Shown here in pieces: positions 1 through 64,000 of a stretch of 64,000 bases of DNA. Below the pieces are notes generated by a model. That model had not been told where the DNA came from, searched no databases, and saw only the letters and a list, made by a program, of their open reading frames with translations. Each line of letters begins with the position of its first letter. Position 1 is the first letter of the stretch. Made by a program: the position numbers and the translations under genes. Where the stretch lies: NCBI GenBank assembly GCA_030272155.1, contig CP126205.1:3832501-3896500 (forward strand), read 5' to 3'. This stretch comes from Tetradesmus obliquus. Taxonomy: Eukaryota; Chlorophyta; Chlorophyceae; Sphaeropleales; Scenedesmaceae.

Positions 1-995
1 TGTGCAGGTCGATGCGCAGCTTGTCGCCGCCCACCTTGACTGTGGTAAGGGGTGCCTCAATGCCTGCAGGTTGGCAGCACATGCGCAGCTCAGCCTGCTA
101 AGGTACAGAAAGCACGGTTGTACGAGAAAAGCACTACGCAGCCAGCTTACATCAGCAAGCGCCATGTATCTCACACAACTGCTGCTCACCTGGCTGCAGG
201 CAGCGGCCAAACAGGAGCCTGAAGGCGCACCGCACTGCTGAGAAGGCGTTGTTGGCGCTTGTGACCCGGCCGCCAGACAGCCGCTCCATAACCAGCAGCC
301 TGCATGGTGTCAATGTGACAGGACAGCAGGTTGAGACACACACTTCAGCTACTGCCTAGAACACAACCATACCTGCCACCCGCGCACCTGTCCGTGACAA
401 TGTCAGCCCCAATGAGCAGCGGATCATCATGCGGAGACAGCAGCTGCAGCAGGGCCTGCATGTGCAGTGCCAGGTTCCTGTTCTTTGCACCGTCCAGGTA
501 GGCTGCATTGCCATCACTCTGCAGCCTGAACTCTTGCAGCTTGGCCTTCAGCTGTTTAGGACTCAGCCTCACCCGGCTGCTGCTGCTGCTGCTGCTGCTG
601 CTGCCGTTGCTGTTGCTGCTTGATGACATGAGGTTGCGCCACAGCGGCACACCATACTCGCAGCAAGCGCGTGCCTTCTGCTTGGCCAGAGTTGCATTGA
701 GGCGCATGCGGCTGCCACGCACACGAGGGGTTGTCAGCACCTGCACAGGGCCCACACCGCAGCAGTTTGCTTCATCAATTGCAAAAAAACCCGGCACTGC
801 TGCATGCAGATAAGTAGGAGCGGAGATTCAACACACTGACACAGGCACAGCTCACAACCCCATATCAAAAAGCTAAACAGCCTGGTGATCACCTTGTACA
901 CCACGCGCGTTGATGCACCTGGGCTGCCATGCTGAGCCACCATGTCACTGCCTGCTGCAGTTGCTGCTGTTACCGCTGCTGATGATACGCCAACC

Positions 996-1027
<32 letters not shown>

Positions 1028-2620
1028 CTGCTGCTGCCGCTGCTGCGGTTGCTGCACTGCACCAGGCAGGTAATCATCATCGCTGGTGTCACTGAGGGTC
1101 TTGTTCTGCCTGCCTGGCCTGACAGCCACCTCAACCACCTCCTGCTGAGCAAGCAGCCCTGCCCGACCCACCCGCTGCTTCTTGGAGCTGCTGAACTGGG
1201 CTGACCCCCTGGCTGTAGATAGGCAGACTGGTGACTGCATGTTGGCAGCTGGCGTAGCCAAGTTTGCAGCTGGTGCTGCAACGCCACTGCCCAGCCCAAT
1301 TGCTGTTGGCAGGCTCAGCCCACCCAGCACAGCTGGCTGCCCCGCAGCACCCTGAAGCAAACCCTGGATCTGCACCAGTTGTTGTAAAGGCGAGGCCTGC
1401 ACTGGTTGGGCCAACAGCTGCTGCAGCAGTGAAGGTGGCTGTGCTGCAGTAGGCTGCAGCAACTGCAGCATCAAAGGAAGCTGCAAGCCCTGCGGCTGTT
1501 GCAGTGGCTGCAGCAGCTGCTGCAGCATGTGCAGCTGCCCCAGCGCACCACCCAGCATTGGCTGGCCCAGTAGCTGCTGCAGAAGAGCTGGCTGGGCTAG
1601 AGCTGCACCCGGCATAGCCGCACCGCCCTGCAACTGCAGCAACTGATCCAGCAGCCCCACTGGCTGCTGCTGTGGTGCAGCTGTCCCTGCTGCTGGCTGC
1701 AGGGATGCCGCAACGTCTGGCATGGCAGCCTTGTGCTGTGGGGGTGCAGCGTCTCCAGCCAGTCCATCACTGTCAGCTGACTCATCAAAGTCCTGTTGCT
1801 GTGCTGGCACTGGCTTCCTCGCCCGCAAGTGTCGGCTTGCAGTGCCCCCGACTGGTGACAGCTGCTGGTTTGCAGTCGCTGTGGGCTCAACCTCATCCTG
1901 TTGGCTTGCACTGGTGTTAGAAGGTCCTGGCTGTTGCCTGCTGCTGCCAGCTTGGCCTGCGCTGCTGCTGCTACTGATGCTGCTGTGGTTCTTCTTCATT
2001 GCAGGAGGTGCTGTGGCAACCAAGTCATCCATTGCCAGCTGTGCCGCAGACGGACCAGCCACCCATGCCTCTGTGTTGCTGCCCAGAACAGCTGCTGGCG
2101 TGCCGAAGCCCCTGTACCTGCTGCTGATAAGGCGGTACGTGCACACCTCTGTACCTGGCTGCTGGTATAGAAGCGCCACTGGCTTCAGGACCTCCCAGTG
2201 AAGACGCTTCAGCTGCTGGTGTGGGGCTGCAACACTGTACATGCGCACGCTGTCCCTGACAGGTGCCTTGGCGCATAGCGCTTGGATGTCCCTGAAAGCA
2301 CCACGGTCTGCCAGTGTGATGTCACCCATGCTGATGACGCTGTTGCAGAACAGAGCCTGGCTGAGGTGTGGCTGTTTTTCATCTGCATACAGTGGCTGTG
2401 GCGCTTCAACCACTACAACGCAGCCTGGCTGCAGGAGTGCCAGCTGCTTGCACCCCTCGCTGCAGTAGTAATCACCAGCTGGCACATCAGGCAGACCCAA
2501 GCAGTGTGTGTGGTTGCCTGTGTTGCATGTGCTGCACAGCAGCATGTGATCTGCATCATCTGTTTGCTTGCACACACTGCAGAAGGGATCATCGTCGTCA
2601 AAACCAGCTGCAGCTGCCAT
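1..2620 (-). CDS. PHD-finger protein, 3' end beyond the left edge
   Basis: Likely chromatin-associated protein. Near the N-terminus a PHD finger is visible: FCSVCKQ, then LLCSTCNTGNHTHC, then YYCSEGC, matching the C-x2-C...C-x2-C-x4-H-x2-C...C-x-C zinc pattern. A region ending SSRYRGFGTPAAVLG and long Gln/Leu-rich low-complexity segments follow. Proposed exons on the minus strand: about 893-2620, 373 to about 802, 190-299 and 1-63. The last three join with good GT/AG sites (gtatgg, gtgagc, tgcag) and give LLIGADIVTDRC, LLVMERLSGGRV and IEAPLTTVKVGG. The exon 1/2 junction phase is not resolved. The ATG at 2620 starts MAAAAGFDDDD; the frame stays open upstream through a minisatellite, so the true start may be earlier. 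The C-terminal domain is not recognised. Confidence 0.65.
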
Positions 2621-2750
2621 GCTGTTGCCTATGAGGTTACTGGTGGACGCTGCAAGTGTTTTTTTTGCAGGGTTCTCTGCAGCACCGTGAGGAACAGCAA
2701 GAACCTGTGTGTATGTGTGCATCAGGTGCCATTCGTCTGCCAGCAATGTG

Positions 2751-2994
2751 CCGCAGGGTGCCGCAGGGTGCCGCAGGGTGCAACAGGGTGCCGCAGGGTG
2801 CAACAGGGTGCCGCAGGGTGCCGCAGGGTGCCGCAGGGTGCAACAGGGTGCAGAAAGGTGCCAAGGGTGCCGCAGGGTGCAACAGGGTGCCGCAGGGTGC
2901 AACAGGGTGCCGCAGGGTGCAACAGGGTGCCGCAGGGTGCCAAGGGTGCAGAAAGGTGCCAAGGGTGCCGCAGGGTGCCAAGGGTGCTCAGTGG
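2751..2994. repeat. 10-bp minisatellite
   Basis: About 24 tandem units of gggtgccgca or gggtgcaaca, with a few gggtgcagaa/gggtgccaa variants towards the right end. It lies just upstream of the PHD-gene start. It is stop-free in several frames, which gives long artificial Cys/His/Pro-rich reading frames. Confidence 0.95.
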
Positions 2995-3654
2995 TGACAC
3001 TGACCTACTTATACGCTGCTAGTTGCACATGAGTGCACACAGGCACGTCACCCTTGTCAATACGCCTGAACATACGTGCGTGACGTCACAACTGTGTTTC
3101 TGCTGCTGCTAATGCACTGCAACTCACGTGTGAGTTCGTTAAACTGTATAGCCCTCTTCAACCAGACGTAGCCTCAGCACTTCATGTTGAGTGTCAATGC
3201 ACAGCAGACTGTGCTTCACGCAATGCTGGCAGTCGTGGACACGTTGTTGGCGGCTGCAGGAGACGTATTGTGCATCCCTGGACCTTTCAGTATTACGCAC
3301 ATCGTTTGGCGTTATACACATCACACTTCAATCATGATTGAGAGGTGTGATGTCTCACTCATGTCCTGAGCCTGAATTGTGTTACAGATCACTGACCCCT
3401 CTGACATGGTGTTGCGTTTTGTTTCTGACGATGTCTGGGGTGGATCTGGAGTTTGCAGGCTGGCTGCTCGGTTGATTGCTGACTACCTTGTTCTTGCTTG
3501 GAATCACAGGAATGTCTGCCAGCATGATAATGAACTAGTGCTCCCTCCCTTGCCCCCTTCTCCTGTCCTTTCAGCCGCTCCTTTGGGGCGCGGGGCCGAT
3601 GGCGACGTTGCTATGGCTTAAATGGTAACATGATGATGATGATACTGCCACCAT
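2995..3654. other. No gene recognised
   Basis: Short reading frames only, without domain signatures or convincing splice sites. An 80-residue open frame at 3379-3621 (+) was considered and not accepted. Probably the upstream flank of the PHD-finger gene. Confidence 0.5.
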
Positions 3655-5100
3655 GTGCACTGCCTGTGACATCACATACAAAGGCACTCAAGCAGCTCCT
3701 TGCCCCATGCTGCTAGAGGCACCCGACACTGGCTAAAGCGATATACCACCAAGAGGGTGCACGTCCCACTCTGTGCATTGCCTGTGACATCACTTACAAA
3801 GGCACGAAAGCAGCTCCTTGCCCCCTGCTGCAAGGGGTAGCCGGCACTGGCTAAAGCAGTATACCACCAAGAGGGTGCACGTCCCACTCTGTGCACTGCC
3901 TGTGACATCACTTACAAAGGCACAAAAGCAGCTCCTTGCCCCCTGCTGCTAGGGGTAGCCGGCACTGGCTAAAGCAGTATACCACCAAGAGGGTGCACGT
4001 CCCACTCTGTGCATTGCCTGTGACATCACTTACAAAGGCACTCAAGCAGCTCCTTGCCCCCTGCTGCTAGGGGTAGCCGACACTGGCTAAGCAGTATACC
4101 ACCAAGAGGGTGCACGTCCCACTCTGTGCACTGCCTGTGACATCACTTACAAAGGCACGAAAGCAGCTCCTTGCCCCCTGCTGCTAGGGGTAGCCGGCAC
4201 TGGCTAAAGCAGTATACCACCAAGAGGGTGCACGTCCCACTCTGTGCATTGCCTGTGACATCACTTACAAAGGCACTCAAGCAGCTCCTTGCCCCCTGCT
4301 GCTAGGGGTAGCCGGCACTGGCTAAAGCAGTATACCACCAAGAGGGTGCACGTCCCACTCTGTGCATTGCCTGTGACATCACTTACAAAGGCACTCAAGC
4401 AGCTCCTTGCCCCCTGCTGCTAGGGGTAGCCGACACTGGCTAAAGCAGTATACCACCAAGAGGGTGCACGTCCCACTCTGTGCACTGCCTGTGACATCAC
4501 TTACAAAGGCACGAAAGCAGCTCCTTGCCCCCTGCTGCTAGGGGTAGCCGGCACTGGCTAAAGCAGTATACCACCAAGAGGGTGCACCGCCAACATATGT
4601 GCACATATGCTTACATCACGTACAAAGGCACTCAAGCAGCTCCTTGCCCCCTGCTGCTAGGGTTTAGGGTTTCTTTTCTTCCTCAATGAACCGCCAAGAT
4701 TCATCATACCAGCGTGACCCACAGACTACAGAGCGATTCTTAACTAACCGACACAAAGCAGAACCCACAGCTGCCAACAAACGGGCTACTGCTATGCATC
4801 CCATAACCACCCACGGCAGCCGAAAATCTGCCCACGTCCACCCAAAAAAACCTGCTGCTAGGGGTAGCCGGCACTGGCTAAAGCAGTATACCACCAAGAG
4901 GGTGCACGTCCCACTCTGTGCATTGCCTGTGACATCACTTACAAAGGCACTCAAGCAGCTCCTTGCCCCCTGCTGCTAGGGGTAGCCGACACTGGCTAAA
5001 GCAGTATACCACCAAGAGGGTGCACCGCCAACATATGTGCACATATGCTTACATCACGTACAAAGGCACTCAAGCAGCTCCTTGCCCCCTGCTGCTAGGG
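3655..5100. repeat. 118-bp satellite array
   Basis: Successive copies of catcacttacaaaggcac begin at 3670, 3788, 3906, 4024, 4141, 4259, 4377, 4495 and 4614, then 4933 and 5052: a period of 117-119 bp. Each unit holds a conserved block around gcagtataccaccaagaggg. Copies alternate between ggcactcaag and ggcacgaaag/ggcacaaaag and between tgcattgcc and tgcactgcc. The two units before the inserts diverge and carry a perfect 16-bp palindrome, catatgtgcacatatg (4594-4609 and 5032-5047). Confidence 0.95.
4662..4850. repeat. 190-bp insert with telomere-like start, copy 1
   Basis: Interrupts a satellite unit. It begins gtttagggtttcttttc (two TTTAGGG-like motifs) and ends in a short A-run (cccaaaaaaa). 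It is bracketed by the direct repeat cctgctgctagg at 4650-4661 and 4851-4862, which looks like a target-site duplication. The insert may be a short retroposon or a DNA-end repair product; the sequence does not decide. Confidence 0.65.
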
Positions 5101-5287
5101 TTTAGGGTTTCTTTTCTTCCTCAATGAACCGCCAAGATTCATCATACCAGCGTGACCCACAGACTACAGAGCGATTCTTAACTAACCGACACAAAGCAGA
5201 ACCCACAGCTGCCAACAAACGGGCTACTGCTATGCATCCCATAACCACCCACGGCAGCTGAAAATCTGCCCACGCCCACCCAAAACT
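5101..5287. repeat. 190-bp insert, copy 2, at the array edge
   Basis: Nearly identical to the insert at 4662-4850, with only a few differences such as gcagctg for gcagccg. It follows the same ctgctgctaggg junction, but instead of ending in an A-run it runs into non-satellite DNA (cccaaaactttacaacc). The two inserts lie about 438 bp apart together with flanking satellite units, so one may be a tandem copy of the other. Confidence 0.7.
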
Positions 5288-6201
5288 TTACAACCAACTC
5301 TATTCAACTCGAACACCGACAACAACCCAGGCGCTGGACAGACCAACAGAAACAGTGTTCAACCCCATCACACACTGCAACCCAGCAACCCACATGCTTC
5401 CCTTTTGCACTGATCCAAAGGCAAATAGCCACCTCACCATGCAGCCAAAATCAAGGACAACATATGGTGAAGCTGTCCCTTGCTGGCAGCGCTGTGCAAG
5501 CATGATGCATGCGCCTCGATTTGTGCGCACAAGTGGCCAGCACAAACCGTACCCCATACTTCACAGCGCATGCAAACATCCCATATGCTCTACATCCCAG
5601 TTGCGTGTACACCCATCCCACACAACTGTATAGCACCCCAAAACAAAGACGCCCCGCGCCCCCGATGATGCAGCGCCCTGTGCCTGAAGAGTGCAGTCGT
5701 CCACAACTCGTGCACAGAGCCAGCATCCTCAAAGTCAGATGCCCACATGTACCCAACCACCACATTGGCACCTGGCAACTTTATAGTTCATGACTTGCTC
5801 CTGCTAGTGCCCTGTGGTTGCCCTCTACCACACACCAAAGACATCAGGGTGCATGATACGTAGCAGAGCTGGTTAGCAATGTAAGCACCCAAGAGGGCGC
5901 CCCATGGCAAGACCCACCACATGTTGCTGCACCCCTTCCGGTTCGACTTCATCACAGCCACAGCGCACGGTGCACCCCTGCCTGCCGTAGTACCCTGACA
6001 CTCCCCTTGACCTGAGGGTGTTGAAACACAGAAGATGGAGGTGGGTCAGTGCGTGCATATGAACGTGGGGCTCATGATCAGAGCACATGCTGTGTCCTAG
6101 AGGTCCCACGGGCTGCAGAGCTCACTTGCAGCATTGCAACTTGAGCATCATCAAGTGCACATCATGAGAGAGTGTTAACGTGGTGAGGAACCACTTACGT
6201 T
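5288..6201. other. No gene recognised; 3' flank of the cysteine-rich gene
   Basis: Only short overlapping reading frames on both strands. A good minus-strand donor (gtaagtgg, near 6193-6198) lies just after the stop codon of the neighbouring gene, so part of this stretch could be 3' UTR with an intron. No further coding exon could be supported. Confidence 0.4.
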
Positions 6202-9200
6202 TCACGGGTTGAAGCACGGGTTGGTTGACTTGTTCTGTAGGTCCAACAAGCGGTACAATGTTGTAACAAAGCTGCCACTGTTCGAGGTGGGCCAACCTCC
6301 AAACTTGTCTGATCCGCTCCAGTAGTCCTCATATTCAGGGGGCATGCACTTGTGCCTATTGTCCCAGTCGAACACGAGACTTGTAGCTGTACCCGTTTGG
6401 GTGTATGTACTCATTTGCACAGTGACTGGTGTGCTTGTGCCAATGCAAGGCGGTTGGTCAGAGACTATGTAGTATGGGCTGTATGGGTACCCAGTGTCTG
6501 TGTTCAGCGCGTCGGCTTTGCTCCAAGCAATGCTCTTTTCCGGCTCTCCATCGCGGTTCCAGAGCGGCCACAGGTATGTTCGATCGGTCACAGGAATCCA
6601 ACCTTCTGCACCTGACCCTTCTGCACCTGACCCATCATCCGATTTCAACACAAAACCAAAACCTGCAAAGCAGCGTAAAAGATACATGTTCATGCAAACC
6701 TCGTGTCTAATGCATGAAGCCAGGTTGCAAGGGAGAGCGCTGGGTAAATATGGACATTGTTGACAGTAATGCATGGGCACCAGGGCAGTGTCAAATACCA
6801 TGCATGGATATGGTAGAATATAAAGCAGCCCCATCGGCTTGTTGACAACAGTGAACGTGCAACAAAACACAAATTGCTTACCTCCACACAGAATGGGTGA
6901 CACGTAGACGGTGGCAACTCCTTCGCACGTGAACTCCTTGCCAAATATCATCCTTCCCATTGCCATCCAATCATTGTCCTTGGCGCAACGCTCGCCCATG
7001 GTGGTTGAGCCTTTGTACAAATCCGTTTTGCTTGTTGCTGACGATGTCGACACAGTGCCAGTCCAGTCAAAGGAGAGTTTCATCCCTTGTGTGGCTGACG
7101 TATGGGCGATGTCCTTCACTCCCAAGCTCTGGCTAAACGTAAAAGAAAATTCTGCTCCAGCTTTGAATGCCTGCAAACGTGCACGATAGGACAAGTAAAC
7201 ACTACCACCCTTTCAGGGCGCAAGACCTGTAGGGCATGGATGTGGGATGGAGCCTCGGCTTGTATTCCAATACATCATGATGTGCTCCCAGCTGCGATTG
7301 CAACAGTTGCATGTACCGCAAAAACCTTGTGCATCCATGTTGTAGTGTATTATTGTATTGCTCGTGTAACACAGAGTTGGCAAGGCGGAGGGCACGGCCA
7401 CGCAACACATACCTGTGTTTCTGTCCACGATGTTGTAATTGTCTGCTGCCTATCACGCCCCACATTACGTGGTGGCACGCAATCCCCGTTAACGGTGGTG
7501 TCCGCATAAGAGGATTCAGACGATGCAACCCATAAGGGGGGCTTGCCCCCCCAATCCTCCTCACCCATACTCCAGCCCGTCATGATTGGGCGGGGCATGT
7601 TCGCAAGGAAACCTCTGTTCCACTCGTTTGTTGTCCCATCCCAGTACCAGGTCACACTTTCCGCCTTCCACCCGGTTTTCTCGAGCACTCGATTCTGCAG
7701 GTCCTCACGTAATGCCTGCCAGCTGGCGTCAGAGGCTGCCGCGGGCCTTCGTTTGGCGACATCCCAAAATCCCTCCTGCGCGAAGGGACTTTGCAAGAGC
7801 TTGCGACGCCCACTCAACTTTGCGTAACGGACGTTGTCGATGCAGAGGCGGCGTTCATACTCGGTTGTGCCCTGTGGACACGATGAGCATGCCGTGTACC
7901 CAACCCCAGCAGCACTTCCAACCGGGCATGATAGGCAAGTCGTGTTTGAAGTAGCGCCCACAGTGGTTGAGTACGTTCCAGAAGGACACTTGCTGCAGAG
8001 CATTCCTTGGAGGAGCAGGGGGGGTAGGATAACATGACCAGCAGGATGGCAGTCAACCCATACCAGTTGCCCCTTGATCAAAGGGATGCTGATATGGTGC
8101 ATAGCCAGGGAACTTTTGATGTTCAGTCCACAAAGCTAATGGCATGGTTGGTAAAGACTATAAACATAATTGCAAGGTCAGCACCCCCTGCTGGGAGAGC
8201 CATTCATTTTCACTCATACAGCCATGATGTGATGGAACGCTATAACACACACTACAATGCTACTGCTTCCACGTGCAACCGCCTCACCTGGACTGTCGGC
8301 GTAGGTGCCAGCAGGGCATGGCGTGCAATGAGCATCTCCTGATTTGGAGGACGACCCGACAGGACATGGCGTACACGGAGTGCCTGTTTGGTTATTGGTG
8401 GAGTAACCGGCTGGGCAACGCGTGCAGGCCATGTGCGACCTCTCCAAGTTGTCATTCGGCGTGCTTGTTCCAGCAGGGCAACGCGTGCACAAGGCCGCAC
8501 CCTTGCCTGAAAAGTAGCCAGCCGGGCAGACCTGGCAAGTGCTATAGTAGTCCGTTCCACACACAATTTTGCCATACGTACCCGCCATGCATGGGTGGCA
8601 GAGGTCCGCACCATACTGCCATTGGTACGTTCCCTTGATGCACGACATGCACCGGCCACAAGTGCTAGGCTGACTGGGACCAGCCTCAGCGAGGTTGGGG
8701 GTGATCCAAGCCGCGGTGCGCATGTAAGTCCCCGGCTGGCAAGGGTAGCACATTTGGGAAGTCCCAGCAGCAGTTGGAGCCCCAGCTAACACAGATTTGC
8801 AGCCAGAAAAAGTTGCCTGGACACCGCTGCAGTTGCCTGGTTTGGCGGTCACGTAGCCACACGGGCACCCAGGCACGCCCCACGCACATGAGCTCGTCCC
8901 ACCGGGGACTGGGTCGGCTGGCTCGGGGATTGGGGCGAATGGGCCCACTGCGGCTCAGTGAGAGAGAGGGCAAGGATGGTACACAACAACAACATTGCAG
9001 CCAGCCTAGGAGCATGCATTGAAACCGAAGCACTGCCCAACCATCCCAAAGACAACCGTATCCGTCTAGCCTAGCAAACACAGCTAAACGCCCCATGACT
9101 GGCAAATGCTTGATGCGCAGTGTTCAGGGCAGTGCGAGGTGCCCAACTTGCACATGACAGCGGGCACATTGTAGTACCATTCACACCATGCAATTGTGGT

Positions 9201-9737
9201 GCGTTGTCAGTCGCACAACAATAGCACATTGTGCACTGACTCAACAACCCTACTTCATTTACCAACGCCTGGATGTGTTTAAAAAATGCATGCAAAACAG
9301 TGCAATGGGTGAGGTGCAAATGACAGAGGCCCAATGGTCCCACCTTTGTCGCCAGCCACAGTAGTAGTGGTGCCAGCAGTGGTGGCAGTGCCTCCATCTG
9401 TACAACACATGAAAGCATGGAAAAGCAGATCCGTCACTGCATGCCCTAGTCATTCCAATGGCATTGGGCAGCAATGGAGCAGTCATGAAGCAGTCATGGA
9501 GCAGTCACTGATGCAACCAAGAGGTGTGATTTGCCCAAGTCCCCTGTTGTAATGTGACACAACAGACGATGCGCAAGCCGAGGAGAAATGAAAGCGTCCT
9601 GCAGCCACCTCCTGAGCACACGCCACATACTCACATGCTATCACCAGGAGCAGCAGCAGCAGCCCAAGGCCATGGTGCCTGGGGGTGCGGCGCCGCTTCA
9701 TGTAGGCATCTGTCGTTGCCCAGTTGGTGCCCGCCAT
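6202..9737 (-). CDS. Secreted cysteine-rich protein with ephrin-receptor-like (GCC2/GCC3) repeats
   Basis: Proposed exons (minus): 9642-9737, 8288-8947, 7413-8005, 6882-7170, 6202-6662; all junction phases agree. Exon 1 starts at ATG 9737 and encodes a basic stretch followed by LGLLLLLLVIA, a likely signal peptide or anchor. The middle has at least seven CxxC-P-x-G-(T/S/Y) modules (CYPCQPGTYM, CHPCMAGTYG, CQVCPAGYFS, CTRCPAGTST, CTPCPVGSSS, CSKCPSGTYS, CLSCPVGSAA), the pattern of ephrin-receptor/TNFR-like GCC2_GCC3 domains. The C-terminal part contains FSFTFSQSLGVKD, GRMIFGKEFTCEG and FDWDNRHKCMPPEYEDYW and is not recognised. Probably extracellular or cell-wall associated. The first intron, about 690 bp, may hide another exon. 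Confidence 0.7.
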
Positions 9738-10048
9738 GATCCCTGGTGGGTCAGGGGCAAAGCAGCACAGGGCAGTGATATAAGATGCCTCACTGAAAGG
9801 CCAGGCCCTTTTCCAAGCTTAAGGTGGCTGATCTCACATGTAGATGCTTGCGTACGCTGTCACAGCATCTCACAGTGTGGAAGCAAGGCCCGAGCATGCA
9901 AATGCACACATATGGAATATTTCCGCCTCGTGTCGGGGGGTGAAAGATTGCCCGTCGTGGACTGTCCATGACCATGGTATGTAACGTCGGTCTCATTTCA
10001 ATGCTCTCATTTACGCCTTTGGCCGCAACACAGAACTCATGAGGGCAT
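9738..10048. other. Upstream flank of the cysteine-rich gene
   Basis: No reading frame with coding character. It should contain the promoter of the minus-strand gene starting at 9737, but no distinct element was recognised. Confidence 0.35.
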
Positions 10049-10432
10049 GTGTTGATCGCAGCAGGTGGTAGGGGTTGCTCAGTGGTGGTTATTCAGTACC
10101 ATAGAGATCCAAGGCATTTCTTTACTGCACTCACCTGCGCAGCCGCAGGCAGGGCAACACCAACACTCCTTCTTCCAAGAGTTGCCACCAAGAAGAGATT
10201 GCGCGACGCCAACTGGTCAACACGTAGACGGATTATGAAACTAATGGATGGTCGACAGCTACCACTGGTTACCGCTCCCGCTGACGCTTTCGAACAAGAT
10301 TCCGCCCTGGAGTTTCCTGCGGTTCTGTCACGTGCTAGAGGGCGAAAGGTCCACTCTGCCATACAGGACGTTATTGACCGTCGCCAGCATCTCAATATAT
10401 TTCCTATGTTGCAGCCTTACAGAAGGCGTTAA
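10049..10432 (+). CDS. Possible orphan exon, product unknown
   Basis: A 127-codon open frame ending TAA. The part after a possible acceptor (cacctgcgcag, about 10142) is basic and reads like protein: KKRLRDANWSTRRRIMKL, then SALEFPAVLSRARGRK and IQDVIDRRQHLNIFPML. No domain is recognised, and no confident link to the downstream plus-strand gene was found. It may be a terminal exon of a small gene, a transposon relic or chance. Confidence 0.25.
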   Translation: MLIAAGGRGCSVVVIQYHRDPRHFFTALTCAAAGRATPTLLLPRVATKKRLRDANWSTRRRIMKLMDGRQLPLVTAPADAFEQDSALEFPAVLSRARGRKVHSAIQDVIDRRQHLNIFPMLQPYRRR

Positions 10433-10634
10433 ACTCTGTCTGAAGAGCAGCGTTGCTCATTGAAGCCACTCGCAGCACTCAGTATTTTGTGCCGGTGCGT
10501 TTGCCACCGTAGCACTTACAGACGTCAAACTGTTGATTTTACTACTGTTTGTGGCAGCAGCGACCGTATCGCGCAGCCCAGCACCCGTCCAGGCCCTCCT
10601 TGGGCTACAGCAGCAAGCCCGCAGCCCAGGCCCT

Positions 10635-10701
10635 CTTGAATAATCGATGGAACATCACATATTCAAGATACCAATATTCAACCATGTGTCGAATTTTCAA
10701 G
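10635..10701. repeat. AT-rich imperfect inverted repeat
   Basis: Arms cttgaataatcga (10635-10647) and tcgaattttcaag (10689-10701) match at 11 of 13 positions in inverted orientation. The stretch is AT-rich in a GC-rich window and shares gaataatcgatg with the hairpin at 23614-23644. Possible MITE relic. Confidence 0.5.
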
Positions 10702-11158
10702 TTGCATAATCGAGTTGTCACCGCATTATCGCCAGGCTGTTCTAGTTCTGGTTTGAAACACGGTGGCGCGAATGCCAGCCCATTTGCTGTTGCACGACAG
10801 CCTCAGCACTCGTCGATCAGAGATCCAGACGGTGTGATTGTTGGTAAGCTGCTGGAATTCACAGCAGCGGCCGCATTACACGCTTGATCAGTGTTTGAAT
10901 GTCTGGCGCCTGCAAATTGACGTATGACCGCTGGAAGGCGTTGATAAAGAAAAGACAATATATTGATCGCTATGGAGAAACCAGGTTCCCCAAGACATGC
11001 TTCATCGCCAACATAGAAGTGCCAACAGCAGTACTGCTGAACCTGCTGGTTGAGAGCAGCGAGTGTTGCCTGAGGATCACGAGAAGGTGAGCGTTGTCTT
11101 GGTGACAACAGTACAGCTGTGGTGTGCTGATTGCTGACCAGGTACTGCCTGCGTGCAG

Positions 11159-13245
11159 GAGCTTGGTGTTCGCTTGGCTGCCTTCTATGGTGGAGAGTCT
11201 GCTGAAGACAAGGCTGCATTTGCGCAAGCTGTGGAGCGTGCATTTGTCCGGGGTCTTGGTGGTCAGTGGAACCTGGCCCCAGATGCGGACCACTGCTACG
11301 ACGCAGTGGGCGCCATAAAGGAGCAGCGGCGCGAGGAACGTACAGCAGCAGCAGCGTCTGCTGCAGCAGCGGCAGCAGCAGGAGAGGCAGCAGCAGGAGA
11401 GGCAGCAGCAGGAGAAACAGCCGATGCAGGTGCGATGGTGGCTGGCAGGTGCTCGTCCGCGTTGACTGAGAGACAAGAGCAGCTGTGTAGCACTGTCAGC
11501 GCTCAGTGTGGAGTCGATCCATGCATATGTTGCTGTCATGCCAGAGTGCATGAGCTTGTGATGGCTGCCCATGCGTTTGTACAATGTCGCGGCGTAGGAA
11601 TCATTAACATTATGCATGCCGCATTTGGCAGGCTAGCCAATGGTGCCGTCACAACTACTCGATGGCTGCATTCCTCTCAAATGAGTTTGTCGGGTGTTTT
11701 GCAGGTGCCACTGACACGGCAGCTGGGCAAGGCAGCAAGCGGAAACTGACGCAGAAGCAGAAGGACGCCCTGTCAAAGAAGCAGTGCCCGGGGTGCCAAG
11801 CTTGGGCGGGCCCTGCGTGAGTTGCGCGACTGGTGGCTAACTGCAGCAATGTGTGGTTATACAGGCAGCCTTACCAGCCCTCCATTGTGTTCACTCACTA
11901 TGAAGCGAACTGTGGGCTGGGAGCAACACATCATGTGCAGCGAGGCTGTATGAGTGTAGTGCGCTGACGTGCAGTATCAAGTCTGTCTCATTGAAATTGT
12001 CCTTGTGCCTCTGCCTGATTTGCGCTGTCCAGTACTGCCAAGTGCAAAACTGAAGGCTGCAACCACGCCTGGTGCCCCACGAAGAGTGACGTGCAGCCTG
12101 ACGTGCAGCGCTTGACGCCATGGAATGGCAGCAGTGCCGACCAGCCTCCCCTGCAAACCCGCAAATCCGCTCGCAACGCAGTCAGCAATCTGCAGCGGCT
12201 CATGTCAAAGGTAAGGCTGTTTTTTAAGGCACAGCACCTGTAGTGTGTCACATACGGTGGTTTAGCGACACAGCACCTGCAGTGCGCCACATATGGGGTT
12301 AGCATCAGAGATACTAGGCCGCCTTCCTTCGCACGCCTTCTTACCCCATAGCATGCAGTTCAAGGCCTATTAGGGTTGCGCATGAGCCCCACACCAAGCT
12401 GTCAGCTGATTATGACTTACTCATTGCGGAAGCGCATTTGCTTCGTCACCTGGCTGCCGGCTTTCAGCAGATTGTGCTGCTTGTGCTTCTGGCTCACTGT
12501 GTGTACGTCACTGTGTGCACAGGTGAAGGTGTTGGCCGCTGCGCTTGGGATGGAGGCGCTGGTGGTGTTGTGCGGTGTGATGAACAGTAAAGCAGCTGCC
12601 ACCAGGGCGGGCGAGGAGCACATCTGCTTCAACAAGTACACACCATTCATCTCTCAGCTGGGCGTGCCCGGCTTTGGTGAAGACTCTGGGCTGAGCATCG
12701 GTGTGGTGGCCGCTGGGACTGGCGGCCCGCTGACGGCTGCCCTGGACAAGCCGGCGCAAGGCTCGCAAGCTGCCAACATGTGTCTGGAGTACCTAGCAGG
12801 CCAGGCGTGCATGCTGCATCATCAACGGCTGCAGGTCAGTGGCAGCGGTAGGGCAGTGTGGTTTTGCAACACATGCGCGAAGTGCACATTGTTTTCCGGG
12901 GTATAGTTGCAAATAGGATGATTCTAAGCATGGTAAAAGCATAATTGCGTCGTTGCAAAACATGTGCAGCGACGACGAGCATTCAGAAGCGGGCTCTCAA
13001 CTAAACCGCATTTTTGCTGACCTGCAGGAACTGCACCAGGCAGGCGCAACCCAGCAGGCAGCAGCAGCCAACGCTGGCGCAGGTGGGCAACAACAGCAGC
13101 AGCAGTCGGCAGGGGCCATGCCTGGCGCTGCAGCAGCACAGCAGCAAGCGCAACAGCAGCAGCAGCAGCAGGGATACGCCGCACAGGCTGCTGTAGCGGG
13201 CACATTCAACTTTAGCGCTGCTGCAGCTGGCCCCGGCCTGATGGG

Positions 13246-13277
<32 letters not shown>

Positions 13278-13894
13278 GATACGCCGCACAGGCTACTGCT
13301 GCGGGCAACTTCACCTTTGGCGCTGCTGCAGGCGGTGCGGCCAGCCTGATGCAACAGCAGCAGGCGCAGCGGCAGCAGCAGCAGCAGCAGCAGGCGCACC
13401 AGCAGCAGCAGGGATACGCCGCACAGGCTGCTGCTGCGGGCAACTTTACCTTTGGCGCTGCTGCAGGCGGTGCGGCCAGCCTGATGCAACAGCAACAGCC
13501 GGCGCAGCAGCAGCAGCAGCAGCAGGCGCTGCTGCAGCAGCAGGCGCTGCAGCAGCAGGGTAATGCAGCAGGCGGCGTAAGCGGTGTGGTAGGGCAGCCA
13601 TTCCCTTCAAACAGGCTCATCTTTGAGCAGCAGCTGAAGACCTGCAACTTCGATGTTGTGAATTTGTCAGGCTTGAGCGAGCCGCTGCTACAGGCGTTGG
13701 GGAGGGCGCAGCTTCGGTACCGGCACCAGATCGCTGCAATGCACCAGCAGCCAAGCCCGGAATTGGTGTTGCTGGTCAGCCAAGGCTGTGATGCACAGCC
13801 GGCGTATCACTTGGCCTGCCAGGTGGTTGAAAATGGCCAGTATTCCTTTAAGCACGACGCATTGGTGAGCCTGGACCTTGACCTGTGCGCTCAG
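11159..13894 (+). CDS. Unrecognised multi-exon protein with cysteine pairs and Gln/Ala-rich FTFG tail
   Basis: Supported exons: 11159-11429, 11705-11816, 11865 to about 11947, about 12051-12210, 12523-12834, and about 12980-13894. Phases agree at most junctions; those near 11947/12051 and 12834/12980 are uncertain. It reads GVRLAAFYGGESAEDKAAF, KLTQKQKDALSKKQCPGCQ, a CNHAWCP motif that may pair with CPGC to bind zinc, then VLAAALGMEALVVLCGVM and FISQLGVPGFGEDSG. The last exon is Gln/Ala-rich, with repeats of about 50 residues containing GYAAQA and [14 protein letters not shown], and ends with VNLSGLSEPLLQALGRAQ. The start lies upstream: a candidate exon near 10905-11087 (LTYDRWKALIKKRQYIDRYG) does not fit in phase. 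It may continue past 13894. Function unknown. Confidence 0.5.
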
Positions 13895-14544
13895 GTAACA
13901 ATGGCTGTGTGGAGCCTGGCATGACTGCTGCACGACCGTTGCACTGGGGGTACGACCTGTCGGCACAGTGCATCTGAGTGTGAAGACAATTGGCCACATG
14001 CTGGCCAAGCACAGCAATTTTTGGCTTCTGCTGTTCACGCAGTGGTTACAAGTGAGGTGCTCTAGACGTAAGCAGCTGTGCGCGTGGGATGCATCCGACT
14101 GCGTTGTACATGCACGCTGCATTGTGTCGTGGGTGTCGCAGTAGTAAGCAAGTCACAACAGTGTGTTGTTACTAGGCACTGGCCCCATGCTGGAGTGTTC
14201 CGTGAACACATGCTGCGCTTTTATGCAGAGCGCGCGTGTCTTGTTGCAGCTGTGTTGTGCTCATCTGCTCTGAACCCTGGGCAATACACTGCAGGATATT
14301 GTTTTCAATTCCAGCACCCCTGGCATGTGTTGCCTCCAGCAGTGGTAGCATCCCATACAGCTGAGGCCTGGTGTGAGTATTTTGTTTGCCAGTCACCTGA
14401 TTGCCGGTAGCGCAGTTGCCGCCGCAGCTGGTAGCCCTGCAAGGCAATTCGAATGCCGGGGCAGTTTAGCTAAATGTGTGCGCCTGGCCCACTTGCGCTG
14501 CCTGCCAGTATGAAAACCTGTGTCCTGGATTTGCTTGGGCTACA
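13895..14544. other. Possible 3' exons or UTR of the preceding gene
   Basis: The last recognised exon ends at a donor (gtaacaatgg). An open frame at 14078-14410 (+) has no recognisable domain. A possible acceptor lies near 14175 (actag, then GCACTGGCC), but no continuation could be proved. Confidence 0.3.
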
Positions 14545-15990
14545 GGCCGCTTGCGCACAGCTGTGTGGTGTGCGGCTGCTTGCGCATAGCTGTTTGGCGT
14601 GCGGCTGCTTGCGCATAGCTGTGTGGTGTGCGGCTGCTTGCGCATAGCTGTGTGGCGTGCGGCTGCTTGCGCATAGCTGTGTGGCGTGCGGCTGCTTGCG
14701 CATAGCTGTGTGGCGTGCGGCTGCTTGCGCATAGCTGTGTGGCGTGCGGCTGCTTGCGCATAGCTGTGCGGCGTGCGGCTGCTTGCGCATAGCTGTTTGG
14801 TGTGCGGCTGCTTGCGCATAGCTGTGCGGCGTGCGGCTGCTTGCGCACAGCTGTGTGGTGTGCGGCTGCTTCCGCATAGCTGTTTGGCGTGTGGCTGCTT
14901 GCGCATAGCTGTGTGGTGTGCGGCTGCTTGCGCATAGTTTTGTGGCGTGTGGCTGCTTGCGCATAGCTGTGTGGTGTGCGGCTGCTTGCGCATAGCTGTT
15001 TGGCGTGCGGCTGCTTGCGCATAGCTGTGTGGCGTGCGGCTGCTTGCGCATAGCTGTGTGGTGTGCGGCTGCTTGCGCATAGCTGTGTGGCGTGCGGCTG
15101 CTTGCGCATAGCTGTGTGGCGTGCGGCTGCTTGCGCATAGCTGTGTGGCGTGCGGCTGCTTGCGCATAGCTGTTTGGTGTGCGGCTGCTTGCGCATAGCT
15201 GTGCGGCGTGCGGCTGCTTGCGCACAGCTGTGTGGTGTGCAGCTGCTTGCGCATAGTTTTGTGGCGTGTGGCTGCTTGCGCATAGCTGTGTGGTGTGCGG
15301 CTGCTTGCGCATAGCTGTTTGGCGTGCGGCTGCTTGCGCATAGCTGTGTGGCGTGCGGCTGCTTGCGCATAGCTGTGTGGTGTGCGGCTGCTTGCGCATA
15401 GCTGTGTGGCGTGCGGCTGCTTGCGCATAGCTGTGTGGCGTGCGGCTGCTTGCGCATAGCTGTGTGGCGTGCGGCTGCTTGCGCATAGCTGTGCGGCGTG
15501 CGGCTGCTTGCGCATAGCTGTTTGGTGTGCGGCTGCTTGCGCATAGCTGTGCGGCGTGCGGCTGCTTGCGCACAGCTGTGTGGTGTGCGGCTGCTTGCGC
15601 ATAGCTGTTTGGCGTGCGGCTGCTTGCGCATAGCTGTGTGGTGTGCGGCTGCTTGCGCATAGCTGTTTGGCGTGCGGCTGCTTGCGCATAGCTGTGTGGC
15701 GTGCGGTTGCTTGCGCATAGCTGTGTGGCGTGCGGCTGCTTGCGCATAGCTGTGTGGTGTGCGGCTGCTTGCGCATAGCTGTGTGGCGTGCGGCTGCTTG
15801 CGCTTAGCTGTGTGGCGTGCGGTTGCTTGCGCATAGCTGTGTGGTGTGCGGCTGCTTGCGCATAGCTGTTTGGCGTGCGGCTGCTTGCGCATAGCTGTGT
15901 GGCGTGCGGTTGCTTGCGCATAGCTGTGTGGCGTGCGGCTGCTTGCGCATAGCTGTGTGGTGTGCGGCTGCTTGCGCATAGCTGTTTGGC
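14545..15990. repeat. 29-bp satellite, about 50 copies, with higher-order pattern
   Basis: The unit is gcgcatagctgt followed by variable gtggcgtg/gtggtgtg/ttggcgtg/gcggcgtg and ending cggctgctt. The 29-bp period is not a multiple of three and the unit has no minus-strand stop, so all three minus frames stay open for about 1.4 kb, each cycling a 29-residue repeat. The variant series ttggtgtg, gcggcgtg, then a cacagctg unit recurs at about 14800, 15175 and 15525, a higher-order period of 12-13 units. Confidence 0.97.
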
Positions 15991-17836
15991 CATTGCTGAG
16001 TGCATGTGGTGTTGCAGCAGGTGAGGAGACACCCCCATGCATGCGGAACATGCGCGAAGCATGAATTGCTGCTGCACCTGCTCGATGAATTCAATTCGCA
16101 TGGTAACGCAAGCAGACAGCAGCTAGCTGCCGGGAACGCTGCCGTTGCAGGTAGTACAGCCAACGACAAGACAAGCTGCACAAAAGGTCTGGCAGCAGTG
16201 CCATGCTTGTTTGCTACCCACATGTATCCGGTACATAGGGTCCAGAGTTGTATAAGGACAGAATCATTATGTTACAGAATCCCGAAGGGCCCTGGTGTCT
16301 GCATAGCTGCTCACCTTGTGCTGTGTAGGTCCATCCTGTTCATGCCACCTGAGCAGGCAGCATTCGCAACGCTACCAATCGTTTCATACAAAAGTTGGTG
16401 AAGAGTAAAGCTTGGGGGTGCAACACTGCAGTCAAATTCAGGGGTCAGTTGAATACAGCGTAGTTGCCATGATGGTCAGGGCACGCAAGGTGCAGGCCCA
16501 GCAGCACAACATGCGTTGGTATGGCATGTTGTTCAGCACAGTAGATGAGATGGTGAACGCCCTTTGCGCAACACAGCACGCTGCCAGCACGGTGGTCGCA
16601 GCGCTCACAACCCTACCTCACTCAGGGGCCTGCAAGGTTCACAGCTGACAGTTGCCACACCACATGTCTGCCTCGACCATCGCTGCTGCCCCAGTCAAAT
16701 ACAGCTACCGATCACCGTTACCATTACCATTACGCTAGTAGACTTTGAAGAGTTGCTGGACTTGCAGATTGCAGGAATACAATGCAACACAATGCGGCAC
16801 TCACATGACTGAAAGGGCGCCCCCGCCACCATGTGTGCTGCTTGTGCGGAGCTTCTCCTGCTATTCACTTGTTCGGGGTACTGTCTGCTGTCAAAGTGGA
16901 ACCACAACTTGCTATTGGGCCTACTTTGGTAACTGGTAACTAATAAAGGCTGCTGATTTTCATGCCTCACGTCGATGGCTTGATGGGTAACATGACTGTC
17001 CATATCCCAGAGTAGAGGCAGCTGTATGCAAGGGTTATAACGTGCAAGCAGGTCAATCATTTTAGGTACATCATTTCATGCAACATAATGCGCACTCACA
17101 TAGCAACAAGGGGCCCCCCAGGACCAGCATGGCTGCTGCAACTCCAATGTTGTGGTGCTGCTGCTCCTCCTACTTGTTCTGGTATTACCTGTATTCAAAA
17201 GAAAACCTGGTCAGTGCCGCCCTCAGTAGCCACGATGGCCTGGGGGGCAACGGCACTGACGGTCTTCTGCTCCTTTGTAGGCAGCTGTGGGATGATGACG
17301 TACTATGACTGAGTCACTCAGTGACTGTTGGCAACAGGACATGCGTGCCTGCCAAGCGTCTGAATTGTGCTTGGGTGCTTGCAGAAAGGAGAACTGCAGA
17401 AGACAATACACGTTGCAATGGCTGAACGCAACATATTGCTCGCTTGCAGCCTGCTTAACGGATAAGCTGGTCATGCAAGACGACACATGCCATCCTCCTC
17501 CTTGATCATGTTACCATTGAATACATATCAAATTTAATCTGTGTTTTCAAACGCAGCAGACGTCACCTGCTAAAACACGGTGCGCCGCAACTCATTTTAT
17601 TTGAATACAAAAGGCAAGGTCACAAAGTTGCTGCTGGATCCGGTTGCACAGCTGTGCACCTGTACAAGAGTTGACACGTGCGCAACGTTGAAGGAAGCCT
17701 CATTGTACACCCAATCACAACTACAGTACATGTGCAGCAGCTGCCCAACAAACAAAGCAGCCATGGTCACAACAGCGATGGTTCATACAAGGACGCATAT
17801 GCAGCCAGTCCATCAGACTGTGCTTGGCCAAGTCAG
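15991..17836. other. No gene recognised
   Basis: Short reading frames only (the longest about 130 codons at 16000-16401), rich in Cys/His/Thr as expected of non-coding DNA with this composition. The right end is the 3' flank of the KDZ transposase gene. No terminal inverted repeat was identified. Confidence 0.45.
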
Positions 17837-20506
17837 TCAAGCAGTAACCGCAACAACCTCATCATCGCTGTCAGGAGCATAGCCGCTACCTTCGCTGTCA
17901 GGTTCTTCCTGCTCTGCGTCAACATGCCCGTTCAACACTCCATCAACTTGTAGGCTGCCAAACAGCCTTAGGGACCTTGACAGCAGCTGCTGAGCTTCCA
18001 GCCGGCCCAAGCGCACATAGCTAAGGGCCCCGCTGACGGCTCTGCCACTCTCAAGCAGCTGCACAGCTGATGCCTGGTAGCGCCCCGTGCCGCTCTGCTG
18101 AACATAGCCGGCTGCGACAACACCGCCAGCCGCCGCTTGCACCTGCGCCTCAGCAGGCACCTGCGCAGCAGCAGGCACCTGCGCAGCAGCAGGCACCTGC
18201 GCAGCAGCAGGCACCTGCGCAGCAGCAGGCACCTGCGCAGCAGCAGGCACCTGCGCAGCAGCAAGCAGTGCTGCCTCAATATTGCTCTGCTTTGCCAGCA
18301 GCTGCTGCAAGTACCGAAGGTGAGCGCGCATTTCCCGCGGCAGCAGATCCAGCTCCTCCTTGATGCGCCGCACCTCGTTGTCTGCTTCACACAGGGCGAT
18401 GGAGCGCGCCACGCCATAGAGCCGCAACTTGCCGCCTTGCTGAGCTGTAAGAAGGCGGCAGCGCACGGCACCTCTTGTTAGTGCAGTGAACAAAGGTTGT
18501 GATAGGAACAGCTGGTGTATGACGTTACAAGAAAACGCACGTGGTTCACCCATTACAGATGACAGAAAAGATATAAGCAAGCACAGATCAGACATGCCAT
18601 GGCCGGATTTGGCACAAGAAGCACTGCAATGCTGCCATGCCTCTCCCCAGCATGCTGTAAAGTTTGCACGTGGGTATTGAAGCTGCTTGCTCACCTTGGT
18701 GCTCATTAGCCCAACAGAACTCCTGCTTCTTGAGAGCATCCAGTGTTGTGGGCTGAAGCTGCTGCTGCTGCTGCTGCGGGATGGCGTTGTACTGCTGAAC
18801 CAGCAGGTTGTACTGTTCCACCAGCTTGGCGAGGTTCTTCGTAATTTCAGCGCACTTCTTGTTGCAGCGCTTGCGCTCTTTGGGTTCCGCTGCAAAGACG
18901 ATGGCACACGCATGGCATGCAACATACAGCAAGATAGTGAGTGGCATGTACACCTGTACAAACCTTGTCACCAAGCAGCACCAGCAGCCACAGCCATTGC
19001 AAAAGGATGCAGTGGTGGTGGTTTGCCGCCAATGCTTGACTGCGTCACACCACCACACTCACCAGCAACTGCAGCGCGCTTGACCTCCTGCTTCTTCAGG
19101 TTGTAGCATGTGCTCTCAATTGTGTTCTGCAGGCGGGCGAGGCTGGCCTGCACAGCTGGCGCGAAGTTCTGCTCAATAAGCTGATTGGCCGCCTCAGCTT
19201 GCAGCCTGCAGCATCAATGGAATGCCAAAACACTGTCTTGGTGCCACTACCAGCAGCAGCAGCAACATAAGCAGCAGCAACTCGCCACACCTAAAAGGTT
19301 ATCGCTGTTACAGCCACGCCAGCCAAGTCCAAAGGCAGGGGCTCAGTTACACGGCATATGGCACTTCGGACGGCGCGCAGCATGCTGCTCACCTGCTGGT
19401 TTGTGCACTGACGACCAGCTTTGTGGCCATGTCGTGCAGCAGGTATGTGTTGGCGTCCCAGACACCAGCAATGACGCGGGAGGCCAGCACCTGCTGCACG
19501 CCAGAGCCCAGTGTTGCAGCGCTCATGTAGGCTGACAGCGCATGCGCATCACGTGCACGCACAGCATCTGCAAACTGCTGCAGCAGTTTCTGCTGCTGGG
19601 AACGATCACCCTTCACCTCATCTACAAATGCACACATTGCAGATAACACAGTTGCGGCAGCAGTATACAACAGGGTCATCAGTCAAGTACATGAGGTTGC
19701 TGAACACTTGCACGCCTGACGCTGCACGTCTGCATTCAGCCATTGCACTGCAAGTACAACGAAGAAGCACAGGATGCACCAAGTTGCTGCTGCAGCAGCA
19801 GCTGTTGCAGGCATGCGCAGTGCTGCTGCAGGCACCTCCATCGTTGGTGGCACAGCTGCAGTCGGCACATACATAACTACCAAGAAATAGGGCAACAGTG
19901 ATTGTGGTCGCACCTCGCGCCATGGCCCGCAGCTCATCATGCAGGTCCCGCACCAGCTGCTCCCTGTCCTGTGGCGGTGTCTGCTCAAGGCTGGCCAGCT
20001 GCTTCTGCAGCTCAGCCTCCGCCTTGGTCTCCTGCTCCTTGAACTTCTTGTAGCGCTGGACCAGCAGCAGAGCCTGCTTTGCCCGCTTCTGGCGGCCAAA
20101 GTGCAGTGCCGCCTCAGTCAGAGCATCTGAGGAGCCTGCAGCAACATCAGATGTGATGCAGCAACATGCCCATCGGGCAGCGCTTGTCAGGTGTAACCCT
20201 AGGACAACTAGTGCCAAGTAAAAAGCTGGGTACCTGGCGAGCAAAAAGTAGCATGCGCACCCACCTGCTGAGCTCTGGTTCCGCGTTGTGCCAGAAAACC
20301 TAGAGAGATAGGAGAACAGCTGCTCGCACTCCTCGCCCAGTGTTTTGGCGCAGCCGCTGGTCCACCCTGGCTGCCACAGCATCTGACAAGCCTGTGAGTG
20401 CAGCGTGCCATGCGCATGCGACAAGGCCTTGCGCACTGCGCCCCAGCTGCCGGTGCACACCAAATCACGCAGCTCTTGTATGCGCTGCTGCAGCTGCTGC
20501 AGCTCT

Positions 20507-20538
<32 letters not shown>

Positions 20539-23419
20539 AGGTTGCTGCTGCTGCTGCTGCTGCTGCGTGGCGGGGGCTTGGTACCGCTGCAGCGCTTCGA
20601 CAACGCGCTCGCTCCAAGCCGCCCACTTACACATGATGTCAATGTGCAGCTGCTGCAGACCGCTGGTCATGAGGTTCTGGGCAGCGATGTGGAAGGCATA
20701 GCCATAGCGCTCGCCACTGCCAATCAGGTTGGCGGCTGCTATTGGCCCGCCATGCCGTGCATCGGTTGCTGCAGTGCAGTCACAACACGAAGTAAGTCAT
20801 CACATGAGCGCAAATGCACTGTCCAAAGGACAGTCGCAGTGACAAGAAGGGCAGCATGTCAGCCCGTGCGCTGCATGTTTAGAGCAGGAGAAAAGGGCCA
20901 TGCCAGCCGGTGCGCTGCATGTTCACAGCAGAAGCAAAGGTCCATGCCTTACTCACCCACACAGCGCCCTGTGATCTCCTGCTGAGCCTGCCGCCGCTGC
21001 TGGCCATCAGATGCCGCAGCCCACAAGCCATTGCAGACGTTGTCTGGGACGCGGCGCTGCACATGTTCAAGTAAAGTTTGCAGGCAGCACATCCCAGTAG
21101 GCAGCTCTGGCTTTGCAAGGCTATGGCAATGATTATCTTTCACTGCACACTGTCACAACAGCAGCCGACATGCAAACCATTACCATGCACATGTTGTACA
21201 CAAAACATACCAGCTACAGACGCATGTTATGCCGCGACACTGCACGTGGGGCAGCCTCTTCTGATGCAAGGCGGCATGTGGCACAGCAGCACAATCCTCA
21301 CCGTGCTGCCCATCGCCAAGTCCAGGGCTCGCAGACTCAGCTGCACGCTTGCATCGGCTGCAAAGAACTCGCTGTAGTGCTGCTGCCGCCACAGCTCCCT
21401 GTGCCGCAGCCAGGTGAACAGCTTCATGTTGGCGTCGATGTGCACGCCAGCCATGCCTTCACTGCATGCTGGGCACTCCAGGTCGTTCAGCAGCTGACGA
21501 CCAAGCCGCAGGTCCGTCTGGCAGAACTTGTACTCGCGGTGTGCGCTACGGAAGGTGCGCATGTTGATCTCTCGACGCGGCTGCACAGCAGCAAGGTGCA
21601 TGTGAGGGCGCACAGAATGGACAGCCGGGCACTCACAGCAAGCAAAACAAGCATGCAGGCTGATGCGTGTGCCGCAGCCGCACCTGCGTGGGGTGCAGAA
21701 CGGCCGCGGCGTCCACGATGCCCTTCAGGAAGCCACTCAATGAGATTGTAGGGTTGCACAGCCGCATGGAGTCTCACAGCTGAAGCAGTGCCACATCCAC
21801 CACAGTCCTGTGTTGCAACAGCAGAAAACGCAACCCTGATAAGAAAGCCCCACTGTGGTGAGAGGTAGGCTGATTAGGCAGCAAGTCAAAAGATGTCAGG
21901 CTTACAGCACATGCTACATGCCAATACATGCAGTTGAATGTCACTGTAGCACATTTGCAGCAGGGGTTGCTGGATGGTCGCTGGCAGAGTAGACGAGGAT
22001 TGACAACGCCGCACACACACCGCACGTGGCTTGCGCTCAGTGCTGCAGGCCATGCCTGCACGCGCAGGAAGTCCTCCGGCTGCTGCCACACAACTGTGCT
22101 GCAGCTTGTGCAGCTTGTGCACTTGCCTGCGCGCTTTGCTTCAACAATGCCATCTGCAGAGCATGAAGCAACAGCTTGCAGGTTGTGTTGCCTGCAATGA
22201 GCTATCATCGCAGCAGTCGCCCGACACACAACAAGGTCACATGACAAGGCAGACCTTGTTGTCCACGAGTACGTGTTACATGAGACTCGAGCATGCTGAC
22301 AAAACTAGTGATGTGCACTACTGCAGTACCGGTGCCTCACCACGCGTGATGTAATCCAGCGGCTGCAGCGCGCACGGCTCAGCCTCAAAGCAGCCTGACT
22401 GTCTGCAGCCGGTGCATGAGGTGGGCTTGAAGGGGAAGTACCCTGCAGGAGCGCAACTGAAATGTGGAACATGTCTGCCAAAATACAAAGTGCACAGAAC
22501 AGACGGAGCTTACTGCGCACGAACACTCACCAGCAGCGGTGTCGGCGCGGGGCAGGTCTTGCCAGTGCCCAGCAGTAACATACTGCTGCCTGTCATGCAG
22601 GTGGGCTGCTGCATGACGCTGCGTGTCACAGCTGTCACACAGCAGCACATGGCATTCGGCTGCAGGGTTGCAGGTGAAGCACCTGCAGAAGCAACAATTC
22701 GCACCGCATCAGGCATGACTTATGTACGATGCCGCCCGTGTTTTTCAAGTTGTGCAGCACTGCGCGCCGTACCGTATGGTGCAACCAGTCTGCTGGCAGA
22801 CACTGCAGCTGCTCTGGGCGGGTGGCGCTGCCTGCTGCTCAAGCACACAGCATGCCAGCGCAGGGGCAGCTGCACGGTACTGCTTGAAGCTCTCTTCCGT
22901 GCGCCGCTGATGGTCTGATCGTCGGGCCTGCCCTGTCTGAGCAGCTTGCACAGCTACATACTCCTGCTGTGCTGTTAGCTGTTGGCAGTGCAGCGCTCGC
23001 AGCTGCTGCTGCAGCAGGTCCCAGGCAGGGATTGAGCGCTGGCTGGCCTCCTGATCATCCTGCTGCTGGTATGCTGCTGCATATGCAGCCTGGAAATCAG
23101 CATCCATCCTCCGCGCTTGCTGCTGAGCGTCGTCTGCATTAGGCTGTGCACGTGAGCCCCTGGGAACACCAGCATCTGAGCGTTGGCGCCTGCTCCCTGA
23201 CACCGGGGCTTTCTTGCGCTGCTGCGGTCGTGCGTGCTGCTGGGTGTATGCAGACACCTGCTCGTGAAAGTGCTGATACTGTTGCTGCTGCATATACAAA
23301 CCAGCAGGCAGCTGCGTAGAATGCTGCTGGCGCTGCTGCTGTGGCTGTGCAGCACGCTGCTGACGCCTGTGCTGCTGTTCAAGTGGCTGCTGTTCAAGTG
23401 GCTGCTGTGGTGTTTCCAT
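17837..23419 (-). CDS. KDZ-superfamily (Kyakuja/Dileera/Zisupton) transposase, 13 exons, in-frame TGA
   Basis: DNA transposase acting on its own element. Exons (minus): 22761-23419, 22531-22682, 22341-22442, 22021-22153, 21684-21807, 21302-21580, 20957-21056, 20265-20768, 19914-20135, 19393-19621, 19063-19205, 18695-18889, 17837-18471; all phases agree. The N-terminus is Gln-rich, followed by a zinc cluster: CSVCQQTGC, CFTCNPAAECHVLLCDSCD, CTGCRQSGCFEAEPC, CTSCTSC. The catalytic region has FRSAHREYKFC, LECPACSEG, HIDANMKLF (first Asp), ATDARHGGPIA, SGERYGYAFH, LHIDIMCKW (second Asp) and CAKTLGEECEQLFSYL (Glu), in the order known for KDZ transposases. A poly-Q run lies between DIMCKW and the Glu motif. 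The C-terminus is coiled-coil-like and carries a QVPAAA repeat. A TGA at 21774-21776 interrupts exon 5 between VVDVALLQL and DSMRLCNPT, so the copy is probably inactive unless the stop is read through or spliced around. Confidence 0.85.
18140..18265 (-). repeat. 18-bp coding minisatellite in the KDZ transposase
   Basis: About seven units of cctgcgcagcagcaggca (plus strand) encode AQVPAA repeats on the minus strand, just after the segment KQSNIEAALLA in the last exon. The unit length keeps the frame. Confidence 0.9.
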
Positions 23420-23613
23420 TGGAGCTGCTCTTGATATGGCTGCTGGATCGTCAGCTCATTTGCTGGTAACAAAGCATTACACAGTATTGACGGCAACAAG
23501 CTGCATCCAGACGCATTTACGCAGTCGCAGTGGCCGTGTCATTTGTGGGTGTGCTGCTGCTAATTGTCAGCGCAGGGGCCTGCGAAAGTATGACGACAAC
23601 TCCGTATTAGGGG

Positions 23614-23644
23614 ACGAATAATCGATGAAGGTCGAATTATTCGT
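23614..23644. repeat. AT-rich hairpin
   Basis: acgaataat (23614-23622) and attattcgt (23636-23644) form a perfect 9-bp inverted repeat, extended inward by cga/tcg with one bulged base. It lies between the 5' end of the KDZ gene and the aberrant 3' end of the MYND-family gene, so it may mark a transposon end or insertion scar. Confidence 0.6.
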
Positions 23645-23826
23645 AATCTGAATATTGGTTGAAATTACCATTGTTCGACCGAGCCAGTAGTGCAAGCCCG
23701 GTTGGTTAAGCGCCTGCTCAGCTTCTGCGAGTATCGATGACAGGGACTCAAGTAGCCGTGCATGCGGCCGCTGCATGCATGTGTTTTTATGCTTACCAGC
23801 GCTGATGGTGCTTACCTGTGGCACTG

Positions 23827-24311
23827 CTATCGGCACGAAGCGTGAGTTGGGTTGCACCGAGACCCCCGAGTACTGCTTGGCTGTCGCGAGAACCGTGTGC
23901 TGCTAGCGGTGGATTCAGCAGGCCAGGATTCTGCTGCTGCCCCTGCTGCTGCTGCTGCTGGTTGGGCCTGTGCACCTCCCTGCAAGTCTGCCACACACAG
24001 CAGCTGCAAGCAGCACAGCAGCGGCTGCACCACACGCAGCACTGCCAGCTGCCAGAACTGCCACTGCAGTGCTTCAGTGTCGTGTGTCGCATGCGCTGGC
24101 GGTGTCTGAGCCAGCTCGATTTTATAGTCCTCGTCATCGGGTGCCCACATCAACTGAAATTTTGGCTTAGCACTGAGAGCTGCAAACAGCAGCGCCGGGC
24201 CTGCTGCCTGCATGGCATCTGCCAGCTGCACCACGCTGCGCGCAAGCACCACAGCCAGCAGCGCGGCGCTGGCAGCAGCCTGGCCGCTGCTGCTGGCGCC
24301 GCCAGCACCAG

Positions 24312-24381
<70 letters not shown>

Positions 24382-26304
24382 TTCATTGAGTGTGACGGCA
24401 GCTTTCCAAATCCGGCGTGCTATGATGCGCATTGTGTTTTCAGCCAGCGCAGGGACATATGCGGGATAGCCAGCAGCAGCTGCTTGCTGGTACCTTGATT
24501 GAAGCATTGCTGCTGCTGCTGCTGCCGCTGCTGCTGCTGCCGCTCCTGCTGCTCCTGCTGCTGCTGTTGTTGCCGCTCCTGCTGCTCCTACTGCTCCTGC
24601 TGTTGCCGCTCCTGCTGCTCCTGCTGCTGCTGTTGCTGTCGCTGCTGATCGCTGGAATGTCACTCCTTGCTGCACGCTGCCCGCTGCTGCAATAAACTGC
24701 ACAGCTCGCTTGACCAGGCTGGTCAGGGCAGATGCAATGCTCGCTGCTGCAACAGAGCTGCTCAGCACTTCTAAACTGGCGAGAACCGCTGATAGCCCCC
24801 GTGCAAACACGTCTGCTGCTGCAAACATGTTGCAGGCGTCATTCAGTGGTGTCCGCAGGAAGCAATCAATCAGGGCTGCAAAGGCCTCCGGGTGTGCTGT
24901 TGCCAGCACCGGCAGTTGACCGTCCAGCATGTCGGAAGCTGCATCACAGCAGCCAACATGAAGGCTCCATGTCAGAAAATTGTTGTCAAGCAGCATGAAA
25001 GCAAGCAGCACAAAGAGGCGAGCGGGTGGTATGACATTTGAGCTGCAACACAAGCTGCTGCAAGCTTGTGCAGTTAGTGTCAGGGCCAAGCCAGGCGGAA
25101 AGTCAAGAGACAAGATCAGCGACCTGCAAGCAGGCTCAGTGCTAGATTCAGCAGAGATGCAGTGCACTGGCATTTGCACATGCAGCACATACAAAGGCAG
25201 TGCTGTATTCAAACGCATACAGCTCGAATCAGCAGCAGCAGCAGCAGCAGCAGCAGCACCCACCTGACGTCCCAGCCTGCACAGCAGCCATGCCTGTTAC
25301 GGAAGCCCTGAGAGCCAACAGCTGCTGACTCACAATCTGATCCCACGCAGGCAGCAGCCCTCTAACCGAGCTTAGCCCAGAGTACCCCAGCTGCAGCTGC
25401 TGCAGCGGCGCCGCCAGCGCCTGCAGCAGCTGCAGCCCAGCCTGCTGCAGCACCTCAGGCGGCAGGCAGCCGCTGCCGCTGCTGCGCAGCACAGCACGGA
25501 TCTGCATGTGCAGAAATTCTGTGGTCTGCAGCAGCAGCAGCTCCCCTGCATCTGGTGTGTCATCCTGCTGCTGCTGCTGCTGCTGGCGTGCTGCTCGCTG
25601 CTGCTGCATCTCCGCAGCAGCCAGCAGCAGCAGCTGCAGCAGCAGCCGCACAGCAGCAGCAGACAGCATTGCTGCGCCAGCAAACCTTGGACGGTTGAGC
25701 TGATCGCCACCCAGCCAGCAGCAGAAGGTACGGTTCAGTGGCAGCAAACACATGTGTATACGCTGCAACAAGTGCTGTGGCGTGCTGGTGCTGCTGCGGC
25801 CGCCGCTGCTACTGCTGCTGCGTGCTGCAGCGCTGCTGAAAATCTGAGCTGCTGCATCCAGATAGGCCTGGCCACCAGGCAGCAGCAGCAGCATGTCAGT
25901 CTGATGGTGGAAGGCAGGGATGGGCAGCAGGTCTGCACGGTGCTGCTGTTGCTGCTTGGGCACTGCTGCTGACTCTTGTTGCGCCTGTGCACACCTGCTG
26001 GTCGTGGCACGCGCCACTGCTGCTGATGCCTGCTGCTGCTGCTGCCACCGCCGCTCCTGTTGCCTGTGTTTGGTGTGCACCAAATGCAGCATAGACACAT
26101 GGACAGCCAGCAGCTGCAGCAGCAGCTCTGACACAGCAGGATCAGCCAGCAGCTGGCATGCAGGCTCTGACGGATGCAAGCTGCCAGTTTCTGCCTCTTG
26201 TTTATCCAGCAGCTTTGACACTTCGTAGAGCACCAAACCCGCATTAGCCTGTACTCCGCTGTACACCGCATACTGCTCTTGGGGCTTGCCACTGCCGCCG
26301 CCGC

Positions 26305-26350
<46 letters not shown>

Positions 26351-26535
26351 CACCATTGTGCTGGCCGCATTACCAGGCAGCAGCCTTCCAGCAGCCTGCA
26401 GCTGCTGCAGCAGCGGCAGAGCTGCTGGTAGTATGGTGCGGAGCATTGCAGGGTTGGCGCACGCCATGTCATACCACATGTCCGTAACTGCATGCACCAA
26501 GTCAAGTGCGGACACGAACACCGACCAGTCTCCTG

Positions 26536-26567
<32 letters not shown>

Positions 26568-26630
26568 GGGGCCGGTTTAATTGCAGCTTGCACAACTCCA
26601 GGCAGTGCCAGCCACAGGCCTGCATTGTCA

Positions 26631-26679
<49 letters not shown>

Positions 26680-27021
26680 CACAGGCCACCGGCAGTGGCG
26701 GCACCTGCGAGTAGTCATGTGCTGCTCTTGCAGCAAGTGAGTCAAGAGCGGCAGGGCTGCATCACACGGGCTGCTTCATAAAAGTTGTATGCTGTGCACG
26801 AGCAATTTGTCAGCTGCCAGCAGCTTAAAGCATGAGATGAACAGGCTTACGTTGTAAGACGTACATACCACGTTGCTTTCTGATTAAGCGTTTGTGATCA
26901 GGTGTGCATGCATCCACATCACCTGTGGCTTGTGCCCCACCACTGACCCGCCTGCCACCCACCTGACTGCTGCAGCTGTTGCGTCATTGCTGCAGCGAGT
27001 GTCCCACTTGTGCTGCTGTTG

Positions 27022-27064
<43 letters not shown>

Positions 27065-27367
27065 GGCCCAGGCGTGAGATTGCAGCGGCTGTGGTGTTTA
27101 AGCATGACTGGCTGTTGTGCCACAGCACAGTCAGGTGGCAGGTGCAGCTGCTTCCAGGGGCCCCTACTAGATCTGGCTGTATCAGCTGCGGCCGCTGCAG
27201 CACCCAGGCCAGCAGGGCGGCTGCGCTGCGCACCGCCTGGCTGCGCAGTACCGCTCCCAGCAGCTGCACAGAACACAAGGCGGCGCAAGGCATCACTAAG
27301 AGTATAGTTGTCGAGCAGCAGCATCCACATACCGCTGCTCTGCTGCAACGTGCTGCATGTCAAGTGC

Positions 27368-27436
<69 letters not shown>

Positions 27437-27825
27437 CACCTGATGTGCTAGTTGCAGCGGCTACTCCTGTGCTATGCCAGCACACGTACAACTGCCCAGC
27501 TAGTAGCTGCTAATGTGTAGCTGTTGTCTGAAGCAATGAGTGAGTTGTTCTGCTCGCACAAGCGGCACCGCTGTCGCCCCACCTGGCAACTGTTTGAGCA
27601 TTGGCCCACTTCCGGCAGCGCTACTATCAGCATCTGCAGGGCCACTGCACAGCCATGCAGAATATCCTGCTGCTGTGCTGTCAGCAAAGCAGGTGGCAGC
27701 TGCTGCAGCAGCTGCTGCACGTTGGGCTCACTGACCACGGCGGACAATATGCGCGCAGCATCCTCTGCTTGCTGTTGCTGCTGCTGCTGCTGCTGCTGCT
27801 GGAGCGCTTGTCGTCTCGGGGGCAT
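23827..27825 (-). CDS. MYND-family paralogue A, C-terminal MYND finger missing
   Basis: Member of a large repeat-rich family with three other copies in this window. Exons (minus): 27583-27825, 26963-27263, 25264-26619, 23827-24939; phases agree. It starts MPPRRQALQ plus poly-Q and continues ARILSAVVSEPNVQQLL. Shared family blocks: LPPEVLQQAGLQLLQALAAP, LPVLATAHPEAFAALIDCFL, ASIASALTSLVKRAVQF, SAALLAVVLARSVVQLADAM, PKFQLMWAPDDEDYKIEL and ALQWQFWQLAVLRVVQ. After the last block the frame runs into unrelated sequence and stops at 23827, so the C-terminal region carrying the MYND finger in the paralogues is lost. Long Ser, Ala and Gln runs come from CAG-type tracts. No premature stop was seen, but expression is unproved. 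Confidence 0.55.
24312..24379. repeat. (CTG)n tract, about 22 units
   Basis: Pure triplet run on the plus strand; it encodes a poly-Ser run on the minus strand within the last exon of MYND-family paralogue A. A second, interrupted ctgctgccg/ctcctg tract follows at about 24505-24645 and encodes the Ala/Gly/Thr-rich block. Confidence 0.95.
27369..27435. repeat. (CAG)n tract, about 22 units, intronic
   Basis: Pure run on the plus strand, so CTG in the sense of minus-strand paralogue A. It lies in that gene's first intron, about 105-170 bp upstream of the chosen exon 2 acceptor (27263) and immediately before an alternative acceptor (gacatgcag). Confidence 0.9.
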
Positions 27826-27904
27826 GGTACTAAACTGCACTGTGGCTTTCAAGAACCAACGTTTATGTGACTATGATACTGACTGAACGAAAGAGCACAG
27901 CACT

Positions 27905-29925
27905 CCCTGACACCCAAGCTGTGCTACTGCTGTTGATGCAGCGGCAGCGCGCGGCAAGCCAGCAGCAGCAGCAGCAGCGCAGCAGACAAGAGGGCGAGGT
28001 GGTGCTGCTGGTACAATCCACCGAGCTGCTGCACATGCAGATCCGAGGCTTCCTGCAAGCGACTGGTGCCAGCTGCCTGCCGCCTGAGGTGCTGCAGCAG
28101 GCTGGGCTGCAGCTGCTGCAGGCGCTGGCGGCGCCGCTGCAGCAGCTGCAGCTGGTGCAGCCTGATAGCGTGCTGAACACAATGGATGCTGCCAACAGCC
28201 TTGTGCTGGGGCAGTAGCTGCTGGTGCTCAGAGCTGCTTGTACGGGCATGGCTGCGGTGCAGGCTGGGTCGCCAGGTAGGTGCTGCTGCTGCTTCAATCA
28301 ATCAATCAATTACACGTTTTTCTAGCAAGAGGTGAACCCAGAGGAGGGAGCCACTCCCAAACCACCTTAGATGATTCCTAACCAGTGGCTTGTGGGTTTG
28401 CAGCTGCTTGCTGCTTTTCTGTTACCAGTTGCTTGCTGCTTGCTGCTTTGCGAGCTGCACCCTTCGCACAGTATGCTCGTTCTGAAGCCACCTGCTTGAC
28501 TGCAGCTGCCTCGCACCTGTTGCATCTGCACACTACTGCGCTGGAGTTGCAGCTACACCGATCACCAAAGTGCTGCTCATTGCCTTTGTTGATCTCTCGT
28601 CTATTCTATTTTGACGGCTGCAAAGCAACTGTTAATGTGCTCTTTTAATGCTGTCCTGCAGCTCCTGATGTGTCGCGGAGTCAGCTCCCCACGCTAGCAG
28701 CAGCCCACCCAGAGGCCTTCACAGCCCTCATTGACTGCTTCCTGCGGACACAAGTTGCTGACGCGTTCAACATGTACGCAGCAGCAGACGTGTCCTCACA
28801 TGCGCTGTCAGCAGTGCTGGACAGTGAGGAAGTGCTGGGCAGCTCTGTTGCAGCAGCGAGCATTGCATCTGCCCTGACCAGCCTGGTCAAGCGCACTGTG
28901 CAGTTTGTGCGAGCAGCACCAAGCATGCAGCTAGTGGCTGCGCAGCAGCAGCCAGGAGGAGCAGCCCTGCCTGCATTAGCATACCAGCGTGCAGCCGCCG
29001 CCTGCTTCCCTTCAACTGTCCCTACGCTTACTGAGAGCATTCTGCGCACGGCAGCAGTCCGCGTCTGGCAAGCTGCGGTCGCTGTCAGCAGCAGCAGCAG
29101 CAGCAGCAGTCAGGCTGCTGCCAGCGTTGCGCTGCTGGCTGTGGTGCTTGCGCGCAGCGTGGTGCAGCTGGCAGACGCCATGGCGGGAGCAGGGCCACGG
29201 TGGATGTATGCGGCTATGAGGGCAAAGCCCAGGTACCAGCTGATGTGGGCGACGGATGCTGAGGACTATAGAATTGAGCTTGCAATGATGATGCCTGTGC
29301 ATGCAGCACAAGACAGGGAAGACCTGCAGTGGCAGTTCTGGCAGCTGTCTGTGCTGCGTGTGGTGCAGCGGCTGCTGCTCTGCCTGCAGGTGCTGGACGC
29401 TTCTGCTGCTTCAGGAGATGGCGGGCCACAAGCAGCAGCAGCAGCAGCAGAGGCAGCAGAAGTTCGTCTTGTGGAGGCCACCACAACCAGCAGCAGCAGC
29501 AGCAGCAGCAGCCAGCAGGTGAAATGGAGCCACTTGCTGCACCTGCAGCAGAGCAGCCCAGATTGGGTGGCAGCTGAGGCAGCGTTCAGTGAGAAGTGGC
29601 CGATGTGGTGGGAGGAAGAAGTGGGCGACACCTATGCACATGTACTGAATGGCGCTGCTGTGCTGGTGCCAGCAATCCAGCAGCTGTTTGCAGATGCTGT
29701 GGAGCTTTGCAGGGCCCTCGTGGCAGCAGCGCCGCTGCCGGTGGTGTGTAACAACCCCAGCTGCTGCAGCTTGCTGGTGTGAGCGAGGCAGCAGCGTCCT
29801 GCAAGGCATGCGGCGTCTGCGGCTGCCGCTACTGCAGCGTGGCGTGCCAGAAGGCTGACTGGAGGCGGCACAAAGCTGCTTGCAAGCGCATGGCTGCTGC
29901 TGGCCAGACATGCAGCGGCGTGTGA
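27905..29925 (+). pseudogene. MYND-family paralogue B, 5'-truncated, with a stop and a frameshift
   Basis: Inverted, partial copy of paralogue A. Homology starts near 27905 (AVLLLLMQRQRAASQQ), so the 5' half is absent. Exon 1 runs to about 28275 (donor gtaggtgc) and contains TELLHMQIRGFL and LPPEVLQQAGLQLLQALAAP. A TAG at 28215-28217 stands where paralogue A has Gln (SQQLLALRAS versus GQ-stop-LLVLRAA). Exon 2 starts near 28661 and has LPTLAAAHPEAFTALIDCFL, ALLAVVLARSVVQLADAM, YQLMWATDAEDYRIEL and EKWPMWWEEEVGDTYAHVL. The MYND finger starts VVCNNPSCC, then a one-base shift near 29765-29775 moves the rest (CKACGVCGCRYCSVAC, ADWRRHKAAC) to another frame. Two disabling lesions plus truncation support a pseudogene. 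Confidence 0.8.
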
Positions 29926-30117
29926 TCTGGCATGCAGCGGCGTGTGATCTGGCATGCAGCGGCGTGTGATATGGCATGCAGCGGCATGTGATCTGGCATG
30001 CAGCGGCGTGTGATATGGCATGCAGCGGCGTGTGATCTGGCATGCAGCGGCGTGTGATCTGGCATGCAGCGGCGTGTGATATGGCATGCAGCGGCGTGTG
30101 ATCTGGCTTTTACTGCA
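29908..30117. repeat. 22-bp minisatellite
   Basis: About nine units of catgcagcggcgtgtgatctgg (variant gatatgg). The first unit coincides with the end of MYND paralogue B, whose restored MYND frame would end at the TGA at 29923-29925 inside this unit. The array appears to have grown from the terminal codons of that gene. Confidence 0.95.
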
Positions 30118-32983
30118 ACTCAAATACTGGCATGCAGCCGCTGCAGCTGGGTGTGTGATCTGGCATGCAGCCGCTGGCATGCACCGGCGGTGCAGCTGTT
30201 TCAGGGGCAGCTTGTACGGTAGTGATGTGTGCTGCAAGGTTCAGCGACTGCTGCAGAAGCCTTCCATGATGGAAGAAGCAGCTGTGTACTCCAAGCGATG
30301 TTTCGCTTCCCATGTCGCTCCGCTGTCCTGCTACCCCTGTAACCTACAAAGCTTCTGGGAAGGGATGCTACTATCTCTGTGTACACATGTAATGTAATGT
30401 ACAGTTACCTGCTGTACGGTACAATTCGTCCAAATTGACGACGCAAATCAAACCCTGGCCCATACAACAGCGACTCGAAAAAACTACAGTCAACCAGCGG
30501 TTGCCGATGCCGATAAGGTATGGCTTACAAAAAGACTATTATTAGTCAACCAGCGCGGAGCCACTGCACCATATGCACACTGTACAGCTTAGCGTTCCAA
30601 GCCCACACAGAGCTGCCAGCAGCCTGGCAGCCATGCCGCACAAGAGTGTCACGAGCTTGCTGCCGGCGGGAGAGCTGTCACAGCACAGCCAGTCTTGAAC
30701 ACGCTTGCAGCTGCCAGCTAACACTGCAGGACCCGCCAGCTGCAAGAACCAGCAACTGCATGCAGCGTAACCCAAAGTACCGCACATGTGCAGCATATGC
30801 ACACTGTGCATGCCGGCTGCGCCAGAATCAGACCTGGATGCACATGCATCTCAAAGGTCAAAAGGCTCAAGGACAGCTACTCTGTGACGGCAGCAGCCCG
30901 TGAGTTTTGCCTCATCGAAGATGTGAGAAGTACTCTACGTCTGTGGCAAAACTTCCTTTTGCACAGCTGGTTCTTGTCAGCACCCAGGAGAGTGCACACA
31001 TCCCTGCTGGCAGCGCTATTAATAATCTTATTAATAAGTATGTTATATGTTATATAACAACCCTAAAGGCCTCTGAGACAACCAGCCCAGCGGCACAAAC
31101 TGTTGCTGGTGACACTTGCAAAACCTCAGCTGCAACCGCAGCACTATGCCTTTGACCGCCGAGTACAATGTCGCCACAAGCCACTCATGTCGCAACAGTG
31201 TTGCACACAGCACAGTACCTGCGAGTGCATGCACACAAAACAGCCGATATGAGTCAGCCACAGCTGTGCAGTACGTGTGGCGTCACCAAGCCGGCCGCAT
31301 GCAAAACTCATACTCCTATTGTAAAAGAAGCCAGTGCTGCAGCTGCCAGCACATGCATGATCTGCCTCCCTCCGCAGTTGCTGCTGCATCACTCTGCATG
31401 TGCCTGGCATTGCTGTAAAACAGTGCCTGTAAGTAGCCTAGAGGCCACGGCAGCCAGGGAAAAAACAACAGCCCAGCAGCACTGTGCTGAGCAACGTAAA
31501 ATGCACAGCCAGGTACCCTGAAACCTGCAGCAATGCTGCTGACAGTACTCAAGAGTGCCAGACCCAGTGCAGCATAGTCTCACACAGCTTATAAGTCTCC
31601 TGGATCCTGCACTCACTGCCTGCAGCAGTGGTACTGCTTCACAGCCAGCGCCCCTGCAACCTGCAGCAATGCTCACTGCACGTGCCCGGCATTGCCCTAA
31701 AAGCGGCCTGCTTTACGATGGTGCCTGTAAGTAGCTTAGAGGCCACGGTAGCCAGGAAAAACCAAAAGCCAAGGCAGCACTGCAAAAAGCAGCGTAAAAT
31801 GTCGAGCCAAGCAGCACACAGGCACCCGACTCCACCAGCAAGGCGGCCTGCAACGTCCTCGCAGGATTGCTGCAGGCGAATGCTGAAAGCGTCGCCTTCC
31901 GTCTACATCACAATCCCAAAACAAGCACACGCATGGCTGGCAACATGCAGCACAGCCAGCCAGCAAGTGCGCTGCAGCCACAAAACGCGCCAGCGCCACA
32001 CCAAGCGCACAAAATCCCCTGCCGTCAACAGCGCAGCTGCAGCAACGCCTCTATGCACGAGAGCCTCACCAACACACCCAGCATGCCAGCAGCTGCAGCA
32101 GACACCTCTTGCACTGCTGCTGCTGCTGCCTGCTGCATGCCGGGACCTCGCGATCTGCCACACAGCTGTGCACACATCCTTCCCAAAAGCCTTCCCTGCC
32201 AGCACTTGCAAACAAGCAAGTAATTGTCAGCGACCCACCCAGCAGGGCACTGCGTCACAGACAGGGCGCCTGACACCTGCAGCAGCAATGCTGCTGACAG
32301 TACTCAAACCTCTGGAATATCGTCACACACAACTCAAAAGTCTCCTGGGCCCTGCAGCAGCCGCACCTGCACTGAACTGTGCCATGCTGCACACATGCGT
32401 TATGTCTGTGCATCATCATTTGTATCGCCACGGTCGTAACATACACACCCATAACCCCACAGCTCTGCACACACCTGTTCACACGACAGCACTGAAGTTT
32501 GTGTCACTTGTCGCCCTGTGTCAGTCAGTCAGTCACCTCACCTCAAATGCAACACCCAAATGCAACAGCCAACACTGCCACACAGCAGCCCTGTGCTGCA
32601 CTGTGCAGCGCACCGCACGCACCACGCCGCCTCGGATGCGTGTAACATTTCACTAGTCAGTTGTAGCAGCACGCAATGGCAGCTGCTGCACATCTCACTA
32701 CGCCGCCATGTCCAGTACAATACCACCCATCAAGCCGTTCCCTCTGCTGCACAATCGGATCTATGACTATGCACAGCCGAAGTTACAGCAGGCGCAACAA
32801 CAGCCACGCTTCCTGTCCAACGTCGCAGCGCCACCCACGCACAACACCGCAGCAGCACGCACGCGCACGTCCCTGGCTCCTGCAACACAACTGGCATGAC
32901 ACGCCAGTATGTGCACACCAGCGCTGCTGCTGCCCGGCATGCTGCTGCTGTTATGGTGACACCACTGAACTGGCTGCATGCGC
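30118..32983. other. No credible gene; degenerate dispersed repeats
   Basis: Open frames here (up to 342 codons at 31628-32656, +) are rich in Cys, His, Thr and Gln without domain structure. Two segments recur: gtgcctgtaagtag-c-ttagaggccacgg at about 31430 and 31717, and gcaatgctgctgacagtactcaa at about 31533 and 32287, each followed by related but diverged sequence. This suggests old tandem duplication of a non-coding segment. Confidence 0.5.
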
Positions 32984-33453
32984 GCAGGCCTGCAATGCCC
33001 AGTGCTGCTGCTGGCGCTGCTGCTGCTGCTGCTGCTACTTTCAAAGATGCATGCCCGCCTTGCCCAGTGCTGCTGCTGCTGGCACTGCTGCTGCTGCTGC
33101 TGCTGCTGCTGCTCACACGCGCAGGCCCGCCTTGCCCAGTGCTGCTGCTGGCACTGCTGCTGCTGCTGCTCACACGCGCAGGCCCGCCTTGCCCAGTGCT
33201 GCTGCTGGCACTGCTGCTGCTGCTGCTGCTGCTCACACGCGCAGGCCCGCCTTGCCCAGTGCTGCTGCTGGCACTGCTGCTGCTGCTGCTGCTGCTCACA
33301 TGCGCAGGCCCGCCTTGCCCAGTGCTGCCAGCAGGCTCAGCTACCGCTGCTGCTGCTGCCCGCGCCGCTGCTGCTGCTGCCACGCGGAGCTCCGCCTTGC
33401 CCAGTGCCGCCAGCAGGCTCAGCTGCCGCTGCTGCTGCTGCTACTGCTGCTAC

Positions 33454-33488
<35 letters not shown>

Positions 33489-33640
33489 CGGCTGCTGCTG
33501 TTGCTTGGGATCTACACGCGCAGGCCCGCCTTGCCCAGTGCTGCCAGCAGCCTCAGCTGCTGCTGCTGTTGCTGCTGCTGCTTAAAATTTACACGCGCAG
33601 GCCCGCCTTGCCCAGTGCTGCCAGCAGCCGCGCATACAGC
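32984..33640. repeat. 57-77-bp CTG-rich array
   Basis: About eight copies of gcgcaggcccgccttgccca followed by (ctg)n of variable length, with copies near 32988, 33121, 33178, 33241, 33304, 33385, 33520 and 33597. Several frames are open by composition. It lies immediately downstream of the LicD-like gene. Confidence 0.9.
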
Positions 33641-33707
33641 TTGCCCTGCTCAACACAGTCACGCCCCTTGTCCATGTACCTGGCAGCAGCAGCAGCAGCA
33701 GGATTAT

Positions 33708-34097
33708 TCATGAGCACAATGCACCCAGCGTGTCGTAGCGTTTGTCGATAGCCTGCTTGCATGCATCCAATGCAACAACTCTTTCTAACGCAGCTGTTAG
33801 ATCAGTCCCGCCCCACCTGGGAATCATAAAAGTGTCACCGTAGTGGCACATACACACCGTACATGAAGCACCGAATACAGTCACATGTAACATCGACCAG
33901 GTGACTGTCTCACCTGGGGATCATGAAGGTGTCACCGTAGCGGTACCGCAGCACGCCGGGAACGTCACCGGGAACGCTGACCGGAGTTCCCCTGAACTTC
34001 ATAGTTCCCAGTGGGAACACCAGTGACGCCGGCACGTCACACAAGTCACCGTGCCCCTGGGGGATAGCTACCATGGGGCCCAATGCGCTTGATGGCT

Positions 34098-34131
<34 letters not shown>

Positions 34132-36461
34132 AATGTCGACTTGCTGCTGCTGTTCTGTGGCGCTGCTGCTGCTGCTGCTGCTGGTGGTGGGCTCAACTGC
34201 TGCAGCGGGCTGGGGGCTGGTGAAGCCTCCATACTGCGACAGCACACAACACAACAGCTCACACACAACGGCAGCGCATGGCGTCATTTGTATGGCTTGA
34301 ATGCGGCCCAAGTTGTTGGAAACGACACACAGCAGCATACAGCAGTAACAGCAGCAGATATGGCAGCCATGGTGCGCATCGACCATTGCCATGACGCAAG
34401 CGACCAAAAAAGGCGTGCAGAGGCAGCTGCAGCTGTGTTGTAACAAGCAGCAACACACAACATGTAACATGTCACCCACAAGGTCCATGATGCCCACTCC
34501 TGTCATAATGCGGATCCAGCGGATGCTGCGGTCCTCGCTAGGGATCACAAGTAACACTCCAGCAGCACCAACACAATCATTCAATAACATGACAAGGTAA
34601 CACAACAAATAACACGTCACCCACCAGGTCCATGATGCCCACGCCAGTCATAACTCGGATCCACTCAACGCTGCGGTCCTCGCTCAGCCCACACAAGACA
34701 CATCAGCATCACCACGCACCCCAACAAGTACAACATATATGTAACACAACAGGTAATTATGCATGTGACAAATTACCCACCAGGTCCATGATGCCGACTC
34801 CAGTCATGACCCTGATCCACCTGATGCTGCGGTCCTCGCTGGGGATCACGAAGAACACCCTGTAGGTGCGCGGCAGCCGCTGCCGAAGGCCCTCCAGTAG
34901 TGTGTCCCAATCAGGGTCCAGGATGACAAAGTCGGCGTCATTGTCGTAGAAGATTATGTCCTTCTGCAGGTGCGGGAAGAGGCACAGAAAGATAAAGATA
35001 CGCGTGTGTGTTGGTGAGCGTCCCAATCAGGGTCCAGGATGACAAAGTCGGCGTCATTGTCGTAAAAGATTATGTCCTTCTGCATGTGGGGTAAGCGACA
35101 CACATGTGCACAGGGAAGTGCTACGTTAATGGAATGGGCTTGCAAGAGGATGCTGACCACAACTGCTACTGCTGCCGCTGCTGCTGCTGCTACTGCTGCT
35201 GCTGCTGCCGCATCAGCCCGCCGCCTCACCTCCCTGTACATGCCCAGCAGCGTGAAAAAGCCTGCTGCTGCTGCTGCTGCTGTGTGTTATTAACAGCAAG
35301 ATTACTGTGTAATGCTCACCTCCCTGTACATGCCCAGCAGCGTGAATATGCCTGCTGCTGCTGCTGCTGCTGTTGCTGTGTGTTATTGACAGCCAGATTA
35401 CATAGCAATGCTCACCTCCCTGTACATGCCCAGCAGCGTGCCAAAGTCCGCAAAGTAGCGCACACCCATCTGGTCCAGCACTGCAGCAGCAGCAGCAGCA
35501 GCAGCAGCAGAACAAAGCAGCAGTCATAGTATGCCCTGTGTGCCTCAGGCAGCACAGCAAGCTTCTCCCTGCTGCTGTGATGCTTTGCTGCTGCCTCGCA
35601 TCTCGCATCCAGCAGCAAGTCTTTCCGACATTCTGGCACTGTGTGTGTGAGGCAGCACGCTGCGCATGTTTCCTGCAAGCAAGCGGCATCACACTGCTGC
35701 TGCCGCTCACAGCTTTCTTGCAACATCCATTATCGTGTCTGCCGCAACTGTCGTGTGTATAAGCAACAGCACAGCGATTTGACTGATGCTCAGCGTCGCG
35801 CCTGCTGCTGGTTGCGCCCACCTGGAGCCACGTGGCGCACCAAGCTGCGCAGGTTGTGGCGGCGCAGGTGCTGGTAGCCCTGCGGCAGCAGCAGCAGCAG
35901 CAGCAGCGGCAGTGGTGTTAAGCAACCTCAGACATCGACAGTACCTCATGAACTGCATGCTGACACAGAGCGGGGGTTGCTCAGCAGCAGCGGATGCTGC
36001 TTCAGTGGCCTGCCAGCATCACTGGCGCAGCTGAAAAGCCGCAGCTGTTGCATAGCGCATGCCACAAGCCTCTTCAGTAAGATTCCCCTTGAATAAGCAG
36101 CTTGCAGGAAACACAAATTGCAAAAGAACAGCATCTGATGCTTGCAAATCAAGCACTGTTAGATGCTGCAGCATATGCTGCTTTGAATCCTCTTCAACCT
36201 CAGCATAGCGCAGCACCTGCTTACCTGAATGCCTGCTTTCGCGCCACAGTAGAGGCTGGTTGCCACTACAACACCCATAGCAACTGGCGAGCGCTTAGCC
36301 ATTGGCAGCTCCTCAGCAGCAGCACTGTCATCACTGCTGCTGCTGTTGGTGCGCCTGTGGCGCGCCGGCCTCTTCGCTCGGCCCTCATCTGCCTTCTTGA
36401 GCTCAGAGGCTTCCATCATTGGTCGCTCAATTGCCAAGGGGTTTCGCCAGCCCGCTGTCAT
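33708..36461 (-). CDS. LicD/fukutin-like family protein, probable Golgi membrane enzyme
   Basis: Probable nucleotidyltransferase-fold enzyme that transfers phosphosugar or phosphocholine-type groups to glycans. Exons (minus): 36225-36461, 35822-35879, 35416-35480, 34781-34963, 33914-34233, 33708-33816; phases agree where they can be tested. It starts MTAGWRNPLAIERPMM, followed by a hydrophobic stretch (VAMGVVVATSLYCGAKAG) fitting a type II anchor. Core motifs: RYFADFGTLLGMYRE (family GTLLG), then KDIIFYDNDADFVILDPDW (Asp-rich metal/nucleotide site). C-terminal signature: VFPLGTMKFRGTPVSVPGD, then RYGDTFMIPRWGG, matching the FP..F.G..V.VP...YL..YG..M.P pattern of LicD proteins. Introns hold extra copies of exon edges, and the last intron is flanked by a direct repeat. 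The exon 1/2 junction is the least certain. Confidence 0.72.
33801..33930 (-). repeat. Direct repeat forming both ends of a 97-bp intron
   Basis: The end of exon 5 (ctacggtgacaccttcatga...CCCAG|gtg) and the acceptor of exon 6 (ctacggtgacacttttatga...CCCAG|GTG) are copies, 27 of 30 identical. The intron runs 33817-33913. Splicing AG|gtgaga to CCCAG|GTGGGG restores MIPRWGG in frame; unspliced RNA stops at once (CCC AGG TGA). Confidence 0.8.
34480..34860 (-). repeat. Triplicated 3' edge of LicD-like exon 4 with donors
   Basis: Three copies of SEDRS-x-x-WIR-(V/I)-MTGVGIMDL, each followed by gtgggt, end at 34781 (used in the model), 34625 and 34480, spaced 156 and 145 bp. The outer two lie inside intron 4. 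Confidence 0.85.
35020..35085 (-). repeat. Extra copy of the 5' edge of LicD-like exon 4
   Basis: About 65 bp encoding KDIIFYDNDADFVILDPDWD, preceded by its own acceptor (cacatgcag) and nearly identical to the start of exon 4 at 34963. It lies inside intron 3. Confidence 0.85.
35230..35440 (-). repeat. Triplicated 3' edge of LicD-like exon 3 with donors
   Basis: Three copies of the segment encoding LLGMYRE followed by gtgag end at 35416, 35318 and 35230, spaced 98 and 88 bp. Each is separated from the next by CTG-rich sequence. Confidence 0.85.
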
Positions 36462-37765
36462 GGCTGAGTACAAGAACGAGTGCCAGTAGGCGTCGCCGAG
36501 CTGATGCTACTGTAGCTTCACAGCTGCAGCCTCGACTGTTCAAAAGGCCGCTGCGACACGAAGGAAGCGCAAGACGTGCACAATGGAAGAGTTGTAAGAC
36601 GCTCGACACCGATGACAGATGGAATGCACGTATGGCGTCGCCAAGGAAAGCTGACAGCCTAAGATTCAGCTGTTAAACACACAAATCAGTTGGTTGACTA
36701 TGCTTGCATAAGCGAGCTATGCATGTTCTTCCCGACTCACTTCCCGCTTGCTGGCCCGGTGTAGCGTGCTGTTGTCGTCTTCAATTGATGCAAGCTTCTG
36801 TGTAAGATGCAGATGAGCAGACAAGAATGATGCTATGCGATGGCTGGCAGAGGTGATACGAACTTCCGACACTGCACAACCCAGCCAAGGTGACATGTGT
36901 CAGGACGGCAGTTCCGCTGATCTCTAGCTCGCAAAGACTCATAGATAGCTGACCTGGTTCACATGTTCACCATCGTCTGTGTAGAAGGTCGAGCAAAGTG
37001 CTTGGCTCGTCCATCACGGGTGCTATATCTCCCATTCAGGTGTGCTCTGTCCAGGACAAGTGAATCAGCATACCATAAGTGGCAGTGCCATATGGCAGCC
37101 CCTGAACAAGTGATTGCAGCTTTATAGCTCTCACATATGCTTTACAACAGGCAGCTCAAACAACAATACCCAGCTACACTACGGGCACACGGACTTCGTC
37201 CAGGTGATACGTTTTATGTTTTTATGGTTTGACTCCTGGTTGATACGCAGGGTGTCCAACCCCAGCGGCCCGTAAACCTTTTACCAGTTCACGTCGCGAT
37301 ATTATGAATGCTTCCGACGCGCTTCTCGACTGAAACGTGCTGAGGATACTTCCATGCTTTCAAGCTATACAGTACCGCCACTGCTGCTGCGGGATGGCAC
37401 CAACACACCCTTAAGAGCTCTCAGCACACAGGCAAGCAGCCTGGTGCAGCGCCACCGCTGCTCTGCTGATGCTGCTGCGCTGCCGCTCCTGGCGCCGGCC
37501 CACTGCTGCCCTGCTGCTGCTGCCGCCGGGCACACGTGCGTGTTGGCACTGACGCCTCACAGCAGGATGTGGCCCGCACTGCTGCTGCTGCACCAGTCAA
37601 AACGAAAAAAGGATGTTCGTCAAGGTTATGGCTGCTCTGAGAAGACATTCCTGCAAGCCACAAGGCCTCGATTATGGCACTGCCAGCTGCTGCTGCCGCC
37701 ACAGCCACACGCCGCAGCCCTGCATCCTCGCTGCTGCTGTTGCTGCTGCTGCCTGGTGACCATCC
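36462..37765. other. Intergenic region, no gene recognised
   Basis: Upstream flank of the LicD-like gene and downstream flank of RAD23. The plus-strand open frame at 37354-37812 is mostly CTG-tract composition and overlaps RAD23 exon echoes, so it was not accepted. Confidence 0.45.
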
Positions 37766-37767
37766 AG

Positions 37768-37935
37768 GCAGCGCCAAAGCCTCCCTCTAGCTGCAAGTTT
37801 ACGTCGCTGTGACCGCCGCAGCTGCTGCTGCTGCTCAACCCTAGCAGCCCCAGCCGCAATAGTCACCGCCGAAGCCTCCCTCCAGCAGAAAGTTTGCGGC
37901 CACCTCCTCATTCTGCCGCAGGCTCACTGTTGCTG
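37768..37935 (-). repeat. Two extra copies of the RAD23 C-terminal coding end
   Basis: Downstream of the RAD23 stop, [17 protein letters not shown] recurs near 37866-37917 after its own acceptor-like cggcag. A more diverged copy (LQLEGGFGAAW) lies near 37768-37800. With exon 4 itself that makes three copies of the end of the UBA2 domain. Confidence 0.8.
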
Positions 37936-38021
37936 CTGCTGCTGCTGTAGCCTCACTGCCGTCGCTGCTGCCACTGCTGCTGCGGCTGCAGCTGCGCACA
38001 CAGTCAGAAACCCCAAATTGC

Positions 38022-39019
38022 TTAGTCAGCGCCGAAGCCTCCCTCCAGCAGAAAGTTTGCCGCCACCTCCTCGTTCTTGTCGCAGGCCAGGTAGGCCTCG
38101 ATGGCTGCGTCGCGCTCAAAGCCCAGGCCCTGCAGCCGCTGGATGGCTGCATCATCAGCCTCGCTCAGCTCAATCTGCATGGAGACAACACGGCAAAAAG
38201 AGTGGCAAGTGGTTTGGGATACAACAGGCAAGAGCAGGCAAGAACACACCAGAGAATGGCCGCAGGAAGATACACCGCAGAAAGAGGGCAGCAAAGGAAA
38301 TGAAAAGCACAAATCAGGGATGGTGGTCAGCCGCACCTGCACCATGCCGGGCGGCAGTCCACCTGCTCCGCCCCCTCCCATGCCCCCCAGCAGCTGCACC
38401 ATCTGCACCATCTCGTCATCCTCCTCCCCTTCACCCGGGCACCGTGCTGCCAAGCCCAGCAGAGCAACCGCAAAGCGAAACCAACCAGCTGAAGAAACAC
38501 AAACCAGCTAGCCAAACACAGCCGCTGCCTGCAATCAGCAAATACATGCGAAGAAAAGTGGCAAGCAGAAGCAGCCGCACCTGCACCATGCCGGGCGGCA
38601 GGCCGCCTGCGCCACCACCTCCCATGCCGCCCAGCAGCTGCGCCATCTGTGCCATCTCGTCATCCTCCTCCCCTTCCCCCACCGGGCGCCTCCATGACCA
38701 TGCGCATGAACTGGCCCTGGTGCGACCATGAAGCAAATAACACATTACAAGCAAAGAACATACCGCAAACATACGAACAAAATGCCAAAAGCTAGCTGTG
38801 ATAGTGGCCTTGTACTGCAGCCGTACCTGCACCATGCCGGGCGGCAGGCCGCCTGCTCCTCCCCCTCCCATGCCGCCCAGCAGCTGCGCCATCTGTGCCA
38901 TCTCATCATCTTCCTCTCCTTCACCGGGCGCCTCCATCACCATGCGCATGAACTCGCCCTGGTGCGCAGATATCTGCTGCATCAGCTGAGGGTTCTGCTT
39001 GCGCAGCTCCTGCAAGGCG

Positions 39020-39058
<39 letters not shown>

Positions 39059-39159
39059 TGTGAGTCACGGCAGCAATGCAATATTTGCGGTGAGGCGTGT
39101 CTACTGCTCTGCTGCATCAGCTGAGGGTTCTGCTTGCGCAGATCCTGCAGGGCGAAGCA

Positions 39160-39192
<33 letters not shown>

Positions 39193-39290
39193 ATGTGAGT
39201 AGCAGTAGCAGTGTAATCCTTGCAGGTTTGGCTTGGCCTCTGATCTGCTGCATCAGCTGAGGGTTCTGCTTGCGCAGCTCCTGCAAGGCG

Positions 39291-39359
<69 letters not shown>

Positions 39360-39467
39360 TGTGAGTAGCAGTAGCAGTGTGATACTAGCGGTTAGGCTAG
39401 TCTACTGCTCTGCTGCATCAGCTGCGGGTTCTGCTTGCGCAGCTCCTGTGGTGACGGAGAGTGTGAT

Positions 39468-39498
<31 letters not shown>

Positions 39499-41377
39499 TG
39501 ATGTATGATCAGCAATGTATGTACACGGTTGCAGGATCCCCTAGCGCAGCTCACGCGCAGTAGGGTGCGCTATTACCAGAGGACAGCACAAACTGTTGGG
39601 CACTGTTAACATGGCAATTGCAGAGTTTTTCAGCATGTGACAAGCAGCAGCAGTGCATTACTCGCTGGTGCTTCTTTCTGGTCTGCTGCATCAGCTGCGG
39701 GGTTCTGCTTGCGCAGCTCCTGCGCATGAAGGGTGTGACGTAATCAGCAGATGCAGCAGTTGCAGCAAACTCTTATGTGGCAATACTACTCAGCAGCAGT
39801 GCACCGGCTGCGAGTTCTGCCGGTGCAACTCCACGGATGCGTGTACATTAACACCCACAAGTAAACCCTCATCACAAACAACCACAGCCTCAGCAGTCCA
39901 CCTGCAGCATGGGCGCCATGTCTGAGTTGCTCTGCACCAAGCGCCGCAGCCGCTGAACCCAACACAGACGGGCGCAAACCGCTCGACCACTTTAAAACCC
40001 TCAGACCTAGGTCCCTTGAACCCCTGAAACCCACCTGCAGCATGGGAGCCAGGATGTCCGGGTTCGTCTGCACTGCACGCCGCAGCAGCTATAACCTACC
40101 ATACAGGGGCGAAGCACCCTCAATCACTTGATATACCTGTGTACAACCTGCACTCCTGGAACCCCAAAAACGCACCTGCAGCATGGGTGCCAGGATGTCT
40201 GGGTTGGTCTGCACCGCGCGCCGCAGCAGCTGGAATTGAGGGTTGCCGCGCAGGAAGTCCAGCGGGCCACCCTCGCCACCTGCTGCTGCAGCGCCGCCAG
40301 CAGCGGCGCCGGCACCACCAGCAGCAGCGCCGCCGCCGCCGCCAAACATATCAAAGGCCTGAGGGGCAGGCGGGCCTGCTGCTCCGCCAGCCGCAGCACC
40401 GCCAGCAGCAGCTGGTGCAGCTGCCCCTCCTGCTGCTGGTGCTGCGCCGCCAGCAGCAGCAGCGGCCCCGCCTGCTGCTGCAGCGCCTGCAGCGGGGCCG
40501 GCGGCGCGGTGTGCGGCATGCTCTGGAATGCCTGTCATGAGGTACTCTACTGCACGCTCGGGGTTGTTGTATGCTGCGCGCATTGCACGCATCACATCTT
40601 CGCGTGGGAAGCCCATCTCTGTCATGCTGGTTACTGCCTGCTCCAGTGCCGGTCCTGCAAGCAGGTGGCTGGCAGCTGCCGAGTAGGGATCTGCGGGCTC
40701 CGCTGCTGCTGCTGCTGCTGGCTCAGCTGGTGCAGCTGCTGCTGCAGCTGGCGCTGCTGCTGCTGCAGCTGGCGCTGCTGCTGCTGCGGGCTCGTCCACT
40801 TGCATGGCTGCTGGCTGCAGGACAGCAGTGAAAGACAAGCCGCAATGATGAAAAACAACAGTGTGGGGCATCAGATGTGCCACATGCACGTTGGGTTGAG
40901 TTCACACTGTAGTGCTTGCTGTCTGGGGACAGCTGCAACCGCTATAACTGCCACATGTCAGTTGCAGGAACTGCAGCAGCATCCTCCACGAGGCGGCATG
41001 CCAGCTGCATCTACCTGGTTTGTTACAACCAGCTTCACTACTGGCATCACTGCCACTCTCACCTCTGCTGCTGCCGCTGCGGGTGCTGGGGCAGAGCTGG
41101 AGGCGCCAGCAGTGCCTGCAGCTGCTGCTGCTGCTGGCTTGGCCACTGCCTTCTGCACGAACACCACCAGAAAGCCTGTCTCGTCCACGCTGTACTCGGA
41201 GACAGCCTTTGCATCGTCGTCCAGCACCTTGCCCTTATACACAAGCTTCAGCTGCTCCTTTGGAAAGGCCTCGCCCTGCGATGACTCCACGGAGCTCTTG
41301 AGCTCGCCAACTGTGGTTGTTGGCTCTGCTTCTACGTTGAACGTAGAGCCCTTGATGGTCCTGAACGTGAGCTTCAT
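38022..41377 (-). CDS. RAD23: RAD23-type ubiquitin-receptor / XPC-stabilising protein
   Basis: Shuttles ubiquitinated substrates to the proteasome and supports nucleotide excision repair by binding XPC/Rad4 (family knowledge). Exons (minus): 41063-41377, 40176-40814, 38827-39009, 38022-38174; every junction is phase 0. The N-terminal ubiquitin-like domain starts [19 protein letters not shown] and includes [14 protein letters not shown] and [11 protein letters not shown]. An Ala/Pro linker follows, then UBA1 ([20 protein letters not shown] to YLMTGIPE), a Gly/Ala linker, the XPC-binding domain ([20 protein letters not shown], then [23 protein letters not shown]) and UBA2 ([20 protein letters not shown] to [11 protein letters not shown]). 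All four RAD23 domains are present in order. Introns 2 and 3 and the 3' flank contain repeated exon edges with splice sites. Confidence 0.9.
38337..38940 (-). repeat. Triplicated 3' edge of RAD23 exon 3 with donors
   Basis: Segments encoding EEDDEM, LLGGMGG and GLPPGMVQ, each followed by a GT donor, end at 38827, 38581 and 38337, spaced 246 and 244 bp. The middle copy has an altered ggtgggggaagg stretch that shifts the frame, so it is probably not coding. Confidence 0.85.
38970..39735 (-). repeat. Five copies of the 5' edge of RAD23 exon 3 with acceptors
   Basis: cag followed by the segment encoding (E)[11 protein letters not shown] begins at 39009 (exon used), 39144, 39280, 39445 and 39719. 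Most are preceded by a CTG-sense tract or a pyrimidine-rich acceptor. The second copy has gatc for gctc next to the splice site; the fifth has an extra C (accccgcag). Confidence 0.85.
39291..39357. repeat. (AGC)n tract, about 22 units, intronic
   Basis: Pure triplet run within RAD23 intron 2, directly upstream (in sense, CTG) of the exon-edge copy starting at 39280. Confidence 0.95.
39900..40235 (-). repeat. Triplicated 3' edge of RAD23 exon 2 with donors
   Basis: Segments encoding [18 protein letters not shown], or close variants, each followed by gt, end at 40176, about 40034 and about 39904, spaced about 142 and 130 bp. The outermost copy has diverged ([13 protein letters not shown]). Confidence 0.85.
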
Positions 41378-41493
41378 TGTGGCGAGCCTGCAGGACAGCG
41401 AGAGCTGTGTTTCTTCAAGCTCGGCGATTATAGGACATGTGAGCGACTGATAGATGCATATGAAAGTGCGTATGACTGTGATCAGGGACGTGA
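41378..41493. promoter_or_regulatory. Putative divergent promoter region, RAD23 / CPBP protease
   Basis: About 116 bp separates the RAD23 start codon (41377, minus) from the proposed start of the CPBP protease gene (41494, plus). No defined element was recognised; the call rests only on the divergent layout and depends on the uncertain first CPBP exon. Confidence 0.3.
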
Positions 41494-43657
41494 ATGGCGA
41501 TCAGGGGCGTGAGTGCCAGACAGGCTGCGTGGGGTGCCCTCACGAGATGCACTGCTGCAGCTGTACAACGAATGCCTTCTGCGTGGCTAGCTCTCACCCT
41601 GAAAGTTTATGTGACACACGGCCGTATGTTTGATGGGTTCAGCCTACAGGCTGCTGCTGTTCGACTTGAACACTGCTTGTGCAGTGGACGCAAAGCTGTT
41701 TGTGTCGACTGCTGGCTTCAATCGCCCCAAGCAGCTGCATGAACGTACATGTGCAGCCAGAGACACCAGTATTGACCACTGCATCACACATGCAGCTGCC
41801 TGCCTGAACCACAGAGGCGCTCAGTGTGACTGACACAACTGACAAACTGCTGGACTTCCACCCCAGCACACAAGCATGCAGGAAGCCTGAGCTGGGGCAG
41901 ATGAGCCTCTTGTCGGTATGTTCACAGCAGCCTGAACTAGTCCTTAGCTCTTATGCTGAAGCAGCTGACGTCACAGCAGCAATGCTGCAGGCATGGCAGG
42001 CAGTGGCAGAACCACACAGCCGCTGTGCAAAGCTGCAGCCTGCATCTCAGCAGACAGCAAGCATACAGGCCACAACACACGCACACAACAACATTAAAAG
42101 GCAGTGTAGTAGTGTGGGCGCAGCCCGAAGGCTCTGCAGATGCTGAAAGCAGCAGTACAGGAGGGGCACAGGACCCATGGCAGCAGCAGCAGCAGCAGAA
42201 CCCGCAGCCCACACTCAATGACGGCATTACCTGGTGAGTGGCGAGCTACGCTGTGTGGAGGTGCCAACATGCACATATGACTCTTCTATGAGCTTGCGCA
42301 GTCACACTGCTGCAAGATGTAACTGCCTCTTATATGCTGGTGTGCTGTATGCCGTGTGTTGTTGTGCCGTGCGCCTGGCGTCGCTGCAGGTACTGCTACA
42401 CCGCACTAGGGCTACTGTTTCTGACAGACTTCACGCCCTTAGGTAAAGCCCTGTGCCAAACTCTGTGCACTGCAGCCGTATACTCAGAGCCGCAAGATGT
42501 TGTCAGCTCGCCCACGGCAGTTTCCATCATCATGCAGCAGCAGCCAACAAGGGCTGGTGGTGACTTGTAAATGGTTTTGCTGCTTGCTTGACTGCAGGCC
42601 AGTGGCTGTTGTCTGCCCCCCTGACACTGCAGCAGCAGGCCCTGCCGACCGCATCACCTCACAGCCACTCTTCTTTTTATTGCTGCCATGCCTGGCTACT
42701 GGCCAGTGGCTGCTGTCCGTCTCAAGCACCGCAGCAGCAGCCTGTGCCGGCTCTGTTTCCGTTCAACGTCACTGTCCGTCATGCTGCTGTCATGCCTGCA
42801 GGCCAGTGGCTGCTGTCTGGTTCTCCCGGCACTGCAGCAGCAGGCCGGCTGGCGCTGCTGCAGTGGGGAGCATTTGTGCTGCCCACACTGTATTGGATGC
42901 GCAGCAAGGGCTGGGACGTGAGGGCAGTGCTGCAGCTGCAGCAGCTGGGGACGCTGCAGCAGTGGCTGGCTGGTGAGTCAAATTACTTTGACCAGGTTTG
43001 ACCATGTTTGACCAGGGATAACAGCTGTGTGCAGTGGCACATAGCTCTGGTTTGACCAGGCGCACAGCAGTGCAGACCTGCCACAACAGCTGCCATCTCC
43101 TGTGACAGCCTTGCCAATCACATGATGAGATGATTTCAGCAACAAAACCCATCACAGCTTGCTGCACCAAGCTGCCGCACTTCCTGCAGCGCATGCTTAT
43201 CTGCTTGGCTCTCCCTGCTTCGCATGTCCCTGCTGGTGTTATCCCATGTACGGCACCGCTGGCCACTCGCTCTGCTGTTTCTTCTGCTGTTGCTGCCCAA
43301 ATGCAGGCCTCGCCGCTGGCCCTGTGCTGTGGGCGCTCATCAATGCAGCAATTGCAATCAAGACCGGCAACACAGATACCTGGCTCGCAGCAGCCGGTGA
43401 TGCTGCAAACAGCAGCAGCGGTAGCAGTCCTGGAGTGCTGCTGCTGGGGGGTGGAGGCAGTGAGGCAGGGGTGGGCTGGGGCCAGCTGCCGCAGCTGCTG
43501 CTGGCAGCAGCAGTCTCGCCTGCAGGTGAGAATGCATTGCCTGCTCTGCTGGCACGTAAAGTAGGATAGTCACCAGTGAGCAAGACGCACACGTTTGCAC
43601 ACAAACACTAAAACGTTTTTGCGCGTGCACAACTTGAACTGCTGCTGGTGCTGCTGC

Positions 43658-43721
<64 letters not shown>

Positions 43722-43987
43722 CTGCAGTTGCCGAGGAGCTGCTGTTCCGAGGTTTCCTGCTGACAGCGCTGCAGGAGCGGCTGGGCCGCATCGATGCTGT
43801 GGCAGTGTGTGCTGCGCTGTTTGCACTCATCCATCTAGAGCCGCAGCAGTTCTTCCTGTACTGTGTGCTGGGTGGTGCTGCTGGCGCTGCTGCTGTGCGC
43901 AGCGGCAGCCTTGGCCCTGCTGTGGCGCTGCACTTGGGGTTCAATGCTGCTGCAGTGGTGGCGGGGCTGGCACTGCATGTGAAGTAG
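41494..43987 (+). CDS. CPBP-family (CAAX-type) intramembrane metalloprotease, probably plastid
   Basis: Membrane glutamic/metallo-type protease of the CPBP (Rce1/ABI) family. Well-supported exons: 42140-42233, 42390-42442, 42802-42972, 43307-43525, 43728-43987; phases agree throughout. Sequence in order: NPQPTLNDGITW, a hydrophobic YCYTALGLLFLTDFTPLG, GQWLLSGSPG, LLQWGAFVLPTLYWMR, GLAAGPVLWALINAAIAI, then the active-site motifs EELLFRGFLLTAL (EExxxR), ALIHLEPQQF and VALHLGFNAAAVVAGLAL. The stop is TAG at 43985-43987. The start is less certain: ATG 41494 gives MAIRGVSARQAAWGALTR, which resembles a plastid transit peptide, but the splicing between about 41610 and 42140 is unresolved. Exon 42802-42972 is preceded by two diverged copies of its own 5' edge. 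Confidence 0.72.
42590..42850 (+). repeat. Three copies of the 5' edge of a CPBP exon
   Basis: ggccagtggctg(t/c)tgtc starts at about 42598, 42709 and 42801, spaced about 111 and 92 bp, each with a following gcagcagcagg block. The first and third follow a usable ctgcag acceptor; the middle one follows ctactg and has lost it. The third is the exon used in the model. Confidence 0.8.
43640..43720. repeat. (CTG)n tract, intronic
   Basis: Sense-strand CTG run directly before the acceptor ccctgcag of the last CPBP protease exon (43728). Confidence 0.95.
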
Positions 43988-44381
43988 CTGCAGAGACGTC
44001 ACCCAGAATCTCAAACTGTTGTTTGTGTACCTGCCTTTGCCGAAGGTACAGGGTTATCGGATAACATGATAAGGACTTGTTCGTGTGGCAGAGATGCCAG
44101 AGGCACCCACGATTTTCCTGTGCTTGAAGCAGGTCCAGTACTGCGTCAATGGACACAAAGAAGCTGTCGTGATATGTTTTACTGATGCGCAGCCATGGGA
44201 ATGCTCTGCAGGCCAACTTCACAGTGCAGCTTCACGGCACCATGTCAGTGACAATCTCAGGCGTTCAACGGACGTGATACTCCGTATGTGTGTCTCGTGC
44301 AGTTTCTATCGTTGTCGTTGTGTGTTAAAGCTGGTATTCACGAACCATACATCTTGCTGCACGCCTCGCCGAGGACTCCTG
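43988..44381. other. Intergenic, no gene recognised
   Basis: Between the CPBP protease stop and the proposed start of the dirigent-like gene. A frame is open upstream of 44382 but lacks coding character. Confidence 0.45.
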
Positions 44382-45200
44382 ATGGAGAACTCGAAGCTCT
44401 GCCTTGCTGGCGTGCTGCTGCTTGCTGTCTTTTCGCTGGCAAGCTGCGACACTGCCCCATCTCACAAGAACTCGCCATGGAAGCCACCCAAGACGCGCAC
44501 GCTGGTGCTGACAGAAGGACCTTTGGCAGTGCTCGAACCAAAAACGAATGACGAGGCAAACGTGACCACGCCTGTCGTGTACAGGTGACAGACCCGGGTT
44601 CGCAGAGTTTTTTTTACTTGAGTGCTTGGGGCTGAAGCACGGCGATCGTGTTCCCGTCACCGCACCAGGCTGCTGCATCTGCTGTGGCTGCAGCAGTAGC
44701 TTGCTGCAGTGACGAGCGACTCTGCAGGACCTGGCATTGTGGCCCACCTGCTTGACTGCAACATCCTGTCTGTGCTTCGCACTGTCAAACTCACACATCC
44801 CATAACTTTTGTCTTTAGTGGCTTTTCAACGATAGCAGCACGAGTTTGAAATCCCACCGGCTGGCCTATCTGTCCAATCTGTCCCCTGCTGCAACTGCCA
44901 GTGGTTGCTTACTTACCTGTCAAGCGCTGAAACTCAGGTTGCTGCCGTGATGTGCGCTGCGCCTGGCTGCAGGCAATACGTGAACTGTGGGGAGCAAGGC
45001 ACCAACGCTGGCCAGCAGATCGGCATGTGCTCCTGGAGCGGCATCTTCCAGCAGAAGCTGCCGGGTGACACAGCACGCATCCTGTGGCAGGGCGACTGGT
45101 GAGCAGAGCCTGACTGCAGCTCAGCGCAGAACCGCGCCACCACGAGAACCTCAAAAAGCAATGAAACTGCTGCTTGAGCTGCTGCTGCGGCTGCGGCTGC

Positions 45201-45240
<40 letters not shown>

Positions 45241-45825
45241 ATGCCATTACCTGTTCAATGTCTGAAGCAATGTCTGCGCTGCATTGTTGCTTGTCCCGCA
45301 GCTCCTTCAAACAGGCCTGCGGCCGCACCGGTAAATCATGTTTGCTGGGCACTTTTTATGAATTATAAGTTCATGTTGCTGTTGCTGCCGCTGCTGCTGT
45401 CATCATCGCCTCAACCTACCTCGCAGCTCCTTTGAGGAGCTGTGTGGCGGCTACGGCACCGGCAGCATCGCGTTCTCTGGCACCGCCTGTATAAGCAAAC
45501 AAGTCATGCTGCTGCTGCTGCTGCCGCTGTGTGTCCTTCAGCTCTTTTGAGAGAAGCCGTGTGGCCGCTGGGGCACCGGCACCATCGTTTTCGCCGGGCA
45601 CCTCTGTCAATCTGACTAGTGCATGTATCTGCTGCTGCTGCTGCTTCCTCATCTCTTCGATCCACCCGCAGTTCTTTTGAGAAGCCGTGTGGCCGCTACG
45701 GCACGGGCAGCATTGTCTTTTCTGGCATTGCTGGGGGCCTGGAGAAGTGGGACAGGACTTGGGACTTCCCCGTGACAGGTGAGAAATAGTGGCAGACAGA
45801 ATCAGCCGCCGCCGCCGCCGCCGCC

Positions 45826-45878
<53 letters not shown>

Positions 45879-46269
45879 AGCATGCATATGATGCTTATTT
45901 GTTCCCTGGCAGCCTGAAGAAGTGGGACAGGACCTGCGACTTCTCCGTGACAGGTGAGGCAGCAGCAGCAGCAGCAGCAGCAGCGGCAGCGGCGGTAGCA
46001 GCAGCAGCATTGTCTTTTCTGGCATTGCTGGGGGCCTGGGGAAGTGGGACAGGACCTGGGCTTCCCCGTGACAGGTGAGCAGCAGCAGCAGCAGCAGTTC
46101 GGCAGCAGCAGCACTGCCTGAGACTAGTGACAGGTGCGGCACAGCACGGTCGAGGATGTTTAAAGTGCGGCTTTTCAGATGCGTTTGGTTATGTATATAC
46201 TGCACGACTTGTTTACCTGCCAACACAGAATGCATGTTATTGCATCGACTGCCACTGATGCCGCTGTGC

Positions 46270-46303
<34 letters not shown>

Positions 46304-46410
46304 GCCGCTGCTGCTGGCCAGGCGGCTCTGGCGCCTTCTTTGGCGTGACTGGCGTGCGCACCTACACTACGGAGAACATTCAGTTCAAGCTGATTGCGCC
46401 CAGCTCTTGA
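44382..46410 (+). CDS. Secreted dirigent / allene-oxide-cyclase-barrel-like protein
   Basis: Small secreted beta-barrel protein; function unknown. Exons: 44382-44584, 44973-45098, 45672-45778, 46322-46410; all phases agree. It starts MENSKLCLAGVLLLAVFSLA, a clear signal peptide, with possible cleavage after ASC. Mature blocks: TRTLVLTEGPLAVLEP, QYVNCGEQGTNAGQQIG, SWSGIFQQKLPGDTARILW, FEKPCGRYGTGSIVFSG, EKWDRTWDFPVTG, then GGSGAFFGVTGVRTY and IQFKLIAPSS before the stop. The VTGGSGAFFGVTG segment resembles the GG-(T/S)-G-x-F-x-G-x-x-G signature of dirigent and AOC-barrel proteins. Assignment rests on this motif and the beta-rich pattern, so it is tentative. Introns 2 and 3 contain repeated exon edges. 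A short alternative exon at 45302-45330 is possible. Confidence 0.65.
45302..45710 (+). repeat. Four copies of the 5' edge of dirigent-like exon 3
   Basis: cgcag/tcag followed by (c)tc-tt(t/c)-encoded SF(E/K)...CG starts at 45302, about 45426, about 45543 and 45672. The first is followed by its own donor (accg|gtaaat), the second stays open in the correct phase, the third has a two-base insertion (gagaga), and the fourth is the full exon. Confidence 0.8.
45730..46074 (+). repeat. Triplicated 3' edge of dirigent-like exon 3 with donors
   Basis: Copies of the segment for KWDRT...FPVTG, each followed by gtgag, end at 45778, 45953 and 46074, spaced 175 and 121 bp. The second reads tgcgacttctccgtgacag. 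The third repeats more of the exon (attgtcttttctggcattg) but lacks one codon's worth of sequence near the end. Confidence 0.85.
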
Positions 46411-47763
46411 TTAGCAGCGTAGAAGGCCCTTCCATGCGGCATGCTGCTTGTTATGATCAAAAGCATGGGACAGTTCCAGCTGATTTCATTTTACTCATCT
46501 GCATAACGATGCCCATTGCGGCGATGTCAGTGATGATGAGGGTGATTGCTCATCAGACCAGGCTGAGCTCCTGAGCTCCAGGCTCTATCATGATTGACAC
46601 GTGTCGAACAAAGTGGCGCCTCTTGCAGACGTGCAGTGTTGATCATTGCGCCCAGCACAGGCCCAGCATAGTGCGCTGCACCATTTGTCGTGACAGACAG
46701 ATGCATGCAGTTGGATGTTGTCCTGCCAGTGATGTCATAAGGTTTGCAACGATGGCTTGAAGACGATATGCAAAGATGGCCTGCAGGTGATGTTGATCTT
46801 GAATGCGATCGTGATTTTATGGCGTGGTATTGTGCAGGGAATATAAATGCATGCCATGACTCTGCTGTTCATATGCTTGTGTATATATTTATTCAATGGC
46901 CTGCTGTGGCACCGCAGCAGTGATGTGTTGGATGCTGCCTTGATTACAACACTATGGTGAACCTGCTGCTGCAAGGGCCTTTGTTGTCAATTGCATCTGA
47001 CACACGCAAGCAATGCTGCCGTGTGCAATGTCTGTCTTGTTTTCTGTTATGTGCTCCGCAGCCGCTTGCTGCAGCAATCAACATCTGCTAATGTTGTGGC
47101 AGCACTGCTTGAAGAGTGACAGCAGCAGCAGGCACTGCCAGTGTCCTGGCTGGTTGACCATCATGCATCATTTGCATAACGTGGCACCTTGTACATGCCA
47201 AGCCAGTGCTGGTGTCAATAGCTGGCGTGACGAAGCTGTCACTTTGCTGAACCGGCGGCCGGTTACAATCACCATTACACAACTGTGGGGCCATGTGACT
47301 GGTGTAACTTGGTTGAGCTGTGACTCAAAGTTACCGTGTGCTTCAGTGGAGGCCCATTCACTAAAGAGCCAGACCGCCTGAGGCTCATCGGGTGCACGCA
47401 GATCCACCGTGATTTTGTGACAAAGCCGGAAACCTCAACAAGCTCTGAGTATTCAGTGTCTGAAACGTCTTGCCAGTCGATGGAGCTGCAGACTGTACAC
47501 CACCAGCCTGCTGTTGATGGCCACGATGATTATCGTTACAAGCCAAGCCAAATGCATAGCCGGCAGGCCATTGGCAATGCGCCCAACTGTTTCGAGCACA
47601 CAAACATTTGAGATGTAAACACTGTGTAGCAGCTTGGCAAGCTGGCAGCTTGCAGAAAGCTTCCTGTTGGGGCACTTGCCCACCACATCCACACTTCATG
47701 TGTGCAGCATGATGCTGCTGCCAGCACGGTGCTCCTGCCGCCAATTCAGCAACACAAGACTCC
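46411..47763. other. Intergenic, no gene recognised
   Basis: Short frames only, on both strands. The region lies between two convergent gene ends, the dirigent-like gene (+) and the MYND-family gene (-). Confidence 0.5.
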
Positions 47764-48350
47764 TCAATTGACCTTCTGCCCAGCAGCCATCATCCTCCTG
47801 CAAGCGTGCTTGTGCCGCTTCCTGTCAGCAGCTTGGCAGGCAGCACTGCAGTAGTAAGCCCCGCATCCACCACACACCTTGCGCGCTGCTGCTGACTCCC
47901 TGCTGCGCCCAAGATTCTCACAGCCCAGGTGGTTGCACACCCGCGGCAGCGGCGCTGCTGCTGCCACAGCCCTGCACAGCCGCAAGGCATCTGCATACAG
48001 CTGCCCAACATCCACCTGCTGCTGCTGGCTGCTGCTGCTGCTGCCACCATTGTTTGCACTTGCTGTTGCCGTAGGTGGAGGCTGCTGCTTAGCACTCGTC
48101 ACAGCACCCTCCAGGTCAGGCCACCTGCTGTTGAAGTCCTGCAGCCTGCTGCTGCAGCTGCTCAGCGCATCAAACATGTAGCCCCACCTGAGGCACCCTG
48201 CACTGCTGCTGATGTTGCTGCTGCTGCTGCTGCTGCCGCTGCTGCTGCTGGATTCTGTAGCATCACTGCTTGCGTGGGTGCTGTCAGCAGCAGCAGCGCC
48301 CGCTACTACTGACGAGTCACCCCAAGCTGGCGCAGGAGTTGGCTGTAACG

Positions 48351-48392
<42 letters not shown>

Positions 48393-48814
48393 CAGAGCTC
48401 TGTGCAGACAAGGCACACACAACACGATGCAACTGGAGGTATGCAGCCAGCACTTGCACTTGGAACAGCTTCCACTGGCCAGGCACGCTGCAGTACTGCC
48501 CGCCTCTCTCAAGCACACACACAGCTTCAACAGTCCTCATAGACGTCACTAGGCCAGTGCTTTCAGACTTGTGGGCTGCATACTGCAGCCTATACACAGG
48601 CTTCCGCAAGACACACCTGCAAAACAGCAGCAGCAGCAGCAGCAGCAGCAGTGGTGGTGTCGGAGGCAGTGCGGCGGTAGCAGGGACTGTGTGCGTTGCT
48701 ACCAGGTGGATCAATTATATGGCACCACAGCATGGCGTTAAGCAGTGGGAGGCTATTATTGTTATTATTATTATCATTATTATTATTATTATTATTATGA
48801 TTATTATTATTATT

Positions 48815-48889
<75 letters not shown>

Positions 48890-49699
48890 AAAGAAAACGT
48901 GTTGATGAAGTAGTCATCCAACAGTCACACCATGTCTGCAGCAGAGGCTCAGCACGCAGCATGCTTCAGCCAGCACACTGCCGCCTAACCAAAAGAAGAA
49001 CCAAACTGAACCAAGTCCAAGGCAGATGAAGCGTTGCACTAACACACCCGCCTACCTTGCAAACAGCTGCGCTGGCGTGCTGCCTGCTGCCGCTGCTGCT
49101 GCCTCCATTGCATCTGCCAGCACCACCAGCGACCTGGCCAGCAGCACAGCCAGCAGCGCAGCACTCGCCCTGCACTGCTGTGCAGCCATCTTTCTACTGC
49201 TACTGCTGCTGCTGCTGCCGGCTGAAGCCATGTCAGACTGTGGTCCAGCTGCAGCTTCCTCAGCCTTGCAATTGCTGTGCTTTCCAGCAGTGTTGCAATC
49301 AGGTGAGGCATAACAGCAGGAAAACACTGCGCTGCAAGCGCCGCCATTGCTGCTGCTGATTCGCTGCCGCCTGCCAGCTGCTGCTGTGCTTCTCTGTGTG
49401 TTGTGCCCACTGCTTTCGTCACCACTGTCGCCTGCTTCACGATACTTGCAAAAGCACACGCGTATGCAGCCACTGCTGCTGGGTCACTCAGCGCAGCCTC
49501 CTGGAAATACCCTTTCAAGGATGCAGTTGGCACCACGCATGCATGCCTGAGCACGTCTGCTGCTACAAGGATGTCCTCAGCCTGGAAGTGCGGCGAGCGC
49601 ACGCAGCCGTCCACCAGGCGGCAGTATGCTACTGGGTGGGCAGCCGCCAGTCTGGCCAGGCTGCTGCTTGGCAGGTGAGCTGGCAGCTTTGCATCAGGT

Positions 49700-49759
<60 letters not shown>

Positions 49760-50712
49760 GTGACCCAGGGCAGTTTTAGCAGCCGTGGCAGCGGCAGTGA
49801 CACAGAGGAATGTTCATGCACTGTCATGATCGTGATCATGTACTATACTGTACTAGTGACTGCCAGCTGCTTTGTAGCTCTAGCTCCTCAGGATCACCGC
49901 CAGCGCCAAGTGATGAGTATCTCAATCATACTAGTATGAATCGCTCAGCAAGCCGCATCACAACATCAACCCACCTGCCAACTTCTCTTGCTTATCGCTT
50001 GATGTTTCGCAGGCGCATTTGAGCAGCATCAGCTGCTCCCCTGGTCCCTCCTCTGACCCATTCACAGCGCCCTCACCGCCCAGCTGCTGACTCAGCCAGC
50101 CAGACCGGTCAAGGATCAGCGGGGCAGACAGCGCCGGCAGCAGCAGCAGCCCATGCTGCTGCCGCAGCTGCTGCAGGCTGTCACCCTGGGCTGCAAGCGC
50201 AGCCTGCAGCTGCGTGCTGATCATCTTATTGATGAAGCGCAACAGATATACAGAATGCTGGGTTGAATCCAGAGACTGCTGCTGCTGCTGCTGCTGCTGC
50301 TCTGGATGAGCTTCTTGCGCTTGGCTCTGCACTTGCTGCTGCTGCTGCAGCGCCTGCAGCTGCATTGCCAGCAACAGCTGCAGCTCCAGCGTCAGGCGCA
50401 GCGCAGCAGCTGACACCGCAGGGGAGCGCTGCAGCGCCTGCACACGCTGTGCACGGCCTCCCAGTGACAACCTGCAGCTGTCATTTGGCAGGACATGTGA
50501 TAGATGAAAGTCCAGAACGCTGAGTGCAGCCTCCATGCCCGCTAGATCGATGTGGTGCAGTCGGTCACACGGGGTGGTTGCCTGCCTGCTGTCTGCTGCA
50601 ATGCCTGCTGCAGCCACCACTGATGAGATGGCTACATACTTGCCCCAATTCGGCAGCAGCCAAGGCCGGCCTGCTGGGCAGCTGCCACTGCCGCTGTTGT
50701 TGAAGAGGCCCG

Positions 50713-50745
<33 letters not shown>

Positions 50746-51072
50746 AGCTGCTGCTGTTGCTGCTGCTGCTACTGATGTTATGCTGCTGCTGCTGCTGCAT
50801 GTGCTGCTGCTGCAGCTGCTGGCGGCACGCTGCCAGCCGCTGCAGGGCTGCTGTGGCCAACACCTGGCTGTTGAGGCACTGCACCAGCAACTGTGCAGCT
50901 TTTGTTCGTGAACCAATGTTGTCAGCATACTCGCTGACCAGCGAGTGCATGAACCACAGTATGTTATTCTGCATGTTGATCGCCGCCTCGACAGATCGTT
51001 CTACTGTGCAGAAATCCGGCTGTGCCGCATGTTCGCTGGCGCATGCGGCTGCAGGATCGCCGCTGCTGCTGT

Positions 51073-51103
<31 letters not shown>

Positions 51104-52411
51104 CTCAGGAGCCTCTTCAGCTGCTAGTAACAAACACAGGCAGTGCTGCACCACCTGCAGAGTCGGCTGAACCAGCCCCACTGCGCCATGCGCTACCTGC
51201 AGCACAGCGGAGCGCTTGGATGCGATGTGCGTCCCTTGTGCGCTGGTACAAAGCATATCCTGCAATATGTCCCACAGGCCGAGCTGGGTGTCCAGCAGCT
51301 GCGCGATGCTCTGCAAGCCATGCTGCCCTAGCTGCTGCTGCTGCTGCTGCTGCTGCTGCAGCAGGGCCAGCCAGCTCTCCAGCAGCCCTGCGCAGTAGCA
51401 GCAGCAATATGCCACAGAGTAAGCCAGAAGCACAGCAGCGGGTGACACAATGCCTGCAGCAACATACAGATGCGAACATTACGTGGAGTCCTGCCACCTG
51501 CTGCCGTTGAGCAGCTGTGCGGCTTTACCCTCTTTGCCTTAGCATGGTTTGGGTATATAGGTAGCCAGCTGCGGCAACACAGCCCAGCCAGACCACAAGG
51601 ACCCTTTACTTGGGTACAGAAACACTCTTTTACTTGATACAGGGGCACCCTTTGCTTGGGTACAGGGGCACCCTCCACTTGGGTACAGAAACACCTTTGC
51701 TTGGGTACAGGGGCACCCTCTACTTGGGTGCAAAAACACCCTTTGCTTGGGTACAGGGGCACCCTTTACTTGGGTGCAAAAACACCCTTTGCTTGGGTAC
51801 AGGGGCACCTGTTTTGGTGGCGCTGGCTCACCTGCTTCAGCCAGGGCTTGTGTGAAGCAGCGTACTAGGTCAATCGAGGGCGGGCTGCCTGACTCGCTGA
51901 TACTGCTGAGGCTGCTTACCAGGTTGGCCAAGCATGCCATGCAGTGCTGCCACAGGCACCACACACTGGCAGACGGCCCATCAGCTGCAGCTGCTGATGC
52001 TGCCTGTCCTGCAAGGGCCTCGCCCTGTTCGGCCGTGAACAGGCACTCTGGGCGCTGCTGCAGCCACATCAGCAGACGAGCCAGCAGCTGCGGCAGGCGC
52101 TGCTCTGTCAGCAAATCATGCAGCAGCTGCTCCAACGTTACTCGACTGGCAGCATCGCCGGCAGATGGCAGCATGCGCTGCACTTCAGCAAGTGCTGCTG
52201 TCAGCTTGTGCAGGAGCAGCAGGCTGGATTGCATGGCCTGCACTGCTGGGTCACTGCTCGCTGCTGCTGCTGCATCTGGAGGCGGCCTCCGAAGAAGCCT
52301 CGCATGCTGAGTGGCTTTCCACAAGCTGCTTAGCTGCTTGGCTGCCTCGCCTGCCTGTTGCAGCGCATCTTCAGCTGCTGATGTACTGCCGTTGCTGCTG
52401 CTACTAGCCAT
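47764..52411 (-). CDS. MYND-finger protein, family member C (apparent one-base frameshift)
   Basis: Best preserved family member. Exons (minus): 51832-52411, 49975-51453, 49056 to about 49690, 47764-48616. It starts MASSSSNGSTSAAEDALQQA. Family blocks include LLHKLTAALAEVQRMLPSAG, LLARLLMWLQQRPECLF, CAGLLESWLALLQQQ, SQVLATAALQRLAACRQ, GRPWLLPNWGKYVAIS, LAAAHPVAYCRLVDGCVRS and SAALLAVLLARSLVVLADAM. The C-terminus holds a MYND zinc finger: VCNHLGCENL...KVCGGCGAYYCSAAC and ADRKRHKHAC, a protein-interaction module. Within exon 3 the frame reading LIATLLESTAIARLRKL differs by one base from the frame reading SDMASAG...ALLAVLLARS, with a shift at about 49225-49275: a sequencing error or a disabling indel. 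Poly-Ser, Ala and Gln runs are abundant. Role unknown. Confidence 0.7.
48755..48892. repeat. Compound (ATT)n(GTT)n microsatellite
   Basis: About 60 bp of att/tta repeats with a few interruptions, followed by about 75 bp of uninterrupted gtt repeats. It lies in intron 3 of MYND-family member C. It is the only large AT-type triplet tract in a window dominated by CAG/CTG. Confidence 0.97.
49699..49757. repeat. (CAG)n tract before a MYND-C acceptor
   Basis: Pure run, CTG in gene sense, just upstream of the start of exon 3 of MYND-family member C. Confidence 0.95.
51605..51815. repeat. 23-bp intronic minisatellite
   Basis: About nine units of cttgggtacaggggcaccctttg, alternating with cttgggtgcaaaaacaccctttg-type units. 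It fills much of intron 1 of MYND-family member C and begins about 16 bp inside the donor at 51831. Confidence 0.93.
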
Positions 52412-53223
52412 GTGGCTGTTCCGCGAAACTTCGGCGGTTATTCCTGTGATTCTGTGGTTCAAGCACCCATAGAGCGTTGCGCCTTTCGCAACTTTGCGGA
52501 AACGAAACGACACGTACAACGGTGCTAGGGCTAGATCACTTACTGATTGGTCTTTGAAAGCCGCAAAAACTGAATATCAATAAGATGGGAAGAACAAAGT
52601 GTTGCAGTGAGCAAAATCAGCGAGGCACATGGCAGGATCGTGACTTTGTCACGGCACTCCCGCCCTTCCCCGTTTGACCGTTGATTGTTGATCACAGCTG
52701 TTCAAGCTTCACACCCAAACCCCGATCCGGCCCCACACCTGCTGTTAACATGAAGTTTGCAGAGTGCTGTGATCAACTTTAAACTGCGATAGCCAAGGCA
52801 CTTTTGCTTCATCGCAAGACAAGCAACCCAATCCATATGGTGTGTCTGCAGCCCGCGCATGACTTGAACTTCGAGCCCGCGTGACGAGGGTGTGATAGCA
52901 CTGCTGAGCAAGATGCTGCTGTCAATGCAGTGTCCATGCATCCTCTGCACACAGCTGCTGCTGCTCACCAGCTTGGGGCCTGGTTAGCACACGCCACTGG
53001 CACCTGTTTAGTAAAATTTGTACCAAGGGGCACCCATCTCACTGGCACCTGTTTTGTAGAATTGTTACCAAGGGGCACCTATCTCACTGGTACCTTGGCA
53101 AGCCGACAACTGCCCTGCCCCTGGCCAGCCACACCACCAGCAGCTGCAGCTGCTCTCCCTCATAGCGTCTGCCAGCCTGTCCACCTGGCCTGGCCGCTCA
53201 GAAGCAGACTCACTCGGCTTGTG

Positions 53224-53270
<47 letters not shown>

Positions 53271-53301
53271 GTGGTGATGGTGGCTCAGCCTACAAGTCGC
53301 C
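52412..53301. other. Intergenic between MYND-C and MYND-D
   Basis: 5' flank of member C and 3' flank of member D. It contains a roughly 46-bp direct duplication at about 52995-53085 (cactggcacctgttt...accaaggggcacc, two copies) and a CTG tract at 53228-53267. No gene recognised. Confidence 0.5.
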
Positions 53302-53418
53302 TCATTTGACCACCTGCCCTGCCGCCATCATCCTCCTGCAAGCATGCCTGTGCCGCTTCCTGTCAGCAGCTTGGCAGGCAGCGCTGCAGTAGTAGGCCCC
53401 GCAGCCGCCACACACCTT

Positions 53419-53952
53419 TTTGTTTTTTTTTGAAGCAAGAACGTTACAAGGGCTGACCTAAATAACTGTGCACTTGCTATATAAAAAGATCCATTGAGAG
53501 AGTGAGGCAACCTGTTCCGCACTCACCCCACAGGTCTCTTGTACCAAGAGACGCTGTCACACGATCATGCAGACAGCCCCGTGCGGAGCAGCCCCGAAAG
53601 GCATCCAGGACCTGACCGAGTGCCCAGACTCCACTAAAATCACAGTCGCGCAATGACGTCATGTGATGTGTGACAGGCCGTGACTGGCCCTTGAAATAAA
53701 AGCTGTCCATAGTGTAACTGTCAGCTATCACTGCACGGTGACTTGCGCACCTGTAAGAGCTGCACTTTACAGGCAGCATTACGTCACCCACACAAGACGC
53801 CTATTAATAGGTGACGGATTGTCGACACAGACCATCCCCACCTGACTATTCATAGACTCTCCACTTCATGCAAGCACATTCTGCTACTGACCGAACATAC
53901 ACCTATGAGATATGTGGCATTCTGTAGAAAATGACACCACCTCAGGCACACA
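53419..53952 (-). mobile_element. Retroposed polyadenylated insertion (SINE/LINE 3' end or retrocopy)
   Basis: About 534 bp inside the MYND-finger coding sequence of member D, flanked by acacctt at 53412-53418 and 53953-53959 (aaggtgt in gene sense), a 7-bp target-site duplication. In gene sense the insert ends TTGTAACGTTCTTGCTTC followed by nine A, a C and more A. The TGTAA about a dozen bases before the A-tail matches the green-algal polyadenylation signal, so an mRNA-like RNA was probably reverse-transcribed and inserted. No protein domain was recognised in it. Confidence 0.75.
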
Positions 53953-55204
53953 ACACCTTGCGCGCTGCTGCTGACTCCCTGCACCCAGAAAGGTTCTCAC
54001 AGCCCAGGTGGTTGCACACCCGCGGCAGCGGCGCTGCTGATGCCACAGCCCGGCACAGCCGCAGGGCATCAGCATACAGCTGACATACATCCACCTGCTG
54101 CTGCTGGCTGCTGCTATTACTGCCTTCATGACTCGCACTGGCTGTTGCTGCTGGTGGAGGCTGCTGGTTGGCCAACGTCACAGCACCCTCCAGGTCAGGC
54201 CACTTGCTGTTGAAGTGCTGTAGCCTATTGCTGCAGCTGCCCAGCGCATCAACCACGTAGCCCCACCTGCGCTGCACAACACTGCTGCTGCTGCTGCCGC
54301 CGCCGCCTGTGGCGGTGGCTGCCCTGCTTGCCTGTGCGCTGTCAGCAGCACTGGCTGCATCTGCTGCTGCTGCTGATACATCCCCCGCTGGTGCTGGTGC
54401 TGGACCTGCTGCTGCTGCTGCTGCTGCACCAGTGCAGTTGTCTGCTGACAGGGCACACAGAGCCTCATGCAGCACACAGAACGCACGCAGCACCTTCACC
54501 TGGTACTGCTGCCACTGGCCAGGCACGCTGCGGTGCTGCGGGCCTCCCAGCAGCCCAAATTCCGCATAGAGATCAGACAGAACTGCAGGAGCCATTCCAG
54601 TTGTTGCGGCACTGCTTGCCTCCCACCGCATCCTGAAGGCAGGCTTGCAGGAGAAGCACCTACAGCACATCATCAGCGATGCAGGAATTGTGAAAATGCT
54701 GCTGCTGCTGCTGCTGCTGCTGCTTGACGCCACCACACCATCCACCCCAGGCAACACAAACTCCTTGGCTGTCCAGCTTGCGATTCCAGCTGTGACTGCC
54801 AGCAACCTCATAATCAGCTCAGGCACAACAGCTGGAAAAAACTGCACTGCAGCTGCAGGTGGTGCTTCGCTGCTGCCTGCCAGCTGCTGCTGAGCTTGGC
54901 CGTGTGCCCTGCCTGCTGCCTTGGTCATCACTGCTGCCTGCTTCGCCACGCTTGTGACAGCAGACAGGAATGCAGCCACTGCTTTTGGTAGACGAAGCAG
55001 AATCTCCAAGGGCGTTTCTGCTGATGAGCCGGGCCGCACAGTAAGTGCATGCCAGAGCACATTTGCTGTTGCAAGGATGTCTTCAGCCTGGAAGCGCTGT
55101 GAGCGCACGCAGCTGTCAACCAGGCGGCAGTATGCTACCGGGTGGGCAGCGGCCAGTGCGGCCAAATTACTGATCATCAGCCAACGCAACAGCACTGCAT
55201 CTGT

Positions 55205-55205
<1 letters not shown>

Positions 55206-55252
<47 letters not shown>
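55206..55252. repeat. (CAG)n tract upstream of MYND-D exon 3
   Basis: CTG in gene sense, in the same place relative to exon 3 as the tract at 49699-49757 in member C. It continues into interrupted caggcaggcagcagcag to about 55290. Confidence 0.95.
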
Positions 55253-55254
<2 letters not shown>

Positions 55255-56269
55255 CAGGCAGCAGCAGCAGGCAGCAGCAGCAGCAGGCAGGAATGGTGAC
55301 ACACGACACATATGGCAGCAAGGCAGCAGCGGATGATGGCACAGCGCATTCGTGTGCAGCCATCACCGACAGTGCGTTTGACAAAGAGTTGTTTACACAA
55401 CAACGTCGCTTGGCAATCCAGATGCATACCCCTTGACACCAAAATAAATGATCTTCAAGGCCAACCTGCAGGATCTGCAAACCAAAGCTTGGTGCTGCCT
55501 TTGTCAAGCGAGGCTTAACACATTCTGCCAATCATTAGCACTTGCGTGTTGCCCGCAGTCACCAACATGTGCCCATGCCACTAGTGCCACACCTCAGCTC
55601 ACCTTCACGCGCCTGGGGCCCGCTGCCTGACGCTTTACAGACACCTTCAAGCAGCATCAGCTGCTCGCCTGCACCAGATGATGACCCATTCACAGCCGCA
55701 GCACTCTGCAGCTGCTGGCTCAGCCAACCACACCGGTCCAGGACCAGCGGGGCAGACAGCACTTGCAGCAGCAGCAGCCCATGCTGCTGCAGCAGCTGCT
55801 GTAGGCTGTCACCCTGTGCAGCAATTGCAGCACGCACTTGAGCCCGAACCGTCCTGCTGATGCCGAGCCATAACATGCTCAGTGATCTTCCAAGTGATCC
55901 TGGAGACTGCCCTGACTGCTGCTGCTGCTGCATTGCCTGCAGCTGCATTGCCACCAGCAGCTGCAGCTCCAGCATCAGCCGCAGCGCAGCTGCTGACACT
56001 GCTGGGGAGCGCTGCAGCGCCTCAGCTGGCTGCTCAGCGCTACAAAATAACACACCCAGCCGCTCTCCTTGCAGGTTGGTGCTCAGCTCACCCAGCACAG
56101 CTGCTGCGACCTGCATGTCTTGGCGCAGCATTTGAAGCTGGGCAGCAGGGCCACTGCCGCCTTTCAAACCACCTGCAGCGGATACTGCAGACACGTAAAC
56201 TTCCCAGTTGGGCAGCAGCCAGGGTGGCGTGCCCTGAGCAGTAGCTGCTACCATCGCTGCTGCGACCAG

Positions 56270-56303
<34 letters not shown>

Positions 56304-56311
56304 TGCAATCA

Positions 56312-56344
<33 letters not shown>

Positions 56345-57972
56345 GCTGCCGCAGCAGGAGCTGGCGGCAGGCTGCCAGCCTCTGCAGTGCTGCTGTGGCC
56401 AGCACCTGACTCTGCATGCACCGCTGCAGCAGCTGTGCAGCATCTGCTGGTAATCCTGCTTCTCTGACATCAAGTTTGACCACTCTATGTACAAAGAATG
56501 CACGTGCAACTGTATGTTGACAGCTGCCGCAATTGCTCGGCCAACGTTGCACGAAGGCGCTGTGCAACTGGAACGCTGCCACCTGCTGCTACAGGATCGC
56601 TGCTGCTAGCACTGCTGCTGCTCAGGCCTTCTGCTGCCACTAGTAATGTGCGCAGGCACTGCTGCAGCAGTTGCAGCGTTGGCTGCACCAGCCGCACTCC
56701 TCCATGCACCACTTGCAGCACATCAGGCCATGTGAGGGCTGTTTGGTGCACCTCAAGCGCGCTGCGATCTAAGACACCTTGGCACATTCGCCACAAGGCG
56801 ATGAGGGCGCCCGGCAGCTGTGAGAAAACCAGCAAGCTGGCCTGTCCCAGCTGCCCCAGCTGCGGCTGCTGCTGCTGCTGCTGCTGCAGCAGGGCCAGCC
56901 AGCTGTCCAGCAGCCCTGCACAGGCAGTGGAGGCATGCCACACAGTGAGCCTCAGCCACAGCAGTGAGAATAACATCAGGATTGACAACACTGACTGCTG
57001 TTCGATTACAGACATCACTCCTGGCTGGCATTGAGCAAGTCAGGCGTAGAGTGAGGGACGATCAGGCCGCAAAAGCAGACTGCAGGCTGACACAGCAGAT
57101 GCATGGTTACTGCTGGCCAGACGCATGAGCAAGGGCAGTGCAGCAGCTCCCAGCAGCATTCAACTCAAATGCAGCGCACAACAGTATGGTTGAACTGTTG
57201 GATTAGTGGCAGTCAAGCCCACGATAGGGGCTGTTAGGAAACAAAGGTTGAGTGAGCTTAACAGCAGTGTGCCCTGGACACTCAAAATGCAGGGCTGGCA
57301 TCAGTAGGATGTACTTTGTGGTTGCATGAGCTGCACCACATGCTGCTTTGCAGCGTCTATACACAGCTGGTCAAGAAGCCGCAGCTTACCTGCTGATGTG
57401 ACTGCTTCCAGGAAACGATGTGTGCTGTCAATTGCCATCTCGCTGCTTGGATTGCAGGCCAAGGAGCCGCATGCCGCGCCTGCAATGCCTGCAATGCACG
57501 CTGTGCAGTCTCGCCATAGCATGGCAGTGCTGACAGGCTGCCCCCCAGCTGCTGCTGCTCTTGTTGCTGCTGCTGCTGGTTTTGTTGTGCACAGGCACTC
57601 TGGCCGCTGCTGCAGCCACAGCAGCAGCTGCGCCAGCAGCTGCGGCACGTGCAGCTCTGTTATCAGCGCATGCAGCAGATGTTTCGCATGAAACTTCGTA
57701 GCGCTTTTCGCTGCTGGCGTCAAAAACGACTGCACTCCACTGAGTGCTGCATTCAGCTTGTGCAGCAGCAGCAGGCTGGTCTGCATGGCCTGAGCTGCTA
57801 GCCCGCTGCTTGCTGCTGCTGCATCTGGCGGGGTACTCTGCAGCAGATTGGCATGCTGCCTACAACTCCAGAGGGTGCTGAATTCCCTGCCTGCCTCTTC
57901 TGCCTGCTGCAGGGGAGACAGCGCAGAACTAAATGCTGAGGTACTGCTGGTGTCGCTGCTGTTGGTGGCCAT

Positions 57973-58875
57973 GCACGGCTATGCTGCTTGGTGTAACGAA
58001 ATATCAAGTTGTTACCACCGCGCACTCGACAGGTCAATCTGATCAGAACGCCTTGCAGCCAACCCGGAACCGACACGGCAGGTACCAGTAACTTGGTGCG
58101 TGGGGATATACGTGGGTGTGCAGCCTCCGGTAGAAGACAACATCGTGATGTGGCCAAGATGAGTCGCAGCTGGTACAAGCTGGCACATGACCAAACCATA
58201 AACATGGCAACAGTAACTGAAGGCCAGGACAAACGGCCATCACCCGGACCAACAGCAATCCAGTGTGCTGTATATGCTTGTAATCAGCCGTAGCAAGAAG
58301 CAGTATACGCTTGCCAATCGGCTCAGCAACTGGCAGGTCCAGCTGCCAACCCGCCTCTAGTGCAGTGACAAGTTACACACCTGCCAGATGGATTTCGAAA
58401 ACATGGGCCCAGCAGCAGCACAGCACACACCATGCTACCACAGACAATGACCAGCTTGTTCTACTGCTGCTTTCACTGCTGCTATTCACTCAGCTCCTGC
58501 CGGTGGCGTCAGTTCCACATCGCCAGCAGCAGCATAGAAGCCACACCCCGGCCCCTGCGTGTTGTCACATGCGTAGTAGTAGCAGCAGCAGCCGCCCTGC
58601 AGCAGCCTGCTCTTCATCACACTACGCCTGCCACACCTACAGCAGCCACAGAATAAAAGGCGATAGCAAGTGACGTCACATGCAGCATCCAATGATTGTT
58701 TTTTGAACATGCTGGTGATGCTGGCCAATGCACGACTTCAGGAACTGCAGGCTGGCACTGTTGCAACTGCTGCTTCCGCTGCTGCTGCTGCTGCTGCTGC
58801 TGTTGCTGCTGCTGACATTGTGCTGCCAAAGAGGCCTCACATGACACAAAGAGCCTTGCAAAATGCAACCAGTGT
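57973..58875. other. Intergenic, no gene recognised
   Basis: 5' flank of MYND-D and 3' flank of the AlkB gene. Short open frames without domains; a (CTG)n tract lies at about 58780-58812. Confidence 0.5.
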
Positions 58876-60219
58876 CTAGCAAACACCTCCCTGCATATGC
58901 CAGATTGGCACGTACCTGCAAGGGGGCACTGCTGCCTCCCATGCTGTGTTGATGCTGCGGAAGGTGAGGTTGATGCGTGCCGTGCCGCTGATGGAGTGTG
59001 GAGTCAGCGGCTTGGCTGTTTTGGGGACCTGGCGTTGGCAAAACAAGTGCGCGCAGCAGCATCGTCATCATCAGCAGCAGGATGTGCACGGCCATCATCA
59101 GCCACAGTGGTCAGGCGCTCGACTGGCTTGTAGTCCGCGGCACTGATTGGTGAAGTGCCACATCAGCTGCCTGGCCAGATGAGCCTGAGGATGAAGCACA
59201 ACTGCCTGGCCAGATGAGCCTGAGGATGAAGCACAACTGCCTGGCCAGATGAGCCTGAGGATGAAGCACAACTGCCTGGCCAGATGAGCCTGAGGATGAA
59301 GCACAACTGCCTGGCCAGAGGAGCCTGAGGATGAAGCACAACTGCCTGGCCAGAGGAGCCTGAGGATGAAGCACAACTGCCTGGCCAGAGGAGCCTGAGG
59401 ATGAAGCACAACTGCCTGGCCAGAGGAGCCTGAGGATGAAGCACAACTGCCTGGCCAGAGGAGCCTGAGGATGAAGCACAACTGCCTGGCCAGAGGAGCC
59501 TGAGGATGAAGCACAACTTGAAAACCCTTGCGCTGTCCAAGCATGACGCAGCACAATGCACAGGACAGGAGACCCAGACGGCCGTGTGATGGCAGTACTG
59601 CGGCAACACAGCTGAACCAGCAGTTGTCCATGTGTGACTGACAGCTGGCTTCACTGCCCAGGATTGGCCTCACCTCGTGCCTCCACTCCTCTTGACAGGG
59701 CGGCCACATAATCAGCAGGCTCCTGTCAGGCAGGATTATGTCGATACTAGCCAGCTGCTTGCCCTGAGCACTGCTGCTGGCGCTGCTGCTGCTGCTCTTC
59801 AAACTGCTCCCACCAGTGCAAGCAGCTGCAGCAGCAGTAGCAGGTACTGTGGCCTGCTGCAGTGCTGCCAGTGCCTTAGCCGCTACTGCTTCGTTGGCTG
59901 GGCGTAACCTGAACAGCCGCGCAGTGCCAAGTGACACTGAGGCGATGGTTGGCAGCGGTCCAATTGTTGTGAGCCTGTCTGTGTGCGGGCCCACGCTTTC
60001 TTGGCCGTGTGCATACAGGTTAGCAAGCGCATACGTGGCCTGCCATGCGAGAGGCTGCAGGGCATCTGACTGTGCTGCTGCTGCCACTGCTGATGGATCT
60101 GCTGCTGCTGAAGATGGTGATGATGCTGGCGCCTGCACACATTGCTGCGTGTTGTCCATGGTCCCTCCACCAGTCCTCTGTGGCCCAGCTGCTGTATCAA
60201 TATGCAGACATGGCGGTGC

Positions 60220-60264
<45 letters not shown>

Positions 60265-62257
60265 GCTTTGCATGCTGCTGTTCAGCTGCTGCAGCTGCTG
60301 CCGCCACCAGGAGTGCTCGGGTGCAGCCATGCGCTCCGACACTGCTGCCGCCACCAATGCAGCAGCATGGCGTAGCGTGTCAGAGGCAGGGAGGTGCCCT
60401 GTAGCACTTTCCGTGGCTGTTGATCCAACAAAAGCTGGATGGCTGCTTGCACTGCTGCTGCTGCCGGCCGGCCAAACTGCTGCTGCTGCTGCTGCGGCGG
60501 CGGCGGCGGCTGGGTTAGGTCCTGGCGTTGGCACCACCTGCTCCTGCGAGCTGTGTGGTCCCATTGGTGATTGCTGCTGCTGCTGCTGCTGCAGCGGCAG
60601 TAAGCTGTAGTGCATGGATGAGCGCGGCTGCTGCTGCTGCTGCCCAGCAAACCACCAGCTGCCCCTGGCCCAGCCAGGCGACTCCTGCAGCACAGCAGGC
60701 CGTGCAGAGCAGGGCAGGCCGGCAGTGCAGAATGGTGTGTAAAGCTAACACCACAGCAGTGCTGGTGCACTTGCAGCCTGAAGAGGCTGGCATGAGGTAA
60801 GTAGCAACTAGTTCTATGCCTGGCTGCCTGGCACGACTGAAACGACTGCAGCACAGCTGCATGCGCAACTACCTAGGCAGGAACCCAAACAGGTGTCCAG
60901 AGCAGGCCATTGACAGAGTGGTTACTTTTGCCATACCGCTTACCTGCAGCAGCGTTGCCAGCAGCTGGCTGCCCAGGTGCTTATGTAGGAACCCCGGCAG
61001 CAGCAACAGTACGGTTTCAACCGTAGCTATAGTTGGAAAATGCAACACCCCACGGCTCACCTGCAGCAGCGTTATCATCAGCAGCTGGCTGCTCAGCTGC
61101 TTACGCAGGAATACCAGCAGCATCAAGAGCGCACCGTTACCGTACCTACACTTGGTAGCTGCTCCAAACATCCCTTTGCTTACCGGCAGCAGTTCAGCTA
61201 GCAGCTGGTTGCCGAGCTGCTTGGGCACGAACCCCAGCAGCAGCTCGAAAGGGCCCAGGCGCTGCAGCACTGACAGCTGCAGTGGCAGGCCTGGCTTGGA
61301 AGTAGCTTCTCCTGCAAAGCGTGCATGGGCCCCCACAGGGTCAAACCTGCTGCGTTGCCACCATTTGTCAGAGCCTTGGTACTGTGCAGCAACTGCTGCT
61401 GCAGGTGGTGGTGCTGGTCGTGGCGGCTTTGCTGCTGCAGGCGCAGCATGGCTTTCAGCAGTCGCTGCTGCTGCTTCTGCTGCTGCAGGTGCAGCATTCC
61501 GGCGCATTGGACGCAACGGCAGGCCTGGCCTGGCTGCAACCTCTCCTGCAAAGCGAGCATAGGCTACCACTGGGTCTGCTCTGCTGCGCTGCCACCACTG
61601 CTGATCAATGGGGCTGTGCGATTGTGATGCTGCGCTGGCTGCTGTTGCAGGTGATGGTGAAGGTGCTAGTGGAGGGTGTGCTGCTGCAGGCAGAGAGTGG
61701 CTTGCAGGAACTGGTTCTGTTGCTGCTTCTGGTGCTGCTGCATGGTGCGTTGGCTGGTGTGATGGCTGTCCTGCAGAATTGAGCGGCGCTTGCTGCTGCC
61801 GCTGTGTGCGGCTGTTTGGTGGTTGACCAGTCAAACACAGTGCTGCTGCGGCTCCTGCAGTGTGAGGCTGCTGCGTTGCAGCAGCTGTGGGTTGTGCTGC
61901 TGCCAGGGTATCAGCAGCGCCAGCTGCCGCTGCTGCGTCTGCATGGCTGCCTGCTGTGACGTGTGCGTCACATGATTCTTCTGGTGTCGATGCTTCAGCA
62001 GTATGAACTAGCACATGGTTGCGCCCGTCTCTGGCATGTGCTGCTGCTGCATCTGCTGCTGCGTCCAAAGCTACTGCTGGAGCCTCTCCCTTGCTACGCG
62101 ATCGTGGAGTCGGCGTTTTAGGCTTGATAAAGAAGTGCTGGGTGAGCTGCGTTTGCCTGCTTTTGGTACGCGAGGGTGTCGGTCCGGTGGGCTTCTTCGC
62201 TTTGCCCATGAGGATAGGCAGCAGAGGAGGATGCTGCACGTGTAATGGTGTCGACAT
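58876..62257 (-). CDS. AlkB-type 2-oxoglutarate/Fe(II) dioxygenase with PIP-box-like N-terminus
   Basis: Oxidative demethylase of alkylated nucleic acid (family knowledge). Exons (minus): 61184-62257, 59674-60684, 58876-59028; junctions are phase 0. After MSTPLHVQ and MGKAKKPTGP, the segment SRQTQLTQHFFIKPK resembles a PCNA-interacting peptide. A WWQRSR-x-DPV...ARFAGE...PGLPL module occurs twice. AlkB-fold motifs: FELLLGFVPKQLGNQLLAE, WARGSWWFAG...PRSSMHYSL, ALANLYAHGQESVGPHTDRL (H-x-D iron ligands), IASVSLGTARLFRLRP, LPDRSLLIMWPPCQEEWRHE (third His) and GTARINLTFRS (R-x-N-x-T-x-R, 2-oxoglutarate binding). Long Gln/Ala/Ser inserts split the catalytic domain. Intron 1 contains two more copies of the exon 1 end with donors; intron 2 contains a 35-bp minisatellite. 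The closest match is an ALKBH2/3-like DNA repair enzyme (inference). Confidence 0.82.
59167..59518. repeat. 35-bp intronic minisatellite, 10 copies
   Basis: Unit ctgcctggccaga(t/g)gagcctgaggatgaagcacaa. The four left copies carry cagatgagcc and the six right copies cagaggagcc, a clean two-block structure. The 35-bp period is not a multiple of three and the unit has no minus-strand stop, so all minus frames stay open; these frames are not counted as coding. The array lies in AlkB intron 2. Confidence 0.97.
60224..60264 (-). repeat. (CTG)n tract encoding poly-Gln in AlkB
   Basis: CAG in gene sense; encodes a run of about 14 Gln between the segments LNSSMQSK and APPCLHID in exon 2. Confidence 0.95.
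60944..61240 (-). repeat. Triplicated 3' edge of AlkB exon 1 with donors
   Basis: Three copies of the segment encoding F-(V/L)-x-K-(Q/H)-L-(G/S)-(N/S)-QLL, each followed by gtaagc or gtgagc, end at 61184, 61061 and 60944, spaced 123 and 117 bp. Only the first continues an open AlkB frame in the right phase. All three are in one open frame, so inclusion of the extra copies would be tolerated. Confidence 0.85.
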
Positions 62258-64000
62258 GTCACACTACTTGACGTTATGCTAGTGCTATCTCCCAGCAGCT
62301 GGGCAACTGTACGCTGGCTAGGGTTTGCTGCCAGCACGAACCTACCTGACAGCACCTGACAGTCAGGTCCTGACTGGCAGTTGTGTGCTGCAGCCACATC
62401 AAACTGGGAAGCCTTGAACAGCGGCGTATATATGCACATATCGTATACCAAACATTGAATAGGTTACATTTTCTATGCATTATTACACCTGACTCACAAC
62501 AGGTCTCACTCACAAACTGTGCACCCAGCCCTGCTGCACAAACCCCTGACAACCCTGACACAGCCTGCGGGGAGTCCACAGGACGTCAAGGCAGTTTGAA
62601 GCACGGTGAATGCACAACTGTCCACAGACGTCTCATAAGATGAAAGAGAGCTGAGGCAGCCCCCAGAATCTGATGAACGCAATATGTTATGTACACGGTT
62701 CAACCGCAAACACACACATGTTATGCTGAGGATGCTTACTCCCTAACATATTACAACATATGTAGCATCAGCCACCCAGCCATTTGTTGTTGTAAGCCCT
62801 ATTAGAGTGCATGCTCACACGGGCGGCACCTTGCTGGGTACAGCAGCCGCCCGGCTGCGTGCACAGTACTGTCCATCCTTTCCTTCTAACCACTTTTGAC
62901 ACGACAACACATACATTGGCTCGCCAGCATCACATCTGCAAGCCGTACGGCAGATGCATGTTGTACAGCACATACCACATCGGCACATCTTTGAAGCAGC
63001 TGCACCTGTGAAGGGTGCAGCGTGTAACGCCAACCTTTAGCCTTACATTTCCTGCACGACCCAAATCTCAGCCAAAGTACCACGTCAATATGATCCACCT
63101 GAAAGCAGCGGCAAATGCATGCGTTTGGGCACAACACGTGACCCCCAGATCAACACAACCTATTCAAACTGCCAAGCATGCACAGGCAACAGAACAAGAG
63201 ATATCAAGCTAGCAAGCAAAGCAAACACAGCAAACAAAGCATGCACAACACGACTGCAGGCACAAGCAAGGTGGCAACACACGCGCATAAGCGGTGTGGT
63301 TTGATTGGTGCACACGTGCGCACAATAGTATGCATGTTCGCCGCTGTGCAAAGACTGGCAGCAGCTGCCAGCTGTACTGCCACCATGGCTGGCTAAGCAG
63401 CTGAACTGCCAGCTGTACTGCCAGCTGTACTGCCAGCTGTACTGCCACGATGGCAAAGCAGCCAGGTGCAAACAGGATGGTTGGCATGTGTGGCCCAGGA
63501 GAACACAGCATTGCACATATCTGGTATTGACAGATTGTGTACATCTGTCAACCACATACCGATATGTTCAGGCTGTATTGTGTCTTGGAGCTACACCACC
63601 AGTCAACAGTCTGGCTCCACAACAACAACTCCTGGTGTGTAGCTCGCGTCTCGACAAACAAGCAAAGGCAGTCGGTGCATGCGTTGCTGCGAAACTGATC
63701 CGATCACCTTTACCGCAATCAAGACACCTAGTCAAACAGCACAGATACAACAACACAACGTTATGCTGGGGTACGCAACCTGATCATGCCAGCTGTAGAG
63801 ATACAGGGTGCACATGAGCTGCATACAAACAAGGCTGCAGCGGCTACAGGTGCAGCTGAACATGCCTCTGTACCTGAACAAGTTTCTTTGAAGGCCATCA
63901 GCAGCTCCCCAACTGTTTAGGGGACATTGTCAACCCCATTGACAGGAGATGACACCGGTCGCACGGTGTGTAAAACAGGCAGCACATGTGCATGCATATC
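62258..64000. other. No gene recognised
   Basis: 5' flank of the AlkB gene and beyond. Short frames only. A 12-bp tandem repeat (ctgccagctgta, about four units) lies at about 63400-63447. Confidence 0.5.
63400..63447. repeat. 12-bp tandem repeat
   Basis: Four units of ctgccagctgta with slight edge variation, and a partial copy just upstream at about 63362-63380. Confidence 0.9.

Follow-up and report, generated by a model that had tools for sequence, protein, structure and literature searches.

Tandem copies of exon edges in introns and a possible history of duplication and exchange

Why would an intron hold several copies of the edge of the exon next to it? The question is raised by a window of 64 kb, the whole stretch of DNA analysed here (C15:3832501-3896500, from a genome of 104.66 Mb on 17 contigs), in which an earlier note had described tandem copies of exon edges in the introns of five genes. 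A masked self-alignment of the window recovered the arrays that had been listed, with a best E value per array of 2e-10 to 1e-57. In the RAD23 gene, an identity with Pfam support, copies were found at 38328, 38572 and 38818, at 38973, 39108, 39243, 39409 and 39682, and at 39898, 40031 and 40173. The features are as follows, with the block of the functional exon called the parent and its copies called echoes:

38827..38966, minus strand: 3' part of RAD23 exon X with its donor, parent block; the junction agrees with single-copy homologues
38581..38720, minus strand: donor-side echo 1 of exon X, a 140-nt block
38337..38438, minus strand: donor-side echo 2 of exon X, a 102-nt block
38973..39009, minus strand: 5' edge of exon X with its acceptor, parent, in the XPC-binding domain
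39108..39723, minus strand: four acceptor-side echoes of the start of exon X, near 39108, 39243, 39409 and 39682
40176..40231, minus strand: 3' end of RAD23 exon W with its donor, parent, from the alignment
40035..40090, minus strand: donor-side echo 1 of exon W, with mismatches at 5/19 wobble and 0/37 other positions
39902..39958, minus strand: second echo on the donor side of exon W, carrying a deletion of 3 nt and mismatches at 1/18 wobble and 5/36 other positions
37860..37923, minus strand: echo of the end of the last RAD23 exon, past the stop codon; parent 38023-38087

The RAD23 junctions can be regarded as fixed, because joining the exons at the exon-proximal copies gives one open frame whose XPC-binding region matches three of the five relatives aligned. 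Alignment identities to five relatives are 82, 62, 73, 58 and 69%, and the named members among the best 20 relatives are organisms that we take to be green algae. Compared with the parent, donor-side echo 1 of exon X differs at 7/47 wobble and 1/93 other positions and echo 2 at 8/34 and 2/68, each with one frameshifting indel, while the acceptor-side echoes retain the CAG and about 37 nt of the exon. The echo past the stop codon, which is absent from the list in the earlier note, lies 163 bp downstream of its parent and has an identity of 0.93 over 40 coding bases and of 0.33 over the 40 bases beyond the stop. Of 44 predicted stops, this one alone has a clean echo; 12 further gene-end matches at predicted stops were minisatellite, paired or weak. 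Since the end of the last exon is echoed beyond the stop codon, splice junctions are not the sole edges that have been duplicated.

Likewise, copies were found at the positions previously reported for the LicD-like gene (34461, 34600 and 34762; 34904 and 35020, 93% identical; 35225, 35315 and 35411), the CPBP gene (42577, 42680 and 42782), the dirigent-like gene (45424, 45539 and 45646; 45713, 45906 and 46010) and the AlkB gene (60935, 61052 and 61178):

34480..34858, minus strand: LicD-like donor array; parent 34781-34858, echoes 34625-34684 and 34480-34557
34906..35079, minus strand: LicD-like acceptor array; parent 34906-34963 and echo 35022-35079, which differ at 1 of 58 exon bases
35225..35446, minus strand: donor array in the LicD-like gene, made up of three short edges that are nearly identical, from the masked self-alignment
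42577..42857, plus strand: acceptor array in the CPBP (Rce1-like) gene; the parent runs from 42802 and its echoes from about 42598 and about 42700
45302..45727, plus strand: dirigent-like acceptor array; parent from 45672, echoes at about 45542 and 45427, with a weak one at about 45302
45713..46077, plus strand: dirigent-like donor array; parent ending at about 45778, echoes at about 45913-45953 and at 46010-46074
60935..61244, minus strand: AlkB donor array; parent 61184-61244, echoes at about 61061 and at 60944-61004

Pfam supports the names CPBP (Rce1-like) and AlkB (2OG-FeII_Oxy_2) as it does RAD23, whereas the tested pieces of the LicD-like and dirigent-like genes lack such support and keep the names given to them in the earlier note. 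The weak fourth copy near 45302 was detected by copy alignment only, and the dirigent-like donor junction was misplaced at 45746 by the gene finder. All three AlkB copies fall within a single open frame (60869-62263), so that their intron status is the least certain among the window cases. The same frame contains an internal in-frame tandem duplication of 234 bp (61284-61707).

Other repeats were also observed in the window. Paralogous regions, assigned to the MYND family in the earlier note, lie about 5.5-6 kb apart at 47754-57620, with blocks 73-94% alike and no exon-edge echo among the arrays. Inverted regions that are about 80% alike occur at 23998-29395 (23998-24282 with 29111-29395, and 24666-24951 with 28649-28934), perhaps as divergent gene duplicates. 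A minisatellite with a 29-bp unit and about 50 copies occupies 14545-15990, and a 118-bp tandem array with higher-order periods of 438 and 471 bp occupies 3654-5285.

How common such arrays are was examined in two samples, 20 systematically placed 10-kb stretches of the genome, of which one (L006) was all N and was dropped (19 used, 190 kb), and 30 Helicase_C loci (96 kb). Arrays were defined as direct repeats at a distance of 40-600 bp with E<=1e-4, with triplet and other short repeats masked. There were 59 in the 190 kb sampled, 67 in the 96 kb of helicase loci and 20, including a few plain minisatellites, in the 64-kb window. The smallest shift per array has a median of 119 bp (quartiles 108 and 163). 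No array appeared in order-1 simulations of the 19 stretches or in an order-5 simulation of 180 kb, and the sampled stretches held one inverted cluster versus the 59 direct arrays, which are thus laid out head to tail in direct orientation. Chance is thereby excluded, and the concern that the self-similarity might follow from base composition alone is answered by the same simulations.

Echoes were counted at junctions with an exon of at least 60 nt and an echo block of at least 30 nt, and were found at 22/380 junctions in the sampled stretches, 32/309 in the helicase loci and 9/111 in the window, or about 6-10% of sampled junctions. The junction positions rest on a self-made gene finder, trained with homology-anchored exons (29 of 30 anchors recovered), which labelled some copies as exons. 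Arrays overlap coding sequence in 121 of 146 cases, versus a mean of 87 and a maximum of 103 in 200 random shifts; they lie over junctions in 85 of 146 versus a mean of 67 and a maximum of 80, a modest excess that is inflated by copies labelled exons. Growth of the introns follows from how the arrays are laid out; the lengths of introns that carry an echo and of those that do not (183 versus 254) are affected by the gene finder itself and are no measure of it. We conclude that the exon-edge arrays are genuine and not limited to the window.

On the donor side, the exon body is followed by the exon block E, a spacer and further blocks (body-E|s1-E'|s2-E''|rest), and the acceptor side is the mirror image. 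Block length among counted echoes is 30-156 bp. In total there are 164 copies, of which 70 with an exon block shorter than 30 nt were excluded from the block-based, two-class and splice-site analyses. The claim that donor-side arrays have exactly three copies held in the window alignments (6/6) and failed in the genome sample (11/40): at 40 donor-side parents, with the limits on exon and block length given above and the parent included, there were 2 copies in 26 cases, 3 in 11 and 4 in 3. In one sampled stretch a repeat-bearing segment is present twice, about 5.5 kb apart (L014:2316-2768 and 7857-8309), with the compared 198-bp spacer identical; the duplicate (L014 8277) was excluded from the two-class fit, the in-frame stop count and the splice-site and spacer-flank analyses.

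The ungapped identity between echo and exon is about 0.91 beside the junction and at least 0.8 across about 35 bases (57 donor and 37 acceptor pairs). On the intron side, past the splice consensus, it falls to 0.32-0.52, compared with about 0.25-0.3 at unrelated junctions. Could the arrays be an artefact of assembly, by stutter or merged haplotypes? A single assembly is the basis of all the data, but the copies are mostly several per cent off the exon, the spacers often differ among copies and the nine contigs listed span 4.8-11.1 Mb, and we regard an artefact as very improbable.

As had been reported for the window, the copies usually carry a splice site, with GT intact in 49/57 and AG in 31/37. 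Their median site scores are a little lower than in the parents (6.27 versus 7.11 and 5.83 versus 6.59) and far above those of random intronic sites. This requires no extra conservation of the splice dinucleotides, because the adjoining exon bases are also about 0.9 identical. The outer ends of the copies differ from this pattern. Acceptor scores at the outer end of donor-side copies equal those of controls (n=55, p=0.54), and a strong outer donor was found at 0/37 acceptor-side copies. Control windows have one in 11% of cases and the parents, at the homologous position, in 27%, and the deficit possibly reflects selection against exonisation. The proposal of a decoy or alternative splice-site system is thus not borne out: GT and AG are retained about as the adjoining exon bases decay, outer acceptors are at chance level and strong outer donors are missing. 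In RAD23 and the dirigent-like gene, the phases of the copies and their AG/GT flanks had suggested mini-exons, a reading that the absent outer splice sites speak against; tested collectively on the 55 donor-side and 37 acceptor-side copies, the group as a whole is not supported as mini-exons, although single copies may be exceptions.

The differences are biased towards wobble positions. At the three codon positions a copy mismatches its parent at rates of.068/.052/.156, and copies mismatch one another at.110/.079/.170. In coding-labelled arrays the mismatches show a strong three-base periodicity (464 versus 399 expected; 0/500 permutations), which was not seen in noncoding-labelled arrays (439 versus 432; 111/500) and was not significant in the window by itself (174 versus 167; 52/500). 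A neutral copy beside a constrained exon is expected to have a ratio of non-wobble to wobble change near 0.5. The overall ratio is 0.38, and a two-class fit to 92 copies placed 60% at 0.56 and 40% at 0.20, with a likelihood ratio of 6.05 that was reached in 0/60 bootstraps. GC at codon positions 1, 2 and 3 is 0.70, 0.40 and 0.81, and the wobble excess may in part be mutation bias. A few copies look, from their substitutions, as if they had been coding-constrained until recently, namely L035 D 1507 (13/51 wobble and 1/101 other changes), L032 D 1697 (6/18 and 0/37) and echo 1 of RAD23 exon W.

One explanation is that coding selection acts on the copies, or did so until recently, as real parts of alternative exons. 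The wobble-biased differences, the constrained class of about 40% and striking cases such as L032 D 1697 and the exon W echo (5/19, 0/37) speak for it. It is opposed by the absent outer splice sites, and furthermore by the indels, of which 26 are frameshifting and 6 in-frame, in line with the frame-breaking changes noted earlier in the window. In-frame stops number 3 across 70 gap-free copies versus 5.7 expected, which is not a significant shortage. In addition, three of the five aligned RAD23 relatives carry the XPC-binding region once, and the other two end within the intron. We consider this explanation improbable; coding selection across all copies was rejected on account of the indels and stops, while a constrained subset persists.

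The origin of the arrays can be approached from those that are alike over most of a period. In 34 arrays the alignment spans 0.9 or more of the full period and encloses a predicted junction, with identities of 67-100%, which shows that junction-crossing tandem duplications occur in this genome and supports the suggestion of repeated local duplication over splice junctions. The most similar are L002 2627 (100%), L037 1044 (100%), L013 4834 (91%; L013:4834-5243) and L035 2794 (91%; L035:2794-3243, with a period of 214 bp). The aligned block covers less than 0.7 of the period in 76 and at least 0.9 in 17 of the 98 coding-labelled arrays, versus 16 and 27 of the 48 noncoding-labelled ones; the label is set by the nearest pair, so that some of the 48 are exon-edge arrays, for example the RAD23 acceptor array.

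In the arrays with short blocks, a trace of a duplicated intron piece was sought by comparing the spacer with the outer flank in 49 parents, after exclusion of 12 repeat-rich ones. A relation was found for 10/49 at rank p<=0.05 and for 39/49 at p<=0.5 (24.5 expected). The 10 are all among the 31 donor-side parents; on the acceptor side there were 0/18 at p<=0.05 and 4/18 at <=0.1, where n=18 puts the minimum p near 0.05. A shuffling test on unmasked sequence gave 25/63 and is indicative only. Related spacers and flanks are still more diverged than the exon blocks.

A rival hypothesis is that a mechanism linked to splicing, or to breaks at splice sites, copied the exon edge and its splice signal into the intron in a single step, in which case unrelated sequence would adjoin each copy and the block would end at the junction by construction. 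This fits the sharp step in identity at the junction, the excess of arrays over coding sequence (121/146) and two arrays, L002 A 2680 and L019 A 7964, with identical exon blocks and no detectable relation between spacer and flank. It conflicts with the 34 full-period arrays that cross a junction, with the spacer-flank relation in 10 of 31 donor-side parents and with the RAD23 echo that ends at a stop codon, which, as one clean case, also opposes splice-site targeting as a complete account. We find such copying unlikely.

We also considered the possibility that the spacer is a mobile element, which was not supported, as one spacer searched genome-wide matched only its own two copies. Similarly, a stretch of the LicD-like gene that includes one spacer matched itself only. 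The 63 sample spacers gave 413 matches at other loci (E<=0.01), and two triplet-rich spacers dominate among the matches listed.

Would tandem duplication followed by neutral decay suffice? Under neutral decay alone, by our estimate, the divergence of flanks would exceed that of exon blocks about twofold at most. The exon blocks differ by about 9% and the spacer and outer flank are often unalignable, so that, from these expected rates, duplication without exchange is unlikely. Furthermore, divergence from the exon is the same for near as for far copies (0.084 in 25 parents), the near copy being closer in 12 parents and the far copy in 11, and spacers resemble each other more often than the outer flank: at p<0.01, spacer 1 matches spacer 2 in 13/23 and the outer flank in 6/23. 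An array that evolves in concert while its ends stay outside would look like this, and from these patterns we infer recurrent exchange. The RAD23 stop-codon echo, with its identity step at a coding edge that is not a splice site, is a further point for duplication with exchange. Points against are the 10/23 parents in which spacers 1 and 2 are unrelated at p<0.01, the 0/18 acceptor-side parents with a spacer-flank relation at p<=0.05, the identical exon blocks without such a relation in L002 A 2680 and L019 A 7964, and the approximately 40% of copies with a low non-wobble to wobble ratio, such as L035 D 1507, for which neutral decay accounts poorly.

Yet another explanation is unequal recombination between strongly diverged alleles, in a hybrid or hyperdiverse population, which would join exon edges that were both formerly coding and make the spacer and flank allelic introns. 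Wobble-only differences beside diverged introns would follow directly, as in L035 D 1507, where the exon blocks differ by 25% at wobble and 1% at other positions and the introns are about 78% identical. Four-copy arrays with unrelated spacers 1 and 2 (L040 D 122, p 0.70) do not fit, however, and neither do the identical exon blocks beside unrelated introns in L002 and L019; we give this explanation little chance.

We hypothesize instead that tandem duplications across junctions found the arrays, and that exchange then keeps the exon blocks alike while the spacers diverge, a combined history that we think has about an even chance of being right. In a first step, a short tandem duplication with a period of mostly 110-120 bp would cross a junction and double the exon edge, the splice site and a piece of intron; the gene would survive, since the copy adjoining the exon body still splices and the remainder is intron. 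Further duplications of the unit would then give 2 to 5 copies, most of them evolving as non-coding DNA. Duplication in these two steps is supported by the arrays themselves. In a third step, the exon blocks of an array may exchange among themselves as well as with the functional exon, by unequal exchange or gene conversion, and the pattern of divergence suggests that the exon, being under purifying selection, could serve as a lasting template and permanent seed for the array. The spacers and the intron past the last copy would lie outside the exchanged block and diverge, leaving echoes that match the exon as far as the splice site and little further. Introns would thus grow from snapshots of exons, with no function required.

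More tentatively, and with some doubt on our part, this could be genome-wide source-sink concerted evolution, with exons as permanent seeds that rewrite their own partial copies in the adjoining introns. If this is true, introns grow out of neighbouring exons and archive their earlier states. Intron lengthening and the origin of intron sequence are usually studied where luck has provided an isolated case. Should partial exon copies of differing age stand beside an intact exon at several per cent of the junctions in a genome, the rate of duplication, the exchange between copies, the decay of introns and the tolerance of duplicated splice sites all become measurable in one species. The arrays are also a hazard for annotation, in that coding-like intronic copies with good splice signals mislead gene finders, as they did in this analysis.

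In the literature searched, which lay mostly outside subscription papers, we found no description of multi-copy exon-edge arrays at such density. Introner elements are repeated elements that affect many introns in an alga; many algal introns are affected here too, but the one spacer searched genome-wide is confined to its own array. Neointrons in Daphnia have internal direct repeats from staggered breaks, interpreted as repair scars together with intron growth (PMC4202315). Some are common to the adjoining exon, as here, but these shared repeats measure 4-12 bp, whereas our blocks measure 30-156 bp, include a splice site and stand in arrays. Small tandem duplications made by CST and Pol alpha-primase at breaks with overhangs (PMC8355091) could plausibly give rise to short direct tandem duplications, but have no described link to exon edges or lasting arrays. 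The AGGT model of intron gain by tandem genomic duplication (Rogers 1989, cited in PMC4974935 and PMC3443670) also supplies a gene with extra splice sites through local duplication. In that model a new intron arises between two exonic AGGT copies (PMC3443670), whereas the arrays described here lengthen an intron that already existed, with one splice site per copy; an AGGT-type intron bounded by the splice sites of two exonic copies was not seen among our copies, in which the outer sites are absent. In potato RdRp, a tandem duplication crossing an intron-exon boundary led to intron gain, in one gene and one event, with RNA reads confirming the new intron (PMC4974935). The arrays described here show no sign of new exons and differ in affecting about 6-10% of sampled junctions, at both exon edges and with up to 5 copies, and in having exon blocks more alike than their flanks; among known events, this junction-crossing duplication in potato comes closest to them.
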